The notes under the pieces are model-generated. The model worked only from the letters and a program-made list of their open reading frames with translations. It searched no databases and was not told the DNA's origin. Below, one piece after another: positions 1 through 64,000 of a stretch of DNA of 64,000 nucleotides. Source of the stretch: Opitutaceae bacterium (lineage in GTDB: Bacteria; Verrucomicrobiota; Verrucomicrobiia; Opitutales; Opitutaceae); contig JAQTYQ010000001.1 of the NCBI GenBank assembly GCA_028688225.1, forward strand, positions 262,888 to 326,887, read 5' to 3'. The first letter of the stretch is position 1. Each line of letters opens with the position of its first letter. The position numbers were made by a program, and so were the translations under genes.

Positions 1-1326
1 GGGCCACAGTGCAATCACGCCGTGCTCCTCCGCAAGTGCTGCGATATTCTCGGCACCTTGTAGGTCGGTCATTTCCATGCCTTCAAGATAGGGTCTGACC
101 GGCGCATTGACAGGAGGAAGCAGAACGATCACGGGCCGCTTGTTGAGCAAATCTTTCTCCCGGGCGAATATCCGGTAATATTGCGTGGTGCCGTCAATTT
201 CAGACCGATACTCCGCAAGTCGAATGCTGCCGGGTTTGTATTTTCTCAGCAAAGCTTGCACGGTTGAGCAATCTGGATGGGCAACACCCATGATCAGGCT
301 GAGCATGAGCTTTCGCGCCCACCAACGCTCCCGGCCAGGGATAAACTCCGGGCGTAGCAGATGGTTCGCTCGTTTTTTCCAGCCGCCATTCCTGCCGACT
401 GCGCCTTGACCCTGAAGGGCGTCATCACTGATCCTTGCGATATCCAAACCACCTGTCGCCATCAGAGCTTCCGCATCATCACCGCCCTGCGTCACAAAGC
501 CTAAAAACGGGAGCGCTGGGAGCGTATCGGTCCATGTGACCCGGCCGTCGCTGTCCGCTACCCCATGCGACACTTCGCGTCCCTGAAGATCGCAGAGAGC
601 GACAGCGTCTTTGGCCGGCAGGATTGATTCCAGCCGCACATTGGCCAGATCGTCGACGATCGGAGTATCCGTAAGATGAAAGTTGCGACTGCGAAACGCC
701 GCCCACGCCGCCGGCGCAGAGGCATAAACTTCCACGGAGAGAAGCCACTGATCGGTATTGTGCTCCTCGGGCACCTCTTTCCATGGCTTCGCCTTGCGAC
801 TCAAGATCCGAATCAGGTTTTCGCCGGGCTGCAATTCGATCGGCACGAGGTTTTGGGTGCGGATAAACCCGCGGTTCCCCACCGTCGCAAAGATCAGCCT
901 TTCCCCGTTCCACATCAGAGCCTCATCGACGCAACCAAGACCGATAATCGCACGGCGTGGCTGCGTCGCTTTGATCGCAAAGGAGACCAATAAATCGGAT
1001 CCCGGATCTGCCTGCAAAGTCTGAGCCGGATTCCACAGGTCAAAACCGATCGCCGCCGCCTTGCATAAGGCGGTCTGCCCAGGGTTGGGCAACGCCGGAA
1101 GGGAACGCCGTTCAGCGTCGCTCAGTCTCCAGTGACTTCGACCAATGCAGCCCTTGGGTCGAGGCAACGATATCCCGGATGCGCATTTGTACTGCACAAC
1201 TGCAACCGCGGCTTCCGTTACTTCAATTACTTGATTTTCCGAAGGCGTCTGTATGCTCGGGATCTCCTTGGCTTGGGCTGTGGTCAGAAGAACAACGAAC
1301 GTAATCAACCGCTGCCAACCGGCCAT
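1..1326 (-). CDS. Secreted hydrolase-like protein, 3' end cut by window edge
   Basis: An open frame of 442 codons runs on the minus strand from an ATG at 1326 off the left edge without a stop. The N-terminus has a short basic start (MAGWQRL) and a hydrophobic stretch ending TTAQA, a likely signal peptide. A middle part with beta-rich character (for example LFIATVGNRGF-like strands around residues 140-200) may be a carbohydrate- or jelly-roll-type domain. The last visible part has RPVIVLLPP followed by a helix and EEHGVIALWP, which resembles the first beta strand and following turn of a prolyl-oligopeptidase or esterase-type alpha/beta hydrolase. The catalytic residues would lie beyond the edge, so the enzyme call is inference. 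It lies 72 bases downstream of the YD-type gene on the same strand and is probably co-transcribed with it. Confidence 0.6.
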   Translation of the reverse strand, partial: MAGWQRLITFVVLLTTAQAKEIPSIQTPSENQVIEVTEAAVAVVQYKCASGISLPRPKGCIGRSHWRLSDAERRSLPALPNPGQTALCKAAAIGFDLWNPAQTLQADPGSDLLVSFAIKATQPRRAIIGLGCVDEALMWNGERLIFATVGNRGFIRTQNLVPIELQPGENLIRILSRKAKPWKEVPEEHNTDQWLLSVEVYASAPAAWAAFRSRNFHLTDTPIVDDLANVRLESILPAKDAVALCDLQGREVSHGVADSDGRVTWTDTLPALPFLGFVTQGGDDAEALMATGGLDIARISDDALQGQGAVGRNGGWKKRANHLLRPEFIPGRERWWARKLMLSLIMGVAHPDCSTVQALLRKYKPGSIRLAEYRSEIDGTTQYYRIFAREKDLLNKRPVIVLLPPVNAPVRPYLEGMEMTDLQGAENIAALAEEHGVIALWP

Positions 1327-1398
1327 CCGGCCAGACAATGCGGCTGTGCTCGCGAGTTCTCGGGTTCCACTGCGAATAGTTGGCGACATAACGAAGTA

Positions 1399-2610
1399 TT
1401 ACTGGTTTGTCGGCGTCATGTGGGCGCCAATTTCCTGCAGCGACATCAGCCGCCCTGTCTCATCATAGCTTAAAGTGCGCTCAGGTGAGCCCTCTCGCTT
1501 GATCGCGACCACTTGGTCGTGGTCGTCATAGAGATATTCCTCCAGCACCTCGCCCCGCCCGCTCTCGATCCGATCGAGTCCTCCGACTCCAAAGGAGGAT
1601 CGATGAAACTGCACCACGAGGACTTCGTCCCCGACATGCTGCTCCATGCGACGACGGGGCGGGTTGAAAAAGGTGACGGTTTCTGTTCCAGTCAGCTTCT
1701 CCCGCCGGCGGATCTCGAAACCTTTTGGACTGAGTTCGTAAAGATACATGGACGCATTGTCCGAAGCCAGATGCACGGGAGCGGCCCACAGAGAATCAGC
1801 GCGCGCATAACCGGGATTTTCTGCCCAGGTGAAACGGCGCTGAGTTTTTCCACCTTCCACCACTTCGTTGAGCAAACCGTCGTGATAGGCAAACGTCACC
1901 ATCTGGCCGTCCTGACGATGCCATGCGCACAGTTCGCCAGCCTCGCTCCATTCAAACCGCTGGGGGGGCTGGGCGCCGATCACCAGGGAGACGAGTCGCG
2001 CCGCGGCATCATAGTCGGCACGGAGAAGCGGTGCACCGCCCGTGGACGGATCGCCCTGATTGATTTCGCGCAGCAGTCCTCCTTGCATAATGAACGACAG
2101 CTTCCCTAATACCGGATGCTCGCCGCTGATGAGTACACCCCGCTCGTAGCGCCATTCCCGGCCATCCAAAGAGCGGATTTCGTAGTCGCCCGGAGTCGTC
2201 TCCCGGATGCGCCAGCGCGCCGCGCCTGCTTCACTGAGTGCGTGTCCAATCTTTGCGCGCTCGAACCGAACCACGGACCCGATCAAGGGCTGCCAACGCA
2301 GATGTTCGCGGCCGGCCGGCGCCAGCAAACTTTCTAGTCCGTCGAAACGCCACGCGCTGTGCGGCTGGCCATAGGCATCCGTTTCGATTCGGTGCTCCAG
2401 CGTCCAGCGAATTCCCAACGGTTTGAGTTCGTCGGATTCGCCCAAAGTGTAACTGAGTTGGAGCGTGCCATCGACGCCCATATTGCCGATTCCAGTCTCG
2501 ATACGTTTCCAATTGGGTGATTCCCACGGCGCCACCTCTTTTTCCCCGGCCTTCGCCAACGCCACGATCACCACGAAAACCGCAACCCAATATCGTAATA
2601 GCGCTTTCAT
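1399..2610 (-). CDS. Secreted YD-repeat-like protein
   Basis: The 403-residue product starts with a signal peptide (hydrophobic VAVFVVIVALAKA). The rest is beta-rich with loosely RHS/YD-like strands such as LRADYDAAARLVSL, FAYHDGLLNEV and, near the C-terminus, LEEYLYDDHDQVVAIK and LSYDETGRLMSL. These fit the YxxxGRL pattern of YD repeats, but no RHS core or C-terminal toxin domain follows. Its ATG overlaps the stop of the upstream membrane protein by four bases, so translation is probably coupled. The role is unknown; it may be an extracellular scaffold or a short relative of the large RHS protein at 5565-9878. Confidence 0.65.
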   Translation of the reverse strand: MKALLRYWVAVFVVIVALAKAGEKEVAPWESPNWKRIETGIGNMGVDGTLQLSYTLGESDELKPLGIRWTLEHRIETDAYGQPHSAWRFDGLESLLAPAGREHLRWQPLIGSVVRFERAKIGHALSEAGAARWRIRETTPGDYEIRSLDGREWRYERGVLISGEHPVLGKLSFIMQGGLLREINQGDPSTGGAPLLRADYDAAARLVSLVIGAQPPQRFEWSEAGELCAWHRQDGQMVTFAYHDGLLNEVVEGGKTQRRFTWAENPGYARADSLWAAPVHLASDNASMYLYELSPKGFEIRRREKLTGTETVTFFNPPRRRMEQHVGDEVLVVQFHRSSFGVGGLDRIESGRGEVLEEYLYDDHDQVVAIKREGSPERTLSYDETGRLMSLQEIGAHMTPTNQ

Positions 2611-4097
2611 CGGCTTGCCTGCCGTTCGCTGGCCTCATGCATCACTGCGGGCCACGCCGCGCGAATATCCGTTCCCATGCCGGGCGAGACGACGATCCGC
2701 GCCCCGCAGCCTTGTGCCCACAGGCGCCAAGCCGCATTCAAGCCGACTTCGTCGATTTCTGGCAAAATCACTGCAAGATTGGGATACACATTGCACGACG
2801 TTGTCACGGCAGCGTCGGGCGTCCGTCCCATCGGATGCACCAGGAAGATTTGCCCAGTCCCCAAAACGCCGTCGCGTCCTAGCCGCTCCATTTGCCGGCC
2901 AAAAAGTATCACCGGCGTCGTAGAGGTCGACAAGATAGCTGGACTTGCCTCGAATGGCGAATGAACGACTACCCGCCCCGGAGTTCCGGGCATTCCGAGC
3001 CAGCGTCGAATTTCCTTACCAGGGGTCCGTCCCAAGACATCCGTATCGGGCCACACATGCCACGTTTCAGTGGCTGGTCTCTTTGGGGACACAAGCACCA
3101 CTTCGTCGCCTTGTGGCTCGATCCGTAAGGCGCATTGTTTGTTCCAGTGTATTCCGGCCAACCAGAGCAGCGATGCTCCGGCTGTTCCAGCAACAACCCC
3201 TGAAATCAAGGCCAGCCACCAGCGGCGGTCGCGGCGCCATACGGTTGCCGTCACGACCACCAGGACTGAGGCAACCGGGACGATCCAGAGCTTCGGTTCT
3301 ATCCAAAGCGTGCTGAAGACATTGGCCACAGCCCAAGCGATCAGCGAGGCTCCAGCCGCCGCCGCAATAACGTCGCCCTCGTGTAGGAGCCTGCTTGCAA
3401 GCGATCGATCCTTCGCGTCTGGCTTGGTTCCCCTCGCCGTTCTCCACGCCCAAATCAACAAAGCCGTCAGAATCGCAATCACCGCCCCTAACACCGGTAG
3501 TCCATACTCCACGCCCACGTGCAGGTAGCTGTTGACCATCGTGGCGTAACCTTCGGTACGGTTCATATCCTGGAACCAGTTCATGTACGCCCGACCGGAT
3601 TCGCCTGCACCCCAGCCACGCCAGGGCGAAGCTGCTACCATTTGCAGTCCACCATGCCACAACTCCAGTCGGTTATTCACTGCGCCGTCTTCCGCGATGG
3701 CGCTCGGCTGCAGCCGGTTGGCGAAGCCTGTGCCCGCCGCGCAAGCTGTCACGAGCAACAGTCGCAGCGTCCATGCCCGCCACGATGCGACCATTTGCCG
3801 CCATCCCAGCGCCGCCGCATAGAAAGCCGCTCCGGTGGCGAACGCCACCAAAGCGCCGCGCGAGTAGGTCTTCGTCAGTAGAAAATAGCCGACCGTTTCG
3901 ATACCCAGTCCTACTCCCATCGCGACGGTTGCGTCTCTTCCGCTTCCCCTCTTCCGCCTCCTGCCTCCGATCATCCAGCACCACGGCAGGAGTGTGGCCA
4001 GAAAGGCGCCTGCATAGTTAGGCGTCGCCCAGCCGATATTCCAGCGCTGCATTCCGTTATAGATAAAATCTCCTTCCAAAATCATTGGCTTTCGCAC
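2607..4097 (-). CDS. O-antigen ligase/polymerase-like membrane protein
   Basis: 496 residues. The N-terminal half has multiple hydrophobic segments and an O-antigen ligase (Wzy/WaaL-type) pattern: RWNIGWATPNYAGA near the start, then TKTYSRGALVAF and a periplasmic-loop-like NRLELWHGGLQMVAASPWRGWGAG. Family members transfer or polymerise glycans on undecaprenyl carriers in the inner membrane. The C-terminal third after about residue 310 is soluble and unusual for the family, and I do not recognise it. The frame crosses a 26-base REP-like segment at 3381-3406, which encodes the stretch around KDRSLASRLLHEGD. The start at 4097 is the only long choice, but part of the first transmembrane region may lie upstream. 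Downstream gene overlaps by four bases. Confidence 0.6.
   Translation of the reverse strand: MRKPMILEGDFIYNGMQRWNIGWATPNYAGAFLATLLPWCWMIGGRRRKRGSGRDATVAMGVGLGIETVGYFLLTKTYSRGALVAFATGAAFYAAALGWRQMVASWRAWTLRLLLVTACAAGTGFANRLQPSAIAEDGAVNNRLELWHGGLQMVAASPWRGWGAGESGRAYMNWFQDMNRTEGYATMVNSYLHVGVEYGLPVLGAVIAILTALLIWAWRTARGTKPDAKDRSLASRLLHEGDVIAAAAGASLIAWAVANVFSTLWIEPKLWIVPVASVLVVVTATVWRRDRRWWLALISGVVAGTAGASLLWLAGIHWNKQCALRIEPQGDEVVLVSPKRPATETWHVWPDTDVLGRTPGKEIRRWLGMPGTPGRVVVHSPFEASPAILSTSTTPVILFGRQMERLGRDGVLGTGQIFLVHPMGRTPDAAVTTSCNVYPNLAVILPEIDEVGLNAAWRLWAQGCGARIVVSPGMGTDIRAAWPAVMHEASERQASR
3381..3406. repeat. REP half inside a coding gene (GTAGGAGC family)
   Basis: This segment matches 63307-63332 in 25 of 26 positions. 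It has GTAG at 3383-3386 followed by a GCCTGC-TT-GCAAGC stem with one mismatch. It sits in frame inside the O-antigen-ligase-like gene. Confidence 0.65.
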
Positions 4098-4287
4098 GGT
4101 TTGGTGCTATCTGACGGGCGCTGCTGCCGTCGTAAGTGTCTTTGCTAACATCCTCGGAGATAGTATTTCCGATTTAAAAGCCTCTTGTCACACTAGTGCG
4201 GTTCTTGGGTTCGTCGTGCACGTAATCGAGTTTGAGGAGGCGATTAGCCTGTCATTCCAGTGAAATCGCCACGGCTATCTCCAAGCT

Positions 4288-4875
4288 TCACGGTGAATTG
4301 CTCTCCGGACTCGAAGATCCAGAATGCCGCGATGTTTTCTCAATCCCCGAGTTCGAGCCTGTTCGTTGCAGAAGAATTAGCGACTCGTAGCCTTCCCCCG
4401 GCATTCCGACAATTCTAACCCGATATTCCGGCAGTGGCGTATCATACCAACCAAATATAACGGGATCCCCATCACCAAAGTCCCATATGCCCGGCACACC
4501 AGAAAGACGTCCGCCCTGATAGTACAGTCGGGGACAACTCGGCGTGTATCTGTTAGCTGGGGGGAATATACTTGTCCCAGCTTTGATCCGAATACACACC
4601 CAGTAACCCTGCAGTCTTACCCTTTTTGAAAACAGAATCAAGAAATTCTCTGTTCGACTACGATGCTCGATCCAAGCCTCCACAAATTCCATCCGTCTCC
4701 CGCCGTAGATCACCCAATTCGTGTCGATGCTAAGCTGCTCAACGAAAAGGCCGTTTTTTTCGGATTCTGCAACTGAAGCGGATGGAATCGCATTGAAAGC
4801 GTCGTCCGCAAATAAGGGAACAATCCCGGCGCCGGCGAGCAGAGCCACGCACAGAACAAAGCAACGCGCATTCAT
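4288..4875 (-). CDS. Secreted protein of unknown function, paralogue 2
   Basis: 195 residues with a clear signal peptide (MNARCFVLCVALLAGAG...FADD). It is a close paralogue of the gene immediately upstream (4878-5447): shared blocks include NWVIYGG, FVEAWIEH, GYWVCIRIK, DFGDGDPV, YDTPLPEYR and MPGEGYE. Its ATG lies two bases after the stop of the paralogue, so the pair looks like a recent tandem duplication read as one unit. The C-terminus is Ser/Pro-rich and differs between copies. I do not recognise the family; the fold is probably a small beta-rich extracellular domain. The pair follows a large secreted RHS gene and may be functionally tied to it, but that is inference from position. Confidence 0.65.
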   Translation of the reverse strand: MNARCFVLCVALLAGAGIVPLFADDAFNAIPSASVAESEKNGLFVEQLSIDTNWVIYGGRRMEFVEAWIEHRSRTENFLILFSKRVRLQGYWVCIRIKAGTSIFPPANRYTPSCPRLYYQGGRLSGVPGIWDFGDGDPVIFGWYDTPLPEYRVRIVGMPGEGYESLILLQRTGSNSGIEKTSRHSGSSSPESNSP

Positions 4876-4877
4876 AG

Positions 4878-5447
4878 TTATTCCCTTTCCGGACCCGAAG
4901 GTCCGGATTGCTCCGCAGTTTTCTCAATCGCCGTGTTCGAGCCTGTTCGCTTCAGTACAACCAGCGGCTCGTAGCCCTCCCCGGGCATTCTGATAGTCCT
5001 AAACCGATATTCCGGCAGCGGCGTATCATACCTGCCAAATGCAACGGGATCCCCATCGCCAAAGTCCCTCACTCCCACAGTACCACCAATCCTTCCGCCT
5101 TCACAGTTCAATCGAGGAAACGGCAGATTGTCATGGAATATATTTGTCTCCGATTTGATGCGAATACACACCCAGTAACCTCGCAATCTTACTCTTCTCG
5201 AAAACAGAATCAGGAGGTTCCGCAATTGACTGCTATGCTCGATCCAAGCTTCCACAAATTCGATCCGCTTCCCTTCGTATATCACCCAATTCGGCTCGAT
5301 ACTAAGCCCTTCGACAAAAAGACCACTTTTTTTTGCTTCCGCGATCGAAAGGGTCGGAACGCTGCTGAAAGGGTCGTCCGCGAATAAGGGAGTAATCCCT
5401 GCGCCGGCGATCAGAGCCGCACACAGAGCAAAGCAACGCGCATTCAT
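4878..5447 (-). CDS. Secreted protein of unknown function, paralogue 1
   Basis: 189 residues with a signal peptide (MNARCFALCAALIAGAG...FADD). It shares FVEAWIEH, GYWVCIRIK, DFGDGDPVAFG, YDTPLPEYR and MPGEGYE with the adjacent downstream paralogue. The first residues also resemble the start of the RHS protein 118 bases upstream (MNTRVFFFALALTAGAG), so all three may share an export cassette. No catalytic motif or known domain was recognised. An immunity role for the RHS tail is possible by position, but a cleavable signal would place the product outside the cytoplasm. Confidence 0.65.
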   Translation of the reverse strand: MNARCFALCAALIAGAGITPLFADDPFSSVPTLSIAEAKKSGLFVEGLSIEPNWVIYEGKRIEFVEAWIEHSSQLRNLLILFSRRVRLRGYWVCIRIKSETNIFHDNLPFPRLNCEGGRIGGTVGVRDFGDGDPVAFGRYDTPLPEYRFRTIRMPGEGYEPLVVLKRTGSNTAIEKTAEQSGPSGPERE

Positions 5448-5564
5448 AATGGAAAGAGTTCGATCGCTCTACAGAAAGGGTCCACTTGACAAACCGCTAT
5501 ACAAAGGGTGACAGCAGTCAAAAGCGGATTGGGGTTGATCACCGTCCGAATTCATCGCAATACT

Positions 5565-8500
5565 TTATTCTGGTGCGGGCGGGCACCCAAAGAATATCCA
5601 ATCAAGTATTGTCCAGTCATACACGGCTCTCCAATATCCCAATGAACCTCCGCCGTAATCAGGTTTGTTATTTTGCGTGGACACGGTGTCACCGTCTCCG
5701 CCATCTCCACTTCCACTTCCTGTGCCGATGTTTCCCTGGCTCTGCGCCTGTCCCGCAGTCCCCGTGTGCCAGGTGTTCGGTATTGAACTTGAGCTTCCGT
5801 TTACGCCTATGACTTGCCCCATGGCTGCATCCATATTGACACAGTTGTGGTTAAAGACCGAATAGGACGTATTTCCCCAGCTAGTCGCTACGGTCAGCAT
5901 AGCGGAATCTTGCTCCGCAGTGCTCGAAAATCGATTATAATTCGTATAGGCATTTCCTGGAGATCGGTCGCTGTTTGCGAATGTGAGAGCTTCGTCAAGG
6001 GTTCCGAAGGACCTATTTACCAAATTATCGCTGGCGGTGAACCAGTTGTTACCTGCTCCGTACGACACATAAGTATAGTTTCCAGGGTGGCCCACGATCG
6101 CACCTTCATGCCCAAATCCGAAGACTGCTCCAGGCGCATTTAACGCATAAAGATCCAGCCCGGTCGGGTCTGTATACTTGGTTGGCCGATTGAAGACATA
6201 GCGATAAAAATTGATATCTTTGGCTACCAGCCGCATTGGATCCGTCTGCAAGAAACGCCCCAGCTCAGGAGAATAAACCCGATTTCTGAAATCGTAGAGA
6301 TTCAACTCCGCCAGCCATTCTCGTCCTGTAAACAGCCAGCGATTGCCCGCCAAGCTACTGGCGATTGCTTGGTCGCTTGAGTTAAAGATCTTCACACGAC
6401 CACTCACCGTGTAGCTGTATCGCTCGAAAAAGCGTCCTCCTGCGTCGGTGAGGTACGCTACGTTACCGAGAGCGTCGCGATGCGGATAAAAGACGCCATG
6501 GGGGTTTACCATCAGCACCATCTCGTCCGGCTTCTGTCCGTGGACATACCGAGCAATCTCGGTTCCTTCAGAATCCGTTTCTTCCAAGAGATTCCATTCG
6601 TCATAGTAGTATAATGTGGTAATATCTTTGATGCATCGCCCGATGCAGCGATTCCTGGAATCGTAATAAAATCGAGCGGCGATGTTGTTATTCGCTGCGA
6701 AGATCAGTCGGTTCAGCGCATCGTAGCGATAACGCCAGCTTCCTATCGTGCAAAGGTTGCCACCACGGTCGTAATTCAGCGCAAAGCTGCCAACCTGTAT
6801 ATATTGATTCAATGTATTGGTCGAATAGCGTGTAGTCTGTCCATTTGTTATAGCCTGGATCCGATTGCCAACCGCATCATAGACATAAACTTCCGTCGTT
6901 TCGGCCGGACCTACCGCGTTCCCGTTGAGCACCGCATTGTACGCGGCGCTGGTCACCTGATAAGTCGTGTCGTATTGGTAGCTGTCTTGCGTCGTCCTAA
7001 TGGTGCCGGTGTTGCCAACTGTACGGCTTAATTTGGCTGTTGTTCGATTATCTGCCTCATCGTAAGTATAATCTATCCTCGCGGCTTGATTAGGAATGGA
7101 GGCTAACTCGGTAATGGCCGTCGTTCTATTGTCCGGGTCGTACTTTAGGATGCTTGTTGTTTGGTTTTCACGCAGCGTCGATATTACGTTTCCAGCTGGA
7201 TCGTACTGGTATGTCACGATGGGTGGGGGAGCATTATTACCCGAGATGTCCTGTAATTGGCCTAGTGTGTTGTACCGGTAGTTCAAGGTCGTACCATCAG
7301 GATAGCCCATCGCCTCCAGTTCCCCGCTCTTCGTGTAAGCGTAGGTTACCGTTTGTGGTTTGGGATCAGCTACGCCTCCGGTTACGATGGGCGATAGGTC
7401 CTGAGTCTCCGATATCAGCCGTCCGGCAGGATCGTATCCATAAATGATTTTGCTGAGCCCGTTATCTGCCACCTTAACTCTGCCCACCGCATCATAGGTT
7501 TTTGTCGCCCTTTGGCTGCCGTCACTCCATTCAGATAAAGTTTCGCGGTTAAGGCTGTCGTACGTATAGACACAAACTGCATCAGCCCGGTTGGTGTAAC
7601 TCTTCTTGTTGCCGGCTTCGTCGTATGTCATCGTTTCACGTGACCCATCCGGGTAGATAGCTGCTGTACGATGACCGAGTCGGTCGTACTCAAACCGATA
7701 AGAATTAGCATTGCCGTCGGTCAATGACACGACTCTTCCGGCGTCATCATATTCTCGTCGTGTTACATGACCAGCTGCATCAGTTTTCGCGATTTCACGC
7801 CCTAAAGCGTCATAAGTCCAAAACGTTGATTCCCCTTTAGCATCGCTCTCACTGATTTTCCGACCAGTGGCATCATATGCGTAGGTTTGCTCATAACCAA
7901 CGGCGTTCACTGTTTTGGTACAAAGCCCACACACATCGTAGAAATATTGCACTGTGTCGCCGCGACCATTAGTAAAGCTGATCTGTCGGCCGGCTCCATC
8001 ATATGCGTAGCGTATGGTCGCTGCCTCTTTGGTGCCGGCTGCCACGGTGTGCGCTATTAGTTGGTCTTTGGCGTCATAGGTTGTTTCCATTATATGCCCG
8101 GAAGGCAGGATTAGTCTCACGGGACGGTCCATCGGAGCTGTCCCAGCGCTTGGCGATCCATAGATTAACTGGGTTATGTTTCCTAAAGCATCGGCGGTCG
8201 TGATCAATCGCCCGAACGCATCATAAGCGTAGGTACGCACTGCACCTACGGCATCGATACTCTTGGTCAGAAAGCCAAACTCATCGTAAGCGGATGCTGA
8301 ATTCGAGCCATCGGGATAATCTGTCCTCGTAATCCGTCCGCCTGCGTCGCGGCTGTAACGAACCACATTGCCGCGCGCATCCGTAACGGCCGCGATCCGA
8401 TCTTGAGCATCGTACGATATCAGCGTGCTCGCACCAAGTGGATCAGTGGTCTTGATCAGCAAACCTCGGTCATCATAAGTGCGGACAGTCTCTACTCCGT

Positions 8501-9878
8501 TTTTATCCCTGCTGAACAGTAATTGCCCCAAGGTGTTGTATGTGAATTCCCTTGTCGCTCCGTCAGGGTATTGTATCTTTGTCAATCGACCCTGAGCATC
8601 GTAGCTGCAGGTTCGCGTAAAGCCTAATTCGTTGGTGCTAACGAGAATGCGCCCACGTGAATCGCGCTGACACGAAGCAATCGATCCATTTGGCATGGTC
8701 AGCTTAATGATGCCGCCGCTGGCGTCATTCTCGAATCGAGCGACATGCCCAAGTTCGTCCGTTAGAGCGATTCTGAGGCCACGTCCGGCTGCATCGTAGG
8801 CGTAACTTCTCGTAAACCCGAGCCCATCTATCTCCTCTGCTATGTTTCCTCCGGGATTATACCGGCGATAGACAGTTGAGCCATTTTCCTCTCTTGTTGC
8901 ATAACTGCGCACGTCGGACAGATCGACGGCGATCGCAGCCATAATCGCGCCGCTTTCGGCCGCGCGAACATTGAGGACTTGGCCAAAGGCCGCCTCACTC
9001 TCCGTATGGTAGTGAAAGGTGCGCCCCCTCATTTTTATATCGGCGTGAGAATCGTTTGCCTCGACTAACAGCAGACGATCGCCCTTCCGTGGTGAAGCGT
9101 AGCTATAACTGGCCGACGTACCATCGGAATAATCTACTCTTGAAAGCACAGGGTAGTCCGTTCCGGCCGGAAATCCATACATATAGCTTACCTTTTGGCC
9201 ATCACTGGCGACAACAGATGTGATAACGGTAAAAGGCTTTGAGTTTTGTCCACCTGTGGGTGCTACGAGCTTACTATAATTGATCTTAAGCCAGCGCCCC
9301 GCAGGTTCGGTTGCTTGTACCAAAAGACCGTCCTCCCACGCGAGCATCCAAACGCGACCAAGCGCGTCGATGATTTCGTTCAACGTAAAGACGCCATTTT
9401 GTCGTGTGAAGCGAATCTCGCTAGTATCCGGTCGCAGGACGCGAAACAATTTCCCTTCGGAAACCACCCGGTCGCGTACTCCAGGAGTCGGCCACCACTG
9501 GCCCGGTGACATTTCAGTAAATCGATGCACCCAGCCTTTGGGTTCCCGCACGGAAACCCTCGGGCGTCCTTGGCTGTCAGCGCCCTCATCCACCATTTCC
9601 CACTGCCAATTATGCGTCCAGTTATGGCCGAGCCCGAACAGCGGTTCTGTTTGCGACGCGCGGCTTGTGGCGTGCCGTTGCCACGTCAAGTCGAACTGAC
9701 CCACCGCTCCCGCCACTACTATATCATAAGTGGAAAAGGCCAGATTGCCGGTATATGGATCGATGAAATCGGCCGCCCGGCTTACACCGTCATCGGCATC
9801 GTTACCCGGGTACGGCACCTGGGCAAAGCCAGCGCCCGCCGTGAGCGCCAGCGCAAAGAAAAATACTCGGGTATTCAT
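5565..9878 (-). CDS. Secreted RHS-repeat protein with papain-like C-terminal domain
   Basis: 1437 residues. Residues 1-19 are a signal peptide. After a beta-rich N-terminal part come dozens of YD repeats of the type YDAAGR, YDALGR and YDEAGN up to about residue 1130. The RHS core ends with GRFLQTDP at 1207-1214 and DPTGLD at 1237, the usual boundary before a variable tail. The tail of about 200 residues has GHEGAIVGH with His1257 and HNCVNMDAAM with Cys1346. A His before an Asn-Cys is the order of circularly permuted papain-like (LRAT/NlpC-type) amidases or acyltransferases. RHS shells enclose and deliver such tails. A Gly/Ser/Asp-rich linker and a short hydrophobic end follow. No immunity gene was identified with certainty. 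Confidence 0.88.
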   Translation of the reverse strand: MNTRVFFFALALTAGAGFAQVPYPGNDADDGVSRAADFIDPYTGNLAFSTYDIVVAGAVGQFDLTWQRHATSRASQTEPLFGLGHNWTHNWQWEMVDEGADSQGRPRVSVREPKGWVHRFTEMSPGQWWPTPGVRDRVVSEGKLFRVLRPDTSEIRFTRQNGVFTLNEIIDALGRVWMLAWEDGLLVQATEPAGRWLKINYSKLVAPTGGQNSKPFTVITSVVASDGQKVSYMYGFPAGTDYPVLSRVDYSDGTSASYSYASPRKGDRLLLVEANDSHADIKMRGRTFHYHTESEAAFGQVLNVRAAESGAIMAAIAVDLSDVRSYATREENGSTVYRRYNPGGNIAEEIDGLGFTRSYAYDAAGRGLRIALTDELGHVARFENDASGGIIKLTMPNGSIASCQRDSRGRILVSTNELGFTRTCSYDAQGRLTKIQYPDGATREFTYNTLGQLLFSRDKNGVETVRTYDDRGLLIKTTDPLGASTLISYDAQDRIAAVTDARGNVVRYSRDAGGRITRTDYPDGSNSASAYDEFGFLTKSIDAVGAVRTYAYDAFGRLITTADALGNITQLIYGSPSAGTAPMDRPVRLILPSGHIMETTYDAKDQLIAHTVAAGTKEAATIRYAYDGAGRQISFTNGRGDTVQYFYDVCGLCTKTVNAVGYEQTYAYDATGRKISESDAKGESTFWTYDALGREIAKTDAAGHVTRREYDDAGRVVSLTDGNANSYRFEYDRLGHRTAAIYPDGSRETMTYDEAGNKKSYTNRADAVCVYTYDSLNRETLSEWSDGSQRATKTYDAVGRVKVADNGLSKIIYGYDPAGRLISETQDLSPIVTGGVADPKPQTVTYAYTKSGELEAMGYPDGTTLNYRYNTLGQLQDISGNNAPPPIVTYQYDPAGNVISTLRENQTTSILKYDPDNRTTAITELASIPNQAARIDYTYDEADNRTTAKLSRTVGNTGTIRTTQDSYQYDTTYQVTSAAYNAVLNGNAVGPAETTEVYVYDAVGNRIQAITNGQTTRYSTNTLNQYIQVGSFALNYDRGGNLCTIGSWRYRYDALNRLIFAANNNIAARFYYDSRNRCIGRCIKDITTLYYYDEWNLLEETDSEGTEIARYVHGQKPDEMVLMVNPHGVFYPHRDALGNVAYLTDAGGRFFERYSYTVSGRVKIFNSSDQAIASSLAGNRWLFTGREWLAELNLYDFRNRVYSPELGRFLQTDPMRLVAKDINFYRYVFNRPTKYTDPTGLDLYALNAPGAVFGFGHEGAIVGHPGNYTYVSYGAGNNWFTASDNLVNRSFGTLDEALTFANSDRSPGNAYTNYNRFSSTAEQDSAMLTVATSWGNTSYSVFNHNCVNMDAAMGQVIGVNGSSSSIPNTWHTGTAGQAQSQGNIGTGSGSGDGGDGDTVSTQNNKPDYGGGSLGYWRAVYDWTILDWIFFGCPPAPE

Positions 9879-9950
9879 GGAGGATGAGGTTCGAAGATGG
9901 AGGGATTAAGAGAAATCGGATCGAGGGGCAGCGTGGGGCTGGGATGATGA

Positions 9951-10502
9951 TCACTGGCGCACGAGGACCGGCGGTTCTGGGCCGACCCAGAATTGAAGCA
10001 CCCGGCACTCCCCGCCGCGGCGCAAGGTCACGCGGTACAAGCCGTCGTTCGCCGCCGTTTGAAAAGCCACGCTGGCGCGATGATCGGAACCGACGGCGAC
10101 CGATCCTTGCGCCGCCCTTCCCTGCAATAACCCGCCGTCTTCGGCCTGGACGCGGATGGATTCGCCCGGCACCGCGTCGGCGAACGGCACCGAAGCCGTG
10201 ATGACCGTTGAGGCGGGAACCGGCACGCGGTGAAACTCACCGCGCACATTGGATATGACCTGCTGCATGCGCCCGTTGAATTCAATGCCAGCAACGCGTG
10301 CATCCGCGATCGGGCCGGATTCAGGTGCAGAGAGTATTGTCCGTGCTAGCCGAGCCTGCGGAGCAGCGGGGATGGCCGCCTTATCCGGTGCGACAGGATG
10401 TGAGCTTCTCAGCCAGAAGACTGTCCCGATAACCACGGCCGATGCGCAGAGAACAACCGCCAGCACGCCACGCCGCCAATTTGAGGGAGGTAAATTTTCC
10501 AT
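9951..10502 (-). CDS. Membrane-anchored protein upstream of the RHS gene
   Basis: 183 residues. A cytoplasmic start (MENLPPSNWRRG) is followed by one transmembrane segment at about residues 12-31 and an extracytoplasmic part with beta-sandwich character, including IADARVAGIEFNGRMQQVISNVRGEF, which resembles carboxypeptidase-regulatory-like folds that mark surface proteins. It is read in the same direction as the RHS gene, 72 bases upstream, and is probably the first gene of that unit. It may anchor or help present the RHS protein; this is inferred from position only. Confidence 0.6.
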   Translation of the reverse strand: MENLPPSNWRRGVLAVVLCASAVVIGTVFWLRSSHPVAPDKAAIPAAPQARLARTILSAPESGPIADARVAGIEFNGRMQQVISNVRGEFHRVPVPASTVITASVPFADAVPGESIRVQAEDGGLLQGRAAQGSVAVGSDHRASVAFQTAANDGLYRVTLRRGGECRVLQFWVGPEPPVLVRQ

Positions 10503-10847
10503 GTCACTGGCGGCGTTAAGGCTGAAGCCTGCACGTGGACAAGAGAAACCATCAAATCCAGCCCTATAGGGCTGGATTTTCCCAAAAAACGGAGAATAGC
10601 CGCGCTGGTTTTGTCGCCCGTTTCAACGTACGCCGTGACGGTATGCGCTGGCGGTGCTTTGGGATGTGGACAAAGCGCGTAGAGATTTCATTGATCCGTA
10701 TGGATCACTGTTAGCGCGCCGCCTAGCGCTCTTATTCTGCATTCAACCGCGCCTAATTATAGCGATGGCCGGTGGCGGAAAATCGAACCTTATCCGTCTT
10801 CACTATTAACAGGTCTTGCGCAGCGCAGTCCAATCCAACTCCACCCC
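10503..10847. other. Intergenic, divergent promoters region with one hairpin
   Basis: No gene is seen in these 345 bases between the anchored protein (minus) and the response regulator (plus). They contain a perfect 11-base-pair inverted repeat with a TATA loop at 10554-10579 (AAATCCAGCCC and its complement). Promoters for both flanking genes should lie here, but I could not assign boxes. Confidence 0.5.
10554..10579. repeat. Perfect 11-bp inverted repeat, TATA loop
   Basis: AAATCCAGCCC, TATA, then the exact complement. The run of A after it gives a weak T-tract only on the minus strand, upstream of the 9951-10502 gene, so it is more likely a dispersed palindrome or regulatory hairpin than a terminator. 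Confidence 0.55.
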
Positions 10848-11537
10848 ATGCGAGTGCTCATCGTCGAGGATCAATCGATAGTCCGCGACTTGCTGACCAA
10901 GGTGTGTCGTGCCTATTTGACAGCCGCACAAGTTGTTGCGGCAGATTGTGTGGCCCAGGCGCGGAGCATGTTGCTCAAGTACCGCTGCACCCTGATGATC
11001 TTGGATATCCACCTGCCCGATGGCGACGGATTCGATTTTGCGAAGGAGGCCCGACAGATGACGTCGAACCTTAAGATTATCGGGATCAGTGCGGACTGCT
11101 CGGAATACACGGTTTCGCGTATCTTCTCGTCGCCGCTGCACGCCTTCCTGGACAAATCTTCCCAGAGTGCCGCTGATCTGCTCCAGGCGTTGCAGGTGGT
11201 GACCGTCGGCAAGCGATATTACTCCCCGGCGGTGACCGCTGTTTTGCGCAGGCTGGAGGCTGCTCCCGACAGTTTTATCAAGATACTCTCCCGGCAAGAA
11301 ACCGCCATCCTTTGCAAGGTCGGCTTGGGCTGGTCGAATGCGCAGATCGGCACAGAGCTGAGGATCGCTCCGGCTACAGTCAAATGGCACTGCAAGGAAC
11401 TCCTACATCGGCTGGGATTGAAAGATCACGCCGAGCTGATCGTTTACGCCAACCGAAAAGGCTTCGCCAATCTGTCCTCGATCATGACGGTGCCAAACTC
11501 GCCTGCCGATCATAGATCGAGGAGCGGCGGCTGGTGA
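10848..11537 (+). CDS. LuxR-family response regulator, orphan
   Basis: 229 residues. An N-terminal receiver domain has the acidic pair Glu7/Asp8, the phospho-acceptor Asp53 (ILDIHLPDGDG), Ser81 and Lys103 (FLDKSS). A C-terminal LuxR/NarL helix-turn-helix covers about residues 146-200 (LSRQETAILCKVGLGWSNAQIG, with TVKWHCKELLHRLGL as recognition part). It should bind DNA when phosphorylated. No histidine kinase is adjacent. The last 14 or so residues (PNSPADHRSRSGGW) and the stop codon are encoded by a dispersed palindromic repeat starting at 11491, so the natural C-terminus was probably altered by repeat insertion. Confidence 0.88.
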   Translation: MRVLIVEDQSIVRDLLTKVCRAYLTAAQVVAADCVAQARSMLLKYRCTLMILDIHLPDGDGFDFAKEARQMTSNLKIIGISADCSEYTVSRIFSSPLHAFLDKSSQSAADLLQALQVVTVGKRYYSPAVTAVLRRLEAAPDSFIKILSRQETAILCKVGLGWSNAQIGTELRIAPATVKWHCKELLHRLGLKDHAELIVYANRKGFANLSSIMTVPNSPADHRSRSGGW

Positions 11538-11547
11538 GAGTATGAAG
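11491..11547. repeat. Palindromic repeat forming the 3' end of the response regulator gene
   Basis: TGCCAAACTCGCCTGCC starts it, and GGCGGCTGGTGAGAGT closes it. A second copy with the same ends lies at 35801-35855 in intergenic DNA. The copy here supplies the last codons and the TGA of the response regulator. Confidence 0.6.
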
Positions 11548-11551
11548 CCAC

Positions 11552-11612
11552 GTAGCCAAACTCGTGAGAGTTTGAGCGGATCGTCTGTCCAAAGCCTCAC
11601 GGCTTTAGCTAC
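11552..11612. repeat. REP pair (GTAGCCAAACTC family), diverged right arm
   Basis: The left arm 11552-11574 is identical to the left arm at 42460-42482. It is a hairpin CCAAACTC-GTGA-GAGTTTG with GTAG at its foot. The right arm 11589-11612 is CCAAAGCC-TCAC-GGCTTT with CTAC at its end. The stem differs but still pairs, and the TCAC/GTGA loop is kept. The rest of 11613-11935 holds no gene; a CTGCTG palindrome lies at 11713-11728. Confidence 0.75.
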
Positions 11613-11935
11613 GAAATCCCGAACCGGTCTGGGGTGAGCTTGTCGAATCGTCGAGGGGCAAGCGATTTATCCTCCGCCCAGGCTGCTATGCAGGAGGACC
11701 GGTCGCGAGCATTCTGCTGGATAGCAGAGCATGATCCCGTCTGAGCGACGGCCGTAATTAGCGCTCGCCCCACCCTGCGGGCCATCCTGCCGGTTGGACC
11801 ATCCCCATCTCCCCGCGCTGCCGCCTGAACCGCGCCGGGGCGGGAACCGAACTTCGCTCCGACGCCGGCTTTGATTGACCGGCATGCTGTCAATGGTATC
11901 GAATCACTTCTCCCGATTCTTTTCTTCTCCATCAT

Positions 11936-13891
11936 ATGATGACCCCGTCGTTGCGCATCCGTTCAACCGCATGGAATCCAACCCTGGGACTGGCCGGCTT
12001 GCTCGTGTTCTTTTGCCTGTTCCCGTCGGCGCGCGCCGCCGAGGCTGAGCCGAACCTGATCGCCAATCCTTCTTTCGAACAGGGCACCGAACAACCGGCC
12101 GGCTGGCAGGCTCTCATCACAGCCGGCGCCACGCTGGAGCGGGTGACTTCGATGGCCCACACCGGCTCGGCCGCCATCCATATCCGCTGCGACGCCCAGG
12201 GCGCCAAGGAGTACCCCGCTTTCAAGTTCCGCCTGGATCAGGTTAAGCCCGGCGAGCAGTATCGCGGCTCGGTCTGGGTCCGCACCCAAGGTTTGATCGG
12301 CCGGGGCGGCTTTCCGGTCATCGAATATAACCGCGGCAACGAGCGGCTCTCGTATTCGGCGGGCCAGAACTCCCCGCTCGGCGACAGCGAGTGGCGGCAG
12401 TTGATCATCTTTGGCGAAGTGCCCGAGGGAACCACCGAGATCTTCTTCTGCCTGATGGTTCATGGCCAGGGCGATGTCTATTTCGACGACGCCCGGCTGG
12501 AACGGGTCAAAGAAGCCCCGCCGCCTTTCAACGGCGACCGGCTGCATCTGACCCTCCACCCCGAACGGGTGCTCTGCCCCGACTTTCTCGGATGCGGCGC
12601 CCAGGGCGACTACTTCCTGACCTGCGACTTCAACACCAGCCACGGCGTGACCCAGGCGGACCGCGATCTCGTCAACGCCCGCGTCGCCGCCATGCGCCCC
12701 CAACTGATGCGCACCTTCTTCAATTACAAGTGGTGGGAACCCGAGGAGGGGCGGCAAACCCCCGACAGCCAGGAAATGCGCGATTACGTCGGATGGTGCC
12801 GTTTCCTCAAAAGCATCGACTGCCAGGTGCTGGTCAACCCGTTCGGCGATTATTTTGCCTACAGCTCCTGGATGCAGCTCGACCCCAGCAGCAAACTGCC
12901 GGGACCGGCCAAGCGAGAGGCCATGGTCCGTTCGCTGGTGGATCTGCTCGAACACCTGCGGCACAAGGAGGGGCTGGACAACGTCCGCTACGTCGCGCTG
13001 ATGAATGAGCCGGACAATGACGACTGGCGGCGCGTCGATCCCGATGAATTTGTCCGTCTTTACCGCCTGCTGGATCACATGCTGCGCCAGCGCGGCCTCC
13101 GCGACGAGATCCGTGTCATCGCCGTCGACGGCAGCGATTGGAGCCTGGCTTACCCCGGCACCTGGTTCCACGAGATCGTCACGCGCGGGCTGGACTACGC
13201 TGACGCCTGCGCCGTGCACACGTACGGCCACAAAGGTGTTCCCTCGCTGATGCCGTGGATCCGCTCGCGCCGGGAACTGATCCAGGCCCAGGCTCCCGCC
13301 GGCCGGCCGCCGCTGCCGCTCATGATCACCGAATTCAACACCTACGGCGACACCTTCACCAACCCGGAGAACCACACGTACGAAAACGGCCTGTTTCTGG
13401 CCGACTTCGCCGTGACCGCCCTGCGCGAGGGGACCGCCAGCGTGTTGATGTGGTGTCTGTTCGACACCCAATACGACGATCAACACCGGCAGGAATACGG
13501 GCTGTGGCGATACAAGGACGCCGACTGGGCGCCCCGGCCGGGGTTCTACTCCTGGTCGCTGCTGACCCGCTTTACCCGACGGGGCAGCCGCATCGTGGCC
13601 GTCGAATCCGAGCCGGCGGCCCCCGGCGTACGTGCCGTGGCGCTGGTCTCGCCCGAAGGCAAACAAACCGTGCTGGCGGTCAACCGTTACCACCGGCCGA
13701 TCGAAGTGAAACTGACCGGCGGATCGAGCGGGCCGATCGAGCTGCGCCGTTACGAATTTACCCGGACAGCCGTCGCGCAAGCCGGGGCACAGATGCTCAG
13801 TCCAGCAGGCATATTGACTCTGGGCCGCGACGCCCCGCCCAGCTTGATCCTGCCCGCCGAATCCTTCGTGCTGCTGACCGAACTGGAATAA
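11936..13891 (+). CDS. Secreted glycoside hydrolase (clan GH-A, GH39-like) with N-terminal CBM-like domain
   Basis: 651 residues. A signal peptide (GLLVFFCLFPSARA) ends near residue 34. Residues 37-190 form a carbohydrate-binding-like jelly roll beginning NLIANPSFEQG and ending DVYFDDARLERV, the pattern of CBM4/9-type domains. A TIM-barrel catalytic domain follows: LMNEPDN places the acid/base Glu358 and MITEFNTYGD places the nucleophile Glu466, the spacing of clan A retaining enzymes. A C-terminal beta domain covers about residues 560-651 (TVLAVNRYHRPIEVKL). The substrate is not clear from sequence; a plant or algal polysaccharide is plausible. The ATG at 11936 is followed by a second ATG, and either may be used. 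Confidence 0.82.
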   Translation: MMTPSLRIRSTAWNPTLGLAGLLVFFCLFPSARAAEAEPNLIANPSFEQGTEQPAGWQALITAGATLERVTSMAHTGSAAIHIRCDAQGAKEYPAFKFRLDQVKPGEQYRGSVWVRTQGLIGRGGFPVIEYNRGNERLSYSAGQNSPLGDSEWRQLIIFGEVPEGTTEIFFCLMVHGQGDVYFDDARLERVKEAPPPFNGDRLHLTLHPERVLCPDFLGCGAQGDYFLTCDFNTSHGVTQADRDLVNARVAAMRPQLMRTFFNYKWWEPEEGRQTPDSQEMRDYVGWCRFLKSIDCQVLVNPFGDYFAYSSWMQLDPSSKLPGPAKREAMVRSLVDLLEHLRHKEGLDNVRYVALMNEPDNDDWRRVDPDEFVRLYRLLDHMLRQRGLRDEIRVIAVDGSDWSLAYPGTWFHEIVTRGLDYADACAVHTYGHKGVPSLMPWIRSRRELIQAQAPAGRPPLPLMITEFNTYGDTFTNPENHTYENGLFLADFAVTALREGTASVLMWCLFDTQYDDQHRQEYGLWRYKDADWAPRPGFYSWSLLTRFTRRGSRIVAVESEPAAPGVRAVALVSPEGKQTVLAVNRYHRPIEVKLTGGSSGPIELRRYEFTRTAVAQAGAQMLSPAGILTLGRDAPPSLILPAESFVLLTELE

Positions 13892-14004
13892 ACCTTCCGG
13901 CGAGAATTCACGCTCGCCTCCCGGCCCCCCACCGGTGCATACTACAGGCGCCGCCGAAGCCGATGGCCGGTCTTGGCCGGCAACCTGCAACCGAGGATAT
14001 AGCC

Positions 14005-14475
14005 ATGAAACTGCGACCCTTCCCGGCAACTTCTCTTGGAGCAATCGTCCTGACTGGACTCATCTGCAGCCTTTCGCCCCCCACCCGCGCGCAATCCGGA
14101 CCGGAGACCAAGTCGACCGTCGGCACATTCAGCCGCCCGATGATCGCACAGGTGTTCTATCGCTCGGAACTTTGGAAAGAGCAGGTGCGGACCCTGGCCG
14201 GGGAGCAGAACGAGGCCGCCCGGGCCGGCGACGCCGCCAAGGTCGACCAGATTGACCGCCAGCTCAATGCCATGCAGGCGCTCGCCCAGAAGCAGCTCTC
14301 CGGCGATATCCCGCTGAAGAACATCTACGACCTGCTCAAGGCCGAATGGCCGGCCATCGCCCAGGAGGCCGGCGTCGACTTGATCGTGGAACCGCCGCTC
14401 TACCAGGCGCCGGGGGCGCGCGTTGTCGACGTCACCCCGTTCATCGTGAAACGCTTCGCGGGGAAAAAGAACTGA
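14005..14475 (+). CDS. Small secreted alpha-helical protein
   Basis: 156 residues. A signal peptide (LGAIVLTGLICSLSPPTRAQ) is followed by a helical, charged part with heptad-like KVDQIDRQLNAMQALAQKQL and a C-terminal VDLIVEPPLYQAPGARVVDVTPFIVKRF. The helical stretch plus the 'DLIVEPP... DVT' ending is reminiscent of OmpH/Skp-type periplasmic chaperones, but the length and order do not make this certain. It lies 114 bases after the glycoside hydrolase on the same strand and may be co-transcribed. The function is not established. Confidence 0.65.
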   Translation: MKLRPFPATSLGAIVLTGLICSLSPPTRAQSGPETKSTVGTFSRPMIAQVFYRSELWKEQVRTLAGEQNEAARAGDAAKVDQIDRQLNAMQALAQKQLSGDIPLKNIYDLLKAEWPAIAQEAGVDLIVEPPLYQAPGARVVDVTPFIVKRFAGKKN

Positions 14476-14499
14476 GCCAATTGCCGGCAGACAAGACCG

Positions 14500-14525
14500 G
14501 CGGGGGTCGGGCGACCCCGCCCTAC
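14500..14525. repeat. GTAG-footed hairpin (GGGGTCG stem)
   Basis: GGGGTCG and CGACCCC form the stem and CTAC (GTAG on minus) ends the element. A related copy with a varied stem is at 41552-41576. Confidence 0.6.
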
Positions 14526-14550
14526 AACAACCTCTGCATCCGAAATTGCA

Positions 14551-14615
14551 GGGCGCAGCCCCTCGACAGGCTCGGGGCCTTGAGCGAAGTCGAATAGGCA
14601 AGCCTGCGCCCCTAC
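14551..14615. repeat. REP hairpin split by a 40-bp palindromic insertion
   Basis: The outer parts GGGCGCAG (14551-14558) and CAAGCCTGCGCCCCTAC (14599-14615) together equal an intact REP as seen at 23817-23841 and 23908-23932. Between them lie 40 bases (14559-14598) with CCCCTCGACAGGCTCGGGG, a different well-known dispersed palindrome type. One repeat has landed in the loop of another. Confidence 0.75.
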
Positions 14616-14650
14616 GCCCCGCCAGGCTTTTCGGACAACCGGCAACCGCC

Positions 14651-18490
<3,840 letters not shown>

Positions 18491-18687
18491 GCGACTTGAA
18501 GGTGCAAACTAGAGTGGGGTGAAATTGCGACCGCAATGGGAAAGTGCATCGACTTGTTCACACGGCATTCGTCGGATCACGGCGCTTCGGTGGCCGGCCG
18601 GGAGCCGGCCGCGGGCGGGGCGAAATCCGCGGTCAATTGCCCGGCCCCAATAAAGCTCTTTCCCCTGCAGCAAATTTCCGGTAGTAA

Positions 18688-19118
<431 letters not shown>

Positions 19119-19119
<1 letters not shown>

Positions 19120-19247
19120 AGCAGATTAAATTGAAGCGTGGCCGTAAAAGTAGCGCAGGCTTCCAGCCTGCATCAGTCGAGGGAGCAGGCAGGATGCCTG
19201 CGCTACCCGAGACCAAGACGGCTACAAAAAAACTTAAATCGCTGTAG
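19119..19247. repeat. Dispersed ~125-bp repeat, REP pair type, copy A
   Basis: Contains GTAG at 19150-19153 before a GCAGGC/GCCTGC hairpin, and a second hairpin ending CTAC at 19203-19206. A near-identical copy lies in inverted orientation at 49203-49333. The copy directly follows the P-II stop codon and may act as its 3' hairpin. Confidence 0.85.
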
Positions 19248-19304
19248 CCCGGCGCATTTTCCCTGCTCCTTTTTTCCACCACAGGAGCCAGCAGAACGCA
19301 TTGC

Positions 19305-20744
19305 TTACTGGGTGTCCCACGGCAGGCGGACTTGCACCCGCGGGTGTTTCCAGATTTGGAACACCTCGAACATCTTGCCGGGATTGAGGATGCCGCGCGG
19401 ATCCAGCGCGCGCTTGACGGCGAGCATGGCCCGCACCTGGGCCGGCCGGTGCTGGAGTCGCAGGAACGGCGTCTTCGCCAGGCCGATGCCGTGCTCGCCC
19501 GAAATCGCGCCGCCCATCGCCACCACCGTCTCCATCAGGCATTGCACGGCCCGTTCCGCCGCCCGGCTTTCGGCCGGACGGTCGGGGTGAAAGAGGATGT
19601 TCACGTGCAGGTTGCCATCGGCCAGATGCCCGAAGGTGGGAATGGGCAGGCCCGACTGCCGGCGCAGGCGGTCGAGGAAACGGGCGAAGCGTTCGTACTG
19701 TCGCATCGGGATGACGATGTCCTCGTTGAGCTTGGCATCGCCGAGCTGGTACATCGCGCTGGAGCACTGGCGGCGCACCGCCCAGAGCTGCTCGGCCTCG
19801 GCGCGGCTGCGCGCCTCGCGGAAGGCCGCGGCGTACTGCTGCGCCCACGCCAGGACCTCCAGCTTCTGGTCGTCGATCTCGTTCACCGAGCCGGCGAGTT
19901 CGATCAGGATGACCGAGCGGCCGGCCTGGCCGGGAAATACGCTTTTGCCGGTGGCGCGCTCGACGCATTGCACGCTGAACCGGTCGATGAACTCGCAGAT
20001 CGCCGGCTGGATGCGCCGCGCAAACAGGGCCCGGGCGGCGCCGAGGGCGGACGTCTCGCCCGGAAAGGCCGTCAGCAGCGTCCACCGGACCGGCGGCAGC
20101 GGGATGAGCTTGAGCACGGCCTCCGTCACCACGCCGAGCAGGCCCTCGCTGCCGATCCAGAGGTCGCGGAGGTTGAAGCCTGCGGAAAACTTTTTCGTGG
20201 CCGTGCCCCACTCCACCGCTTCGCCGGTCGGCAGAAAGCCCTTCAGCGCGAGCACATAGTCGCGGGTGACCCCGTACTTGCCGCCGTGCATGCCGCCGGC
20301 GTTGCAGGCGATGTTGCCGCCGATCGTGCAGTACTCCCGCGAAGACGGATCGGGGGGATAAAACCAGCCCTGCGCCTCGGCCGCGGCCTTGACCGCGGCA
20401 TTGGTCGCGCCGGCCTGCACGTGGGCCAGCCCCGCCTCGGCGTCGATGCGGACGCGGCGCAGGCCGGTCAGGTCGACCACCCAGCCGCCGTGCCGGGGCG
20501 ACGCCGAACCGGTGAGCGACGTGCCGCGGCCGCGCACCGTGACCGGCACCCGATGACGGTTGGCCAGCGCGAGTACCGCACCCACGTCGGCGATCCGGCG
20601 CGGCCGGATGACGGCGGCGGGCAGAAACGACAGCTTGGCGCTGTCGAACGACGCCTCCCACCGGGTCTTCTCGTCGGTGCGGACGGCGGCGCCGAGCCGG
20701 CGTTTGAGCTGCGTGGTGGCGGCGGAGAGCAAGGCCATGATCAA
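19305..20744 (-). CDS. glcD: FAD-linked oxidase, GlcD/D-lactate dehydrogenase family
   Basis: 479 residues. The N-terminal FAD-binding (PCMH) domain shows VRGRGTSLTGSA and the DPSSREYCTIGGNIACNAGGMHGGKYG block. The C-terminal half has the FAD-oxidase cap with FGHLADGNLHVNI and the family end GGAISGEHGIGLAK ... ALDPRGILNPGK. Members oxidise glycolate, D-lactate or other 2-hydroxy acids in the membrane respiratory chain or cytoplasm. GlcE and GlcF partners are absent here, so the substrate is open. It lies between P-II and an unknown gene and shows no clear operon partner. Confidence 0.85.
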   Translation of the reverse strand: MIMALLSAATTQLKRRLGAAVRTDEKTRWEASFDSAKLSFLPAAVIRPRRIADVGAVLALANRHRVPVTVRGRGTSLTGSASPRHGGWVVDLTGLRRVRIDAEAGLAHVQAGATNAAVKAAAEAQGWFYPPDPSSREYCTIGGNIACNAGGMHGGKYGVTRDYVLALKGFLPTGEAVEWGTATKKFSAGFNLRDLWIGSEGLLGVVTEAVLKLIPLPPVRWTLLTAFPGETSALGAARALFARRIQPAICEFIDRFSVQCVERATGKSVFPGQAGRSVILIELAGSVNEIDDQKLEVLAWAQQYAAAFREARSRAEAEQLWAVRRQCSSAMYQLGDAKLNEDIVIPMRQYERFARFLDRLRRQSGLPIPTFGHLADGNLHVNILFHPDRPAESRAAERAVQCLMETVVAMGGAISGEHGIGLAKTPFLRLQHRPAQVRAMLAVKRALDPRGILNPGKMFEVFQIWKHPRVQVRLPWDTQ

Positions 20745-20842
20745 GGAGTGGAACTAACACACAGTTCCCCGGGGTTGGCAAGGGACGGCTGCCTGATTTG
20801 AATCCCCAATTCAGACACTCTCTTGGACAAGAGAACCCCCGC

Positions 20843-21655
20843 TTAATCCTGAAGGATACGCTCAGCCAGCGTAAGTGACGAAGAGTCTCCGTTTCCGGTC
20901 CAGTCAAACCGAAGCCTGTAAGTTTGTGTTGGAATATTACTGCCGCAGAGTGCGACTGTGAGGATATACGTGCCCGGCGCAGAGAACACGTCTCGCCCAG
21001 ACCCAGTCCTGAGAGTCAGTTCTCTCCCATACTTACTGGGAGCGAAAACCTGCTGAGGAGTGTGCTGAATCCCGATGACGAGCACATCGAGAAATTCACG
21101 CGCCCTTGGACTCAGCGTCTTGCTCAATGCATCCGGCTCGTGTGATCGCGCATATGGCAACTGCTCCACATCGTGGTCCCTGACTACTGCCCCGTCTTTC
21201 TCAATCTTCAGCAACTTCCCGAAACAACCAGTTGCGGGTTGCGTCCAATTCAAGGTAACAGCCACGCGAAAAAATTGATGAGAGGCGCCATCCCTTCCCG
21301 TGTGACATCCGGAGATTTGCTCGTTGCACTCAACGGTGAGCTTGAGCCTGTTCCGTTCTTCTAGATCCAACACCTTCTTTCGTTCTCTCGCCCAAAGGTC
21401 ATATGCCGTGAAAATAACGGCGAGTACAGCAAACGCCCACCATACGAACTTCCAGTGAGCGTCAAAAGGCGTGGCGGAAAGCACAACAGCCAGCACCATG
21501 AAGCCACTGGTCACTTTTCCCGCCCAATGTCGCCAAAATGCTCCAATAAACTGTCGCCCGAGGGACCGCGTGATTTGCTGAGGCGCCATACGATCCGCTG
21601 ATAAACAAGTTCGCCGAAGTGGTCGAGGTACATTCCGCACCTCCGTCTCGATCAA
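20843..21655 (-). CDS. Hypothetical membrane protein
   Basis: 270 residues from the ATG at 21655; a start at Met23 (MAPQQITRS) is also possible. Two hydrophobic segments at about residues 50-90 (SGFMVLAVVLSATPF, FVWWAFAVLAVIFTAYDLWA) are followed by a charged helix and a soluble beta-rich domain (VAVTLNWTQP, GTYILTVALCGSNIPTQTYRLRFDW). The base composition looks less GC-rich than its neighbours. The topology (two membrane helices, coil, sensor-like domain) suggests a membrane-attached accessory protein. I do not recognise a family. Confidence 0.6.
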   Translation of the reverse strand: MIETEVRNVPRPLRRTCLSADRMAPQQITRSLGRQFIGAFWRHWAGKVTSGFMVLAVVLSATPFDAHWKFVWWAFAVLAVIFTAYDLWARERKKVLDLEERNRLKLTVECNEQISGCHTGRDGASHQFFRVAVTLNWTQPATGCFGKLLKIEKDGAVVRDHDVEQLPYARSHEPDALSKTLSPRAREFLDVLVIGIQHTPQQVFAPSKYGRELTLRTGSGRDVFSAPGTYILTVALCGSNIPTQTYRLRFDWTGNGDSSSLTLAERILQD

Positions 21656-21735
21656 GTTGCGGACGGATACTCAAACTAGGACACCACCTTAGGCCACCGG
21701 CGAATGCGCTTCCCTCCATCGCCCCGGGCGGCAAA

Positions 21736-23181
21736 ATGGGATCGGTCATCATGGAGACGGAATCCCCGCTGTATGCCGAAATTCTTCGCCACCTGCTGAC
21801 GGTCGGCGGCTTTCTGCTCGCGGTCTTCCTGATCGCCCGCCTCATGAGCGAAAAACGGCAGCCGGGCAACACCGTGGCCTGGCTGCTCGGCATCGTGCTC
21901 ATTCCCTACGTGGGGGTGCCGCTGTATTTGCTCTTCGGAGGCCGCAAGCTCCAACGTCTGGTGGCGCGGAAGTCGCGGCTGTCACCCGTGCCGTCGGCGG
22001 TGACCGCCGTCACCTCCCCGGTCGCGACCGGAGCCATCGCGCAGGCCCTGGTCCGCGAGGGCGGATGCGCGCCGGTGGGCGGCAACGCCGTGCGCTTTCT
22101 CACCCGCGGCGATGAGGCGTACGCCGAACTCGAACGGCAGATCCGCGGAGCCCGGCAGACGATTCATCTGATGACTTTCATCCTCGGCCGCGATGACACG
22201 GGGAAGCGGATCGTGGAATTACTGGCCCAGCGCGCCCGCGAGGGGGTGAAGGTCAGGCTGCTGCTCGACGCCGTCGGCTGCTTCCTGAGCAGCCGCGGTT
22301 TCGTGGATCCGATCCGGCGGGCCGGCGGTGAGGTGCACCGTTTCATGCCCGTGCTGCCGTTGCAGTGGCGCGGCTCGGCCAACCTCCGCAACCACCGCAA
22401 GATTGCCGTGTTCGACCAGCAGAGCGCCATCCTCGGCGGACACAATCTGGCGATCGAGTACATGGGGCGGCTGCCGCTGAAAAAACGCTGGCGCGACTTT
22501 GGCGCGGTCATCGAGGGTCCCGCCGTCGAGCTGCTGAACGAGGTTTTCCTCGCCGACTGGTGTTACGCGAGCGGCCAGTCGGTCGACACGCTGCACGCGG
22601 AGAGCGGCGCCCCGGTGCTCGAGCCGCGCGGCGCGTGTGAGCTGCAGGTGATCGCCAGCGGACCCGACGTCACGGGCGATCCCTTGTACGAGGGCATCCT
22701 TTCATTCCTCCAGGAGGCGAAGCGGCGCATCTGGATCATCACGCCGTATTTCATCCCCGACGAGGTGATCTTCCGCTCGCTGCTGGTCAAGGCCCGCACG
22801 GGACACGAGGTGAAACTCGTGGTGCCGGCCCGCTCGAACCATCCGATCGCCGACCAGGCGCGGCGCCACTACCTGCGCGAGTTGCAGAAGGCCGGCGTGC
22901 AGGTGCTCCTGTACCGGCCCGGCATGATGCACTGCAAGGGCATGATCATCGACGACCGCGTGGGTCTGCTCGGCTCGGCGAACTTCGATTTGCGCTCGCT
23001 CTTCGTGAACTTCGAGATCGGCGTGTTCGTCTATTCCGAGCCCGAGGTGCACGCCATGCGCGCCTGGGCCCAAGAACTCATGGGCCACAGCCATCCGCTG
23101 GCGGCGGGGAAACCCTCGCGCCGCCGCCTGCTCGGCAACATCGCCGAGGACGTCAGCCGGCTGCTGGCGCCGCTGCTGTGA
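21736..23181 (+). CDS. cls: Cardiolipin synthase (phospholipase D family)
   Basis: 481 residues. Two N-terminal membrane helices (LTVGGFLLAVFLIARL, VAWLLGIVLIPYVGVPLYLLFGG) are followed by two phospholipase D motifs: NHRKIAVFD ... GGHN and MHCKGMIIDD ... GSANFD. The enzyme joins two phosphatidylglycerols (or PG and another donor) into cardiolipin at the inner membrane. An ATG at 21751 (METESPL) is an alternative start. The last 50 bases and the stop codon are duplicated 708 bases downstream, on the other side of a RAYT gene. Confidence 0.92.
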   Translation: MGSVIMETESPLYAEILRHLLTVGGFLLAVFLIARLMSEKRQPGNTVAWLLGIVLIPYVGVPLYLLFGGRKLQRLVARKSRLSPVPSAVTAVTSPVATGAIAQALVREGGCAPVGGNAVRFLTRGDEAYAELERQIRGARQTIHLMTFILGRDDTGKRIVELLAQRAREGVKVRLLLDAVGCFLSSRGFVDPIRRAGGEVHRFMPVLPLQWRGSANLRNHRKIAVFDQQSAILGGHNLAIEYMGRLPLKKRWRDFGAVIEGPAVELLNEVFLADWCYASGQSVDTLHAESGAPVLEPRGACELQVIASGPDVTGDPLYEGILSFLQEAKRRIWIITPYFIPDEVIFRSLLVKARTGHEVKLVVPARSNHPIADQARRHYLRELQKAGVQVLLYRPGMMHCKGMIIDDRVGLLGSANFDLRSLFVNFEIGVFVYSEPEVHAMRAWAQELMGHSHPLAAGKPSRRRLLGNIAEDVSRLLAPLL

Positions 23182-23188
23182 CGCCGGA
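23133..23188 (+). repeat. Direct repeat of the cls 3' end, left copy
   Basis: Matches 23841-23896 in 54 of 56 positions, including the cls stop codon. The two copies bracket the RAYT gene and its two inner REPs. Confidence 0.85.
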
Positions 23189-23211
23189 ATCTGGAAAGCG
23201 CGACCAAGCTT

Positions 23212-23236
23212 GTAGGGGCGCAGTCTTGCTGCGCCC
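23212..23236 (+). repeat. REP hairpin bracketing the RAYT gene (left)
   Basis: Foot GTAG at 23212-23215, then GGGCGCAG (23216-23223), loop TCTTG, CTGCGCCC (23229-23236): an eight-base-pair perfect stem with a GTAG foot, the classical RAYT target layout. Confidence 0.85.
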
Positions 23237-23242
23237 GCCTCG

Positions 23243-23785
23243 CTATTCGCCGACGGCCAGCGACGGCGGAATCGGCAACCCAATCCACTCGCACGGCGGC
23301 ACCGCTCCGGGATTCAGCTGCGACATGAACAGGAAGGTCTCCGGCCGCGGACAACGCCAATGCGGCCATGCCTGATCCGCAGCAATCAACCCCGCCCGAT
23401 ACGGATTGAGGAACACATAGAGGCCGTAGGACTCCATCGACTCCGCGAGCCGAAGCCGGTGCTCGAAGAAATCCCTCTGCCAAACGAGCCCGGCGGCACC
23501 TAGCACCGGCCGGGTTTGCGCTTTAAACCGCGCCACAACCCGCCCCAGTGACAATCGACTTCCGAGAGTGAGCACCCAATGGAAATGATCTGGCATTATC
23601 GTGAACGCCCAGGTTTCGGAGTCTCCGCCTTCGTCCGACCGGCGGATAATGTCGCTCAGGGTCGCGGCAATTGCAGCCTCCGTCAAACCCAGGGTCCGAA
23701 AGCGCGTGCAGCAGGTGATGAAATAATTCGTTCCGGGCTGCGACCAGCGATGGGCCGAGAGCGCGTCCGTTCGGCGCGGTTGCAT
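23243..23785 (-). CDS. rayT: REP-associated tyrosine transposase (RAYT, Y1/HUH family)
   Basis: 180 residues. The HUH motif is MPDHFHW with His67 and His69. Downstream comes WQRDFFEHRLR and a helix with the likely catalytic Tyr123 in GLYVFLNPYRAGL, both typical of RAYTs. Such enzymes cleave single-stranded REP hairpins at GTAG and spread them while the transposase gene itself is usually domesticated. The gene is bracketed by inverted REP copies at 23212-23236 and 23817-23841 and, outside these, by a 56-base duplicated cls tail. The product looks complete. The start Met at 23785 precedes the family block NYFITCCTRFR. Confidence 0.9.
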   Translation of the reverse strand: MQPRRTDALSAHRWSQPGTNYFITCCTRFRTLGLTEAAIAATLSDIIRRSDEGGDSETWAFTIMPDHFHWVLTLGSRLSLGRVVARFKAQTRPVLGAAGLVWQRDFFEHRLRLAESMESYGLYVFLNPYRAGLIAADQAWPHWRCPRPETFLFMSQLNPGAVPPCEWIGLPIPPSLAVGE

Positions 23786-23816
23786 AGGGGGTACCGGTCA
23801 GTTTGGCGATTTTGGT

Positions 23817-23841
23817 GGGCGCAGCAAGTCTGCGCCCCTAC
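23817..23841 (-). repeat. REP hairpin bracketing the RAYT gene (right)
   Basis: GGGCGCAG, loop CAAGT, CTGCGCCC, then CTAC: the inverted form of the left REP with one loop difference. Confidence 0.85.
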
Positions 23842-23896
23842 GGCAACGTCGCCGAGGACGTCAGCCGGCTGCTGGCGCCGCTGCTGTGAGGCCGGA
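23841..23896 (+). repeat. Direct repeat of the cls 3' end, right copy
   Basis: 54 of 56 matches to 23133-23188, in the same orientation. It carries no upstream cls sequence, so it is a stray tail. Confidence 0.85.
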
Positions 23897-23907
23897 TGGA
23901 TGCAATC

Positions 23908-23932
23908 GGGCGCAGCCAGCCTGCGCCCCTAC
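23908..23932 (-). repeat. Third REP hairpin of the same family
   Basis: GGGCGCAG, loop CCAGC, CTGCGCCC, CTAC. Same orientation as the copy at 23817, just after the duplicated cls tail and before the cimA stop. Confidence 0.8.
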
Positions 23933-23967
23933 GCCCGCCCGGCTCTGGATGGGATCGCCTGCAACTG

Positions 23968-25581
23968 TCATCCGGCCTCCGGCTTCCGGCCTCCGGTTCC
24001 TGTTTTCTCCTCCTCGAGCAGGAGCTTGTACTCGACGGCGTCGCGGAGCGCCTCCCAGGAGGCCTCGATGATGTTGTCGCTCACGCCGACCGTGCCCCAG
24101 ATTTCCTGGCCGTCGGTGGTTTCGATCAGCACGCGGGTGCGGGAATTGGTGCCGCGCCGGCTGTCCAGGATGCGCACCTTGTAATCGCTCAGGGCCGTGT
24201 CCTTGATGACCGGATGGGCTTTCTCGAGGGCGAGGCGCAACGCCTTGTCGAGGGCGCCGATCGGACCGACGCACTCGGCCACGGTGTGGACGGGTTTGCC
24301 GTTGACCTTCAGTTTCACCGTGGCTTCGGCCACAACCGAGGACTCCGGCCCGCGCCGCTCGATGATCACGCGGTAGCCCTCGAACGTGAACGAGGGCACG
24401 TGCCGTTTCAGCCATTTGGCCAGCAGCAGCTTCAGGGAGGCGTCGGCCGCCTCGAATTCGTGCCCCTCGAATTCCAGCTGCTTCAGTTCCTCGATGATCT
24501 CCTTCAACTCCGGCGCCTTCTCGTCGAGGGCGAAGCCCAGTTCCTTCGCCTTCATGACAATGCTGCTGCGGCCGGCCAAGTCGGATACCAGCACCCGCGT
24601 GCGGTTGCCGACCGTGGCCGGGTCGATGTGCTCGTAACTGCGTGCGACCTTCTGGGCGGCGTTGGCATGGAGGCCGCCCTTGTGGGCAAAGGCCGAGGTG
24701 CCGACAAAAGGCTCCTTCGGATCCGGGCGCTGGTTGGCCAGCTCGTCGAGGTAGTGGGAAAGCTCGCGCAGCTGCGGCAGGTTGGGGCGGCAGAACGCAG
24801 TGCGGTCCATCTTCAGGAAGAGGTTCGGCAGGATGGTCGTGAGGTTGGCATTGCCGGTGCGCTCGCCGTAGCCGTTGATCGTGCCCTGCACGAGCGTGGC
24901 GCCGGCCGCGATGCCGGCAAGCGAGACCGCCACCCCGAGGCCGCTGTCGTTGTGACAGTGCACCCCCACGCTGCCGCCGCCGAATTCGCGCACGACCCGG
25001 GCAACGGTTTCCTTGAGGTCGTCAACCAGCGTGCCGCCGTTGGTGTCGCACAGCGTGAGGTTGTCCGCGCCGCCCCGCTTCGCCGCGGCCAGGGTCCGGA
25101 GCGCGTAGTCAGGGTTATTCTTGAAGCCGTCGAAAAAGTGCTCGGCATCGTAGATGACCTCGCGGCCGTGGGCGACGAGGTGGCGCACCGAGTCCTCGAT
25201 CATGGCCAGGTTCTCCTCGGCGGTGGTGCGCAGGATTTCGGTGACGTGGAGCAGCCAGGTCTTGCCCACGATGGTCACGACGGGGGTCCCGGCATCGACC
25301 AGCACCTTGAGCTGCGGATCGTGGGCGGCGGTGGCGCCCGCCCGCCGGGTCGAACCGAAGGCGGCGACCCGGGCGTGGCGGAGTTTCAGCTTGCCCACCT
25401 CGGCGAAGAAGGTGATGTCGCGCGGGTTGGAGCCGGGAAAGCCGCCCTCGATGTAGTCGACGCCGAACTGGTCGAGCCGCTCGGTGATGAGGAGCTTGTC
25501 GGTCACGGAGAATGAGATGCCCTCGCCCTGCGTGCCGTCGCGGAGAGTGGTGTCGTAGATCTTGAGCGGTGGGTTTTTCAT
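23968..25581 (-). CDS. cimA: (R)-citramalate synthase
   Basis: 537 residues. The N-terminal HMG-like barrel begins with the family block IYDTTLRDGTQGEGISFS and contains GVHCHNDSGLGVAVSLAG with the metal-binding His residues and NGYGERTGNANL. The C-terminal regulatory domain (about 380-530) is typical of CimA and LeuA allosteric parts. The enzyme condenses acetyl-CoA and pyruvate to citramalate, the threonine-independent entry to isoleucine, with feedback inhibition by isoleucine. The last residues GTGGRKPEAG come from a CCGGAGG/CCGGAAG simple repeat. An Ile-rich leader peptide and a terminator lie directly upstream, so expression is very probably attenuated by charged tRNA-Ile. Confidence 0.92.
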   Translation of the reverse strand: MKNPPLKIYDTTLRDGTQGEGISFSVTDKLLITERLDQFGVDYIEGGFPGSNPRDITFFAEVGKLKLRHARVAAFGSTRRAGATAAHDPQLKVLVDAGTPVVTIVGKTWLLHVTEILRTTAEENLAMIEDSVRHLVAHGREVIYDAEHFFDGFKNNPDYALRTLAAAKRGGADNLTLCDTNGGTLVDDLKETVARVVREFGGGSVGVHCHNDSGLGVAVSLAGIAAGATLVQGTINGYGERTGNANLTTILPNLFLKMDRTAFCRPNLPQLRELSHYLDELANQRPDPKEPFVGTSAFAHKGGLHANAAQKVARSYEHIDPATVGNRTRVLVSDLAGRSSIVMKAKELGFALDEKAPELKEIIEELKQLEFEGHEFEAADASLKLLLAKWLKRHVPSFTFEGYRVIIERRGPESSVVAEATVKLKVNGKPVHTVAECVGPIGALDKALRLALEKAHPVIKDTALSDYKVRILDSRRGTNSRTRVLIETTDGQEIWGTVGVSDNIIEASWEALRDAVEYKLLLEEEKTGTGGRKPEAG

Positions 25582-25610
25582 AAAAAAGCCCCGGGGTTCT
25601 GGCCCGGGGC
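25582..25610 (-). terminator. Attenuator terminator directly before cimA
   Basis: On the minus strand GCCCCGGG (25610-25603) pairs with CCCGGGGC (25595-25588) across a seven-base loop and is followed by six T (25587-25582). The next three bases are the cimA ATG. This is an intrinsic terminator that also covers the space where a ribosome binding site would be. Confidence 0.85.
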
Positions 25611-25666
25611 ATTGAGAGTGACGTGCGAGTTAACGCGGTGGCTTACGCCATGTCTCCATGCCCGGG
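25603..25666 (-). promoter_or_regulatory. Candidate antiterminator of the cimA leader
   Basis: CCCGGGCAT at 25666-25658, inside the end of the leader peptide frame, is complementary (with one bulge) to ATGCCCCGGG at 25612-25603, the 5' half of the terminator. Ribosome stalling at the Ile codons upstream would favour this pairing and read-through into cimA. The pairing is seen by eye; folding energies were not computed. Confidence 0.6.
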
Positions 25667-25726
25667 CCGGCGGCCCAGAATAATCGAGCCGATGATCGCG
25701 CTACGGATGGTGGAACTAAGCCTCAT
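25643..25726 (-). CDS. Isoleucine-rich leader peptide of cimA
   Basis: A 27-codon frame from ATG at 25726 to TAA at 25645-25643. It has Ile at positions 7, 11, 12, 15 and 16, followed by Leu, in a short peptide that ends 32 bases before the terminator stem. The II-GS-II arrangement matches leader peptides of ilv-type attenuators, here serving an isoleucine-pathway gene. No strong ribosome binding site is visible upstream of the ATG. Confidence 0.75.
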   Translation of the reverse strand: MRLSSTIRSAIIGSIILGRRPGHGDMA

Positions 25727-25865
25727 GACGCGGGAGTAAAACAATGGAAGGAAAGGTGAATCCCGGCCCAGTGTCCACCCTGTTTTTCCGGCTGTCCCGG
25801 GATCACGTCGGCACTGGCGATCGGGCTGACTGGCTATTATAGTAACACCCCCGCAGCGTACGCCG

Positions 25866-25946
25866 TGGGCAGTCTGCAAACTGGAGCGGCGACGCCCCGT
25901 CGCCGTTTTTCTCGGGAGCACGCGACGAGGGCGTCGCATCCCCATA
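25866..25946. repeat. Dispersed repeat (GCGACG...CGTCGC type), uninterrupted copy
   Basis: Begins CAGTCTGCAAACTGGAGC and ends GCGTCGCATCCCCAT. A second copy at 56327-56480 has the same ends but a 74-base insertion. A shorter related piece is at 61237-61300. The remaining bases between the cimA leader and 26004 hold no gene. Confidence 0.75.
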
Positions 25947-26003
25947 AAATAGCCGGGCTAGCCCACGAGGAAGAGAGATCATCGCTTCGTACCGCCCGGC
26001 TGT

Positions 26004-26339
26004 TTACGGGCCCTTGGCCGGCGGCGCGTTGGTGATCGAAAGAATGTCCTGCGGGTTGAGGATATAGATGGGACCTTGATCCAATTCGACGATCAGGACG
26101 CCCGCCGCCGCCTTGACCGATTTGACGCTGACCAGGGTCACCACCGCCCCTTCCTTTCTCAGGGTCAGATAGACCGGCGTGGTGGAAATGCTCGGGAAGG
26201 CCAGTGCGTAGCCGCGGGCAAGTTCCTCGACCTCGGTGGCGACGTAGACGTTGACCGGCGGTTGGGCGCCGGGGACCGGCGGCTGGCCGAAGCCGGTGAG
26301 CGCAGCGGCCAGGAAGAGCAGCGTGGTGATCGTTTTCAT
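26004..26339 (-). CDS. Small secreted protein of unknown function
   Basis: 111 residues from ATG at 26339 (MKTITTLLFLAAALTGFG, a signal peptide). After a Pro-rich linker (QPPVPGAQPPVN) the mature part is a compact beta-type domain with VYLTLRKEGAVVTLVSVKSV and a C-terminal GPIYILNPQDILSITNAPP. The pattern resembles small extracytoplasmic beta-barrel or SH3-like proteins, but I do not recognise a family. Confidence 0.6.
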   Translation of the reverse strand: MKTITTLLFLAAALTGFGQPPVPGAQPPVNVYVATEVEELARGYALAFPSISTTPVYLTLRKEGAVVTLVSVKSVKAAAGVLIVELDQGPIYILNPQDILSITNAPPAKGP

Positions 26340-26661
26340 GATGGGTGACCACGAATAAACACCGCGCAACGCCCCGGCGCAATACCCAGGCCGCATCCAT
26401 GCCGTCGCAGTCGCAAAAAAAATCACGTAGCAACCGAGGTCGCGAGGCTGCATTGGGCGACTGACACCGCTGCTGACGTCGGCTGCTACCGCAAAACCAT
26501 GAATGGATCACTGGTCAGGCAACGCGGGCAGGACGTCCAGCCAGCATTCTGCTGGACAGCAGAACGCCGCGGGCGTCATGGCTGACCGCCCTGTTCCACT
26601 ACCTGCCAAGACGGCCGCGCCATTTTGAATAAGGAACCTGGAGACGAAGTCCGACAGGTTC
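26340..26661. other. Intergenic with palindromes
   Basis: No gene is seen between the small secreted protein and thrC. The space holds a GTAG-containing stretch at about 26424-26500, a TTCTGCTG/CAGCAGAA palindrome at 26547-26564, and the AGGAACCTG hairpin overlapping the thrC stop. Confidence 0.5.
26547..26564. repeat. CTGCTG/CAGCAG palindrome
   Basis: TTCTGCTG, GA, CAGCAGAA: perfect eight-base-pair stem. One of five copies with varied outer stems (also 11713-11728, 31439-31468, 33355-33402, 46028-46045). Confidence 0.7.
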
Positions 26662-26665
26662 CTAC
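26632..26665 (-). repeat. GTAG-footed hairpin overlapping the thrC stop
   Basis: On minus: GTAGGAACCTG, then TCGGACT and a spacer, then CAGGTTCCT. A related element with AGGAGCCTGTCGGACT lies at 62753-62797. It could serve as a 3' hairpin for thrC mRNA. Confidence 0.6.
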
Positions 26666-28020
26666 ACCCCGTGCTGCCCGATGAACGCCTTGATGGTGGT
26701 GGCGGCGGCGCGCACCGGATGCTTGACGACGGGCCGGGACTTCAGGGCCTCGAGGCTGGAATGGATCGGCTCCTGGCCGATGGCAGCCCGGATCACCTCG
26801 GGAAATTTCGCCGGACTCGCTGTCGCCAGCACCACGCTCACCCGGTCGCGGCTGATCTCCTTGAAACCGCAGGCCGTGTGCGGATCGCAGACATAGCCGT
26901 ACTTGTGGTAGATGTGCCTGATCAGGCTGCTGATCTCGGCGTCGGTGCAGCGCGAGGCGGTGAAGCTGTCGGCGTCGAAATGCTCGAAACGGTAGGTGCC
27001 GGTGTCCTTGATCGCCTGCATGACCTCCCGGACGTGCACCGGATCGCGGCCGGCGTGATAGTAGAGGAAGCGCTCGAAGTTCGAGGCCACCTGGATGTCC
27101 ATCGACGGCGCCAGGCTGGGCGCGACCGCGGTGACACGGTACTCGCCGGTCGTAAAGAGGCGGTAGAGGATGTCGTTCCGGTTGGTGGCGACCTTGAAGC
27201 CGCGGATCGGCACGCCCATCTGCTGCAGCATCCAGCCGGCGAGGACGTTGCCGAAATTGCCCGTGGGCACGACGAACTCGACGTTGAGCCGCTTCTCCTT
27301 GGGCAGGCGCAGCCAGGCATAAAGGTAGTAGACGCACTGGGCCAGCACCCGCACCAGGTTGATGGAGTTGACCGCGGACAGCCGGTGTTTTTCGCGGAAG
27401 GCCTGGTCGCCAAACACCTCCTTCAAAGCCGCCTGCGCATCGTCGAACGTGCCGTCCACCGCAAGCGCGAACACGTTGGCCGCGCCGGTGCAGGCCATCT
27501 GCCGCTCCTGCAGCGGGGCCACGCGCCCGTCGGGATAGAGGATGAAGATGGCCACGCCGGGCTTTCCCAGCAGTCCGTGGATGGCCGCCGCGCCGGTGTC
27601 GCCCGAGGTGGCGCCGAGCACGTTGAGAGTCTGGCCGCGCACCCGGCACTGGTGCTCGTAGAGATTGCCGAGCAACTGCAGCGCGAAATCCTTGAAGGCG
27701 AGCGTCGGCCCGTGAAACAGCTCGAGGACAAACAGGTTTTCGCCCAGCTGCTCGAGGGGGGCGATGCCGGGGTGCGTAAAGCCGCGGTAGGAGCGCACAA
27801 TGATGTCCTTCAGCGCCGCCGCGTCCACGTCGGTGGCGAACCGGCGGAGGAATTCGTGGCAGAGATCCGCATAGCCAAGTCCGGCGAAGCGCACCAGATC
27901 AGCCGAAAGATCCGGCAGCGTTTCCGGCAGAAACAGGCCGCCGTCGGGGGCCAATCCGATCGCGACCGCCTCGGAGAAGCCGACCGGTCCGGTTTGCCCG
28001 CGCGTGCTGATGTATTTCAT
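26662..28020 (-). CDS. thrC: Threonine synthase
   Basis: 452 residues, PLP fold type II. It starts MKYISTRGQTGPVGFSEA as other long-form threonine synthases and carries the PLP lysine in GPTLAFKDFALQ. The phosphate-binding block is GATSGDTGAAA, followed by VNSINLVRVLAQ and VPTGNFGNVLAG. It converts O-phosphohomoserine to threonine. It is read last in a minus-strand run after plsY, hom and lysC; thrB (homoserine kinase) is not in the window. The start at 28020 is preferred over 28041 because family members start at this Met. Confidence 0.95.
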   Translation of the reverse strand: MKYISTRGQTGPVGFSEAVAIGLAPDGGLFLPETLPDLSADLVRFAGLGYADLCHEFLRRFATDVDAAALKDIIVRSYRGFTHPGIAPLEQLGENLFVLELFHGPTLAFKDFALQLLGNLYEHQCRVRGQTLNVLGATSGDTGAAAIHGLLGKPGVAIFILYPDGRVAPLQERQMACTGAANVFALAVDGTFDDAQAALKEVFGDQAFREKHRLSAVNSINLVRVLAQCVYYLYAWLRLPKEKRLNVEFVVPTGNFGNVLAGWMLQQMGVPIRGFKVATNRNDILYRLFTTGEYRVTAVAPSLAPSMDIQVASNFERFLYYHAGRDPVHVREVMQAIKDTGTYRFEHFDADSFTASRCTDAEISSLIRHIYHKYGYVCDPHTACGFKEISRDRVSVVLATASPAKFPEVIRAAIGQEPIHSSLEALKSRPVVKHPVRAAATTIKAFIGQHGV

Positions 28021-28031
28021 CCGGAAAAGTG

Positions 28032-28110
28032 GTAGCCGCAAAAAGGCGCAGGATGCGCAAAAATATGATGCGGATTTCGACTCTTCTTTGTGCCTTTTGC
28101 GCCTTCTGGA
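28032..28110. repeat. Imperfect inverted repeat between lysC and thrC
   Basis: GCAAAAAGGCGCAGG near 28038 and CTTTTGCGCCTTCT near 28093 form long imperfect arms; GTAG lies just before at 28032-28035. It fits the dispersed 'AAAGGCGCAAA' intergenic repeat type. Confidence 0.45.
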
Positions 28111-28141
28111 GGCAGTTCCAGTCTGTCTGGCTGAGCCGTAC

Positions 28142-29362
28142 TCAGACGGCCTTGTCCAAGCCGAACGCCGCGTGCGCGGCGCGGGCCGCGTCGTCGGCGC
28201 GGGCCACGTTGATCACCACCGAGATCTTGATTTCGGAGGTGCTGATGAGCTCGATGTTGATGCCCTTGGCGGCCAGGGTCTGGAAGAGCGTGGCGGCCAC
28301 GCCGCTGTGCGTCTTCATGCCGACCCCCACGACGGAAAGCTTGGCGATCTGGTCGTGGATGGCCACCTCCCCGCCCCCAAGCTCCGTGAACACCGGCGCC
28401 AGCGCCTGCCTCGCCCGGTGCGAATCCCCCTGCGGCACCGTGAAGGTGAGGTTGGCCACGCCGTTGCGTCCGACGTTCTGTACGATCATGTCGACGATGA
28501 TGTTCGCGTCCGCCAGGGCGCGGAACACCTTGGCGGCCGAGCCCGGCTTGTCGGGAATGTTGCTGACGACGACCTTGCTCTGATCCTTGTCCACGGCCAC
28601 GCCGCGCACGACGACCTGCTCCATATAGGCGACTTCTTCTTTCACGATGGTTCCCGGGTTGTGATTGAACGATGAGCGGACTTCAAAGACGACGTTGTAT
28701 TTCTTGGCGAATTCGACGGAGCGCGACTGCATGACCTTGGAGCCGCTGCTGGCGAGCTCCAGCATCTCGTCGTAGCTGATCTCATCCAGCTTGCGGGCCT
28801 CCTTGACCACGCGCGGATCGGCGGTGTAGACGCCGTCGACGTCGGTGTAGATCTCGCACCGGTCCGCCTGGACGGCGGCGGCGAGCGCGATGGCGGTGAG
28901 ATCGGAGCCGCCGCGGCCGAGGGTGGTGATCTGGCCGTCCTCGTTGATGCCCTGGAAACCGGCGACGATGACGACCTTGCCGGCCTTGAGGTCGTGCTCG
29001 ATCGGGCGGGCGTTGATCGTCTTGATCTTGGCCTTGGTGTGCGCCCGGTCGGTGAAGATGCCGGCCTGCGCTCCGGTATAGGACACGGCGTCGACCTGGA
29101 GCGCATGCAGCGCGATCGCGGTGAGGGCGATGGTCTCCTGCTCGCCGGTGGCCAGCAGCATGTCGAGCTCGCGTTCGCTGGGATGCGGGTGGATCGCCCG
29201 GGCGCGGGCCAGGAGCTCGTTGGTGACGCCCGAGCGGGCCGAGACGACCACGACGAGCTGGTGGCCCTCGTCGCGGACGGCCTTGATGCGCTCGGCGACC
29301 TTCTTGATGCGTTCGATGTCCCCCACCGAGGTGCCGCCGTATTTCTGGACGATGCGTGCCAT
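28142..29362 (-). CDS. lysC: Aspartate kinase
   Basis: 406 residues. The kinase domain begins MARIVQKYGGTSVGDIERI and has GRGGSDLTAIALAAA and EIYTDVDGVYTADPRVV. Two ACT-type regulatory domains follow (about 265-406) with VVSNIPDKPGSAAKVF and SVVGVGMKTHSGVAATLF. The enzyme makes aspartyl phosphate for the lysine, threonine and methionine branches and is usually inhibited by end products bound to the ACT domains. Short direct repeats (GAAGGTCGAAGGTCG) sit just upstream at 29385-29404, so I chose the Met of the family start rather than 29482. Confidence 0.95.
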   Translation of the reverse strand: MARIVQKYGGTSVGDIERIKKVAERIKAVRDEGHQLVVVVSARSGVTNELLARARAIHPHPSERELDMLLATGEQETIALTAIALHALQVDAVSYTGAQAGIFTDRAHTKAKIKTINARPIEHDLKAGKVVIVAGFQGINEDGQITTLGRGGSDLTAIALAAAVQADRCEIYTDVDGVYTADPRVVKEARKLDEISYDEMLELASSGSKVMQSRSVEFAKKYNVVFEVRSSFNHNPGTIVKEEVAYMEQVVVRGVAVDKDQSKVVVSNIPDKPGSAAKVFRALADANIIVDMIVQNVGRNGVANLTFTVPQGDSHRARQALAPVFTELGGGEVAIHDQIAKLSVVGVGMKTHSGVAATLFQTLAAKGINIELISTSEIKISVVINVARADDAARAAHAAFGLDKAV

Positions 29363-29432
29363 GGATGGAATGCGGTCTAAAGTTGAAAGTCGAAGGTCGA
29401 AGGTCGGGACGGCGGAAAACCGGCGGTGGCCT

Positions 29433-30764
29433 TCATTCGTCGAAATCCCCGATGCGCAGCAGCAGCGGGGCCTCCAGCACACTGTCGAGCTGCGCGAGGC
29501 CGGCCAGCGTGGCGCGGATGGCCTGCTCGTTGCTCTGGTGGGTGGTGAGGATGAGCGTGGCCGTTTCCGGCCCCCGGTTGCCGCGCTGGATGACGCTCTC
29601 GATGCTCACGCGGTTCCGGGCCATGACCGTGGCGATCTGGGCGAGCACGCCCGGCTGGTCCCGGACCTCCAGGCGCAGATAATAACGGCTGCCGACGCTC
29701 TCCAGCGGCGCGAGCTGCACGCCCTGGCGGCCCCCGGCGTGGATCGCCGCAGCCTCGTCGGGCACCACGACCGACTTGCCGCTGGTGAGCAACGTGACGG
29801 CATCGGCGATGTCGCCGATGACGGCGCTGGCGGTGGCGTCCTGCCCGGCGCCGCAGCCGATGTAGAGCGTGGTGCCGGCCACGTCGCCGGTGACGGCGAT
29901 GCCGTTGAAAACTCCGTCCACGCTGGCGAGCACGAGGCGGCGCGGCAGCAGCGTCGGGTGTACGCGGACGAAAAGCTGGTTGGTCTCAAAGTTGCGGGTG
30001 ATGACCGCCAGCAGCTTGATGCCGTACCCGAGCTGCGCGGCATGGACGATGTCGGTCTGAGTGATCCGGGTGATGCCCTCAACGAGCATCTGGTCGGTCT
30101 TCACCCACACACCGTGGGCCAGGAAGGCGAGGATCGCCGCCTTGTGCGCGGTGTCCCAGCCCTGCACGTCGAGCGACTCATCGGCCTCGGCATAGCCCAG
30201 CCGCTTGGCCTCGGCCAGGGCGTCGGCATAGGAGATCCCTTCCCGCTCCATGCGGGTGAGGATGTAGTTGCACGTGCCGTTAAGGATGCCGTAGATGCGC
30301 CCGAAGCGGTTGGCGATGAGGCCCTCGCGCAGCGCCTTGATGATCGGGATGCCGCCGGCCACGCTGGCCTCGAAGAAATAGTGGCCGCCGCCCTTGCGCG
30401 CCGCGGCGAAGATTTCCGCGCCGAAGCCGCACAACAGCGCCTTGTTGGCCGAGACGACGATCTTGCCCTGCGCGAGCGCCGCGAGCGTGACGTCGCGCGC
30501 CAGGGTCGTGCCTCCGATGAGCTCGCACACGATGTGCACCGCCGGATCGGTGGCGACCGCCAGCGGATCGGTGGTCAGCTTGCCGGCGGGAATCTTGACC
30601 CCGCGGGCCTTGGCGGGATGGCGCACCGCCACGCGGTAAAGCTCGAGCTTCGAGCCCAAGCGGGCCTCGAGCAGGGCGCGGTTGCCGGAAAGATGTTTCC
30701 ACACCCCCTGCCCGACCGTGCCGAGGCCGCAGAAACCGATGTTGATGACGGACGGTTTGCTCAT
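29433..30764 (-). CDS. hom: Homoserine dehydrogenase
   Basis: 443 residues. The NAD(P)-binding part has INIGFCGLGTVGQGVWKHL, and the catalytic part has VSANKALL, FEASVAGGIPII, LNGTCNYILTRME and EADESLDVQGWDTAHKAAILA. A C-terminal ACT domain (about 365-443) covers RYYLRLEVRDQPGVLAQIA. It reduces aspartate semialdehyde to homoserine. Its start overlaps the stop of plsY by four bases, so the two are coupled. The next gene downstream is lysC, 70 bases away. Confidence 0.95.
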   Translation of the reverse strand: MSKPSVINIGFCGLGTVGQGVWKHLSGNRALLEARLGSKLELYRVAVRHPAKARGVKIPAGKLTTDPLAVATDPAVHIVCELIGGTTLARDVTLAALAQGKIVVSANKALLCGFGAEIFAAARKGGGHYFFEASVAGGIPIIKALREGLIANRFGRIYGILNGTCNYILTRMEREGISYADALAEAKRLGYAEADESLDVQGWDTAHKAAILAFLAHGVWVKTDQMLVEGITRITQTDIVHAAQLGYGIKLLAVITRNFETNQLFVRVHPTLLPRRLVLASVDGVFNGIAVTGDVAGTTLYIGCGAGQDATASAVIGDIADAVTLLTSGKSVVVPDEAAAIHAGGRQGVQLAPLESVGSRYYLRLEVRDQPGVLAQIATVMARNRVSIESVIQRGNRGPETATLILTTHQSNEQAIRATLAGLAQLDSVLEAPLLLRIGDFDE

Positions 30765-31429
30765 GAATCCTTCTGGTCCGCCGGCCGGCGTTCCCAGCGG
30801 TGCTCGGTGCCGGCAATCAGGCGGCGGATGTTCGCATGGTGACGCAGGATCACCACCACGCCAAGCAGCGTGGCCACGATCTTGAGCATGAGCGGCAGGC
30901 CGAGCATCCAGGCCGCCGCCGGCACGGTGATCGAGGCCAGAATCGAGGCCAGCGAGACGTACCGCGAGGTGAAACAGATGACGAACCAGACGGCGGCTCC
31001 GATCAGAATCGGCGCCGGCATGAGCATCAGCAGCCCGCCCGAGGCCGTGGCCACGCCCTTGCCGCCCTTGAAGCGGGTGAAGCAGGAAAACGAATGCCCC
31101 AGCACCGCGGCCACCAGGCCGAGAACGGCCGCGGCGAGACTGCCATCGATCGCTCCGAGGTTCGAGCCGGCGTCATCCGTCGTGATCGCGGGATGCTGGA
31201 GCCGGGCATAGAGCAGCGGCCAGCCGGCCGCGACCGCACCCTTCAGCGCGTCGAGGACGTAGACGGTGTAGCCGGCCTTCGCTCCGAGCACACGCTTGAC
31301 GTTGGTGGCGCCGGGATTGCCGCTGCCCACCTTGAAAATATCCACCCCCTGCGCCCGCGCCACGAGGTAGCCGAACGGGAGCGCCCCCAGCAAATAGCCG
31401 GCGACGACGGCGAGGAGGAAGAGGATCAT
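30761..31429 (-). CDS. plsY: Glycerol-3-phosphate acyltransferase PlsY
   Basis: 222 residues with about five membrane helices. Family motifs are GALPFGYLVAR near the start, the SGNPGATNVKRVLG loop and FKGGKGVATASGG in the middle. PlsY transfers acyl groups from acyl phosphate to glycerol-3-phosphate, the first step of phospholipid synthesis. It overlaps hom by four bases, an unusual pairing of lipid and threonine genes. Confidence 0.93.
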   Translation of the reverse strand: MILFLLAVVAGYLLGALPFGYLVARAQGVDIFKVGSGNPGATNVKRVLGAKAGYTVYVLDALKGAVAAGWPLLYARLQHPAITTDDAGSNLGAIDGSLAAAVLGLVAAVLGHSFSCFTRFKGGKGVATASGGLLMLMPAPILIGAAVWFVICFTSRYVSLASILASITVPAAAWMLGLPLMLKIVATLLGVVVILRHHANIRRLIAGTEHRWERRPADQKDS

Positions 31430-31434
31430 GGGTG

Positions 31435-31557
31435 GTAGGGCGCGATCTGCTGGCCAGCAGATCGCGCCGGCCAGGCCATCGAGGAAGGCGGGTTAGGGAT
31501 AACCCGCCCTGCCACAACAAGCGGCCCCGCGGTAGGACGCGTTATCCCTAACGCGCC
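31435..31557. repeat. Cluster of three palindromic hairpins between serA and plsY
   Basis: First, GTAG at 31435-31438 followed by a 30-base perfect palindrome (31439-31468) with CTGCTGG/CCAGCAG at its heart. Second, GGCGGGTTA-GGGA-TAACCCGCC at 31487-31508. Third, GTAG at 31532-31535 and a CGCGTTA-TCCC-TAACGCG hairpin at 31538-31555. No gene is present in 31430-31616. Confidence 0.8.
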
Positions 31558-31616
31558 GTTCCCTGATGAGCGTTGTGCCGGGTCAAGGATGACCCGCCTT
31601 ACCTTGGGTTGCGCGT

Positions 31617-33206
31617 TCACAGTTGCACGAACTTCGCCAGCTTGATGGCCGGGTTCGACTTGATCTCCTGCCGGGCCGCCGGGCTCGGCTCGTTGTCGAC
31701 GCGCACGACCATGTAGGCCGTGCCGCCGGGTGTCAGGCGGCTCAGCGACATGTCGGCGATGTTGACGCGGTCCTTGCCCAGGATCGTGCCCACGGTGCCG
31801 ACCATGCCGGGCACGTCCGCGTTCTCGAGGACGAGCAGCTTGCCCTCGGCGGCGACCTCCACGTCGCGGCCGTTGATGGCCACGATGCGGGGGCGGTTGC
31901 CCTTGCCGATGAGGGTGCCGGCGGCCGAGTAGACCTTGCCGTCGGGGGCGACGGCCTCGACCTGGATGAGCTCGGTGTAATCGGAGTCGGAAGCCGGCTT
32001 GATGACTTCCACCTGCACGCCCAACCGCTGCAGCAGCACGGGTGCGTTGACGAAGTTGACCTCCTCGCCGCTGATGCGGCGCAGGAAACCCCGCTCGATG
32101 CTGCGCGTGACCGCGTTGGCGTCGAAGTCCACGATCCGGCCCCAGTAGGCGATGCCGAGGCGGTCGACCTGCGCCGGCGCGATCTGCTGCACGAGCGTGC
32201 CGAGCTTGGCGCCGAGGTCGAGATACGGACCCAGCACCTTGAGGGTGGCGGCGTCGATCGACGGCACATTGACGGCGTTGCGGATGACGCCGCCGCGGAG
32301 GGCGTCGGCGATGGCCTCGGCGATCTCGATCCCCACGCTTTCCTGCGCCTCGGCGGTCGAGGCGCCGAGGTGGGGCGTGAGGGTGACGTTGGGCAGCCGG
32401 CGCAGCTCGTGATCGGCGGCCAGGGGCTCGCCCTCATACACATCGAGGCCGGCGGCTGCGACCTGGCCCGACTTGAGCGCCGCGATGAGCGCCGCCTCCT
32501 CGATGATGCCGCCCCGCGCGCAGTTGAAGAGGCGCACGCCTTTCTTGGTCTTTGCCAGCGCCGCCGCGTTGATCATGTAGCGGGTCTGGTCGGTCAGCGG
32601 CATGTGGACGGTGATGTAATCCGATTCGCGCAGCAGCGGGTCGAGATCCATCTGCTCGACCTGCATGGCCTTGGCGCGGCTGGGCGCCAGGTAGGGGTCG
32701 TAGGCCAGGACGCGCATGCCGAAGGCCTGGGCCCGGCGGGCGACCTCGCCGCCGATGCGGCCGAGGCCGACGATGCCGAGCACCTTCCGGTAGAGTTCGC
32801 TGCCCGAAAAGCTCTTGCGATCCCACTTGCCCCCGCGCATGGACGCGGCGGCCTGCGGCACCGGGCGGGCGCCGCAGAGCATGTGGGTGAAGGTGAGTTC
32901 CGCCGTGGCGATGGTGTTGCCCGACGGCGTGTTCATCACCACCACGCCGCGCTCCGTGGCCGCCGTGACGTCGACGTTGTCGACGCCCACCCCCGCCCGG
33001 CCGACGACCTGCAGCTTCGGCGCCGCCGCGATGACCTCCGCCGTGATCTTGGTCTCGCTCCGGACGGCGATGGCCTGCACGTCCCTGACCAGTTCCCGGA
33101 GCTTGTCCGGCGGAGAGTTGTATGCCTCGATGACTTCGAAACCGGGCTGGTTGCGAAGATATTGCACTCCCTTGGGCGAGATCTTGTCAGCAACAAGGAC
33201 TTTCAT
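31617..33206 (-). CDS. serA: D-3-phosphoglycerate dehydrogenase
   Basis: 529 residues, the long form with an intervening ASB domain and a C-terminal ACT domain. Motifs: VGRAGVGVDNVDV, the NAD-binding GIVGLGRIGGEVARRA, the catalytic RGGIIEEAALIAAL region and LTPHLGASTAEAQESVG with the active His. The ACT domain begins near 455 (LLVLENADVPGMVGTVGTILG). It oxidises 3-phosphoglycerate in the first step of serine synthesis and is probably serine-regulated. The start at 33206 (MKVLVADKISPKG) matches the family. Confidence 0.95.
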   Translation of the reverse strand: MKVLVADKISPKGVQYLRNQPGFEVIEAYNSPPDKLRELVRDVQAIAVRSETKITAEVIAAAPKLQVVGRAGVGVDNVDVTAATERGVVVMNTPSGNTIATAELTFTHMLCGARPVPQAAASMRGGKWDRKSFSGSELYRKVLGIVGLGRIGGEVARRAQAFGMRVLAYDPYLAPSRAKAMQVEQMDLDPLLRESDYITVHMPLTDQTRYMINAAALAKTKKGVRLFNCARGGIIEEAALIAALKSGQVAAAGLDVYEGEPLAADHELRRLPNVTLTPHLGASTAEAQESVGIEIAEAIADALRGGVIRNAVNVPSIDAATLKVLGPYLDLGAKLGTLVQQIAPAQVDRLGIAYWGRIVDFDANAVTRSIERGFLRRISGEEVNFVNAPVLLQRLGVQVEVIKPASDSDYTELIQVEAVAPDGKVYSAAGTLIGKGNRPRIVAINGRDVEVAAEGKLLVLENADVPGMVGTVGTILGKDRVNIADMSLSRLTPGGTAYMVVRVDNEPSPAARQEIKSNPAIKLAKFVQL

Positions 33207-33574
33207 GGGTAAAACCTGACGCAAAAGTCCCCCGCCCCGGAACGCAACACTGGAGATCAAGCTGTTTCGGCGGCTGAAGGATTTGCCGCCCTGCGTAACG
33301 GGTTTCGATGGCGGGGCGTTTCCCGATCAATCAAACCAGCAAACCCGGTGGTTTGCGTTCTGCTGGCCCGCGTTGCGGCGGTGGGGCCAAACAGCAGAAC
33401 GCGCCGGAATTCGCGTACTACCTTGCGACCTGGTATTGAGGCAGTGCGGGCTATCCTTGCCCGCTGAAAATAGTTTGCACCCCGGGTCGGTTCACCCCGT
33501 CGTACACGGTACGTTAGGGATAACGCGCCCTCCCAACCGAGGGAACTCTTTCCCTTTCCTTCTGACTAGGTCGC
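33207..33574. other. Intergenic with palindromes
   Basis: No gene. Contains a long imperfect palindrome with GTTCTGCTGG and CAGCAGAAC arms (33355-33402) and a CGTTA-GGGA-TAACG hairpin (33512-33525). Divergent promoters for serA and the OpgC-like gene should be here. Confidence 0.5.
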
Positions 33575-34801
33575 ATGCCCGTAGGTATCCGTCACCCTCC
33601 GCTCCGCCGGCCCGGCCCTGCCGTCCACCGGCACCCTGCGACTCCCCGGCCGCAGCCTGCCTCCGCCGGGCGTGATCTGCGGCTCGACACGCTGCGCGGG
33701 TGGATGCTCGTGGCCATGGCGGTCAATCACCTCAACACCGAGCTGCGCGTTTTTACCGACCACGCCTTTGGCTTCGTTTCCACCGCCGAGGGTTTTGTGT
33801 TCCTCTCCGGCCTCGTCGCCGGCCTGGTGTACACCCGACGGGCCGTCGGTAATCCGGCTGCGGCCTGGCAGGATCGGGCGCGCCGGCGGGCCCGGGAAAT
33901 CTACCTGTGGCATCTCGGCGGCTTCATGACCACTTTCCTCGGACTGCAACTGCTGGCCCTCCTGACCGGCAGGATTTCCACGACTTCACCGGCGCTTTTC
34001 TTCCAACATCCCGTCGCCGCGGTGCCCATGGGCGCATTACTGCTCTACCAGCCGGGGCTGTTCGACATCCTGCCGATGTACTGCGTCTTCATGCTGCTGC
34101 TGCCCACGGTGCTGGCCGGCCTGCAGGCCCGGCGCTGGGGCTGGATTTTCGCCGTCAGCGGCGGACTCTGGCTGCTCGCGCAAGCCGGCCTGCGCGATTA
34201 CCTGCAAGCCGGGCTGGCCCGCTTCCTCCCGGTGAACCTGGGCGTTTTCGACCTGCTGGCGTGGCAGCTCCTCTTTGTGCTCGGTGCCTGCTTCGGCTAC
34301 CACTGGGCGAAGCCGTCGCGGCCGTTGCTGTCCTTCCGGCCCGCGATGCTGCTGCTCTGCTTGGTCGTGGCGGTGCCGCTCTGGTTTCTGCTAAAGTACC
34401 AGCACCTCCCCTGGCCGGGAGTGACGATGGACATGGTGTGGGCCTGGGCTGACAAGGCTCACCTGGCTCCGCTCCGGCTCCTGAACTTCATCGTCGTCGC
34501 CTACCTGATCGCAGCCGTGGCCGTGCGGCGGCCCGGCTTCTTCGCGTTCCGGCCCCTCGCCTTTCTCGGACGACATTCCCTGGCCGTGTTCACGGTCCAA
34601 GCCGTCGTCTGCGCCTTGGTGCTGACCCAGCCGGATCTCTTCGCCACATTCGCCAGCCGGACCCTCACCGCCCTTGGGCTGGTCGCCGTGCTCTTCGCCA
34701 CCGCCGGGATGCATCAGCAGCTTTCCACCTGGCGACGATCCGATGATCCGACCGGATCAGCGGATCGTCGAGTTTGGCCTGAGCCAGAATCATGTAATTG
34801 A
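33575..34801 (+). CDS. OpgC-like integral membrane acyltransferase
   Basis: 408 residues with about ten membrane helices. The block RLDTLRGWMLVAMAVNHLNTELR followed by TAEGFVFLSGLVAGLVY is diagnostic of the OpgC/acyltransferase-3-like family, which succinylates or otherwise acylates periplasmic glucans in proteobacteria. Here no opgGH genes are nearby, so the acceptor glycan is unknown. The first 30 residues are Pro/Arg-rich and an internal start is possible. Confidence 0.8.
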   Translation: MPVGIRHPPLRRPGPAVHRHPATPRPQPASAGRDLRLDTLRGWMLVAMAVNHLNTELRVFTDHAFGFVSTAEGFVFLSGLVAGLVYTRRAVGNPAAAWQDRARRRAREIYLWHLGGFMTTFLGLQLLALLTGRISTTSPALFFQHPVAAVPMGALLLYQPGLFDILPMYCVFMLLLPTVLAGLQARRWGWIFAVSGGLWLLAQAGLRDYLQAGLARFLPVNLGVFDLLAWQLLFVLGACFGYHWAKPSRPLLSFRPAMLLLCLVVAVPLWFLLKYQHLPWPGVTMDMVWAWADKAHLAPLRLLNFIVVAYLIAAVAVRRPGFFAFRPLAFLGRHSLAVFTVQAVVCALVLTQPDLFATFASRTLTALGLVAVLFATAGMHQQLSTWRRSDDPTGSADRRVWPEPESCN

Positions 34802-35024
34802 ACCATGTTCTCGCCTGCATTCTTTCAGGATGTTTGGCGGGGCTGCCGGAGCCCACTGGCAGGCAATTTCTCCTCCGCGTGGTTTCCTTCGCGCCACCCC
34901 GCGTTCATCTGCCGTTGAATTGAACGGGGGCATGGACCGGGTCGAGGCACCCGCGGGAGGAAGCATCGGCGGCCTGCATGTAGTCTTTTCAACCACGGGA
35001 TCTTGCTTCTAGCCTGCCTCCCCT

Positions 35025-35678
35025 ATGAGTACACAGCGAGCGCAGGGACCTAAGCCGGCGGACGGCCGCGGCCACGGGCATGACGATGCGGGAGGCAGGC
35101 TGGCCCGGCAGATCCGCTTCATCGTCGAGGTTGACAAGCTGAAGGAGATCTTCCGGCAAACCGTGCTCATCAACAGCCGCCGCGCCGAAAACGACGCCGA
35201 GCACTCCTGGCACCTCTGCCTCCTCGTCATCACGCTCGCCGAGCACGCCAACCGGCCGCAGCTCGACGTGCTGCGCGTGCTAAAGATGGTGATCATCCAC
35301 GACCTGGTGGAGATCGACGCCGGCGACACCTTTGCCTACGACACGCAGGCCATGGCGCATCAGCACGAGCGCGAGGCGGTGGCCGCCGACCGCATTTTCG
35401 GCCTGCTGCCGCCGGACCAGCAGCACGATTTCCGCGCGCTGTGGGACGAATTCGAGGCGCGCCAGACGCCCGAGTCCAAATTCGCCGCGGCCGTCGACCG
35501 TTTCCAGCCCATGCTGCTCAACTGCCGCACCGAAGGCGCGGCGTGGCGCCGCCACGGCATCACCCGCGACCGCGTGCTCGCCCGCAACTCGTACATCGCC
35601 GAAGGCTCCGCCGCGCTCTGGGAGTTTGCGGAAAAGATGATCGCGGAGGCCGTCGCCGCGGGAAATCTGAAGGAATAG
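35025..35678 (+). CDS. HD-domain phosphohydrolase (YfbR/HDDC2-like)
   Basis: 217 residues. An HD_3-type domain spans about residues 28-200: AENDAEHSWHLCLL provides a metal His, VIIHDLVEIDAGDT the HD pair, and the downstream Asp lies in AAAVDRFQPMLLN. Relatives are 5'-deoxynucleotidases that clean up deoxynucleoside monophosphates. The substrate here is inferred by similarity. The first 25 residues are a charged, Gly-rich extension without family counterpart. Confidence 0.85.
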   Translation: MSTQRAQGPKPADGRGHGHDDAGGRLARQIRFIVEVDKLKEIFRQTVLINSRRAENDAEHSWHLCLLVITLAEHANRPQLDVLRVLKMVIIHDLVEIDAGDTFAYDTQAMAHQHEREAVAADRIFGLLPPDQQHDFRALWDEFEARQTPESKFAAAVDRFQPMLLNCRTEGAAWRRHGITRDRVLARNSYIAEGSAALWEFAEKMIAEAVAAGNLKE

Positions 35679-35800
35679 GAGGAGCCAGCGGCGTCGCGCC
35701 GACTTGTCGCGCCGAAGGCTTGGCAAAGGCGGAAGCGCTTGGGCGAAGACGGGAGGACGGTGGGAGACGTCAGAGATCAGATGTCAGACGTCAGTCATTT

Positions 35801-35855
35801 TGCCAAACTCGCCTGCCAGCCATAGCGCGCAGCGCGACGGCTGGAGAGAGTTTGG
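35801..35855. repeat. Palindromic repeat (TGCCAAACTCGCC type)
   Basis: Begins TGCCAAACTCGCCTGCCAGCC and ends GGCTGGAGAGAGTTTGGA, with a GCGC-rich centre. Second copy at 11491-11547. Tandem short repeats (TCAGATGTCAGACGTCAG) precede it. Confidence 0.6.
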
Positions 35856-35909
35856 ACGTAGTCGTTGGTCGCCATCATCCTCGCTCTCACCTGTCGCCAT
35901 AGCCGGAAA

Positions 35910-37085
35910 TCATGAAGTCTGCACGTGATCGCACATACCTCGCACTCGAACTCTGGCGAAATATCCGGACCGCTGTTGTTGCCAGTCACGACCTGCGGTT
36001 TCGACGGTTTCTGGATCCATGGATGGAACCGAATCGGTTACCGTGTAGCCGGCCCTATGCAACTCTCTCACGGCGCCTCTCAGACCTTCCGGGTGTTGTG
36101 GCAAGTGGCTGTCTGCAATAGCGAATTGGATCACGCCGAGCGGAATCGTTCGGCTCTCGCGCAGCTTGTCTACATAGTCGTCAAACTCATCCTCAGGAAA
36201 CAAGGCACCTCCACCATCGAACATATCGAAATATCTCCTCGAAAGCGCAGGAGTAATTTCGATCTTCGTGCGATGAATCCAAGGCATCTCATTGAGATTT
36301 TCTTTGGGCGCAAGCCGGACGGCCAGTGCCCGCTGGGCCTCCGGCCGCGGCAATGGTTCTAATCCGAGAGGGAACACTTGACCGTGGCGCTGCAAGATCA
36401 GCGATCGAAGATCAGCCGTGTAGAGCACTGCGTCCCCTTGTGACAAAGGCGCGTAGCGTTTATGTTGAGAATCGTAGGCGCAGGTGGCAAAAAACATCGC
36501 CACATCTCTCGATCTGGAGAAGTCAAGCAGCGTGGTGCAATAACCGTAATGCTGGGCCAACGCCTCGAAATCGATATCGAACGCCAGCCCTTCCCAACGA
36601 CAGGCTGCAAGGTCCAACACGGCAGGGTGCTTGGTCAGCACGGCCTGTAGCTCCACGATCTTTGCCATCCAATATAGGCGATCAATCTGTCTTAGTCCCT
36701 CGCGATGCAAAGACGGACTGCCGTGTTCGAAATACTGGTTTTGACCGCGGTACAGTCTCGGGGAAAATTCAGGGCCAGGCATCAATCGGCAGAGCCCAGG
36801 CGCAGTCTGTATTAGCATGAGAAGCTCTCCGCCCATGTCAGTGACTATCCCGTGCTGGTTGACGATCGCTTCATCCTCCTCGTGCCTAATGGACAGCAAC
36901 AGATGCGCGTATTCAAGAATCGTCCCGATACGTTTTCCTTTTTCCTGCAGCATGGACAATCCTCTTGAAGCTAGTTGCGCTCGTTCGATAGAAATCTGGA
37001 TTGAAAGCCAGCGCGAAGGAAGCATTTTTGCTTCAAATCCGCCCTTCCCCAATTTGTTCGTGATCGGGATGACCGAGAGCCCCAA
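35910..37085 (-). CDS. FRG-domain protein
   Basis: 391 residues. The FRG domain is seen as RLYRGQNQYFEHGSPSL at about 110-127, then ALAQHYGYCTTLLDFSRSRDVAMFFAT at 176-201, the F-R-G hallmark and the conserved LLDxSRS block. Part before residue 105 and part after residue 260 are unrecognised. FRG proteins occur in accessory regions and some act in anti-phage or toxin-like systems. This gene has no clear partner and looks AT-richer than its neighbours. The start is uncertain; Met21 or Met45 are alternatives. Confidence 0.78.
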   Translation of the reverse strand: MGLSVIPITNKLGKGGFEAKMLPSRWLSIQISIERAQLASRGLSMLQEKGKRIGTILEYAHLLLSIRHEEDEAIVNQHGIVTDMGGELLMLIQTAPGLCRLMPGPEFSPRLYRGQNQYFEHGSPSLHREGLRQIDRLYWMAKIVELQAVLTKHPAVLDLAACRWEGLAFDIDFEALAQHYGYCTTLLDFSRSRDVAMFFATCAYDSQHKRYAPLSQGDAVLYTADLRSLILQRHGQVFPLGLEPLPRPEAQRALAVRLAPKENLNEMPWIHRTKIEITPALSRRYFDMFDGGGALFPEDEFDDYVDKLRESRTIPLGVIQFAIADSHLPQHPEGLRGAVRELHRAGYTVTDSVPSMDPETVETAGRDWQQQRSGYFARVRVRGMCDHVQTS

Positions 37086-37237
37086 AATGGAACCCGCGGA
37101 TATTGATCCTGCTTTCGGATCGACCCAAGGGACACGCCGCCGCGGTTACGGCCTTGCGCGCGGCGTCGTGACGGCCTTACGCTCCGCGGTGTTGGCCGGT
37201 CACGACCGACCTGTTCAGGAGAAAGGAGAAAAAGGCC

Positions 37238-37723
37238 ATGCAACTGACGACGGTCCGGATCGAAAAACCGGAGGCCATCAACTTCATCCTCGGCCAGACC
37301 CACTTCATCAAGACGGTCGAGGATGTGCATGAGGCGCTGGTGAACGCGGCTCCGGGCATCAAGTTCGGCTTGGCGTTCTGCGAGGCCTCCGGCAAGTGCC
37401 TCGTGCGCTGGTCGGGCACGGATGCCGCCATGATCGGGCTGGCCAAAAAAAACGCACTGGCCATCGGGGCGGGCCACACGTTCATCGTGTTCCTCGGCGA
37501 GGGGTTCTTCCCCGTCAACGTGCTCAACGCGCTCAAGGCGGTGCCGGAGGTCTGCCGCATCTTCTGCGCCACCGCCAACCCGACCGAGGTGATCGTGGCC
37601 ACGACCGACCTGGGCCGCGGCGTGCTGGGCGTGGTCGACGGTTTTGTGCCGAAAGGTGTGGAAGGCGACGCGGACATCGCCTGGCGCAAGGATCTGCTGC
37701 GCAAGATCGGCTACAAACTGTGA
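37238..37723 (+). CDS. Adenosine-specific kinase family protein
   Basis: 161 residues covering the whole small family (DUF355-type adenosine-specific kinase): KPEAINFILGQTHFIKTVEDVHEAL at the start, GIKFGLAFCEASGKCLVRWSG, GAGHTFIVFLGEGFFPVNVLNA and CRIFCATANPTEVIVA. A protein of this family was described as phosphorylating adenosine or binding AMP. A strong ribosome binding site (AGGAGAAAGGAG-like, 37217-37228) precedes the ATG. It is common in archaea and scattered in bacteria, and is not linked to a pathway here. Confidence 0.88.
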   Translation: MQLTTVRIEKPEAINFILGQTHFIKTVEDVHEALVNAAPGIKFGLAFCEASGKCLVRWSGTDAAMIGLAKKNALAIGAGHTFIVFLGEGFFPVNVLNALKAVPEVCRIFCATANPTEVIVATTDLGRGVLGVVDGFVPKGVEGDADIAWRKDLLRKIGYKL

Positions 37724-37935
37724 GCCTTTTCAGGCGCACAACCGAAAGCCCAACCATTTTGCAGAAGGCAACAGAGAAACAGAGTGAAACGATCCGATGT
37801 CCGCTACGCTCTCCATTATCTCCGTTTCCTGTGAAAACAAACGCATCGGTTTCCATGGTCGAATCGTCAGATAGACGGCAAGCCCTTGCGCCCTTCGCGT
37901 GAGGCGAAGGTGCGCGACGGAGAACCACCGGAATC

Positions 37936-38508
37936 GTGAAAGCGTACCAGCTTGTTTGCTTGGCAGCAGGGATCGCCGCGGCCGGCTGGGTGACCGGCCA
38001 GGCGGCGGACGCCGGATCTCACCCGGAGCGAAAGGAGGACAGCACCATGAAACTGACGAGCCCGGTCTTTGTGGAAGGACAGCCGATTCCGCGGCAATAC
38101 ACCGCGGATGGCGCCGACATGGCGCCGCCCCTGCAATGGAGCGAGGCGCCGGCCGACACCCGGAGCTTCGCCCTGATCTGCGACGACCCGGACGCGCCGG
38201 TGGGCACGTGGGTGCATTGGGTGATCTACGGACTGCCCGCCGTGACGCGGGAGCTACCCGAAATGGTTGCGCCAACCGCATCGCTGCCGAACGGCGCCAA
38301 ACAGGGCGTGAACGATTTCCGGCGGGTCGGCTACGGCGGGCCGTGTCCGCCGCCCGGCCGGCCGCACCGCTATTGCTTCAAACTCTACGCGCTGGACGCC
38401 GAACTGACGCTACCGCCCCGGGCAACCAAGCCGGAACTGCTGCGCGCGATGGCCGGCCATGTTCTGGCCGAGGCGCAGTTGATGGGCACGTACCAGCGGG
38501 CGCGGTGA
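37936..38508 (+). CDS. PEBP/YbhB-YbcL family protein, probably exported
   Basis: 190 residues. A signal-like start (YQLVCLAAGIAAAGWVTGQAADA) precedes the phosphatidylethanolamine-binding-protein fold: YTADGADMAPPLQWSEAP, ALICDDPDAPVGTWVHWVIYGLP and GYGGPCPPPGRPHRYCFKLYALD. The internal Met39 (MKLTSPVFVEG), preceded by AAAGGAGG, is also a good start and would give a cytoplasmic form. This double choice of start is a real ambiguity. The ligand and role of bacterial members are poorly defined. Confidence 0.85.
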   Translation: MKAYQLVCLAAGIAAAGWVTGQAADAGSHPERKEDSTMKLTSPVFVEGQPIPRQYTADGADMAPPLQWSEAPADTRSFALICDDPDAPVGTWVHWVIYGLPAVTRELPEMVAPTASLPNGAKQGVNDFRRVGYGGPCPPPGRPHRYCFKLYALDAELTLPPRATKPELLRAMAGHVLAEAQLMGTYQRAR

Positions 38509-38952
38509 AAAAAGCCGCAACCCAAGCGTTGAGAGCGGGATTTTTCGGCCACCAAGGAGCGCAAAGCCCAGGCCTTTTGATCTGGCGATGCTTTGAGCTC
38601 TTTGGACTGCTGTAATGCCAAATCCTCGCGTGCCGCGATGATTTACCCAGATCCTCTCAATCCCAAACTAACCACAGATCACACGGATGACACGGATTAA
38701 TACGGAATGCCGCGCCTTGGTTTTATCCGTGCCCATCCGCGGAATCGGTGGTCAAAAAAGTCCTTCCGGGTTTGGTTGCGGCTCCGCCGCGCTAAGTTCT
38801 CTCGTGGCCAACCAAAATGCTTTTTTCAGCCCGGCAGGATGGTAATCCATACCATTTCTGGTGACGAAGCGCACCGCGTTCCAAACTCGCGCGAAACTCC
38901 TGCTTGGCGAACCCCGTCCGGAAGGCTAGACTGCGCCCTTGGAGGCATCCAA
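38509..38952. other. Intergenic with a dispersed long palindrome
   Basis: No gene. An imperfect palindrome at 38671-38753 has ACCACAGATCACACGGATG and ATCCGTGCCCATCCGCGG arms, the known 'accacagat...atctgtggt' intergenic repeat type. GGAGG at 38941-38945 is the ribosome binding site of the next gene. Confidence 0.55.
38671..38753. repeat. Dispersed intergenic palindrome
   Basis: Arms 38671-38699 and 38721-38753 pair imperfectly (ACACGGAT with ATCCGTG; ACCAC with GTGGT). Confidence 0.6.
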
Positions 38953-40362
38953 ATGCTGAAGAGTCCGATCGTCTTTGCCGGCCTGATGCCCCACGCGCCG
39001 ATCCTGGTGCCCGGGGTGGGAGGAGCCCGCCTGGCGGAAGCCGGCGCCACTGCCCGGGCGATGACCGCCGTGGCGGCGCACGCGATCGCCGCGCATCCGG
39101 ACACCGTCGTGCTCATCTCCCCCCACTCGCCCCGCCGGCCGGGTGCGTTCGGCATCTGGCATACGCCGAGGCTGCGCGGCTCGCTGGCGGATTTTGGCTC
39201 CCCGGCGGACCGGGTTGACCTGCCGCTCGACCGGCCTTTTGCCGACCAGCTGGAAAAGGAAGCGGCGCACCGGAAACTGCGCACCTGGGAAATCACCCAG
39301 GCCACCTTGGATCACGGCGCCCTGGTGCCACTCCGTTATCTCATCGCGGCCGGATGGCAGGGACCCGCGGTGATCCTGAGCCTGAACTATCCGGGCGAAG
39401 GCGGACTCGACGGACTGGGCGAAGCCATTGCCGCCGCCGCGCAGTCCCTCCAGCGGCGCACGGCCATCATCGCCAGCGGCGACATGAGCCACCGGCTCAC
39501 GCGATCGGCGCCAGGCGGCTATCATCCCGGCGCCCGCCGTTTCGACGAGACCTTCATCGCGCTGTTGCGCAAAGGCACACCGGGTGACCTCCGGCGGATC
39601 GATCCCGCATTGCTGGAGCTGGCGGCGGAAGATGTCGTCGATTCCACGATTGTGGCCCTCGCCGCGACCGGGGACCGGACGGACGGCCATGCCGTGCTGA
39701 GTTACGAGGGACCGTTTGGCGTCGGCTACGGCGTGGCGATCCTGTTTGAGCCGGAAGGCACCGGCAATCCGGCCGCCACAACGAAGGAAAGTCCGGCCCA
39801 AACCGTCTCCCATCTGAACGATCTGCCGGCGGTCGCGCGCCGCGCCGTCGAGACCGGATTCACCGGCGGGCCGAAGACGCCTCCGTTCCAGGCCGCCGGG
39901 GAGCTGACGGAGCGCCACGGGGTTTTTGTGACGGTGCGAACCGAGACCGGCGCACTGCGGGGATGCATTGGCACGCTGACCGCGAAGCAAAAGGGTCTCG
40001 TCGGCGAAACCTGGCACAACGCCCTGGCGGCGACCCGGGACGATTATCGCTTTCCGCCGGTGGAGGCCGCCGAACTGCCTCGGTTGCGATTCAGCGTCAC
40101 CGTGCTCGGGGAACTGGAGCCGGTGACCTCGCCGGAGAAACTGAACCCGGCGGTGTACGGCGTGGTCGTGACGGCCATCGACGGCCGCAAGGGCGTGCTG
40201 CTGCCGGCGATCGCGGGGATCAGCTCCGTGGAGCAGCAGCTCGCGCTGGCCCGGCGCAAGGCCGGCATCGCGCCCGGCGAGTGGATCGGCATCCAGCGGT
40301 TCACGGCCAGAAGCGGCAAGGAACCGTCGTTCGTGGAGGAGGGAGACCGGGAGCATGACTGA
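38953..40362 (+). CDS. amrA/amrB-like: Memo-AMMECR1 fusion protein (AmmeMemoRadiSam protein A/B)
   Basis: 469 residues from ATG at 38953, eight bases after a GGAGG. Residues 1-270 form a Memo/class III dioxygenase-like domain: GLMPHAPILVPGVGG, LISPHSPRRPG, DHGALVPLRYL and SGDMSHRL supply the conserved His and Asp residues. Residues 295-460 are an AMMECR1 domain with LRGCIGTL and ALAATRDDYRFPPV. The gene overlaps the radical SAM gene by eight bases. The three parts together make the AmmeMemoRadiSam set, widespread in anaerobes and archaea. The reaction was not settled to my knowledge. Confidence 0.9.
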   Translation: MLKSPIVFAGLMPHAPILVPGVGGARLAEAGATARAMTAVAAHAIAAHPDTVVLISPHSPRRPGAFGIWHTPRLRGSLADFGSPADRVDLPLDRPFADQLEKEAAHRKLRTWEITQATLDHGALVPLRYLIAAGWQGPAVILSLNYPGEGGLDGLGEAIAAAAQSLQRRTAIIASGDMSHRLTRSAPGGYHPGARRFDETFIALLRKGTPGDLRRIDPALLELAAEDVVDSTIVALAATGDRTDGHAVLSYEGPFGVGYGVAILFEPEGTGNPAATTKESPAQTVSHLNDLPAVARRAVETGFTGGPKTPPFQAAGELTERHGVFVTVRTETGALRGCIGTLTAKQKGLVGETWHNALAATRDDYRFPPVEAAELPRLRFSVTVLGELEPVTSPEKLNPAVYGVVVTAIDGRKGVLLPAIAGISSVEQQLALARRKAGIAPGEWIGIQRFTARSGKEPSFVEEGDREHD

Positions 40363-41437
40363 AGATCCGCGGCCCTCCGACCATCCAGCCCGCTGGTGGG
40401 CGACGCTGCCCGACGGCCGGGTGGAATGCCGGCTCTGTCCGCGTTTTTGCAAGCTGCAGGACGGGCAGCGTGGATTCTGCTTTGTCCGGCAGCGGAGCGG
40501 CGACGGGCTCGTGCTGACCACCTACGGGCGCAGCAGCGGATTCTGCGTCGATCCGATCGAGAAGAAGCCGCTGAACCATTTTCTCCCGGGCACGAGCGTG
40601 CTGTCGTTCGGCACGGCGGGATGCAATCTCGGCTGCCGCTTCTGCCAGAACTGGGACATCAGCAAGGCGCGGGAATTTGACCGGCTGGGCGAGACCGCCA
40701 CGCCGGACCACATCGCCGCCACCGCGCAGCGCCTCGACTGCCGGTCGGTCGCCTTCACCTACAACGATCCGGTGATCTTCGCGGAATATGCCATCGACGT
40801 GGCCCGCGCCTGCCGCGCGCTGGGCATCAGGACGGTCGCCGTGACGGCCGGCTATATCACCGCCGAGGCGCGGCCCGAGTTTTACGAGGTCATGGATGCG
40901 GCGAATGTGGACCTGAAGGGGTTCACCGAGGATTTCTATCACCGCCTCTGCTTTGCCGAGCTGCAGCCGGTGCTCGACACCCTGCGCTATCTGCACCGGG
41001 AGACCAGCGTCTGGCTGGAAGTCACCACCCTCCTGATTCCCGGTGAGAACGACAGCACCAAGGAACTGGACCGGGCCTCCGACTGGTTTGCGGCCAACCT
41101 CGGACCGGATGTGCCATGGCATTTCACCGCCTTCCATCCCGACTTCAAGATGCTCGACACCCCGCGGACGCCGCCCGCCACGCTCACTCGGGCCCGGGAG
41201 ATCGCCCGCACCAAGGGGCTGAGGTACGTTTACACCGGCAACGTCCACGACCGCGACGGCGGGAGCACGTGGTGCCCCGCCTGCGGGACGCTGCTGATCG
41301 AGCGGGACTGGTACGAACTGGGCGCCTACCGCCTCGACGGCAGCCGCTGCCGGGCCTGTGGAAGCGAGATTGCCGGTCACTTCGAGCGGCAACCGGGAAA
41401 GTGGGGCGCCCGCCGCCAGCCCGTGCGCCTGGGCTGA
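40355..41437 (+). CDS. amrS: Radical SAM protein AmrS (AmmeMemoRadiSam system)
   Basis: 360 residues. The radical SAM cluster is Cys90-x3-Cys94-x2-Cys97 (CNLGCRFCQNW). An N-terminal cysteine block (CRLCPRFC, FC) and the FTYNDPVIFAEY element are typical of the AmrS/PflA-like branch. A C-terminal zinc-ribbon-like pair (WCPACGTLL, CRACGSEI) ends the protein. It overlaps the Memo-AMMECR1 gene and is surely co-translated. It should generate a 5'-deoxyadenosyl radical acting with the Memo-AMMECR1 protein. Confidence 0.9.
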   Translation: MTEDPRPSDHPARWWATLPDGRVECRLCPRFCKLQDGQRGFCFVRQRSGDGLVLTTYGRSSGFCVDPIEKKPLNHFLPGTSVLSFGTAGCNLGCRFCQNWDISKAREFDRLGETATPDHIAATAQRLDCRSVAFTYNDPVIFAEYAIDVARACRALGIRTVAVTAGYITAEARPEFYEVMDAANVDLKGFTEDFYHRLCFAELQPVLDTLRYLHRETSVWLEVTTLLIPGENDSTKELDRASDWFAANLGPDVPWHFTAFHPDFKMLDTPRTPPATLTRAREIARTKGLRYVYTGNVHDRDGGSTWCPACGTLLIERDWYELGAYRLDGSRCRACGSEIAGHFERQPGKWGARRQPVRLG

Positions 41438-41945
41438 GGCCCCAATCGGATTCCCGTCAATCCCGGCGGCCGGCGTTGTTCCCGTAGAATCGCCGCACCG
41501 CGGTTGGAGGGCGGGCCCGGCGAATGTCGCTGCGGTTCCATCCCAAAAACCGGCGAGGTCGGCGACCCCGCCCTACAGTATCTCTCGGTGCAGCGGATCT
41601 ATTGAGGTTCGCGTATGAGACGGACGTCTGGAGGTAGGGCGTGACCGCCGGGCACGCCGGGAAGCACAGACGGCCCAGCCTCCTTCGCCATGGCTTCGAA
41701 GGCCACGCACTGCCGAGTCAGCCCGCCATAGCTTTAGCGAAGGCGGGCGGTCCGTCCCTACCCGTCAGGCTGTGGAGCGACCATCAATAGTCAGCGCCTG
41801 TACGGCGGCCTTCCCGCTATTTACACCGGCGCAATCAGGCCTAAACTGTCCCCCGTCGGCATCGAGGGGCGCGGCTGCGCCAACGGCCAGCCGGCGGCTC
41901 CTCGACGGGGTGTCCGCGCCAAAAACCCAAACAACAGGAGTACCC
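41438..41945. other. Intergenic with two REP-type hairpins
   Basis: No gene is seen in these 508 bases. They hold a GTAG-footed hairpin at 41552-41576, a CCCGCC...GGCGGG hairpin at 41722-41747, and several shorter inverted pieces. AGGAG at 41937-41941 serves the next gene. Confidence 0.55.
41552..41576 (-). repeat. GTAG-footed hairpin (GGTCG stem)
   Basis: GGCGAGGTCG and CGACCCCGCC flank a single G, followed by CTAC. Related to 14500-14525 with a changed stem. Confidence 0.6.
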
Positions 41946-42410
41946 ATGCCAGCGACCAAGCTGAAGGAGTTCCTGAACAGCCGTGGCGTCAAATACGTCA
42001 GCATCCAGCATTCCCCGGCCTACACCGCCCAGGAAATCGCCGCGTCGGCCCATGTCTCGGGCCGCGACTTCGCCAAAACGATCATCATCAAAATCAACGG
42101 AGCCATGGCCATGGTCGTGCTTCCGGCCAGCCGCAGATTGGTCCTTTCCGACCTGCGGGAGGTGCTGGAAACCGACCGGATCAAACTGGCCACCGAGGAG
42201 GAATTTAAAGGCGCCTTTCCCGACTGCGAGCTCGGGGCCATGCCCCCGTTCGGCAATCTGTACGGGATGCCCGTGTATGTGGCGGCGAGCCTGGCGGAGG
42301 AGTCCGAGATCACCTTCAACGCCGGCACGCATACCGACGCCATCAAGATGGCCTACCGGGATTTTGAGCAGCTCGTCCGGCCGCAGATCATCGACTTCGC
42401 CACGACGTAG
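41946..42410 (+). CDS. YbaK/EbsC-type aminoacyl-tRNA deacylase-like protein
   Basis: 154 residues covering one YbaK/ProXp domain: KLKEFLNSRGVKYVSIQHSPAYTAQEIAASAHVSGRDFAKTIIIKINGAMAMVVLPA, with the catalytic Lys in the FAKTIIIK block, and GALPP-like GAMPPFGNLYGMPVYV. Such proteins hydrolyse mischarged tRNAs, for example Cys- or Ala-tRNA(Pro). The substrate is not determined by sequence. It has a good upstream AGGAG and stands alone before a convergent dgt. Confidence 0.85.
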   Translation: MPATKLKEFLNSRGVKYVSIQHSPAYTAQEIAASAHVSGRDFAKTIIIKINGAMAMVVLPASRRLVLSDLREVLETDRIKLATEEEFKGAFPDCELGAMPPFGNLYGMPVYVAASLAEESEITFNAGTHTDAIKMAYRDFEQLVRPQIIDFATT

Positions 42411-42459
42411 GAATTGGTCGGCGCAGGCCCGACCAATTCCTCGAAACCGTAGCCGGGCC

Positions 42460-42526
42460 GTAGCCAAACTCGTGAGAGTTTGGTTCCAGCCGATGGAGTG
42501 GTCCAAACTCTCACGAGTTTGGCTAC
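42460..42526. repeat. Perfect 24-bp inverted REP pair between convergent genes
   Basis: The left arm 42460-42483 (GTAG, then CCAAACTC-GTGA-GAGTTTGG) is the exact complement of 42503-42526. Each arm is itself a hairpin with a GTGA/TCAC loop and a GTAG foot, a REPIN layout. It lies between the YbaK-like gene and dgt and could act as a bidirectional 3' hairpin. Confidence 0.85.
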
Positions 42527-42545
42527 TTGATCTTCGGCAAATCCC

Positions 42546-43814
42546 TCAGCTCAGATCCCGGATCGAGCCGAACTCCGGATCGAACAACCGCCGGTAGGTG
42601 TGCACGATCATGCCGTCGGTGAGCCCGGCCAGCCAGTCGCAGATGCGCCGGGCCTTGCCGGCCGCCGTCGCCTCGGCGGCGATGAGCGCACCGATATTGG
42701 GCGGCAGGATGTGGATCACCCGCGACCCCGTTGCGACGTAGTTGCGCCAGCATGAATCCCAGAGGCTGGAGAGCACCAGCCGGGCCTTGTGCTCCATCTG
42801 CTGGAGCTGCGGACTTTCGAAGATGATGTCGTTGGCGAGCTTTTTGAAAAATTGCGCCTCCCGCTCCGCCTCGGCCGCGACGACCAGTTCGAAACGATAG
42901 CGGTTGGTCTTCGCCGCCATGAAATGGTCGCGCTCCCGCAGCCGGCAGGCCTGGATGAAACGGCCGATCTTCACCGAAAAGGCGCTCTCGAGCCGGTCGC
43001 TCCGGATGGCGTCGAACAGCGCGTCGAGCAACCGCTGCTGCGCGGCGTCGACGGCCTCGCCCGCCGCCCAGCGCTCGATGCGCTCGATGGTGAGGAAGCC
43101 GGCCTTCACGCCGTCGACAATGTCGTTGAGGGAGTAGGCCGCGTCGTCGGCCCAGTCCATGATCTGGCATTCGATGCTTTTGCAGGCGTTGAGCGCCCCG
43201 CCCGCCCGCAGCGCGGCCGGGATCGCGACGCCGGCAAACACGTAATCGCGATACACAACCTGTGGATCATAGAGAAAATGCTGGGCGGGCGGCTGCGGGA
43301 ACTCGCGGTAGAGTTTCTTGTATTTGAGCACCCCGTCCAGCAGGGCCCGGGTCGGTTGCATGCCGCGCACGCCGTCCTCGTTCTGATAGATCGTCTCGGT
43401 CAGGAGGTGCAGCGTCTGGGCGTTGCCCTCGAAGCCACCGTGCGGCTGCATCAGCTCCTGGAGCGTGCGCTCGCCCGAGTGCCCGAACGGCGGGTGGCCG
43501 AGATCGTGGGCCAGGCAGATGGCCTCCACCAGATCGGAATCGATGTGGAAATGCTCGCGCATCGGCCGGCCGCGGCTGCGCAGGTAGCGGCAGATCGAGC
43601 GGCCGATCTGCGCCACCTCCATCGAATGTGTCAGCCGCGTGCGGTAGAAGTCGTACTCGCCCGAGAGGAACACCTGCGTCTTCGACTGCAGCTTGCGGAA
43701 GGCGTGCGCATGGATGACGCGGTCGCGGTCGACCTGGAACGCGCTGCGGTAGTCGGGCTTGCGTTTTCCGCCCAGTGTCTCGGCGTCGAAGGCGCGGTAA
43801 AACGTGTTCGGCAT
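42546..43814 (-). CDS. dgt: dGTPase-like HD-domain triphosphohydrolase
   Basis: 422 residues from the ATG at 43814 (MPNTFYRAFDAE). The HD domain has RTRLTHSMEVAQIGRSICRYL, CLAHDLGHPPFGHSGE and IECQIMDWADDAAYSLNDIVDG, the metal ligands of dNTP triphosphohydrolases. The family hydrolyses dGTP (or other dNTPs) to the nucleoside and triphosphate. A longer frame starts at 43874 but would run through a perfect hairpin at 43819-43849 and lacks family similarity, so 43814 is preferred. Confidence 0.92.
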   Translation of the reverse strand: MPNTFYRAFDAETLGGKRKPDYRSAFQVDRDRVIHAHAFRKLQSKTQVFLSGEYDFYRTRLTHSMEVAQIGRSICRYLRSRGRPMREHFHIDSDLVEAICLAHDLGHPPFGHSGERTLQELMQPHGGFEGNAQTLHLLTETIYQNEDGVRGMQPTRALLDGVLKYKKLYREFPQPPAQHFLYDPQVVYRDYVFAGVAIPAALRAGGALNACKSIECQIMDWADDAAYSLNDIVDGVKAGFLTIERIERWAAGEAVDAAQQRLLDALFDAIRSDRLESAFSVKIGRFIQACRLRERDHFMAAKTNRYRFELVVAAEAEREAQFFKKLANDIIFESPQLQQMEHKARLVLSSLWDSCWRNYVATGSRVIHILPPNIGALIAAEATAAGKARRICDWLAGLTDGMIVHTYRRLFDPEFGSIRDLS

Positions 43815-43818
43815 GGCG

Positions 43819-43849
43819 CAGTTTGGCACACCCTGGGTGTGCCAAACTG
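43819..43849. repeat. Perfect hairpin abutting the dgt start codon
   Basis: CAGTTTGGCACACC (43819-43832) and its complement (43836-43849) separated by CTG. On the dgt mRNA it ends four bases before the ATG, where a ribosome binding site would lie. Confidence 0.75.
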
Positions 43850-44213
43850 ATAGGGGGCTTGCCGGGCGGTGCAAACGAATTTCCGATGCGCTGCCTGCTC
43901 GAATCGTTGCGACGATTGGGGCTTGCGCTGTTGTAGCCGAGGTCGCCTTGGCTCGGCGAAACGCGACGCGAAGACGGCCGACCCCGGACGACCGGCCTCA
44001 CTACTGAAACAGCCTTGCCGCACCTTTGGTGCGCGCCGCCAGTGGAATCGCAATGATCGGGGTAGCCTGTCAGACATCCCGACGCGACGGGTCGTTTTCG
44101 CCAGAGTGCTTCAGCGAGCCAAGCGGCCTCGTGTCTCCAGCAGCGTTTTTCGCTTTGTTGCGGGAGGCCTTTCCTTTAGGAAATTGGCGGAGGCTGCATC
44201 CGTCAATTTCCTC
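43850..44213. other. Intergenic between divergent dgt and ogt
   Basis: No gene is seen. A GTAG-CCGAG...CTCGG imperfect hairpin lies at about 43934-43958 and a stem directly before the next start at 44178-44212. Confidence 0.45.
44178..44212 (+). promoter_or_regulatory. 13-bp hairpin abutting the methyltransferase start codon
   Basis: AGGAAATTGGCGG (44178-44190) pairs with CCGTCAATTTCCT (44200-44212), one G-T wobble, loop AGGCTGCAT. The ATG begins at 44214, so the hairpin would control ribosome access if formed. Confidence 0.6.
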
Positions 44214-44717
44214 ATGCCCCACCTTTCCTTTCCCACCGTCATCGGTCCGTGCGGCCTGGCCTGGAACGACGCCGGGCTGACGGCGTTCAACCTGCCGGGA
44301 TCGGATCGCCCCGATCCGGGAGAGGCCGCCGCGCGTCTGGCGGAGGCGCCCGCGTGGATCCGCGGGCTGGTGGCGCGCGTGCAGCGACATCTGGCGGGCG
44401 AACTGCAGGATTTCACCGCGGTGCCGCTGGACTATGGCGCGGTGTCGTCCTTCGCCCGGCGCGTCTATGAGGCAACGCGTCAGGTGCCGGCGGGACACAC
44501 GCGCACTTACGGCGATCTGGCCGGGACGCTGGAGGAACCGCCGGGGACGAGTCGCGCGATCGGCGCCGTTCTCGGAGCCAACCCCTGGTCCTTGATCGTG
44601 CCGTGTCACCGCATCCTCGGCGCCAAGGGCCGTCTGACTGGCTTCTCCGCCGCCGGCGGGGTGCGCACCAAGGCGCGGCTGCTGGCGATCGAGGGCGCGC
44701 AGTTGCTGGCGGAGTAG
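44214..44717 (+). CDS. ogt: Methylated-DNA-protein cysteine methyltransferase
   Basis: 167 residues. The DNA-binding and active-site domain has the HTH element PAGHTRTYGDLA, RAIGAVLGANPWSLIVPCHRILG with the acceptor Cys131 in PCHR, and the closing LTGFSAAGGVRTKARLLAIEG. The N-terminal RNase-H-like part is short. The protein removes alkyl groups from O6-alkylguanine in a suicidal reaction. The start at 44214 is preferred because upstream in-frame residues are not conserved. Confidence 0.92.
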   Translation: MPHLSFPTVIGPCGLAWNDAGLTAFNLPGSDRPDPGEAAARLAEAPAWIRGLVARVQRHLAGELQDFTAVPLDYGAVSSFARRVYEATRQVPAGHTRTYGDLAGTLEEPPGTSRAIGAVLGANPWSLIVPCHRILGAKGRLTGFSAAGGVRTKARLLAIEGAQLLAE

Positions 44718-44796
44718 CGCCGGTCTGCGACCGGCGCTACTCGTTTGATCGTCCCTTCACGGCATCGTGGGTGGAGAAGATTTCCACCGGCGGGTT

Positions 44797-44868
44797 GAAC
44801 CATCGCGACACGAAGAAAAGCGGCTGTTATCGTCCTGCTTCTTTGTGTCTCTGTGTCTTGGTGGTTCA
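44797..44868. repeat. Dispersed intergenic palindrome (ACACGAAG...CTTTGTGTC type)
   Basis: GAACCATCGCGACACGAAG and CTTTGTGTCTCTGTGTCTTGG...GGTTC form imperfect arms. The surrounding 44718-44968 holds no gene. Confidence 0.6.
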
Positions 44869-44968
44869 TCGCATGCCCTGCGCTGGTGGCGTCAGCCACG
44901 GGTTTGACCGCCTTGGTGATTGTTTCCGCCCTGGAGGTGGCTACTGTCTCCAGGTAAACTAATCTCCC

Positions 44969-46015
44969 ATGGCTTCCAAGACGATGCGCGCCATTGCCAA
45001 GCTCCGTCCCGGCCCCGGACTCGACCTCACCGAGGTGCCCGTGCCCCGGCCCGGCGTCAATGACGTGCTCATCAAAATCAAGAAGACCGCGATCTGCGGC
45101 ACCGACGTCCATATTTACAACTGGGACGCCTGGGCCCAGCAGACCATCAAGCCGCCGATGGTGATCGGCCACGAATTTGTCGGCGAGATCGTTGCCACCG
45201 GCGCCAACGTCCAGGGCTTCCATCCCGGCGACCTCGTGGACGGCGAGGGTCACATCGTCTGCGGCCAGTGCCGCAACTGCCTCGCCGGCCGGCGCCACCT
45301 CTGCAAGGACACGAAGGGCGTGGGCGTGAACCGCGACGGCGCGTTCGCCGAATACCTGTGCCTCCCGGCCAGCAATGCCGTCCACGTCGATCCGGCGATC
45401 CCGCTCGACGTGCTGGCGTGCTTCGATCCGCTCGGCAACGCCACGCACACCGCACTGCAATGGGATCTGGTCGGCGAGGATGTGCTCATCACCGGCGCCG
45501 GACCCATCGGCTGCATGGCCACGGCCATCGCCCGGAAATCCGGTGCGCGCAAGGTGGTCGTCACCGATGTGAACCCGGCCCGCCTGGCCCTGGCCCAACG
45601 CATGGGCGCCACCCGGGTCGTGGATGTCTCGCGCGAGGACCTGCACGCCGTCCAGCGCGAGATCGGCATGAAGGAGGGCTTCGACGTGGGGCTGGAGATG
45701 TCGGGCAGCCCCAAGGCGCTGAATGACATGATCGACAACATGTATCACGGCGGTCGCATCGCGCTGCTCGGCATCATCCCGGAAAAGGCGGCGGTCGACT
45801 GGAACAAGGTCGTGTTCAACATGCTCACCATCCGCGGCATTTACGGCCGCGAGATGTACGAGACGTGGTACAAGATGACCGCCCTGATCCAGGGCGGACT
45901 CGACATCACGCCGGTCATCACCCACCGCTTCTCCTTCACCGCCTTCGAGGAAGCCTTCCGCCTCATGCGCACCGGCCAGTCGGGCAAGATCATTCTCGAC
46001 TGGGAGGGCGTGTGA
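44969..46015 (+). CDS. tdh: L-threonine 3-dehydrogenase
   Basis: 348 residues, zinc alcohol dehydrogenase family. Catalytic zinc: Cys43 in [13 protein letters not shown] and His68-Glu69 in GHEF. Structural zinc: Cys98, 101, 104 and 112. The NAD-binding loop is GAGPIGCMA. The [16 protein letters not shown] and [14 protein letters not shown] blocks are specific to Tdh. It oxidises threonine to 2-amino-3-ketobutyrate, which Kbl splits. kbl lies 4.4 kb downstream, separated by an accessory island instead of being directly adjacent. Confidence 0.95.
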
Positions 46016-46027
46016 CGCGGAATCATG

Positions 46028-46045
46028 CTCTGCTGGGCAGCAGAG
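46028..46045. repeat. CTGCTG/CAGCAG palindrome
   Basis: CTCTGCTG, GG, CAGCAGAG: a perfect stem just after the tdh stop, and a member of the five-copy family. Confidence 0.65.
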
Positions 46046-46182
46046 GAGGAGCGAGCCTCAGCCTTCGTATGAAGCTAGCGGCACATTGGCCCGAACGCTA
46101 CCAGCCTGCCATGAGGCGGGCGGGCGCGACTCGTGCGCAGGCACGAGGCGTGAACGACAGCCGAATTGGCAGCGAGGGCTGG

Positions 46183-46386
46183 TTAGGGGGATTTCTCACT
46201 CCGAATCTTCCGTAGTTCTTCCAGATCGATCTTGTCCTTGCCGCGATGCGTCGCCGCCTTATTCGCTATCAAATCGTCGAGGGCAATAAACGGTATAGCA
46301 ACAGCATAGCCGCCGACAACGAGGTACTCAACGTGGTGCTTTTCGAGTAACTCGATAAACTCTCGGAAATGCTTGTTGAGGATCAT
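46183..46386 (-). pseudogene. Nucleotidyltransferase remnant with internal deletion
   Basis: 67 residues. The start NKHFREFIELLEKHHVEYLVVGGYAVA matches the N-terminus of small MNT/AbiEii-like nucleotidyltransferases. The end FIALDDLIANKAATHRGKDKIDLEELRKI matches their C-terminus. The intervening part, which in family members carries the catalytic Asp residues (about 80-100 residues), is missing, so the frame is a join of both ends. The product is unlikely to be active. It overlaps its upstream partner by 59 bases. Confidence 0.7.
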
Positions 46387-46519
46387 CGGGTTCGAACGTG
46401 CGGCGGCGAATCATCTCAACGGCTTCGAGACGGGCAGCGGGCGTTTGGGCGGCCCAAAACTCTGTCCGCCGGTGAGGCTCGTGGAGGCGTCGCTTTGTGA
46501 TGAACTGAGACGTGCTCAT
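46328..46519 (-). CDS. Small partner protein of the nucleotidyltransferase remnant
   Basis: 63 residues. The block EFWAAQTPAARLEAVEMIRRRTF and the end FPRVYRVTRKAPR match small proteins that commonly precede nucleotidyltransferases of this type in toxin-antitoxin-like pairs. It overlaps the downstream frame. With the nucleotidyltransferase deleted, its present role is unclear. Confidence 0.6.
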   Translation of the reverse strand: MSTSQFITKRRLHEPHRRTEFWAAQTPAARLEAVEMIRRRTFEPDDPQQAFPRVYRVTRKAPR

Positions 46520-46725
46520 CGGGTGTCATTTTGTCGACCGACACTGCTATGGCAAGTGATCCTTTGCCCCAACGTTAAAGGTCTGCCGCGACCGTGTCCG
46601 GCGCGACTCGTGCGGCAGCACGAGGCGTGACGGACATGGTCGTTGGCAGTAGCGCCTAGTTCAACAAGTGTTGTATCATGGCTCCGCTGCGCTCCGCGTG
46701 ATACGACCCTCTGGGTTCGGCTCCT

Positions 46726-47091
46726 TCAATTTTGAGTATATGCCCATGCGGCGACCGCTCCTGCGAAAAGTCCTGGAACGAGCAATATGAAATAGGCGAT
46801 CAAAATGGTTTTATGAAACCAGACACTCTTCCCTTCTTTCTCTTTTCGGGCGATGAAAGATCTAAATATCGATGGCACAAGTAACATTAGAACTAGCATC
46901 ACGCCGGTGCCTCCTCCAAGTCCGAGGCAAATATTGATACGGACCTGGGGGGTTGCGTCGATGCTTCTGGAAAACAAGGCGAGTAAGCCAAGTAAGAATC
47001 CTATGGCCATCAAACCGCACAATTGGCCTAAGCGCGTATTCTTGCTATGCTTCCAAACCGTCTCGATTTGCTCTAATAGCCATCCTGTCAT
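46726..47091 (-). CDS. Hypothetical membrane protein
   Basis: 121 residues from ATG at 47091 (MTGWLLEQIE). Three membrane helices: LCGLMAIGFLLGLLALF, ICLGLGGGTGVMLVLMLLV and ILIAYFILLVPGLFAGAVAAW. A charged loop (RSFIARKEKEGKSVWFHK) lies between the last two. No family is recognised. The longer upstream extension is unlikely because it is Arg/Gln-rich and passes through GC-rich repeat-like DNA. Confidence 0.55.
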   Translation of the reverse strand: MTGWLLEQIETVWKHSKNTRLGQLCGLMAIGFLLGLLALFSRSIDATPQVRINICLGLGGGTGVMLVLMLLVPSIFRSFIARKEKEGKSVWFHKTILIAYFILLVPGLFAGAVAAWAYTQN

Positions 47092-47197
47092 ATTTCGAGT
47101 TTTTGCCGAACGCCCGGCATGAGGCGCGTGAGGACGCGCCAGCGGACTCACGTCGCCTCCGTGCCGTTGTTCGGTGATCTCATTTCTGTTCCTCGCT

Positions 47198-47935
47198 CTA
47201 CACGCTCTTCCTTGCTGCTGTGATTGCAGCATGTAACTCATCGGCGTGTTTCCGATCGATTGCCAGCAGTGCATCGTATTGCTTCAGGGCATTATCAAGA
47301 TCACCCATTTCTACATGGACCATGCCCAGATTCCAGATCGCTCTGGCGTAGCCCGGTCTGATACGGATGGCTTCCCGAAAGGAATCAACCGCATCACTCA
47401 GACTCCCTAAATCCTTATAGTTAAATCCGAGGTTGCAGTACGCTTCTGCGGAGTCCGGGCTTAGCCGGATGGTGTTCTTGAAGGACTCGATTGCTTTCTC
47501 CTTATCCCCAACTTTCCCATAGGCGACTCCAAGATTGAAATGGGCCTCCGCGGATTGCGGCTTCAACCGGATCGTCTCTTCGTAGGCCTCAATGGCTTTC
47601 GCGTAGTCGCCGGCCAGGTATAAGGCCCGAGCTCGGTTCCGCGTCCCGACATACCACAAGTGGCCATACAATGAAGCGGGAAACCACAGCAGATTGAGGG
47701 GCGGTATGACACTGGCTAAACCGAGCACAAATGATGCGGGGATCATCCACAGCAAATGGAGCGGCGACAGGGACAGGATTGGTACGATGATTACCGATAC
47801 CGCAAGCAGCAATGCATGAAGTTCAAATGTGTGCTCTGTAGCTTGCTCACGTTTCGCTTTCTGACGAATGTTGAGCCCTTGAGCAACCGCCCATATCAGA
47901 CCCATGAACCAGATGAGAATTTCAACAATACGCAT
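47198..47935 (-). CDS. Membrane-anchored TPR protein
   Basis: 245 residues. Three hydrophobic segments at about 1-85 (ILIWFMGLIWAVAQGL, LLAVSVIIVPILSL, LLWMIPASFVLGLASVI) are followed by about four tetratricopeptide repeats from residue 103 onward (AKAIEAYEETIRLKPQSAEAHFNLG, KAIESFKNTIRLSPDSAEAYCNLG, DAVDSFREAIRIRPGYARAIWNLG, NALKQYDALLAIDRKHA). TPRs provide protein-protein contacts. The gene belongs to the AT-richer island between tdh and kbl; its partner is unknown. Confidence 0.8.
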   Translation of the reverse strand: MRIVEILIWFMGLIWAVAQGLNIRQKAKREQATEHTFELHALLLAVSVIIVPILSLSPLHLLWMIPASFVLGLASVIPPLNLLWFPASLYGHLWYVGTRNRARALYLAGDYAKAIEAYEETIRLKPQSAEAHFNLGVAYGKVGDKEKAIESFKNTIRLSPDSAEAYCNLGFNYKDLGSLSDAVDSFREAIRIRPGYARAIWNLGMVHVEMGDLDNALKQYDALLAIDRKHADELHAAITAARKSV

Positions 47936-48088
47936 AGTACTGGTTCTCCTTTCTTGCCGCCGAACGGCTAAGACGATCCACGGCCGCCGGCTGGCGCGAC
48001 CAGTGCGTCCCTGCCGGCCGAAGCCGTGGCGGAGGCTGGAGCAGCGGGCTTGACAGCCAAGGCCGGTGGGTCGGGCGGTTGGTTCGGC

Positions 48089-48871
48089 TTATTCACGGAT
48101 GATAAGCCCATTCCAGCGGCCGTAGTCTACGGCGGACATCGTAAATTGCCGCGCGGCTAGATCCGCGAAGAAAAGAATGTCGGTCAGCTGTTTCGGAGTC
48201 AGTGCGACCCACTCATTCTCGCGAAACGACAGAATCTCTTCGGACCATTGTAAACCTAAGGAACCAGCTTCCGGTGTGATAAACGGCGGACTCAGCGGAT
48301 CAAAGATATCCGGGATCCTCTCCGGTACGCCGGAAGATCCCGTGAATACCGAAGCCAGCCTCATGAATCGTAGGGTCAACGATGCGCCTCCCTTGAGATC
48401 GTCGGTCCCGACATGCCCTAATCGATGCACAAAGCAATTTCGGACCGGGTAGAATGACGCAATCTGTGCTCCATAAACATAGGAGATGCCGAACTCTGAC
48501 TTCAGCTTCTCGATCTTCTTGTCTAAGCCGAGCCACTTGAAATCGGTCTGTGCTTTTTCAGAGAATCGCCGCCCGATCAAACAACTAACGTGGTGGATCT
48601 GATCGAGGAAAACACAGAAGCGATCGACAAGCTCCCGAAAACCGCAACCGACGACCCATATGCGATACTCCTTCTTCCATTCAGACAAAACTTCGCCGGA
48701 AACCATCTCAGGAAGAATGTGAAAATTGGTGTGCTTCGACAGATGATAGTCAGAAATCGCGTCCGACTCGGATGAGTTCACGCCGAGGCCAAGAAACACG
48801 GCAGCGCGGCGGATTCCTCGTCCGGCGGTATCGTATATCTTGAAGAAGTCGATTTGAACCTCGGTGGACAT
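48089..48871 (-). CDS. Unknown protein with HEPN-like RNxxxH motif
   Basis: 260 residues from ATG at 48871 (MSTEVQIDFF); a longer frame to 49003 is less likely. It is largely alpha-helical. The segment FYPVRNCFVHRLGHVG has Arg144-Asn145-x3-His149, the RNxxxH signature of HEPN ribonucleases, in the usual second half of the protein. No other HEPN-family block was recognised. HEPN proteins often act in toxin-antitoxin or anti-phage systems, frequently next to a nucleotidyltransferase; a deleted nucleotidyltransferase lies 1.7 kb away. Both the motif and the link are suggestive only. Confidence 0.55.
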   Translation of the reverse strand: MSTEVQIDFFKIYDTAGRGIRRAAVFLGLGVNSSESDAISDYHLSKHTNFHILPEMVSGEVLSEWKKEYRIWVVGCGFRELVDRFCVFLDQIHHVSCLIGRRFSEKAQTDFKWLGLDKKIEKLKSEFGISYVYGAQIASFYPVRNCFVHRLGHVGTDDLKGGASLTLRFMRLASVFTGSSGVPERIPDIFDPLSPPFITPEAGSLGLQWSEEILSFRENEWVALTPKQLTDILFFADLAARQFTMSAVDYGRWNGLIIRE

Positions 48872-49495
48872 CGTTTGCCGAACAGTGTAATTATGCCTCA
48901 AGGCGGTTGTTGTTCTATCAGAATCCGGCGGTGGCGCCTTGCACTGCGACATCAGCGCCGCCCGAAGTCCGTTCTCATTGACAGGAAATATCTTGAAGAT
49001 CAAGCCTACCGGAGACGCGCGTCCCGGCGCGTCAAACCCTCGATCTCGAGTACCTCCCGGGTCACGCCAACGTGGAGACCATCAGGATCTATACCATGTC
49101 ATGCAGAAACCCGGGCTGGGCGTCAGGTCGCCGCTGGACGGTCTCGGCCAGCACACCGCGGGTGCGCTGGCGCCCTGAGACGCTTCTGGCTCCCCTGTCC
49201 TTCTACAGCGGCTTAAGTTTTTTCGTAGCCGTCTTGGTATCGGGTAGCGCAGGCATCCGGCATGCTCCCTCGGCTGATGCAGGCTGGAAGCCTGCGCTAC
49301 TTTTACGGCCACACTTCAATTTAATCCGCTCTATTCCAGCTCAGACACTGGCCGCAAGCCGCCGGGTCTTCCGTTTCATAACGACCTCATAATTAAGAGC
49401 GCCCTTGCGGGGCACCAAAGAGTCACGAAATCCTCGCATGAATACGGCGTCCGGCTGCATGATTCCGACTGAGGCAGCAGCGGGCGCGCGATCCC
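48872..49495. other. Intergenic, no gene except a dispersed repeat
   Basis: Only short overlapping frames without family features are seen. The repeat at 49203-49333 is inverted relative to the copy at 19119-19247. Confidence 0.5.
49203..49333. repeat. Dispersed ~125-bp repeat, REP pair type, copy B (inverted)
   Basis: Contains GTAG at 49244-49247 with a GCAGGC hairpin, and ends with GCGCTACTTTTACGGCCACACT. Near-identical to the complement of 19119-19247. Confidence 0.85.
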
Positions 49496-50242
49496 TCAGC
49501 CCGTGCTCAGGTGGTTCACCAGTTCACCGACCGCGATCGCCAGGCCGGCGGACATCAGGGTGCCGATCATCACGTATTCCGACGAGATCCGGTCCTCCCG
49601 ATGGCGAATATGCGCAAACGCCTTGGCCACGAGCAAAAACCCAACGGCGTCATAATGGCCGCCCAGCACGAAAAAGTAGATCAGCGCCCGTTCGAGGAAG
49701 CCGATGACCCGGCCCCGGTCGTAGGCGACCACATCAACCTCATCGGAATCCGAGGTCGCCCGCGGCTTGAGGTTCAGGTAGTCGAAGACGGCGCGGACCG
49801 CCAGGTTCATCTCGCTCATCGCGACCAGCAGTCCAAACAGCACCAGCATGGCCGTGGTGGAAAAGGAACTCTGGAAGATCGTCTCGAAGGCGGTCCACTG
49901 GCCGATGCCCGCGAAGGCCGACTCGATCGCCGGCCAGAATTTCAGGCCGAAGGCCGGGGAGAACCACACACTGAGCGCCAGCAGGTAGACCACGCCGAGC
50001 GCGAAATGCCCCGCATTGCGCCGCCAGCCCAGCGCCTCCCAGAGCACGCCGGCCACGTTCATGATCACCACCGTGGCCGCGGCCGCGAGCAGCCAGGAGT
50101 GCCACTCGAAGAGCGCCAGCCCGGCCAGCTCCACACCCATCTTCGTGCCCCACAGCCGCCAGTTCACCCCGCCTTCGCGCACCTGACAGCAAAGCCGGGT
50201 GATAAGAACCAGATTGGTGAAGACGAGGAAGACAAGGCTCAT
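49496..50242 (-). CDS. Polytopic membrane protein, unknown
   Basis: 248 residues from ATG at 50242 (MSLVFLVFTNLVLITRL). About six membrane segments. The C-terminal block GRVIGFLERALIYFFVLGGHYDAVGFLLVAKAFAHI ... SSEYVMIGTLMSAGLAIAVG resembles the C-terminal membrane part found in some DUF3307-type proteins, but the N-terminal part does not. The function is unknown. It is divergent from kbl. Confidence 0.7.
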   Translation of the reverse strand: MSLVFLVFTNLVLITRLCCQVREGGVNWRLWGTKMGVELAGLALFEWHSWLLAAAATVVIMNVAGVLWEALGWRRNAGHFALGVVYLLALSVWFSPAFGLKFWPAIESAFAGIGQWTAFETIFQSSFSTTAMLVLFGLLVAMSEMNLAVRAVFDYLNLKPRATSDSDEVDVVAYDRGRVIGFLERALIYFFVLGGHYDAVGFLLVAKAFAHIRHREDRISSEYVMIGTLMSAGLAIAVGELVNHLSTG

Positions 50243-50402
50243 GGGACGGCGGGGTTGAGGGTTGAAGGTCCGACGCCGGTATTCATCACACAAACCTTCG
50301 CCGCCGTCCAGCCTTGCCGCGGAAGCCCGGGGCGGCCCGGGGCTCGCGGCGGCGCGGCATTTTTGCTTAGGCTTTGGGCGCCGGCCTGCCATACTGCCCG
50401 GC

Positions 50403-51590
50403 ATGTTCAACCAGGGTTTCGCGGAGCAGCTCCGCGCCACACTCGCGGAAATCGACCGGACCGGGCTCTACAAACGGGAACGGGTGATCACCACGCCGCA
50501 GCGCCCCCGCGTCACGGTCGCCGGCGGGCCGCCGGTGCTCAACCTGTGCGCCAACAACTATCTGGGGCTCGCCGACCATCCCGAGGTCGTAGCCGCGGCC
50601 CAAGCCGCGCTCGACCGCTGGGGCTACGGCCTGGCCTCGGTGCGCTTCATCTGCGGCACCCAGGAGATCCACCGGACGCTGGAGGCGCGCCTGAGCGCGT
50701 TTCTCGGCACCGACGACACCCTCCTTTATTCCTCGTGCTTCGATGCCAACGGCGGCCTGTTTGATACACTCCTGTCCTCCGAGGACGCCGTGATCAGCGA
50801 CGAGTTGAACCACGCCTCGATCATCGACGGCATCCGGCTCTGCAAGGCCCGGCGCCACCGCTACCGGAACAACGATCTTGCCGAGCTCGAGGCCCGGCTC
50901 CGGGAGGCCGCCGGGGCGCGCTTCCGGCTGATCGCCACCGACGGCGTGTTCTCGATGGACGGTTCGGTCGCCCATCTACGCGGCATTTGCGACCTCGCCG
51001 AGAAATACGGCGCACTGGTGATGGTGGACGACAGCCATGCCGTCGGCGTCCTGGGCCGGCACGGACGCGGCACGCCCGAGCACTGCGACGTCATGGGGCG
51101 CATCGACATCATCACGGGCACGCTGGGCAAGGCGCTGGGCGGCGCCAGCGGCGGCTACACGAGCGGCCGCCGGGAGATCATCGAGCTGCTCCGCCAGCGG
51201 TCGCGCCCCTATCTTTTTTCCAACACCCTCACGCCGGCGGTGGCTGCGGCCTCGATCGCCGCGCTGGACATCCTCAGCCGCTCCACCGAGCTGCGCGACC
51301 GGCTGGAGTCCAACACGCGCTTCTTCCGGGAGGGGCTGGGCCGGACCGGCCTCACCATCAAGCCTGGCACGCATCCCATCGTGCCCGTGATGATCGGCGC
51401 CGCCGCGCTCGCCCAGAAGGTGTCCGCCCGGCTGCTGGAGAAGGGCGTGTATGCCATCGGCTTCTTCCATCCGGTCGTGCCGGCGGGTGCCGCGCGCATC
51501 CGCACCCAGGTTTCGGCCGCGCACAGCCGCGACGACCTCGCCTTCGCGATCGGGCAGTTTGCCGAGGTCAAGCGCGAGTTCGGGTTGTGA
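50403..51590 (+). CDS. kbl: 2-amino-3-ketobutyrate CoA ligase (glycine C-acetyltransferase)
   Basis: 395 residues, alpha-oxoamine synthase family. Blocks: [58 protein letters not shown], the PLP-Lys in [18 protein letters not shown], and [46 protein letters not shown]. The enzyme cleaves the Tdh product to glycine and acetyl-CoA. The start at 50403 matches the family length. It lies close to the cytidine deaminase gene downstream. Confidence 0.95.
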
Positions 51591-51607
51591 TTCCGTCACC
51601 GCGGGTC

Positions 51608-52030
51608 ATGCTTTCCGCCACGATGCACCCTACCCCCGTCCAGCGCCGCCGTCTGGCCGCCGCCGCCCGCCGGGTCGCCCAAGCCGCCTACGCGCCGTAT
51701 TCGAAATTCCGCGTCGGTGCGGCCGTGCTCGCGGGTTCCGGCAGAATCTACACCGGCTGCAACGTGGAAAACGCCTCCTACGGGCTCAGCATCTGCGCCG
51801 AACGCGCGGCCGTTTTCAAGGCGGTGGCGGCGGGCGAACGCACGATCGCCGCCTTGGCGGTCCGCACGCCCACCCGCAAACCCACCCCGCCGTGCGGCGC
51901 CTGCCGCCAGGTCCTCCATGAGTTTGGCCCGGCGATGACGGTGATTTGCGCCTGCCGTAGCCGCGGCCGGATTGAAACGACCCTTGACCGCCTGTTGCCC
52001 GCCGCCTTTGGCCGGAAGAGCCTCAGATAG
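51608..52030 (+). CDS. cdd: Cytidine deaminase
   Basis: 140 residues from ATG at 51608; ATG at 51623 is an alternative. The zinc site is formed by CNVENASYGLSICAERAA (Cys and Glu) and PPCGACRQVLHEF (two Cys). It deaminates cytidine and deoxycytidine for pyrimidine salvage as a homotetramer. The C-terminal tail after the second motif is Arg-rich and slightly unusual. It begins 17 bases after the kbl stop and is probably co-transcribed. Confidence 0.92.
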   Translation: MLSATMHPTPVQRRRLAAAARRVAQAAYAPYSKFRVGAAVLAGSGRIYTGCNVENASYGLSICAERAAVFKAVAAGERTIAALAVRTPTRKPTPPCGACRQVLHEFGPAMTVICACRSRGRIETTLDRLLPAAFGRKSLR

Positions 52031-52131
52031 GAGCAGCGCACAGCATGACAAGCGCCTGATTCCTCCCGGTGGCGACCGGATCAGATTCCGGCGGCATCGC
52101 GAGCAGCCATCATGCGACCCTTGCCGTCTGA

Positions 52132-52950
52132 TTAACCCGGCGAGGGAAACTGCCACACGAAGTTCGCGAGCGCCTGCCAATACTCCTCGCCGGCGGTTTC
52201 GATGAGATCGTTGTGGCCGGCGCCCTCGATCCAAAGGTGGCGCTTCGGCTCCGGCGCCGCCGCGTAAAGCTGCAGCCCGTGACGGAACGGAATCATCTCG
52301 TCCGCCGTGCCCTGGATGACCAACACCGGACAGGTGACGCGCGGCAGCTTCTCCCGCACGACGAACTTGTCGAACGGCAGCAGGCGCACATGGGTCATCA
52401 CGCGAAACGCGCTGGTGAACGCGCTGTGGAGGACCAGTCCTCCGACGCGATGGCTGGCGGCCACTTCCACCGCCGGCCCGCCGCCCAGCGAGCGTCCATA
52501 AAGGATGATGCGCTCCGGCGGCACCCCGAGCGGGCCGGTGACATAGGCCAGCATCGTGTGTGCATCGCGCAGGACCGCCGGCTCGCCGGGCCGGCCGCCG
52601 CTGAGTCCGTAGCCGCGGTAATCCCAGCCCACGACGGACACGCCGAGCCGGTCGCGCAATTGGCGCAGGAACGGCTCCACCTGACCCAGGTCCTCCGCGT
52701 TGCCGTGAAAGTAAATGAGCGTGTACTTCGCCTGCGGACGCGGCAGATAGCGCGCCGCCAGCTGCACGCCGTCCGGCGCGGGAATCTTCAGGATGTCCGG
52801 GCCGTCGGGATAGGATGGCGGCGGCGGCAGGAAGATCAGCCGATCGGAGGACAGCCAGGCATACGCCAGCAGGGCCGCGTAGGCGAACACCACGGCCCCG
52901 GCCGCGACTTGCAGGTACGAAAGCAGGGCCATGACCGGCGGCCTCGGCAT
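52132..52950 (-). CDS. Membrane-anchored alpha/beta hydrolase
   Basis: 272 residues. An N-terminal helix (AAGAVVFAYAALLAYAWL) anchors it. The hydrolase fold has IYFHGNAEDLG (oxyanion), VVGWDYRGYGLSGGRPGE, the nucleophile Ser in YGRSLGGGPAVEVAA, VLVIQGTADEMIPFRHG with the acid, and GAGHNDLIE with the His. The BEM46/ABHD17-like order is clear. The substrate is unknown. It lies one base after the hisS stop on the same strand and is surely co-transcribed with it. Confidence 0.85.
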   Translation of the reverse strand: MPRPPVMALLSYLQVAAGAVVFAYAALLAYAWLSSDRLIFLPPPPSYPDGPDILKIPAPDGVQLAARYLPRPQAKYTLIYFHGNAEDLGQVEPFLRQLRDRLGVSVVGWDYRGYGLSGGRPGEPAVLRDAHTMLAYVTGPLGVPPERIILYGRSLGGGPAVEVAASHRVGGLVLHSAFTSAFRVMTHVRLLPFDKFVVREKLPRVTCPVLVIQGTADEMIPFRHGLQLYAAAPEPKRHLWIEGAGHNDLIETAGEEYWQALANFVWQFPSPG

Positions 52951-52951
52951 G

Positions 52952-54265
52952 TCAGGCGCCGGTAAAGAAGTCGCGCACGGCCGCCGCCACCTCCGCCCGC
53001 GGTACCTCGCGCTCCGTGCGCGCCGCCAGGTCGCGCAGCTTCACCACGCCGCGCGCCAGCTCGTCGCCGCCGTAGATGAGCGCAAGTTTCGCCCCCGATT
53101 CGACCGCGGCGTTGAACTGCTTGCCGAAGGCCAGCGGCTTCAGCGGGTAGTCCACGCGGTAGCCGGCGGCGCGCAGCGCCTGGATATCGCCGAACGCGAC
53201 CTGGCGCTCCGCCTCGCCACCGAGCACGGCATAGACATCCGCCGCCTGCACGTAGGCCGGCATCAACCCGCGCGCCTCCAGCAGCAGGCCCATCGTCACG
53301 TCGCCGATGGCAAAGCCGGCCGCCGGCAGGTCGGGGCCGCCGAGTTTTTTGACCAGATCGTTGTAGCGCCCGCCCCCCGCGATGGCGCGCAGTTCGCCCT
53401 TGCGGTCAAAGGCCTCGAAAACGAAGCCCGTGTAATAGGCCAGACCGCGCACCACCCCGAGGTCGACTTCGACAAACGGGGCCAGGTTCATCGCCGCCAG
53501 CCCGGCGAGCAGCTTGCGCCAGTCCGCCAGTCGGGCGCCGAGTTTCCCATCGCCCAGCGACGGCAGCAGGGCCTCGATCTGCTCCAGGCTCTTGACCTGC
53601 AGAAACGCCAGCACCTTCCCTTTCAACCCCGCATCCAGCGGGCCGAACTGGTCGGAATAAATCTTGAAGGCTCCGTCACCGAGCCGTTCATACTTGTCGA
53701 TGGCGACCAGCAGCGCCCGCACGCGTGCTTCGTCGAACCCGAGCGCTTCCAGATAGTAAAACCACAGGTCGCGGTCGCTCAGCCGCACACAGAAATCCCG
53801 CGCGGTCAGGCCGAAGGCCGCAAGGCATTGGATCAGCAGCGCAATCAGCTCGAGGTCGGCCTCGACGCCCGGCTCGCCGAAAATGTCCGCATTGAACTGG
53901 AAAAAGGCGCGCTCCCGCCCCTTCTGCGCGCGCTCATAGCGATAAAATTCGGCCACGCTGAACCATTTGATCGGGCGCTTGAGACTGCCGGCCCGCGCTC
54001 CGACCATCCGGCACACCGTGGGCGTCATCTCCGGACGCAGCGCCACCTCGCGCCCGCCCTTGTCCGTGAAACTGAACAACTGCTGCTCGATCTCGTCGCC
54101 CGACTTGGCCTTGTAGAGTTCGAGCGGCTCCAGCACCGGCGCATCGTATTCGACAAAGCCGAACGCCAGCGCGGTCTGGCGCCAGAGACGGAAAATATGA
54201 TTTCGGCGCGCCAGCGCCTCAGGGTAGAACTCCCGGAATCCGGGCAGGGACTGAAACAAAGGCAT
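52952..54265 (-). CDS. hisS: Histidyl-tRNA synthetase
   Basis: 437 residues, class II synthetase. Motif 1 surrounds GFVEYDAPVLEPLELYKAKSGDE, motif 2 is LRPEMTPTVCRMVGARAGSLKRPIKWFSVAEFYRYERAQKGRERAFFQFNADIFG, and the His-specific blocks are VRGLAYYTGFVFEAFD and GGGRYNDLVKKLGGPDLPAAGFAIG. A C-terminal anticodon-binding domain covers about 335-437. It charges tRNA-His. It is read after the IHF/HU gene, eight bases apart, and before a hydrolase. Confidence 0.95.
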   Translation of the reverse strand: MPLFQSLPGFREFYPEALARRNHIFRLWRQTALAFGFVEYDAPVLEPLELYKAKSGDEIEQQLFSFTDKGGREVALRPEMTPTVCRMVGARAGSLKRPIKWFSVAEFYRYERAQKGRERAFFQFNADIFGEPGVEADLELIALLIQCLAAFGLTARDFCVRLSDRDLWFYYLEALGFDEARVRALLVAIDKYERLGDGAFKIYSDQFGPLDAGLKGKVLAFLQVKSLEQIEALLPSLGDGKLGARLADWRKLLAGLAAMNLAPFVEVDLGVVRGLAYYTGFVFEAFDRKGELRAIAGGGRYNDLVKKLGGPDLPAAGFAIGDVTMGLLLEARGLMPAYVQAADVYAVLGGEAERQVAFGDIQALRAAGYRVDYPLKPLAFGKQFNAAVESGAKLALIYGGDELARGVVKLRDLAARTEREVPRAEVAAAVRDFFTGA

Positions 54266-54273
54266 GCAACCGT

Positions 54274-54621
54274 TCAGGTTGCAGGCGGAGGCGGCGTTTC
54301 GCCACCCTTATTTTGCAGGGAAGCCAGATCCAGTTTCTTGAGCTTGGCCTTGAGGATCTTGCCGGATTTGAATTTGACCACCGCCCGCTGCGGGATGATG
54401 ACCTCTGTTTCCGGTTTGTTGGGGTTGCGGCCCACGCGCGCCTTGCGCACCTGCACCTCCAGCACGCCGAAGTTGCGCAATTCAACATTCCGGCCCGCCG
54501 CCAGCGCATTCATGATGATATCCAACGTCATCTGCACCGTGGTCTGAACCTCCTTCTGCGGAAATCCGGTCTTCTCGTAGATTTGCAGCACGATCTCGCG
54601 TTTTGTCAGATTGGTCGACAT
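54274..54621 (-). CDS. IHF/HU-family DNA-binding protein
   Basis: 115 residues. The fold is complete: LTKREIVLQIYEKTGFPQKEV, then the beta arms VELRNFGVLEVQVRKARVGRNPNKPETEVIIPQRAVVKFKSGKIL with the Arg-Asn-Pro arm tip that inserts in the DNA minor groove. A Lys-rich tail extends the standard length of about 95. It bends DNA as a dimer. Divergent from the ClpX-like gene, with a shared upstream region carrying two similar boxes. Confidence 0.92.
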   Translation of the reverse strand: MSTNLTKREIVLQIYEKTGFPQKEVQTTVQMTLDIIMNALAAGRNVELRNFGVLEVQVRKARVGRNPNKPETEVIIPQRAVVKFKSGKILKAKLKKLDLASLQNKGGETPPPPAT

Positions 54622-54713
54622 GGTATTTCCTTTCTCGAGAATCCTAAGTGAAAACGACTTAAGGTATTCGAACAGTAAACCCCGTCAACATCAAAGGCTT
54701 ACAATTCTCGAAA
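54622..54713. promoter_or_regulatory. Divergent promoter region with paired TTCTCGARAA boxes
   Basis: TTCTCGAGAA, a perfect 10-base palindrome, lies at 54632-54641, ten bases before the IHF/HU start. TTCTCGAAAA lies at 54705-54714 at the start codon of the ClpX-like gene. A possible minus-strand promoter has TTGACG at 54688-54683, a 16-base spacer and TACCTT at 54666-54661. The boxes could be shared operator sites; this is inference. Confidence 0.45.
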
Positions 54714-56297
54714 ATGAGCGACAAACCTCCACCTGAACCTTTTGAACATCTCCCGAAGCATATTCAGGAACTCATTAAGGGTTCGAACGTTAAGTCGTTT
54801 TTCATCCCTCCGGATCGAGGTTCCGGTTCGCCAGCAGAAGAGGCGACCGACGAGGTCGACCAGGCCCATGATGCCACGCTCCGACGCATCCGGGAGTTCA
54901 ATCTCAAGCCGCGTGAGATTCGCGATTATCTCGACCGTTTCGTCATCCAGCAGGATGAGGCCAAAAAGGTCCTTTCGGTCGCCATCTGTGATCACTACAA
55001 TCATGTCCGCCAATGTCTTGAGAACGCGCTGCTCCGGGAGCGCGATTACGCCAAACAAAACATCCTGCTGCTTGGTCCCACGGGTGTCGGCAAGACTTAT
55101 CTAATGCGGTGCATCGCCAAACTTATAGGCGTGCCCTTCGTGAAAGCCGATGCCACCAAGTTTTCCGAGACCGGTTATGTGGGTGGCGACGTCGAGGATC
55201 TCGTCCGTGATCTCGTGAAGGCCGCCGACGGCGACGTCGAGCTGGCCCAGTACGGCATCATCTACATCGACGAAATCGACAAGATCGCCTCCGCCGCCGC
55301 CGGCACCGTCGGGCGCGACGTCTCCGGGCGCGGCGTGCAGATCAACCTGCTCAAGCTCATGGAGGAAACCGAGGTCAACCTGCACAGCCAGACCGACATC
55401 GCCGGCCAGTTCCAGGCGCTGATGGATTTCCAGCGCGGCTCCCGTCCGCGCAAGCGCACCGTCAACACGCGCCACATCCTCTTCATCGTCAGCGGCGCGT
55501 TCGACAAGCTCGCCGAGCAGATCAAGCGGCGCGTGCAGAGCGGCCAGATCGGCTTTGCCGCCGCGGCACCCGATCGACCGGCGGACGACTCCAGCCTGCT
55601 CCCGCTCGCGCAAAGCCGCGATTTCATCGACTACGGCCTGGAACCCGAATTTGTCGGGCGCCTGCCCGTGCGGGTGGCCTGCCGGGCGCTGACCGCCGAC
55701 GACCTGGAAAAAATCCTCCTGACCTCGGAAGGCAGCATCCTGCAGCAGTACCGCGCCGACTTCTCCGGATACGGCATCGATTTTGAAATCACCGCCGAAG
55801 CCGTGCGGGAGATCGCCCGCCAGGCCCACGCGGAAAGCACCGGGGCCCGCGGCCTCATGACGGTGCTCGAACGCGTGCTGCGCAACTTCAAGTTCGAACT
55901 GCCCTCGACAGCGATCAAGTCCTTCAAGATCGACCGGGACACGATCGCCCGGCCCCGAGAGACGCTCCAGACCCTGCTCAAGCAGAACGCGGCGCAGCAG
56001 CACGCCGTCCTCCAGGCTGACGTCGCCGCCTTCGCCGCCCGCTTCCAGAAGGACTATGGCTTTGAGCTGGTCTTTGCCGGCTCCGCGATCGAACGGCTCA
56101 TCGAATTGAGCCTCGCCTCCGACAAAACCATCCGCGCGTTGTGCGAGGAGAAGTTCCGCGATTTCCACCACGGCCTCAAGCTGATCGCCCGCGACGGCGA
56201 ACCCCGCCGCTTCGACATCACGCGCGAGGTCATCGACGCGCCGGACAAGATGCTCTCGCGCTGGGTGGTCGATCGCTTCAAGCAGGAGAAGAGTTAG
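54714..56297 (+). CDS. ClpX-like AAA+ ATPase without zinc finger
   Basis: 527 residues. The AAA+ core matches ClpX: Walker A GPTGVGKTYL, pore loop SETGYVGGDVEDLVRDL, Walker B YIDEIDKIAS, sensor and arginine-finger regions including GLEPEFVGRLPV and STGARGLMTVLE. The ClpP-docking IGF loop is present as GQIGFAA. The N-terminal zinc-binding domain of true ClpX (four cysteines) is absent and is replaced by about 65 other residues, and a 110-residue C-terminal part is extra. It probably unfolds substrates with its own adaptor specificity. Confidence 0.85.
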   Translation: MSDKPPPEPFEHLPKHIQELIKGSNVKSFFIPPDRGSGSPAEEATDEVDQAHDATLRRIREFNLKPREIRDYLDRFVIQQDEAKKVLSVAICDHYNHVRQCLENALLRERDYAKQNILLLGPTGVGKTYLMRCIAKLIGVPFVKADATKFSETGYVGGDVEDLVRDLVKAADGDVELAQYGIIYIDEIDKIASAAAGTVGRDVSGRGVQINLLKLMEETEVNLHSQTDIAGQFQALMDFQRGSRPRKRTVNTRHILFIVSGAFDKLAEQIKRRVQSGQIGFAAAAPDRPADDSSLLPLAQSRDFIDYGLEPEFVGRLPVRVACRALTADDLEKILLTSEGSILQQYRADFSGYGIDFEITAEAVREIARQAHAESTGARGLMTVLERVLRNFKFELPSTAIKSFKIDRDTIARPRETLQTLLKQNAAQQHAVLQADVAAFAARFQKDYGFELVFAGSAIERLIELSLASDKTIRALCEEKFRDFHHGLKLIARDGEPRRFDITREVIDAPDKMLSRWVVDRFKQEKS

Positions 56298-56699
56298 CCC
56301 GGATGTTTCCCACAGTGGACACCGCGGACAATCTGCAAACTGGAGCGGCGACACCCCCGCCAGCCTCCGCCAAGACTTCGGCGTGGCCCGTCCGGCAAAC
56401 GCAGCCTCGCCGTAGCCCGGAGGACGAAGGCGGGTCGCCGTTTTTCGAGGGAACACGCGACGAGGGCGCCGCGTCCCCATGCTCTCATCTCAGCGGATCG
56501 TGCATTTTCACGACGATGGGGAGATGGGGCGCATTATCCTTAACGCGCCGAGATTCCAGAGTCGGACGGTGGATGCAAGCGACTCGGCGGCTCAAGGATA
56601 AGCCATCCTACCTTTGGTTGCGGCCCTGCCGCGCTGCGAAATATGCGGGCGCGGCTCCGCCCGTTGCCTTGTTCCGTCCGGCCTGAACCTCCGACGACG
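56298..56699. other. Intergenic, repeat-rich
   Basis: No gene. Holds the interrupted repeat at 56327-56480, a CATTA-TCCT-TAACG hairpin near 56531-56547, and a GTAG-GATGGCTTATCC element at about 56587-56610 (minus). Confidence 0.55.
56327..56480. repeat. Dispersed repeat interrupted by a 74-bp palindromic insertion
   Basis: The ends match the copy at 25866-25946. The insert at about 56358-56432 starts CCCGCC...CTCCG and ends CGGAG...GGCGGG and is itself a palindromic element of another type. Confidence 0.75.
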
Positions 56700-57404
56700 A
56701 TGCCCACGCCCGATCCCACCGCGGTCAACACGATGTTTGCGCGCATCGCGCGCCGCTACGATCTTGCCAACCGGCTCCTGAGCGGCGGCGCCGACCTCCG
56801 GTGGCGGCGCCGGCTCGTCGCGGCCGTGCGCCGCGCCCGGCCGCAGGCGGTGCTCGATCTGGCCACCGGCAGCGGGGACGTGGCCTTCGCGCTGGGCCGG
56901 GCCCTCCCGCCCGACACGCAGATCATCGGCATGGATTTCTGCCCGCCGATGCTGGAGGAAGCGGAGGCAAAAAAACGCCGGACCGGCGGCTATCCCAACG
57001 TCAGCTTCCGGCAGGGCGACGGCCTGGCGCTGCCGCTGGCCGACGCCTCCGTCGACGCGATCACGATTGCCTTCGGCCTGCGCAACATGGCCGGCCGCCG
57101 CCAGGCGTTGCGCGAGATGCACCGCGTGCTCCGCGCTCCCGGCGGGCGGCTGTTCGTGCTGGAATTCTCCCAACCGCAGCCGTGGTTCCGCCCAATCTAT
57201 TATTATTACCTCCGACGGGTGCTGCCCCGACTGGCCGGACTCATCACCGGCAACCGTTCCGCCTATGAATACCTGGGCCGCTCCATCGGAGATTTCCCCG
57301 GCCGGGCGCAGCTCGGCGACGAACTCCGCGCCGGCGGATTCAGCGAAATCCGTGCGACCGCGATGGCACTGGGCATTGTCGCCCTGCATGAGGCGGCGGC
57401 CTGA
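56700..57404 (+). CDS. ubiE/menG: Demethylmenaquinone/ubiquinone methyltransferase
   Basis: 234 residues. The UbiE block VNTMFARIARRYDLANRLLSGGADLRWRRRL starts the protein, followed by the SAM loop VLDLATGSGDVAFALG, GMDFCPPML, DAITIAFGLRNMAGRRQALREMHRVL and LEFSQPQPWFRPIYYYYLRRVLP with GEYLGRSI-like YEYLGRSIGDFPG. It methylates the quinone ring in menaquinone synthesis. The start at 56700 matches the family. Confidence 0.93.
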   Translation: MPTPDPTAVNTMFARIARRYDLANRLLSGGADLRWRRRLVAAVRRARPQAVLDLATGSGDVAFALGRALPPDTQIIGMDFCPPMLEEAEAKKRRTGGYPNVSFRQGDGLALPLADASVDAITIAFGLRNMAGRRQALREMHRVLRAPGGRLFVLEFSQPQPWFRPIYYYYLRRVLPRLAGLITGNRSAYEYLGRSIGDFPGRAQLGDELRAGGFSEIRATAMALGIVALHEAAA

Positions 57405-57537
57405 AATCAGGTCCGATATTTTCCGGTTCGGACGCGGACCCAAAAAATCGGCCCCATCGTCGCGGCTGAAGCAGTTTCCGTGCTAGATCGGCATCTGTAC
57501 ACTTGCCAGCCGCCCCCGACTTCGCTTCCCTGCCAGC

Positions 57538-58518
57538 GTGGCCGCCCTCAAACTCATCCTCAACGAGAACCATTACGAACTGGTCCGTAAAATCGCGGAA
57601 GGCGGCATGGGCGTGGTCTATGAGGCTCTCCAGCACGGCACGGGAAACTTCCGCAAGGTCGTGGCCATCAAACTCATTCGGGAGGAGTATTCCAGCATCC
57701 CGGAATTCCAGAAAAACTTCATCGGCGAGGCGAGGCTGGTCGCCGACCTGATCCACACCAACATCGTCCAGACCTATCATCTTGGCCTGGTCGGAGGACA
57801 GCATTTCATGGTGATGGAACTGGTGAACGGCATCAACCTGGAACAGTTCATCGAGCGGCATCGCCAGTTGGACCGCCCCGTGCCCGTCGACTTCGCCGTC
57901 TTCGTCGCCTCCCGCGTCGCCCGCGGCCTCGCGTACGCCCATCACAAGACCGACCGGGACGGCCATCACCTCAACATCGTGCATCGCGACGTCAACCCGA
58001 AGAACGTCATGCTGGCCTACGAGGGCGACGTCAAACTGACGGACTTCGGCATCGCGAAGGCGTTCAACCTCATGTACAATGAGGAAGGCAAGGTCATCCC
58101 GGGCAAGGACGAGTATTGCTCGCCCGAGCAGGCGAGCTACGCCGTCACCGACGCGCGGGCCGACCTCTTCTCGCTCGGCATCGTGCTGTCCGAATTGTTG
58201 CTCAGTCGCAACGTCTTCCGGGCCGATGACCGTCTGCAATCGCGGAAAAATGTCCTGACCATGCCCATTCCGCACTTCGCGAAGCTGCGTCCGGAGATCG
58301 ACGGGAAGCTCGAGACCATTCTCCACAAACTGCTGGAACGCGACCGGAACCAGCGTTACCAGGCCGCCTCCGATCTGCTGACCGACCTGGAACTTTATCT
58401 GTACAGCGACCGCTACGGTCCCACCAACGAAAAGCTCGGCGTCTATCTGCGCGAGCTGTTCGGCCAGCCCGAGCCCTCCGGCGCGCTGCTCACCTCCGCT
58501 CCTTCGCCGGTGCTTTAA
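57538..58518 (+). CDS. Serine/threonine protein kinase (soluble)
   Basis: 326 residues from a GTG at 57538. The glycine-rich loop [12 protein letters not shown], Lys45 in VVAIKLI, catalytic Asp151 in [13 protein letters not shown] and Asp169 in TDFGIAK form a full Hanks-type kinase. The activation segment carries [11 protein letters not shown]. There is no membrane helix or sensor domain, so it is probably cytoplasmic. It lies 32 bases before rpoN on the same strand, suggesting co-expression, and its targets are unknown. Confidence 0.9.
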
Positions 58519-58550
58519 TGCATCCCTCCCTCGCGAGCACCTCCTGACTC

Positions 58551-60014
58551 ATGAGCGGGCCAGGCTTCCATCAACATCTCAGCCAGCGCCAGACCCAGCA
58601 GATGGTGCTGGCGCCGCAGTTGCGCCAGTCGCTGAAGATCCTCCAGGTGGCGGCCCTGGACCTGCGCTCCGTCATCCAGGAGGAATTGCAAAACAACCCC
58701 ACCCTCGAGGAGCTGCCGATGGAGGGTGTCAGCCTCGATCAGAACAGCCCGGCCGAGCCGCCCGACGCCGAGGCCAAGGACGGGGCGGAGCCGGGGGAGG
58801 AACTGGATTTCTCCAAGGACTTTGAGGTTCTCAACAAACTCGATGACGACTGGCGTGATTACCTGGCGCAGGCCGGCGGCGCCCAGCCCTACACCTCCGA
58901 GGCGGCGGAGAAGCGCCAGCATTTCTTCGATTCGCTTGTCAGCGAGACTTCGCTGCAGGAGCATCTCATGCGTCAAGCCGAGCTTGCGGACTGCCCGCCC
59001 AAGGTGCTGGCGGCGATCCGCTACCTGGTCGGCAGTCTTGACGATCGCGGCTTTCTCACCGCCGCGCCGGCCGACATCGCCCTTATGTCCGAATTGCCGC
59101 TGGAGGACGTGCAGGCCGCCCACGAGCTGCTCAAGACCTTCGATCCGCCCGGCATCGGCGCCCGGAGCCTGGAGGAATGCCTCCTCTTCCAGCTCGAGGC
59201 CAAGGGCCGCGGCGCCTCGCTCGCCGCCCGCGTGATTCGCGGGCATTTCGCCCTGCTCACCCGCCGCCGCATCCCCGATCTGGCCCGCCGGCTCGGCGCG
59301 ACGGTCGACGAGATCCAGTCGGCGATCGAGGAGATCGGCACCCTCGATCCCTCGCCGGGACGCCGGTTTGCCGACGACAGCAACCGCGTCGTCGTGCCCG
59401 ATGTCACGGTCGAGAAGGACGGCGACAAATGGCAGGTCCATCTCAACAGCGACTACATCCCGCGTCTGCGCATCAGCCAGACCTACCGGGACCTCATTGC
59501 CAAGGGCCAGCTGTCGAAGGAGGAGCGCGAGTACCTGCGCGAACGCATGCGCTCCGGCCGCTTCCTGATCAACTCCATCGAGCAGCGCCAGCAGACGATT
59601 GAGCGCATCACCCGGGAGATCCTCAAGGTGCAGGAGGAGTTCTTCGAACACGGGGTCTCCAAGTTGAAGCCGCTGACCATGACCCAGATTGCCGCCGTCG
59701 TCGGCGTGCACGAGACCACCGTCAGCCGGGCCATCGCCAACAAATACATCCGGACTCCGCACGGGGTTTTTGAGTTCAAATATTTCTTCACGCCGGGCTA
59801 TCAGGCCCAGGGCGGCGACGCGGTTTCCAACACCAGCGTGAAGGAGATGATCAGCGACCTCATCGCCGGAGAGGACAAGGCCCACCCGCTGAGCGACCAG
59901 GAGATCGTGGGCCGGTTGGTGGCGAAGGGGATCAACATCGCCCGGCGCACGGTCGCGAAATACCGCGAGGAGCTGGGCCACCTGCCGAGCAACCTGCGCC
60001 GGGAATATTCGTGA
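58551..60014 (+). CDS. rpoN: RNA polymerase sigma-54 factor
   Basis: 487 residues. Region I is Gln-rich (LSQRQTQQMVLAPQLRQSLKILQVAALDLRSVIQEELQNNPTLEEL), the core-binding domain follows, and the DNA-binding part has MTQIAAVVGVHETTVSRAIANKYIRTPHGVFEFKYFF and the RpoN box ARRTVAKYRE at 464-473. It directs RNA polymerase to -24/-12 promoters that need enhancer-binding ATPases. It may form an operon with the upstream kinase. Confidence 0.96.
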   Translation: MSGPGFHQHLSQRQTQQMVLAPQLRQSLKILQVAALDLRSVIQEELQNNPTLEELPMEGVSLDQNSPAEPPDAEAKDGAEPGEELDFSKDFEVLNKLDDDWRDYLAQAGGAQPYTSEAAEKRQHFFDSLVSETSLQEHLMRQAELADCPPKVLAAIRYLVGSLDDRGFLTAAPADIALMSELPLEDVQAAHELLKTFDPPGIGARSLEECLLFQLEAKGRGASLAARVIRGHFALLTRRRIPDLARRLGATVDEIQSAIEEIGTLDPSPGRRFADDSNRVVVPDVTVEKDGDKWQVHLNSDYIPRLRISQTYRDLIAKGQLSKEEREYLRERMRSGRFLINSIEQRQQTIERITREILKVQEEFFEHGVSKLKPLTMTQIAAVVGVHETTVSRAIANKYIRTPHGVFEFKYFFTPGYQAQGGDAVSNTSVKEMISDLIAGEDKAHPLSDQEIVGRLVAKGINIARRTVAKYREELGHLPSNLRREYS

Positions 60015-60096
60015 CCGCGGAGGACGGCGCGCTGGAGATCCAGCCTTCGCACGAGGCTACGGCGGACACGGTAACGCGCCCCACCTGTCACCCGTG

Positions 60097-60122
60097 GTAG
60101 GGCGGGTTTTCCGCAACCCGCC
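60097..60122 (+). terminator. GTAG-footed hairpin between convergent rpoN and tsaD
   Basis: GTAG at 60097-60100, GGCGGGTT (60101-60108), loop TTCCGC, AACCCGCC (60115-60122). Stem of eight base pairs between two convergent genes; lacks a clear T-tract, so it may be a REP serving as a 3' hairpin. Confidence 0.55.
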
Positions 60123-60158
60123 GGGTTTGACTGCCGCCCCGCAAAGCGTGCATCCGCC

Positions 60159-61187
60159 TCAAGTCAGGGCGAGGTCGGGCTGGATGGTCAGTCCCTCGCC
60201 ATCGCAGGCCACGCCGTCCGGATCGCACCACGCCGCGAAGCCGATCATGCCCGCGTTGTCACCGGTGTGCCGCGGCTGGGCCGCGTAAAACGCCATCCCC
60301 TGCTCCCGGGCCAAGCGTTCCAGGGCGGTGCGCAGCCGGCGGTTGTTGGCCACGCCGCCTGACACACCCAGGCTCGCATGCGCGCCGCGCGCCAGGGCCG
60401 CCGCGGTTTTTTTCACCAGGGCGTCAATCACGGCCTGCTGATAGCTGGCGCAGAGATCGTTCATCCGCGCCGTCACCTCGTCGGTGCTCATTTTTTCCAC
60501 CAGATAGCGCAGGCTCGTCTTCAGGCCGGAGAAACTGAAGGACAGATCGCCGCCCGGCTGGATGCCGCGGGGGAACCGGTAGGCGTCGGGCCGGCCGGCG
60601 GTCGCGCGTTGTTCGATCAGCGGTCCGCCCGGATAGCCCAATCCCAGCAATTTCGCCCCCTTGTCGAGCGCCTCGCCCGCTGCATCGTCCCGTGTGGTGG
60701 AAAGCACGGAGATGCGTCGCTCGCGATTGATCTCGAACAGCAGGGTGTTGCCGCCCGACACGATCAGCCCCAGGTGCGGCAGCACGGCGGCCAGCCGGCG
60801 GTCGAACGTCGCGGGTTCCGCCGCATGCAGGGCGATGAACGGCGACCAGGCGTGGCCGCGCAGGTGATTCACCCCCACCAGCGGCACCCGCCGTTCCAGG
60901 GCCAGCGCCTTGGCCGCCGCCAGGCCGATCGCGAGGCAGCCGGCCAGCCCCGGTCCGTGGGTGACGGCCACCGTGCCGATGCGCTCCAGGTCGGCGCCCT
61001 CGCGCAGCCGCCGGAGCAGCAGCGGAAAGTTGCGCAGATGCTCGCGGGTGGCCAGGTCCGGCACCACGCCGCCATAACGCTCGTGCAGGGCGATCTGGCT
61101 GTGCACCAGTTCCGGCCCCAGCCCCAGCGCCGGATCAAAAACCGCCAGCGCCGTCTCGTCGCAGGAACTTTCCAGGGCGAGGATCAT
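60159..61187 (-). CDS. tsaD: tRNA N6-threonylcarbamoyladenosine transferase TsaD
   Basis: 342 residues. Start MILALESSCDETALAV; metal-binding GVNHLRGHAWSP, and LGLIVSGGNTLLFEI, KGAKLLGLGYPGGP, LSFSFSGLKTSL and LGVSGGVANNRRLRTALE. The enzyme adds threonylcarbamoyl to A37 of ANN-decoding tRNAs, with TsaB, TsaE and TsaC. It is convergent with rpoN and followed upstream by the S41 protease. Confidence 0.95.
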   Translation of the reverse strand: MILALESSCDETALAVFDPALGLGPELVHSQIALHERYGGVVPDLATREHLRNFPLLLRRLREGADLERIGTVAVTHGPGLAGCLAIGLAAAKALALERRVPLVGVNHLRGHAWSPFIALHAAEPATFDRRLAAVLPHLGLIVSGGNTLLFEINRERRISVLSTTRDDAAGEALDKGAKLLGLGYPGGPLIEQRATAGRPDAYRFPRGIQPGGDLSFSFSGLKTSLRYLVEKMSTDEVTARMNDLCASYQQAVIDALVKKTAAALARGAHASLGVSGGVANNRRLRTALERLAREQGMAFYAAQPRHTGDNAGMIGFAAWCDPDGVACDGEGLTIQPDLALT

Positions 61188-61236
61188 GGTTTCAGGCGTA
61201 GCCGCGGAGATGGGATCGAACCGACTCGGAAATTGC

Positions 61237-61300
61237 GTGGGGACGCGACGCCCTCGTCGCGTGTGGCTCTCGGACCGCGGCGAGGGCGCCGCGGCTCCAC
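61237..61300. repeat. Fragment of the GCGACG...CGTCGC dispersed repeat
   Basis: GGGGACGCGACGCCCTCGTCGCG and a following GGCGAGGGCGCCGCGG resemble the ends of the copies at 25866 and 56327. No gene is seen in 61188-61412. Confidence 0.5.
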
Positions 61301-61412
61301 CTCACCGGCTGCGTCGCTGGTTCATGTTCAACTGGAGCGACGCGCTCCCGCGCGTCATCCATGGCCGGACAAAATCCGGGCCCCCCATCAACCATTGCTG
61401 GCAGGAGCTCAT

Positions 61413-62723
61413 TCACGGCTTTGCAACCTCAGCCGCCGGCCGGCTCCGAGCCGCGAAGAGATCCACCCCCTGCAGCACATCGATGGCCACCTGCAGCGGC
61501 CGGTCCGCGACGGGTTCGAAGCCGAAGCGCGCGGCAAAGGCCTTCGGGTCGGTGAGATCGCGCCGCAGCCGCTGCAGCCGCACCCGGGCCTCGTCCTCCG
61601 GCGAAACCGTCACGGGCACCTGCGGTTCGATGCCCTTTTCGTTGATGCTCACTCCGCCGGGGGTGTAGTAGCGGGCGGTCGTCAGGCGCAGCGCCTCGCC
61701 GTTTTTCAGCCGGAAGATCGTTTGCACGGAACCCTTGCCGAACGTGGTTTCCCCGACCACCGCCGCGCGGGCGGTGTCCTTGAGCGCGCCCGCCACCACC
61801 TCGGCCGCACTCGCGGTGCCGGAATTCACCAGCAGCACGATCGGCAGATTCAATCCGCCGGCCGCCGCGCCGGCCCGGAACTCCTCCCGGCTGTCCGCCG
61901 TCCGGCCCTGGGTGTAGACGATGAGCTCACCCGGCCGGAAAAACGGTTCCGCCACGTCGACGGCGGCATCGAGCAGCCCGCCAGGATTATTGCGCAGGTC
62001 GAGGATCAGGGCCTGCGCGCCCCCGGCCTGCAGCTGCTGCAACGCCTCCTTGAACTCGGCGCCCGTGTGCTCGCTGAACTGGGTGAGCTGGATGTAGCCG
62101 ATGCGGTCCGCCAGCAGATGGACGTCGCGCACGCTCTCCACCTTGATGACCTCGCGGATCAGGGCCAGTTCGATGGTCTCCTTGGGGGCCGGACGGAAAA
62201 GCGTCACGTTCACCCTGGTTCCGGGCTTGCCGCGCAGACGTTCGATGATCTTGTCCAGGCCCAGCCGGTCGATGGACTGCCCGTCGACCTTGACAATCTC
62301 ATCGCCGCGGCGGATGCCCGCCCGCTCGCTGGGCGTATCGGCGATGGGGGCGATCACGATCACCCGGCCGCCGCGCCGCTCCACCTGGACGCCGATGCCG
62401 CCGAACTTGCCGTCCATCTCCTCGCGCAGTTCGCGATAACCGGCCGCCTTGAGGAACTCCGAATGCGGATCCAGGGATTTGAGCATTCCCTCCAGCGCCG
62501 CCCGGGTGAGCTTGTCGTAATCGGCATCCCTTTCCTCGACATAGTTCCTTCCGACGAGGCTGAGGACGCTGCGAAAATAGGCCGCGTTGCGGCCAAGGGC
62601 CCGGTCGGGCCACAGGTCCCACGCCGGGTTGAAACGCGTCACCGCCGTGGCCAGGATGATGCCAAAGGCCGCGCCACAGACGACGATGAGAATGCGTTTG
62701 AGCATGACCCCTACTGTGTGCAT
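61413..62723 (-). CDS. ctp: C-terminal processing peptidase, S41 family
   Basis: 436 residues. An N-terminal helix (ILIVVCGAAFGIILATAV) anchors it. A PDZ domain at about 105-190 includes GGIGVQVERRGGRVIVIAPIADTPSERAGIRRGDEIVKVDG. The catalytic Ser lies in LLVNSGTASAAEVVAGAL and the Lys in GETTFGKGSVQ. Ctp proteases trim or degrade periplasmic proteins. The start may be Met7 (MLKRIL) at 62705. It is read toward tsaD. Confidence 0.92.
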   Translation of the reverse strand: MHTVGVMLKRILIVVCGAAFGIILATAVTRFNPAWDLWPDRALGRNAAYFRSVLSLVGRNYVEERDADYDKLTRAALEGMLKSLDPHSEFLKAAGYRELREEMDGKFGGIGVQVERRGGRVIVIAPIADTPSERAGIRRGDEIVKVDGQSIDRLGLDKIIERLRGKPGTRVNVTLFRPAPKETIELALIREVIKVESVRDVHLLADRIGYIQLTQFSEHTGAEFKEALQQLQAGGAQALILDLRNNPGGLLDAAVDVAEPFFRPGELIVYTQGRTADSREEFRAGAAAGGLNLPIVLLVNSGTASAAEVVAGALKDTARAAVVGETTFGKGSVQTIFRLKNGEALRLTTARYYTPGGVSINEKGIEPQVPVTVSPEDEARVRLQRLRRDLTDPKAFAARFGFEPVADRPLQVAIDVLQGVDLFAARSRPAAEVAKP

Positions 62724-62752
62724 CTGGTCATGCTTGTAAATGGCTTCCGCCA

Positions 62753-62797
62753 GGAGCCTGTCGGACTCACCGTCCTTCCCGGCTCCTGTAAATAAGC
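62753..62797. repeat. AGGAGCCTGTCGGACT palindrome
   Basis: AGGAGCCTGTCGGACT, spacer, GGCTCCT. Related to 26632-26665. The stretch 62724-62945 holds no gene. Confidence 0.5.
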
Positions 62798-62945
62798 CCT
62801 CTCATCATCAATAGCCCGCAGATGCACAGGCTTGCCTGTTCGACATGGGGGGAAGCTTGCCAGGGCAGTATGGTCCCGGCACCCCCTCGATGAGTGACCG
62901 GCAGTGTGCATCAGTCGTCAAAATCCACGTCTCCCATTTGCCGCA

Positions 62946-64000
62946 ATGATTCAAACCGACGCCAATCCGCCTTCCCCGGAGTTTCTCACGGCCTTTCAAC
63001 GGCAGGCCGGGGTCGGCGGAGTCATGCCCTTCGCCCGCTTCATGGAACTGGCCCTATATCATCCGGCGACCGGCTACTATGCCCGCCGCCGCCGGCGGAT
63101 CGGACGCGAGCCGGACACCGATTTTTTCACCGCCACCTCGCTGGGGCCGCTGTTCGGCGAGCTCGTGGCGGCGGCCGGCGCCGACCTGCTCCGTCCGCGG
63201 CCGCCGGGCGGATATGTCTTTGTCGAAGTCGGCGCGGAGCGTTCTACCGAGACAATACCATGGACCCCTGATCACGCTCCATCCTCTGGAATTCATTCGG
63301 TGGATGGTGTAGGAGCCTGCTTGCAGGCGATCCCTCCTGGACAATCGCGAGCAAGCTCGCTCCCACAACCGCATAAACCCGGCGATGACCCGCAGGGCGG
63401 GACCGGCGGCGTGCTGGCCGGCGTGGCGCATCCCTTCGCCGCGGTGGCGTCGATTGCGCTCGGGCAGCCGCTCACGCTGCCGCCGCGGGCCGTCGTTTTC
63501 TCGAACGAACTTTTCGACGCCCAGCCCTGCCACCGGCTGGTTCGCCAGGGAGGCCGCTGGCACGAGATCGGCGTCGCACTGCGCGGTCACACGTTGGAGG
63601 AAATCTTTCTGCCGGATCCCTCCCCCGAGGTGCGCGCCGTGCAGGACCGTCTGCCGGCCGCGGCGCCCGAAGGCTACCGGATCGATCTGCCGCTCGCCGC
63701 CGCACGGCTGGCCGCGCAGATCGCCGCGCAGCCGTGGACGGGTTTGTTTGTCGCCTTCGATTATGGAAAAACATGGCGCGAACTGACGGAGGATACCCCG
63801 GCCGGCACGGCGCGCGCCTACGTCCGGCACCGGCAGAGCAGCGATCTGCTCGCGCAGCCCGGCGAACAGGATCTCACCTGTCACGTCTGCTGGGACTGGC
63901 TCGTCGAGGCGCTGCTCGCCCATGGATTCGCCGCGCCGGTGCTTGAATCCCAGGAGGCATTTTTCGTCCATCACGCCGCGCCGGTACTCAGCCGGCTGGC
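62946..64000 (+). CDS. MidA/NDUFAF7-like SAM-dependent methyltransferase, interrupted in frame, 3' end cut
   Basis: A frame from ATG at 62946 runs off the right edge without a stop. The start matches the family: VMPFARFMELALYHPATGYYARRRRRIGREPDTDFFTATSLGPLFGELVA, then YVFVEVGAE at about residue 96. Family members would continue with the SAM-binding loop and on to VVFSNELFDAQPCHRLVRQ, which is present after residue 175. Between them about 55 residues (RSTETIPWTP to DDPQGG) are unrelated and are encoded by the REP-pair element at 63241-63405. The frame stays open across it. Whether the enzyme still works is unknown. Relatives methylate arginine in respiratory complex I assembly in mitochondria. 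Confidence 0.75.
   Translation, partial: MIQTDANPPSPEFLTAFQRQAGVGGVMPFARFMELALYHPATGYYARRRRRIGREPDTDFFTATSLGPLFGELVAAAGADLLRPRPPGGYVFVEVGAERSTETIPWTPDHAPSSGIHSVDGVGACLQAIPPGQSRASSLPQPHKPGDDPQGGTGGVLAGVAHPFAAVASIALGQPLTLPPRAVVFSNELFDAQPCHRLVRQGGRWHEIGVALRGHTLEEIFLPDPSPEVRAVQDRLPAAAPEGYRIDLPLAAARLAAQIAAQPWTGLFVAFDYGKTWRELTEDTPAGTARAYVRHRQSSDLLAQPGEQDLTCHVCWDWLVEALLAHGFAAPVLESQEAFFVHHAAPVLSRL
63241..63405. repeat. REP-pair element inserted in frame in a methyltransferase gene
   Basis: Contains GTAGGAGC-CTGC-TT-GCAGGC at 63309-63327 and, inverted, a GCGAGC-AA-GCTCGC arm ending CTCCCAC at 63346-63366. The two face each other (REPIN layout) and together with flanks total close to 165 bases, a multiple of three, with no stop in the gene frame. 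Exact ends are approximate. Confidence 0.7.

Follow-up and report, generated by a model that had tools for sequence, protein, structure and literature searches.

GTAG-footed hairpins of an Opitutaceae genome mark a community of RAYT/REP systems

The sequence-distinct hairpins found throughout a 64,000-nucleotide stretch (the window) of an Opitutaceae (Verrucomicrobiota) genome are RAYT-type REPs with a GTAG foot in common, as a first-pass annotation had recognised. That annotation had ascribed them to one RAYT-driven process. There are, however, eight RAYT-like loci in the genome. GTAG hairpins, of four classes, flank five of these, and the GTAG foot marks a community of RAYT/REP systems, not one enzyme. 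The hairpins are probably REPs of about ten classes, seven of which occur in the window, with seven hairpin-flanked RAYTs, each of which would mobilise its own class through a GTAG-type foot and a class-specific loop, the stem being largely free provided that it is paired. The enrichment of the foot, the copy numbers, the linkage to RAYTs, the compensated stems and the loops fixed within a clade are the observations behind this explanation. In recognising its hairpins, each RAYT would depend on foot and tip (loop) more than on the stem. By analogy with the E. coli, Stenotrophomonas and Marinomonas enzymes studied in vitro, it would cut at the REP and copy the REP or a REP pair.

RAYT genes and their hairpin classes

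The window contains a single RAYT (REP-associated tyrosine transposase) gene, as noted at first pass, located at 23243–23785 on the minus strand and encoding 180 amino acids (85.2 bits against NCBIfam NF047646, cut-off 80). It is adjoined by a class B REP (GTAG + GGGCGCAG-TCTTG-CTGCGCCC; 23212–23236, plus), with another on its other side (23817–23841, minus) and a third copy at the same locus (23908–23932, minus). This gene and five other RAYTs are flanked by inverted REPs. Among the eight RAYT-like loci of the genome, five lie between GTAG hairpins, namely of the GGGCGCAG-NCTTG type at C84 and C98, GTCGGGC-TTTAT/TTCAG at C47, CCAAACTC-GTGA at C105 and GGCGGGaCC-GCT at C56a. The C56b locus is flanked by GTGG + AGCGCGTTG and the C60 locus by non-GTAG repeats of GGAG/GGGG type, and no hairpin pair was found at C82. 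Five of the eight exceed the NF047646 cut-off of 80, with C56b (65.9 bits), C82 (62.1 bits) and C105 (42.0 bits) below it. The HUH motif (M-P-D-H-x-H; MPDHFH), a tyrosine and N-P are invariant in seven of the genome's own RAYT proteins, as expected of Y1 transposases. Pfam annotation was found on none of the 120 homologues listed for the C105 lineage.

Several classes are represented in the window by more than one copy. Class A (GTAG + CCAAACTC-GTGA-GAGTTTG(A)), which flanks the RAYT at G000:C105, occurs at 11552–11575 (plus) and 42460–42483 (plus), the latter with an inverted same-stem partner at 42503–42526 (minus). Class M (GTAGC + GCAGGCT-TCC-AGCCTGC) lies at 19150–19171 (plus), with a partner at 19185–19206 (minus) in which the apical pair is swapped (GCAGGCA-TCC-TGCCTGC), and again as a decayed copy at 49244–49265 (plus) with its partner at 49279–49300 (minus); near-identical hairpins flank RAYT L223 of a same-genus genome (G016:C44). 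Class H occurs with one stem mismatch at 3383–3406 (plus; GTAGGA + GCCTGC-TT-GCAAGC + GATC) and at 63309–63332 (plus), the latter facing a partner at 63343–63366 (minus) with a GTGG foot and a different stem (GCGAGC-TT-GCTCGC); this hairpin type flanks RAYT L228 of the same-genus genome (G016:C107). Class F (GTAG + GGCGGGGTC..GACCCC(C)GCC), at 14499–14525 and 41552–41576 (both minus), flanks the family RAYTs L037, L045 and L046. Class E (GTAG + GGCGTGaCC-GCC-GGgCACGCC; 41634–41658, plus) is the class on either side of the RAYT at G000:C56 (about 55 kb), and class G (GTAGGACGCGTTATCCCTAACGCGCC; 31532–31557, plus) is of a kind that flanks the family RAYTs L062 and L216. The GTAG hairpin at 60097–60122 (plus; GGCGGGTT-TTCCGC-AACCCGCC) is of uncertain class, near F. 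No RAYT partner was seen among the loci examined for the GTAG hairpins at 31435–31468 (plus; GGCGCGATCTGCTGG-CCAGCAGATCGCGCC) and 26633–26665 (minus; GGAACCTG and CAGGTTCC around a 14-nt loop), or for a double-foot hairpin, GTAG...CTAC, at 44714–44740, which the first-pass annotation did not list. Additionally, non-GTAG hairpins of the C60 RAYT type lie at 25920–25943 (minus; GGGGATGCGACGCCCTCGTCGCGT), 56455–56478 (minus) and 61239–61262 (plus).

Classes A, B, C and E, together with the GTGG class I, flank RAYTs in inverted orientation in this genome, and classes D, F, G, H and M do so in relatives. Two of the nine hairpin strings listed at first pass have RAYTs in their own genome (the 23212 class at C84 and C98, the 11552/42460 class at C105). 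Four have one only in relatives among the loci examined (GCGCAGGC, GGAGCCTGC, GGCGGGGTC and, by its TTATCC loop, GGACGCG). For four window classes that lack a RAYT in this genome, one was found in relatives, for two of them in a genome of the same genus. The classes that lack a RAYT here are probably leftovers of lost RAYTs, given that RAYTs of related genomes are flanked by hairpins of these types. Across the family, a clear inverted hairpin pair was present at 101 of the 171 RAYT loci read and was not found at the other 70; both copies had GTAG/GTGG feet at 80 loci, in a count for which strand and spacing (0–2) were picked to fit GTAG best.

Foot, loop and stem

Within a class, foot and loop stay and stems change with compensation. 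Where the left arm had changed and the right arm was free, 91 of 112 changed positions were still paired; breaks in the right arm only numbered 31. In class D only half of the changes (14 of 28) were compensated, possibly because coding sequence is picked up by its pattern as well, and the class G pattern yielded no site in this count. Under a looser count at the RAYT loci, 173 changed positions were paired and 145 unpaired. Moreover, two different perfect stems were found at 30 of the 80 RAYT loci with GTAG/GTGG pairs. Between classes, foot spacing and loop differ and follow the RAYT tree. Over 74 non-redundant RAYTs, the correlations with RAYT distance are modest, being highest for foot spacing (rho 0.34), followed by the basal 2 bp (0.32), stem length (0.27) and the loop (0.17), and weak for stem pairs 3–4 (0.09) and the apical pairs (0.10). 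As the basal pairs follow the RAYT no less closely than foot spacing, and more closely than the loop, it is the middle of the stem that is free and not the whole of it.

Among the relatives of the divergent C105 RAYT, G(T/G)GA loops were present in 26 of 33 hairpins, over 19 different stem arms, and in none of 26 same-shaped hairpins elsewhere (in 13 of 170 other RAYT loci); 10 of the 17 loci of the clade had no hairpin of the tested shape. The stems could also be kept perfect by template switching within the palindrome, with foot and loop merely inherited and no demand from the RAYT. Quasipalindrome correction is DNA template switching inside a palindrome, and the frequency of compensated changes favours it, as does the common difference in stem between the two REPs of a pair, which is expected if correction acts within a hairpin and not between two. 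However, it leaves unexplained why the loop is fixed among RAYTs 52–60% identical to C105 while stems change completely, and we regard this account as rather unlikely. Template switching can act alongside RAYT selection.

The REPIN of Bertels and Rainey (2011) is reportedly a unit of two inverted REPs. The inverted pair is alike in the present genome, but same-class pairs here often join two different stems. In the sample, 19 of 22 same-class inverted pairs had different stems, and same-stem pairs numbered 3 against 5.96 expected by random pairing; the excess of heterodimers over chance is not significant (P 0.10), and at least two of the 22 rows are doubtful (that of class I and that of class H at L029). 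In whole-genome lists, two types are joined in all seven class E pairs and in 9 of 11 class M pairs, which are not independent because they may descend from one copied unit. Calculated DNA folding energies differ between the two kinds of pair. For the same REP twice (two real pairs, the others computed from a doubled REP), the feet-paired fold beats two separate hairpins by about 10–31 kcal/mol. For differing REPs it is ahead by 0–7 kcal/mol, with one case of 10, values that describe folding and not RAYT activity; five of the 22 sample pairs have no usable value because the model disallows loops under 3 nt. It is conceivable, and we put it forward tentatively, that GTAG is a universal handle, the loop a heritable address and the mid-stem a free, exchangeable spacer, pairs with two stems letting each REP fold by itself and so avoiding a single long hairpin, joined foot to foot, in which GTAG is hidden. 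Each RAYT lineage would then retain its loop as compensated changes replace the stems. If true, this reading would explain a heterodimer preference that is published but unexplained.

A duplicated flank ending at the GTAG foot, as a possible trace of RAYT joining, was also sought by counting flanks that lie beside a copy without a REP. It was seen at 2 of 226 GTRG hairpins in 1.176 Mb of this genome, with 2 hits for 1220 hairpin-less GTRG sites as control, and this candidate was rejected. One of the two hits is the window locus and the other (L030) is REP sequence. At relatives' loci, 31 of 510 hairpins had such a flank, the first 40 listed rows being nearly all tandem REP arrays.

Mobilisation of all GTAG hairpins of the genome by one relaxed RAYT, the window copy, is very improbable. 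The foot common to sequence-distinct hairpins would suit it, as would the ability of a single RAYT locus to hold two different stems, but there are seven further RAYT-like loci, five with GTAG or GTGG hairpins of their own, and spacing and loop are class-specific and in step with the RAYT tree. The choice offered at first pass between one relaxed enzyme and several RAYTs of different taste resolves into both, at different levels: there are several RAYTs, each apparently relaxed for much of the stem, with foot and loop fixed.

Foot enrichment, copy number and position

All 13 GTAG hairpin strings listed by the first-pass annotation are present in the window on the strand given, at most 13 bases from the position given. 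Its description of GTAG as lying directly on the stem does not hold for all of them; a GA spacer intervenes at 3383 and 63309, and a C spacer at 19150 and 49244. In the window alone, 56 perfect stems reach 8 bp or more (both strands counted), and 7 of them have GTAG immediately in front, the most of any tetramer. With spacings 0–3 pooled the number is 8 of 56, and ten dinucleotide shuffles gave 0 or 1 apiece; for stems of at least 9 bp GTAG is the foot of only 1 in 14. Perfect hairpins in 40 more stretches of this genome, 800 kb in all, have GTAG as their foot more often than any other tetramer (27 of 728, both strands counted, against 1.41 expected from tetramer frequencies, about 19-fold), and the next-highest ratio among the 12 tetramers listed is 4.2. 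The stretches were picked by round position, without regard to repeats, and the test is not strictly blind since contig numbers were known from earlier repeat listings. Chance adjacency of GTAG, the outcome that the earlier annotation had named as fatal to its claim, is contradicted by this excess. The hairpins thus have the mark of the GTAG REP superfamily, a short palindrome with GT[AG]G at its foot.

Four window classes also have the high, dispersed copy number of REPs. At up to 3 mismatches, the whole genome contains 29 copies of the GGGGCGCAG class, 40 of the CCAAACTC class, 14 of the GGAGCCTGC class and 26 of the GCGCAGGC class, and 0 for each reversed pattern. The loose pattern GTAGGGCG..CGCC counts for nothing by itself, with 181 matches against 119 in the control. 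GTAG hairpins are strongly depleted in ORFs, in keeping with the mainly extragenic position of REPs: 54 of 121 lie outside greedy long ORFs, though these cover 88.2% of the sample, and 67 are still inside them, the ORF set being an over-calling proxy. An Rfam search of the 64-kb window gave no match. It is extremely improbable that the hairpins are simply terminators of transcription, or palindromes that arose by chance in a GC-rich genome. Terminators too would lie outside ORFs, but such origins do not account for a specific foot at 19-fold, for 14–40 near-identical copies in each class against none for the reversed patterns, or for inverted pairs and RAYT linkage.

Relation to known systems and significance

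Earlier publications already cover GTAG-tagged REPs, heterodimers and genomes with several RAYTs, Opitutus terrae included, and the present case is a rich example of a known system. In the portions of the literature available, Di Nocera et al. 2013 (PMC3733652) describe the GTAG superfamily as short palindromes with unpaired GTAG at one end, which form several families in some genomes, allow alternative complementary residues in the stem, occur as dimers of the same or different elements and are linked to RAYTs. All these features are matched by the hairpins here. Opitutus terrae (Verrucomicrobia) is named there as highly enriched, and most members of its family 20 have GTGG; the accessible part of that paper contained no comparison between loops and the relatedness of RAYTs. 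For Stenotrophomonas and Pseudomonas, Nunvar et al. 2010 (PMC2817692) and 2013 (PMC3686654) describe genomes in which several RAYTs each have a REP class of their own, and ascribe orphan classes to RAYT loss; class H shares the Pseudomonas design of GTAGGA and a 6-bp stem. As far as the consulted sections go, the strains of PMC3686654 have at most four RAYTs per genome, whereas eight RAYT-like loci are present here, of which five exceed the curated cut-off, and one of 100 family genomes has up to 32 matches (E 0.001).

According to the sections consulted of Corneloup et al. 2021 (PMC8266576), TnpA-REP enzymes of E. coli, Stenotrophomonas and Marinomonas perform cleavage and strand transfer in vitro; GTAG is needed for cleavage, single loop bases are critical in group 3, and stem changes are partly tolerated. 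The pattern of foot, loop and stem seen here matches that biochemistry, which concerned three enzymes in vitro. Similarly, the text at hand of Quentin et al. 2018 (PMC6006769) gives GT[AG]G feet, a 1–2 nt spacing in some, and more than one REP subfamily around nearly half of the TnpA-Y1 genes, and the RAYT loci with two stems described above resemble the latter.

With RAYT-like matches in 91 of 100 genomes, the Opitutaceae family offers a natural experiment on the features that a RAYT reads. The G(T/G)GA loops of the C105 lineage, set on many stems, make loop reading directly testable, and REP pairs with two stems provide a candidate explanation, concrete and open to test, for the heterodimer preference.

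GTAG feet on the window hairpins

The sequence-distinct GTAG-footed hairpins described in the first-pass annotation of the window were borne out, all 13 listed strings being present. GTAG stands immediately before 7 of the 56 perfect hairpins with stems of at least 8 bp and is the top tetramer in this position. With spacings of 0-3 pooled, it is found at 8/56 hairpins, whereas the ten shuffles yielded 0 or 1 apiece; among stems of at least 9 bp, the foot occurs at only 1 of 14. In a first sample, consisting partly of stretches picked for REP-associated tyrosine transposases (RAYTs), a good stem follows 35 of 1427 GTAG sites (2.5%). For 95 other tetramers with identical composition, the share averages 0.17% and reaches 1.4% at most. 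For a cleaner test, 40 stretches totalling 800 kb were taken from round positions on contigs already known from repeat listings. Here, GTAG is the foot of 27 of 728 hairpins with 1.41 expected (P ~3e-25), contrary to the possibility, raised with the original observation, that it is no commoner than expected. The next-best of the 12 listed tetramers has an observed/expected ratio of 4.2, and GTAG-footed hairpins are a minority of perfect hairpins overall.

RAYT loci and their hairpins

The genome comprises 4.31 Mb in 129 contigs, the window being C84:262888-326887; with contamination estimated at 6%, a few of the contigs may be foreign. The window RAYT (23243-23785, minus strand) has its best named relatives in the Opitutaceae. 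A search with the curated RAYT model NF047646 yielded eight loci, named here by contig, five of them above the 80-bit cut-off, and PF01797 added one IS200-like gene broken across two frames. MPDHxH and a tyrosine are common to seven of the eight, in an alignment made without C82. Three GGGCGCAG hairpins flank the window RAYT (C84), a sister class with two stems C98, GTCGGGC hairpins C47, eight hairpins (CCAAACTC and variants) C105, GTGG+AGCGCGTTG C56b, three copies of GGCGGGACCGCTGGGCCCGCC with an A.G mismatch C56a, and GGAG/GGGG+ACGCGACGCC repeats C60. No hairpin pair was found in the flanks of C82 (L022, 101742-102149), which encodes a 336-aa RAYT-like protein, extended by a long additional C-terminal part, and lacks a REP pair; the flanking inverted repeat of ~27 nt was spotted by eye. 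Across 100 family genomes, at least one RAYT match (E 0.001) occurs in 91 and a match above the cut-off in 61, with a maximum of 32 in one genome. The single RAYT noted at first pass is thus true of the window but not of the genome. The observation of GTAG-footed hairpins is confirmed and its interpretation partly supported: the common GTAG foot and several RAYTs stand, but one RAYT does not, as several of the eight loci have hairpins of their own.

Among the window hairpins, those of the 23212 class, the 11552/42460 class and 41634 (class E, absent from the first-pass list) have RAYT partners in the own genome. Among the loci examined, four further classes have partners in relatives only: 19150/49244, with near-identical hairpins at the L223 RAYT of the same-genus genome G016; 3383/63309, flanking L228 (G016), L048, L058, L061, L069 and L074; GGCGGGGTC, flanking L037, L045 and L046; and TTATCC, flanking L062 and L216. 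These classes fit the RAYT-loss model of PMC3686654. No partner was seen at the loci examined for 31435, 26633 and 44714, and the assignment of 60097 is uncertain. The family TCTGCTGG..CCAGCAGA (11705-11728, 26540-26563, 31438-31461, 46018-46044), for which no RAYT partner was seen, is mostly without a GTAG foot in the window and sometimes nested in GTAG hairpins (31435 and several more). Another non-GTAG family (25920-25943, 56455-56478, 61239-61262) matches the repeats around C60; it has 57 genome copies (up to 3 mismatches) and 0 of the reversed pattern, and is akin to the TIR type of Di Nocera et al. (PMC3733652).

The final 49 bases of a phospholipase-D-like gene (21619-23181), with 7 past its end (23133-23188), recur with 96% identity on the far side of the RAYT at 23841-23896, where the copy starts within the REP at 23817-23841, on the final base of its CTAC foot. 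This repeat looks like the fossil of a join at a REP foot. Of the orthologous sites in the same genus, three that are readable on both sides lack the RAYT; a fourth, truncated at a contig end, carries a class H REP pair, and a fifth genome, with a partial match only, was left outside the comparison. Elsewhere, two 87-nt copies (46086-46172 and 46563-46649; 70% alike, 390 bases between) have palindromic cores and TTGGCAG ends and are suggestive of integron attC sites around a cassette; none of four neighbouring ORFs scanned matched an integrase family. Additionally, 4287-5447 holds a tandem pair of similar ORFs (195 and 189 aa; DNA identity 77-78%).

Foot, loop and stem across the family

The wider survey covered 178 loci: the eight own, two sets of 30 and 60 from the listed family matches (the 60 being our own pick from rows without a locus) and the best 80 of 424 named-genome matches. 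RAYT frames were readable in 171. A clear inverted hairpin pair was recognised at 101 of these; GT[AG]G feet are on both copies at 80 and on at least one at 85, strand and spacing (0-2) being set for the best GTAG fit. In a phylogeny of 102 RAYTs, 98 of them different, those of this genome are distributed over five clades (C84+C98, C47, C56a+C56b, C60 and C105), C105 on a very long branch of unsure placement. Over 74 non-redundant RAYTs, foot spacing, basal pairs, stem length and loop follow RAYT distance, and stem pairs 3-4 and apical pairs follow it weakly.

In a search fixing the foot, the loop and some basal bases but not the right arm, the right arm compensates 91 of 112 left-arm changes (class A 19/19, B 9/10, C 2/2, D 14/28, E 34/38, F 13/15; 0 sites found in G by this pattern), and the same search gave 31 breaks confined to the right arm. 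At the RAYT loci, looser counting gave 173 changed positions paired and 145 unpaired, a result in which chance sites probably dilute the signal. The two hairpins flanking one RAYT differ in 30/80 cases in a search demanding perfect stems in both.

The C105 RAYT is divergent, scoring 42 bits against the RAYT model. No Pfam match was found for it, nor a Pfam domain in the 120 homologues listed of 670; several are called RayT by JGI. From the 20 loci of a search in the family, 17 strong relatives (49-60% identity) were used, the query itself and two weak loci being excluded. Hairpins of the tested shape (GTAG/GTGG foot, 8-bp stem with one mismatch permitted, 4-nt loop) occur at 7 of the 17 (52-60% identity) and were not found at the other 10. 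These 33 hairpins have 19 different left arms, and the loop is GTGA or GGGA in 26, the remaining seven differing from GTGA at one base. Among 170 other RAYT loci, 13 have the tested shape, with 26 hairpins; 13 of these have a CTTG loop and none G(T/G)GA. On these sequence comparisons, a RAYT seems to read foot and loop more than stem, the loop result in the C105 relatives being the strongest single support.

Two-stem pairs and the known system

Class E pairs join a GGACGG stem to a GGCGCG stem in 7/7 cases genome-wide, and class M pairs an ATC-type to a TTC-type hairpin in 9/11. Of the 22 same-class pairs in a sample, 19 have differing stems, which does not depart significantly from random pairing (P 0.10). 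According to Di Nocera et al. (PMC3733652), heterodimer preference has no obvious explanation, and protection against enzymatic clearance is proposed. A folding calculation suggests that a single long hairpin would lose most of its advantage when the stems differ, a further candidate explanation.

In the literature, GTAG tags a REP superfamily of 24 families with O. terrae among the hosts (PMC3733652); several RAYTs per genome, each with its own REPs (PMC2817692, PMC3686654), flanking REPs that change but keep palindromy, in vitro roles of loop and GTAG (PMC8266576), and more than one REP subfamily around one RAYT (PMC6006769) are also in print. The hairpins here are thus a further case of a known system. 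No paper devoted to Opitutaceae RAYTs was found in the literature searched, most subscription journals lying outside its scope. The main interest lies in a test case for the loop as address and in the two-stem pairs.
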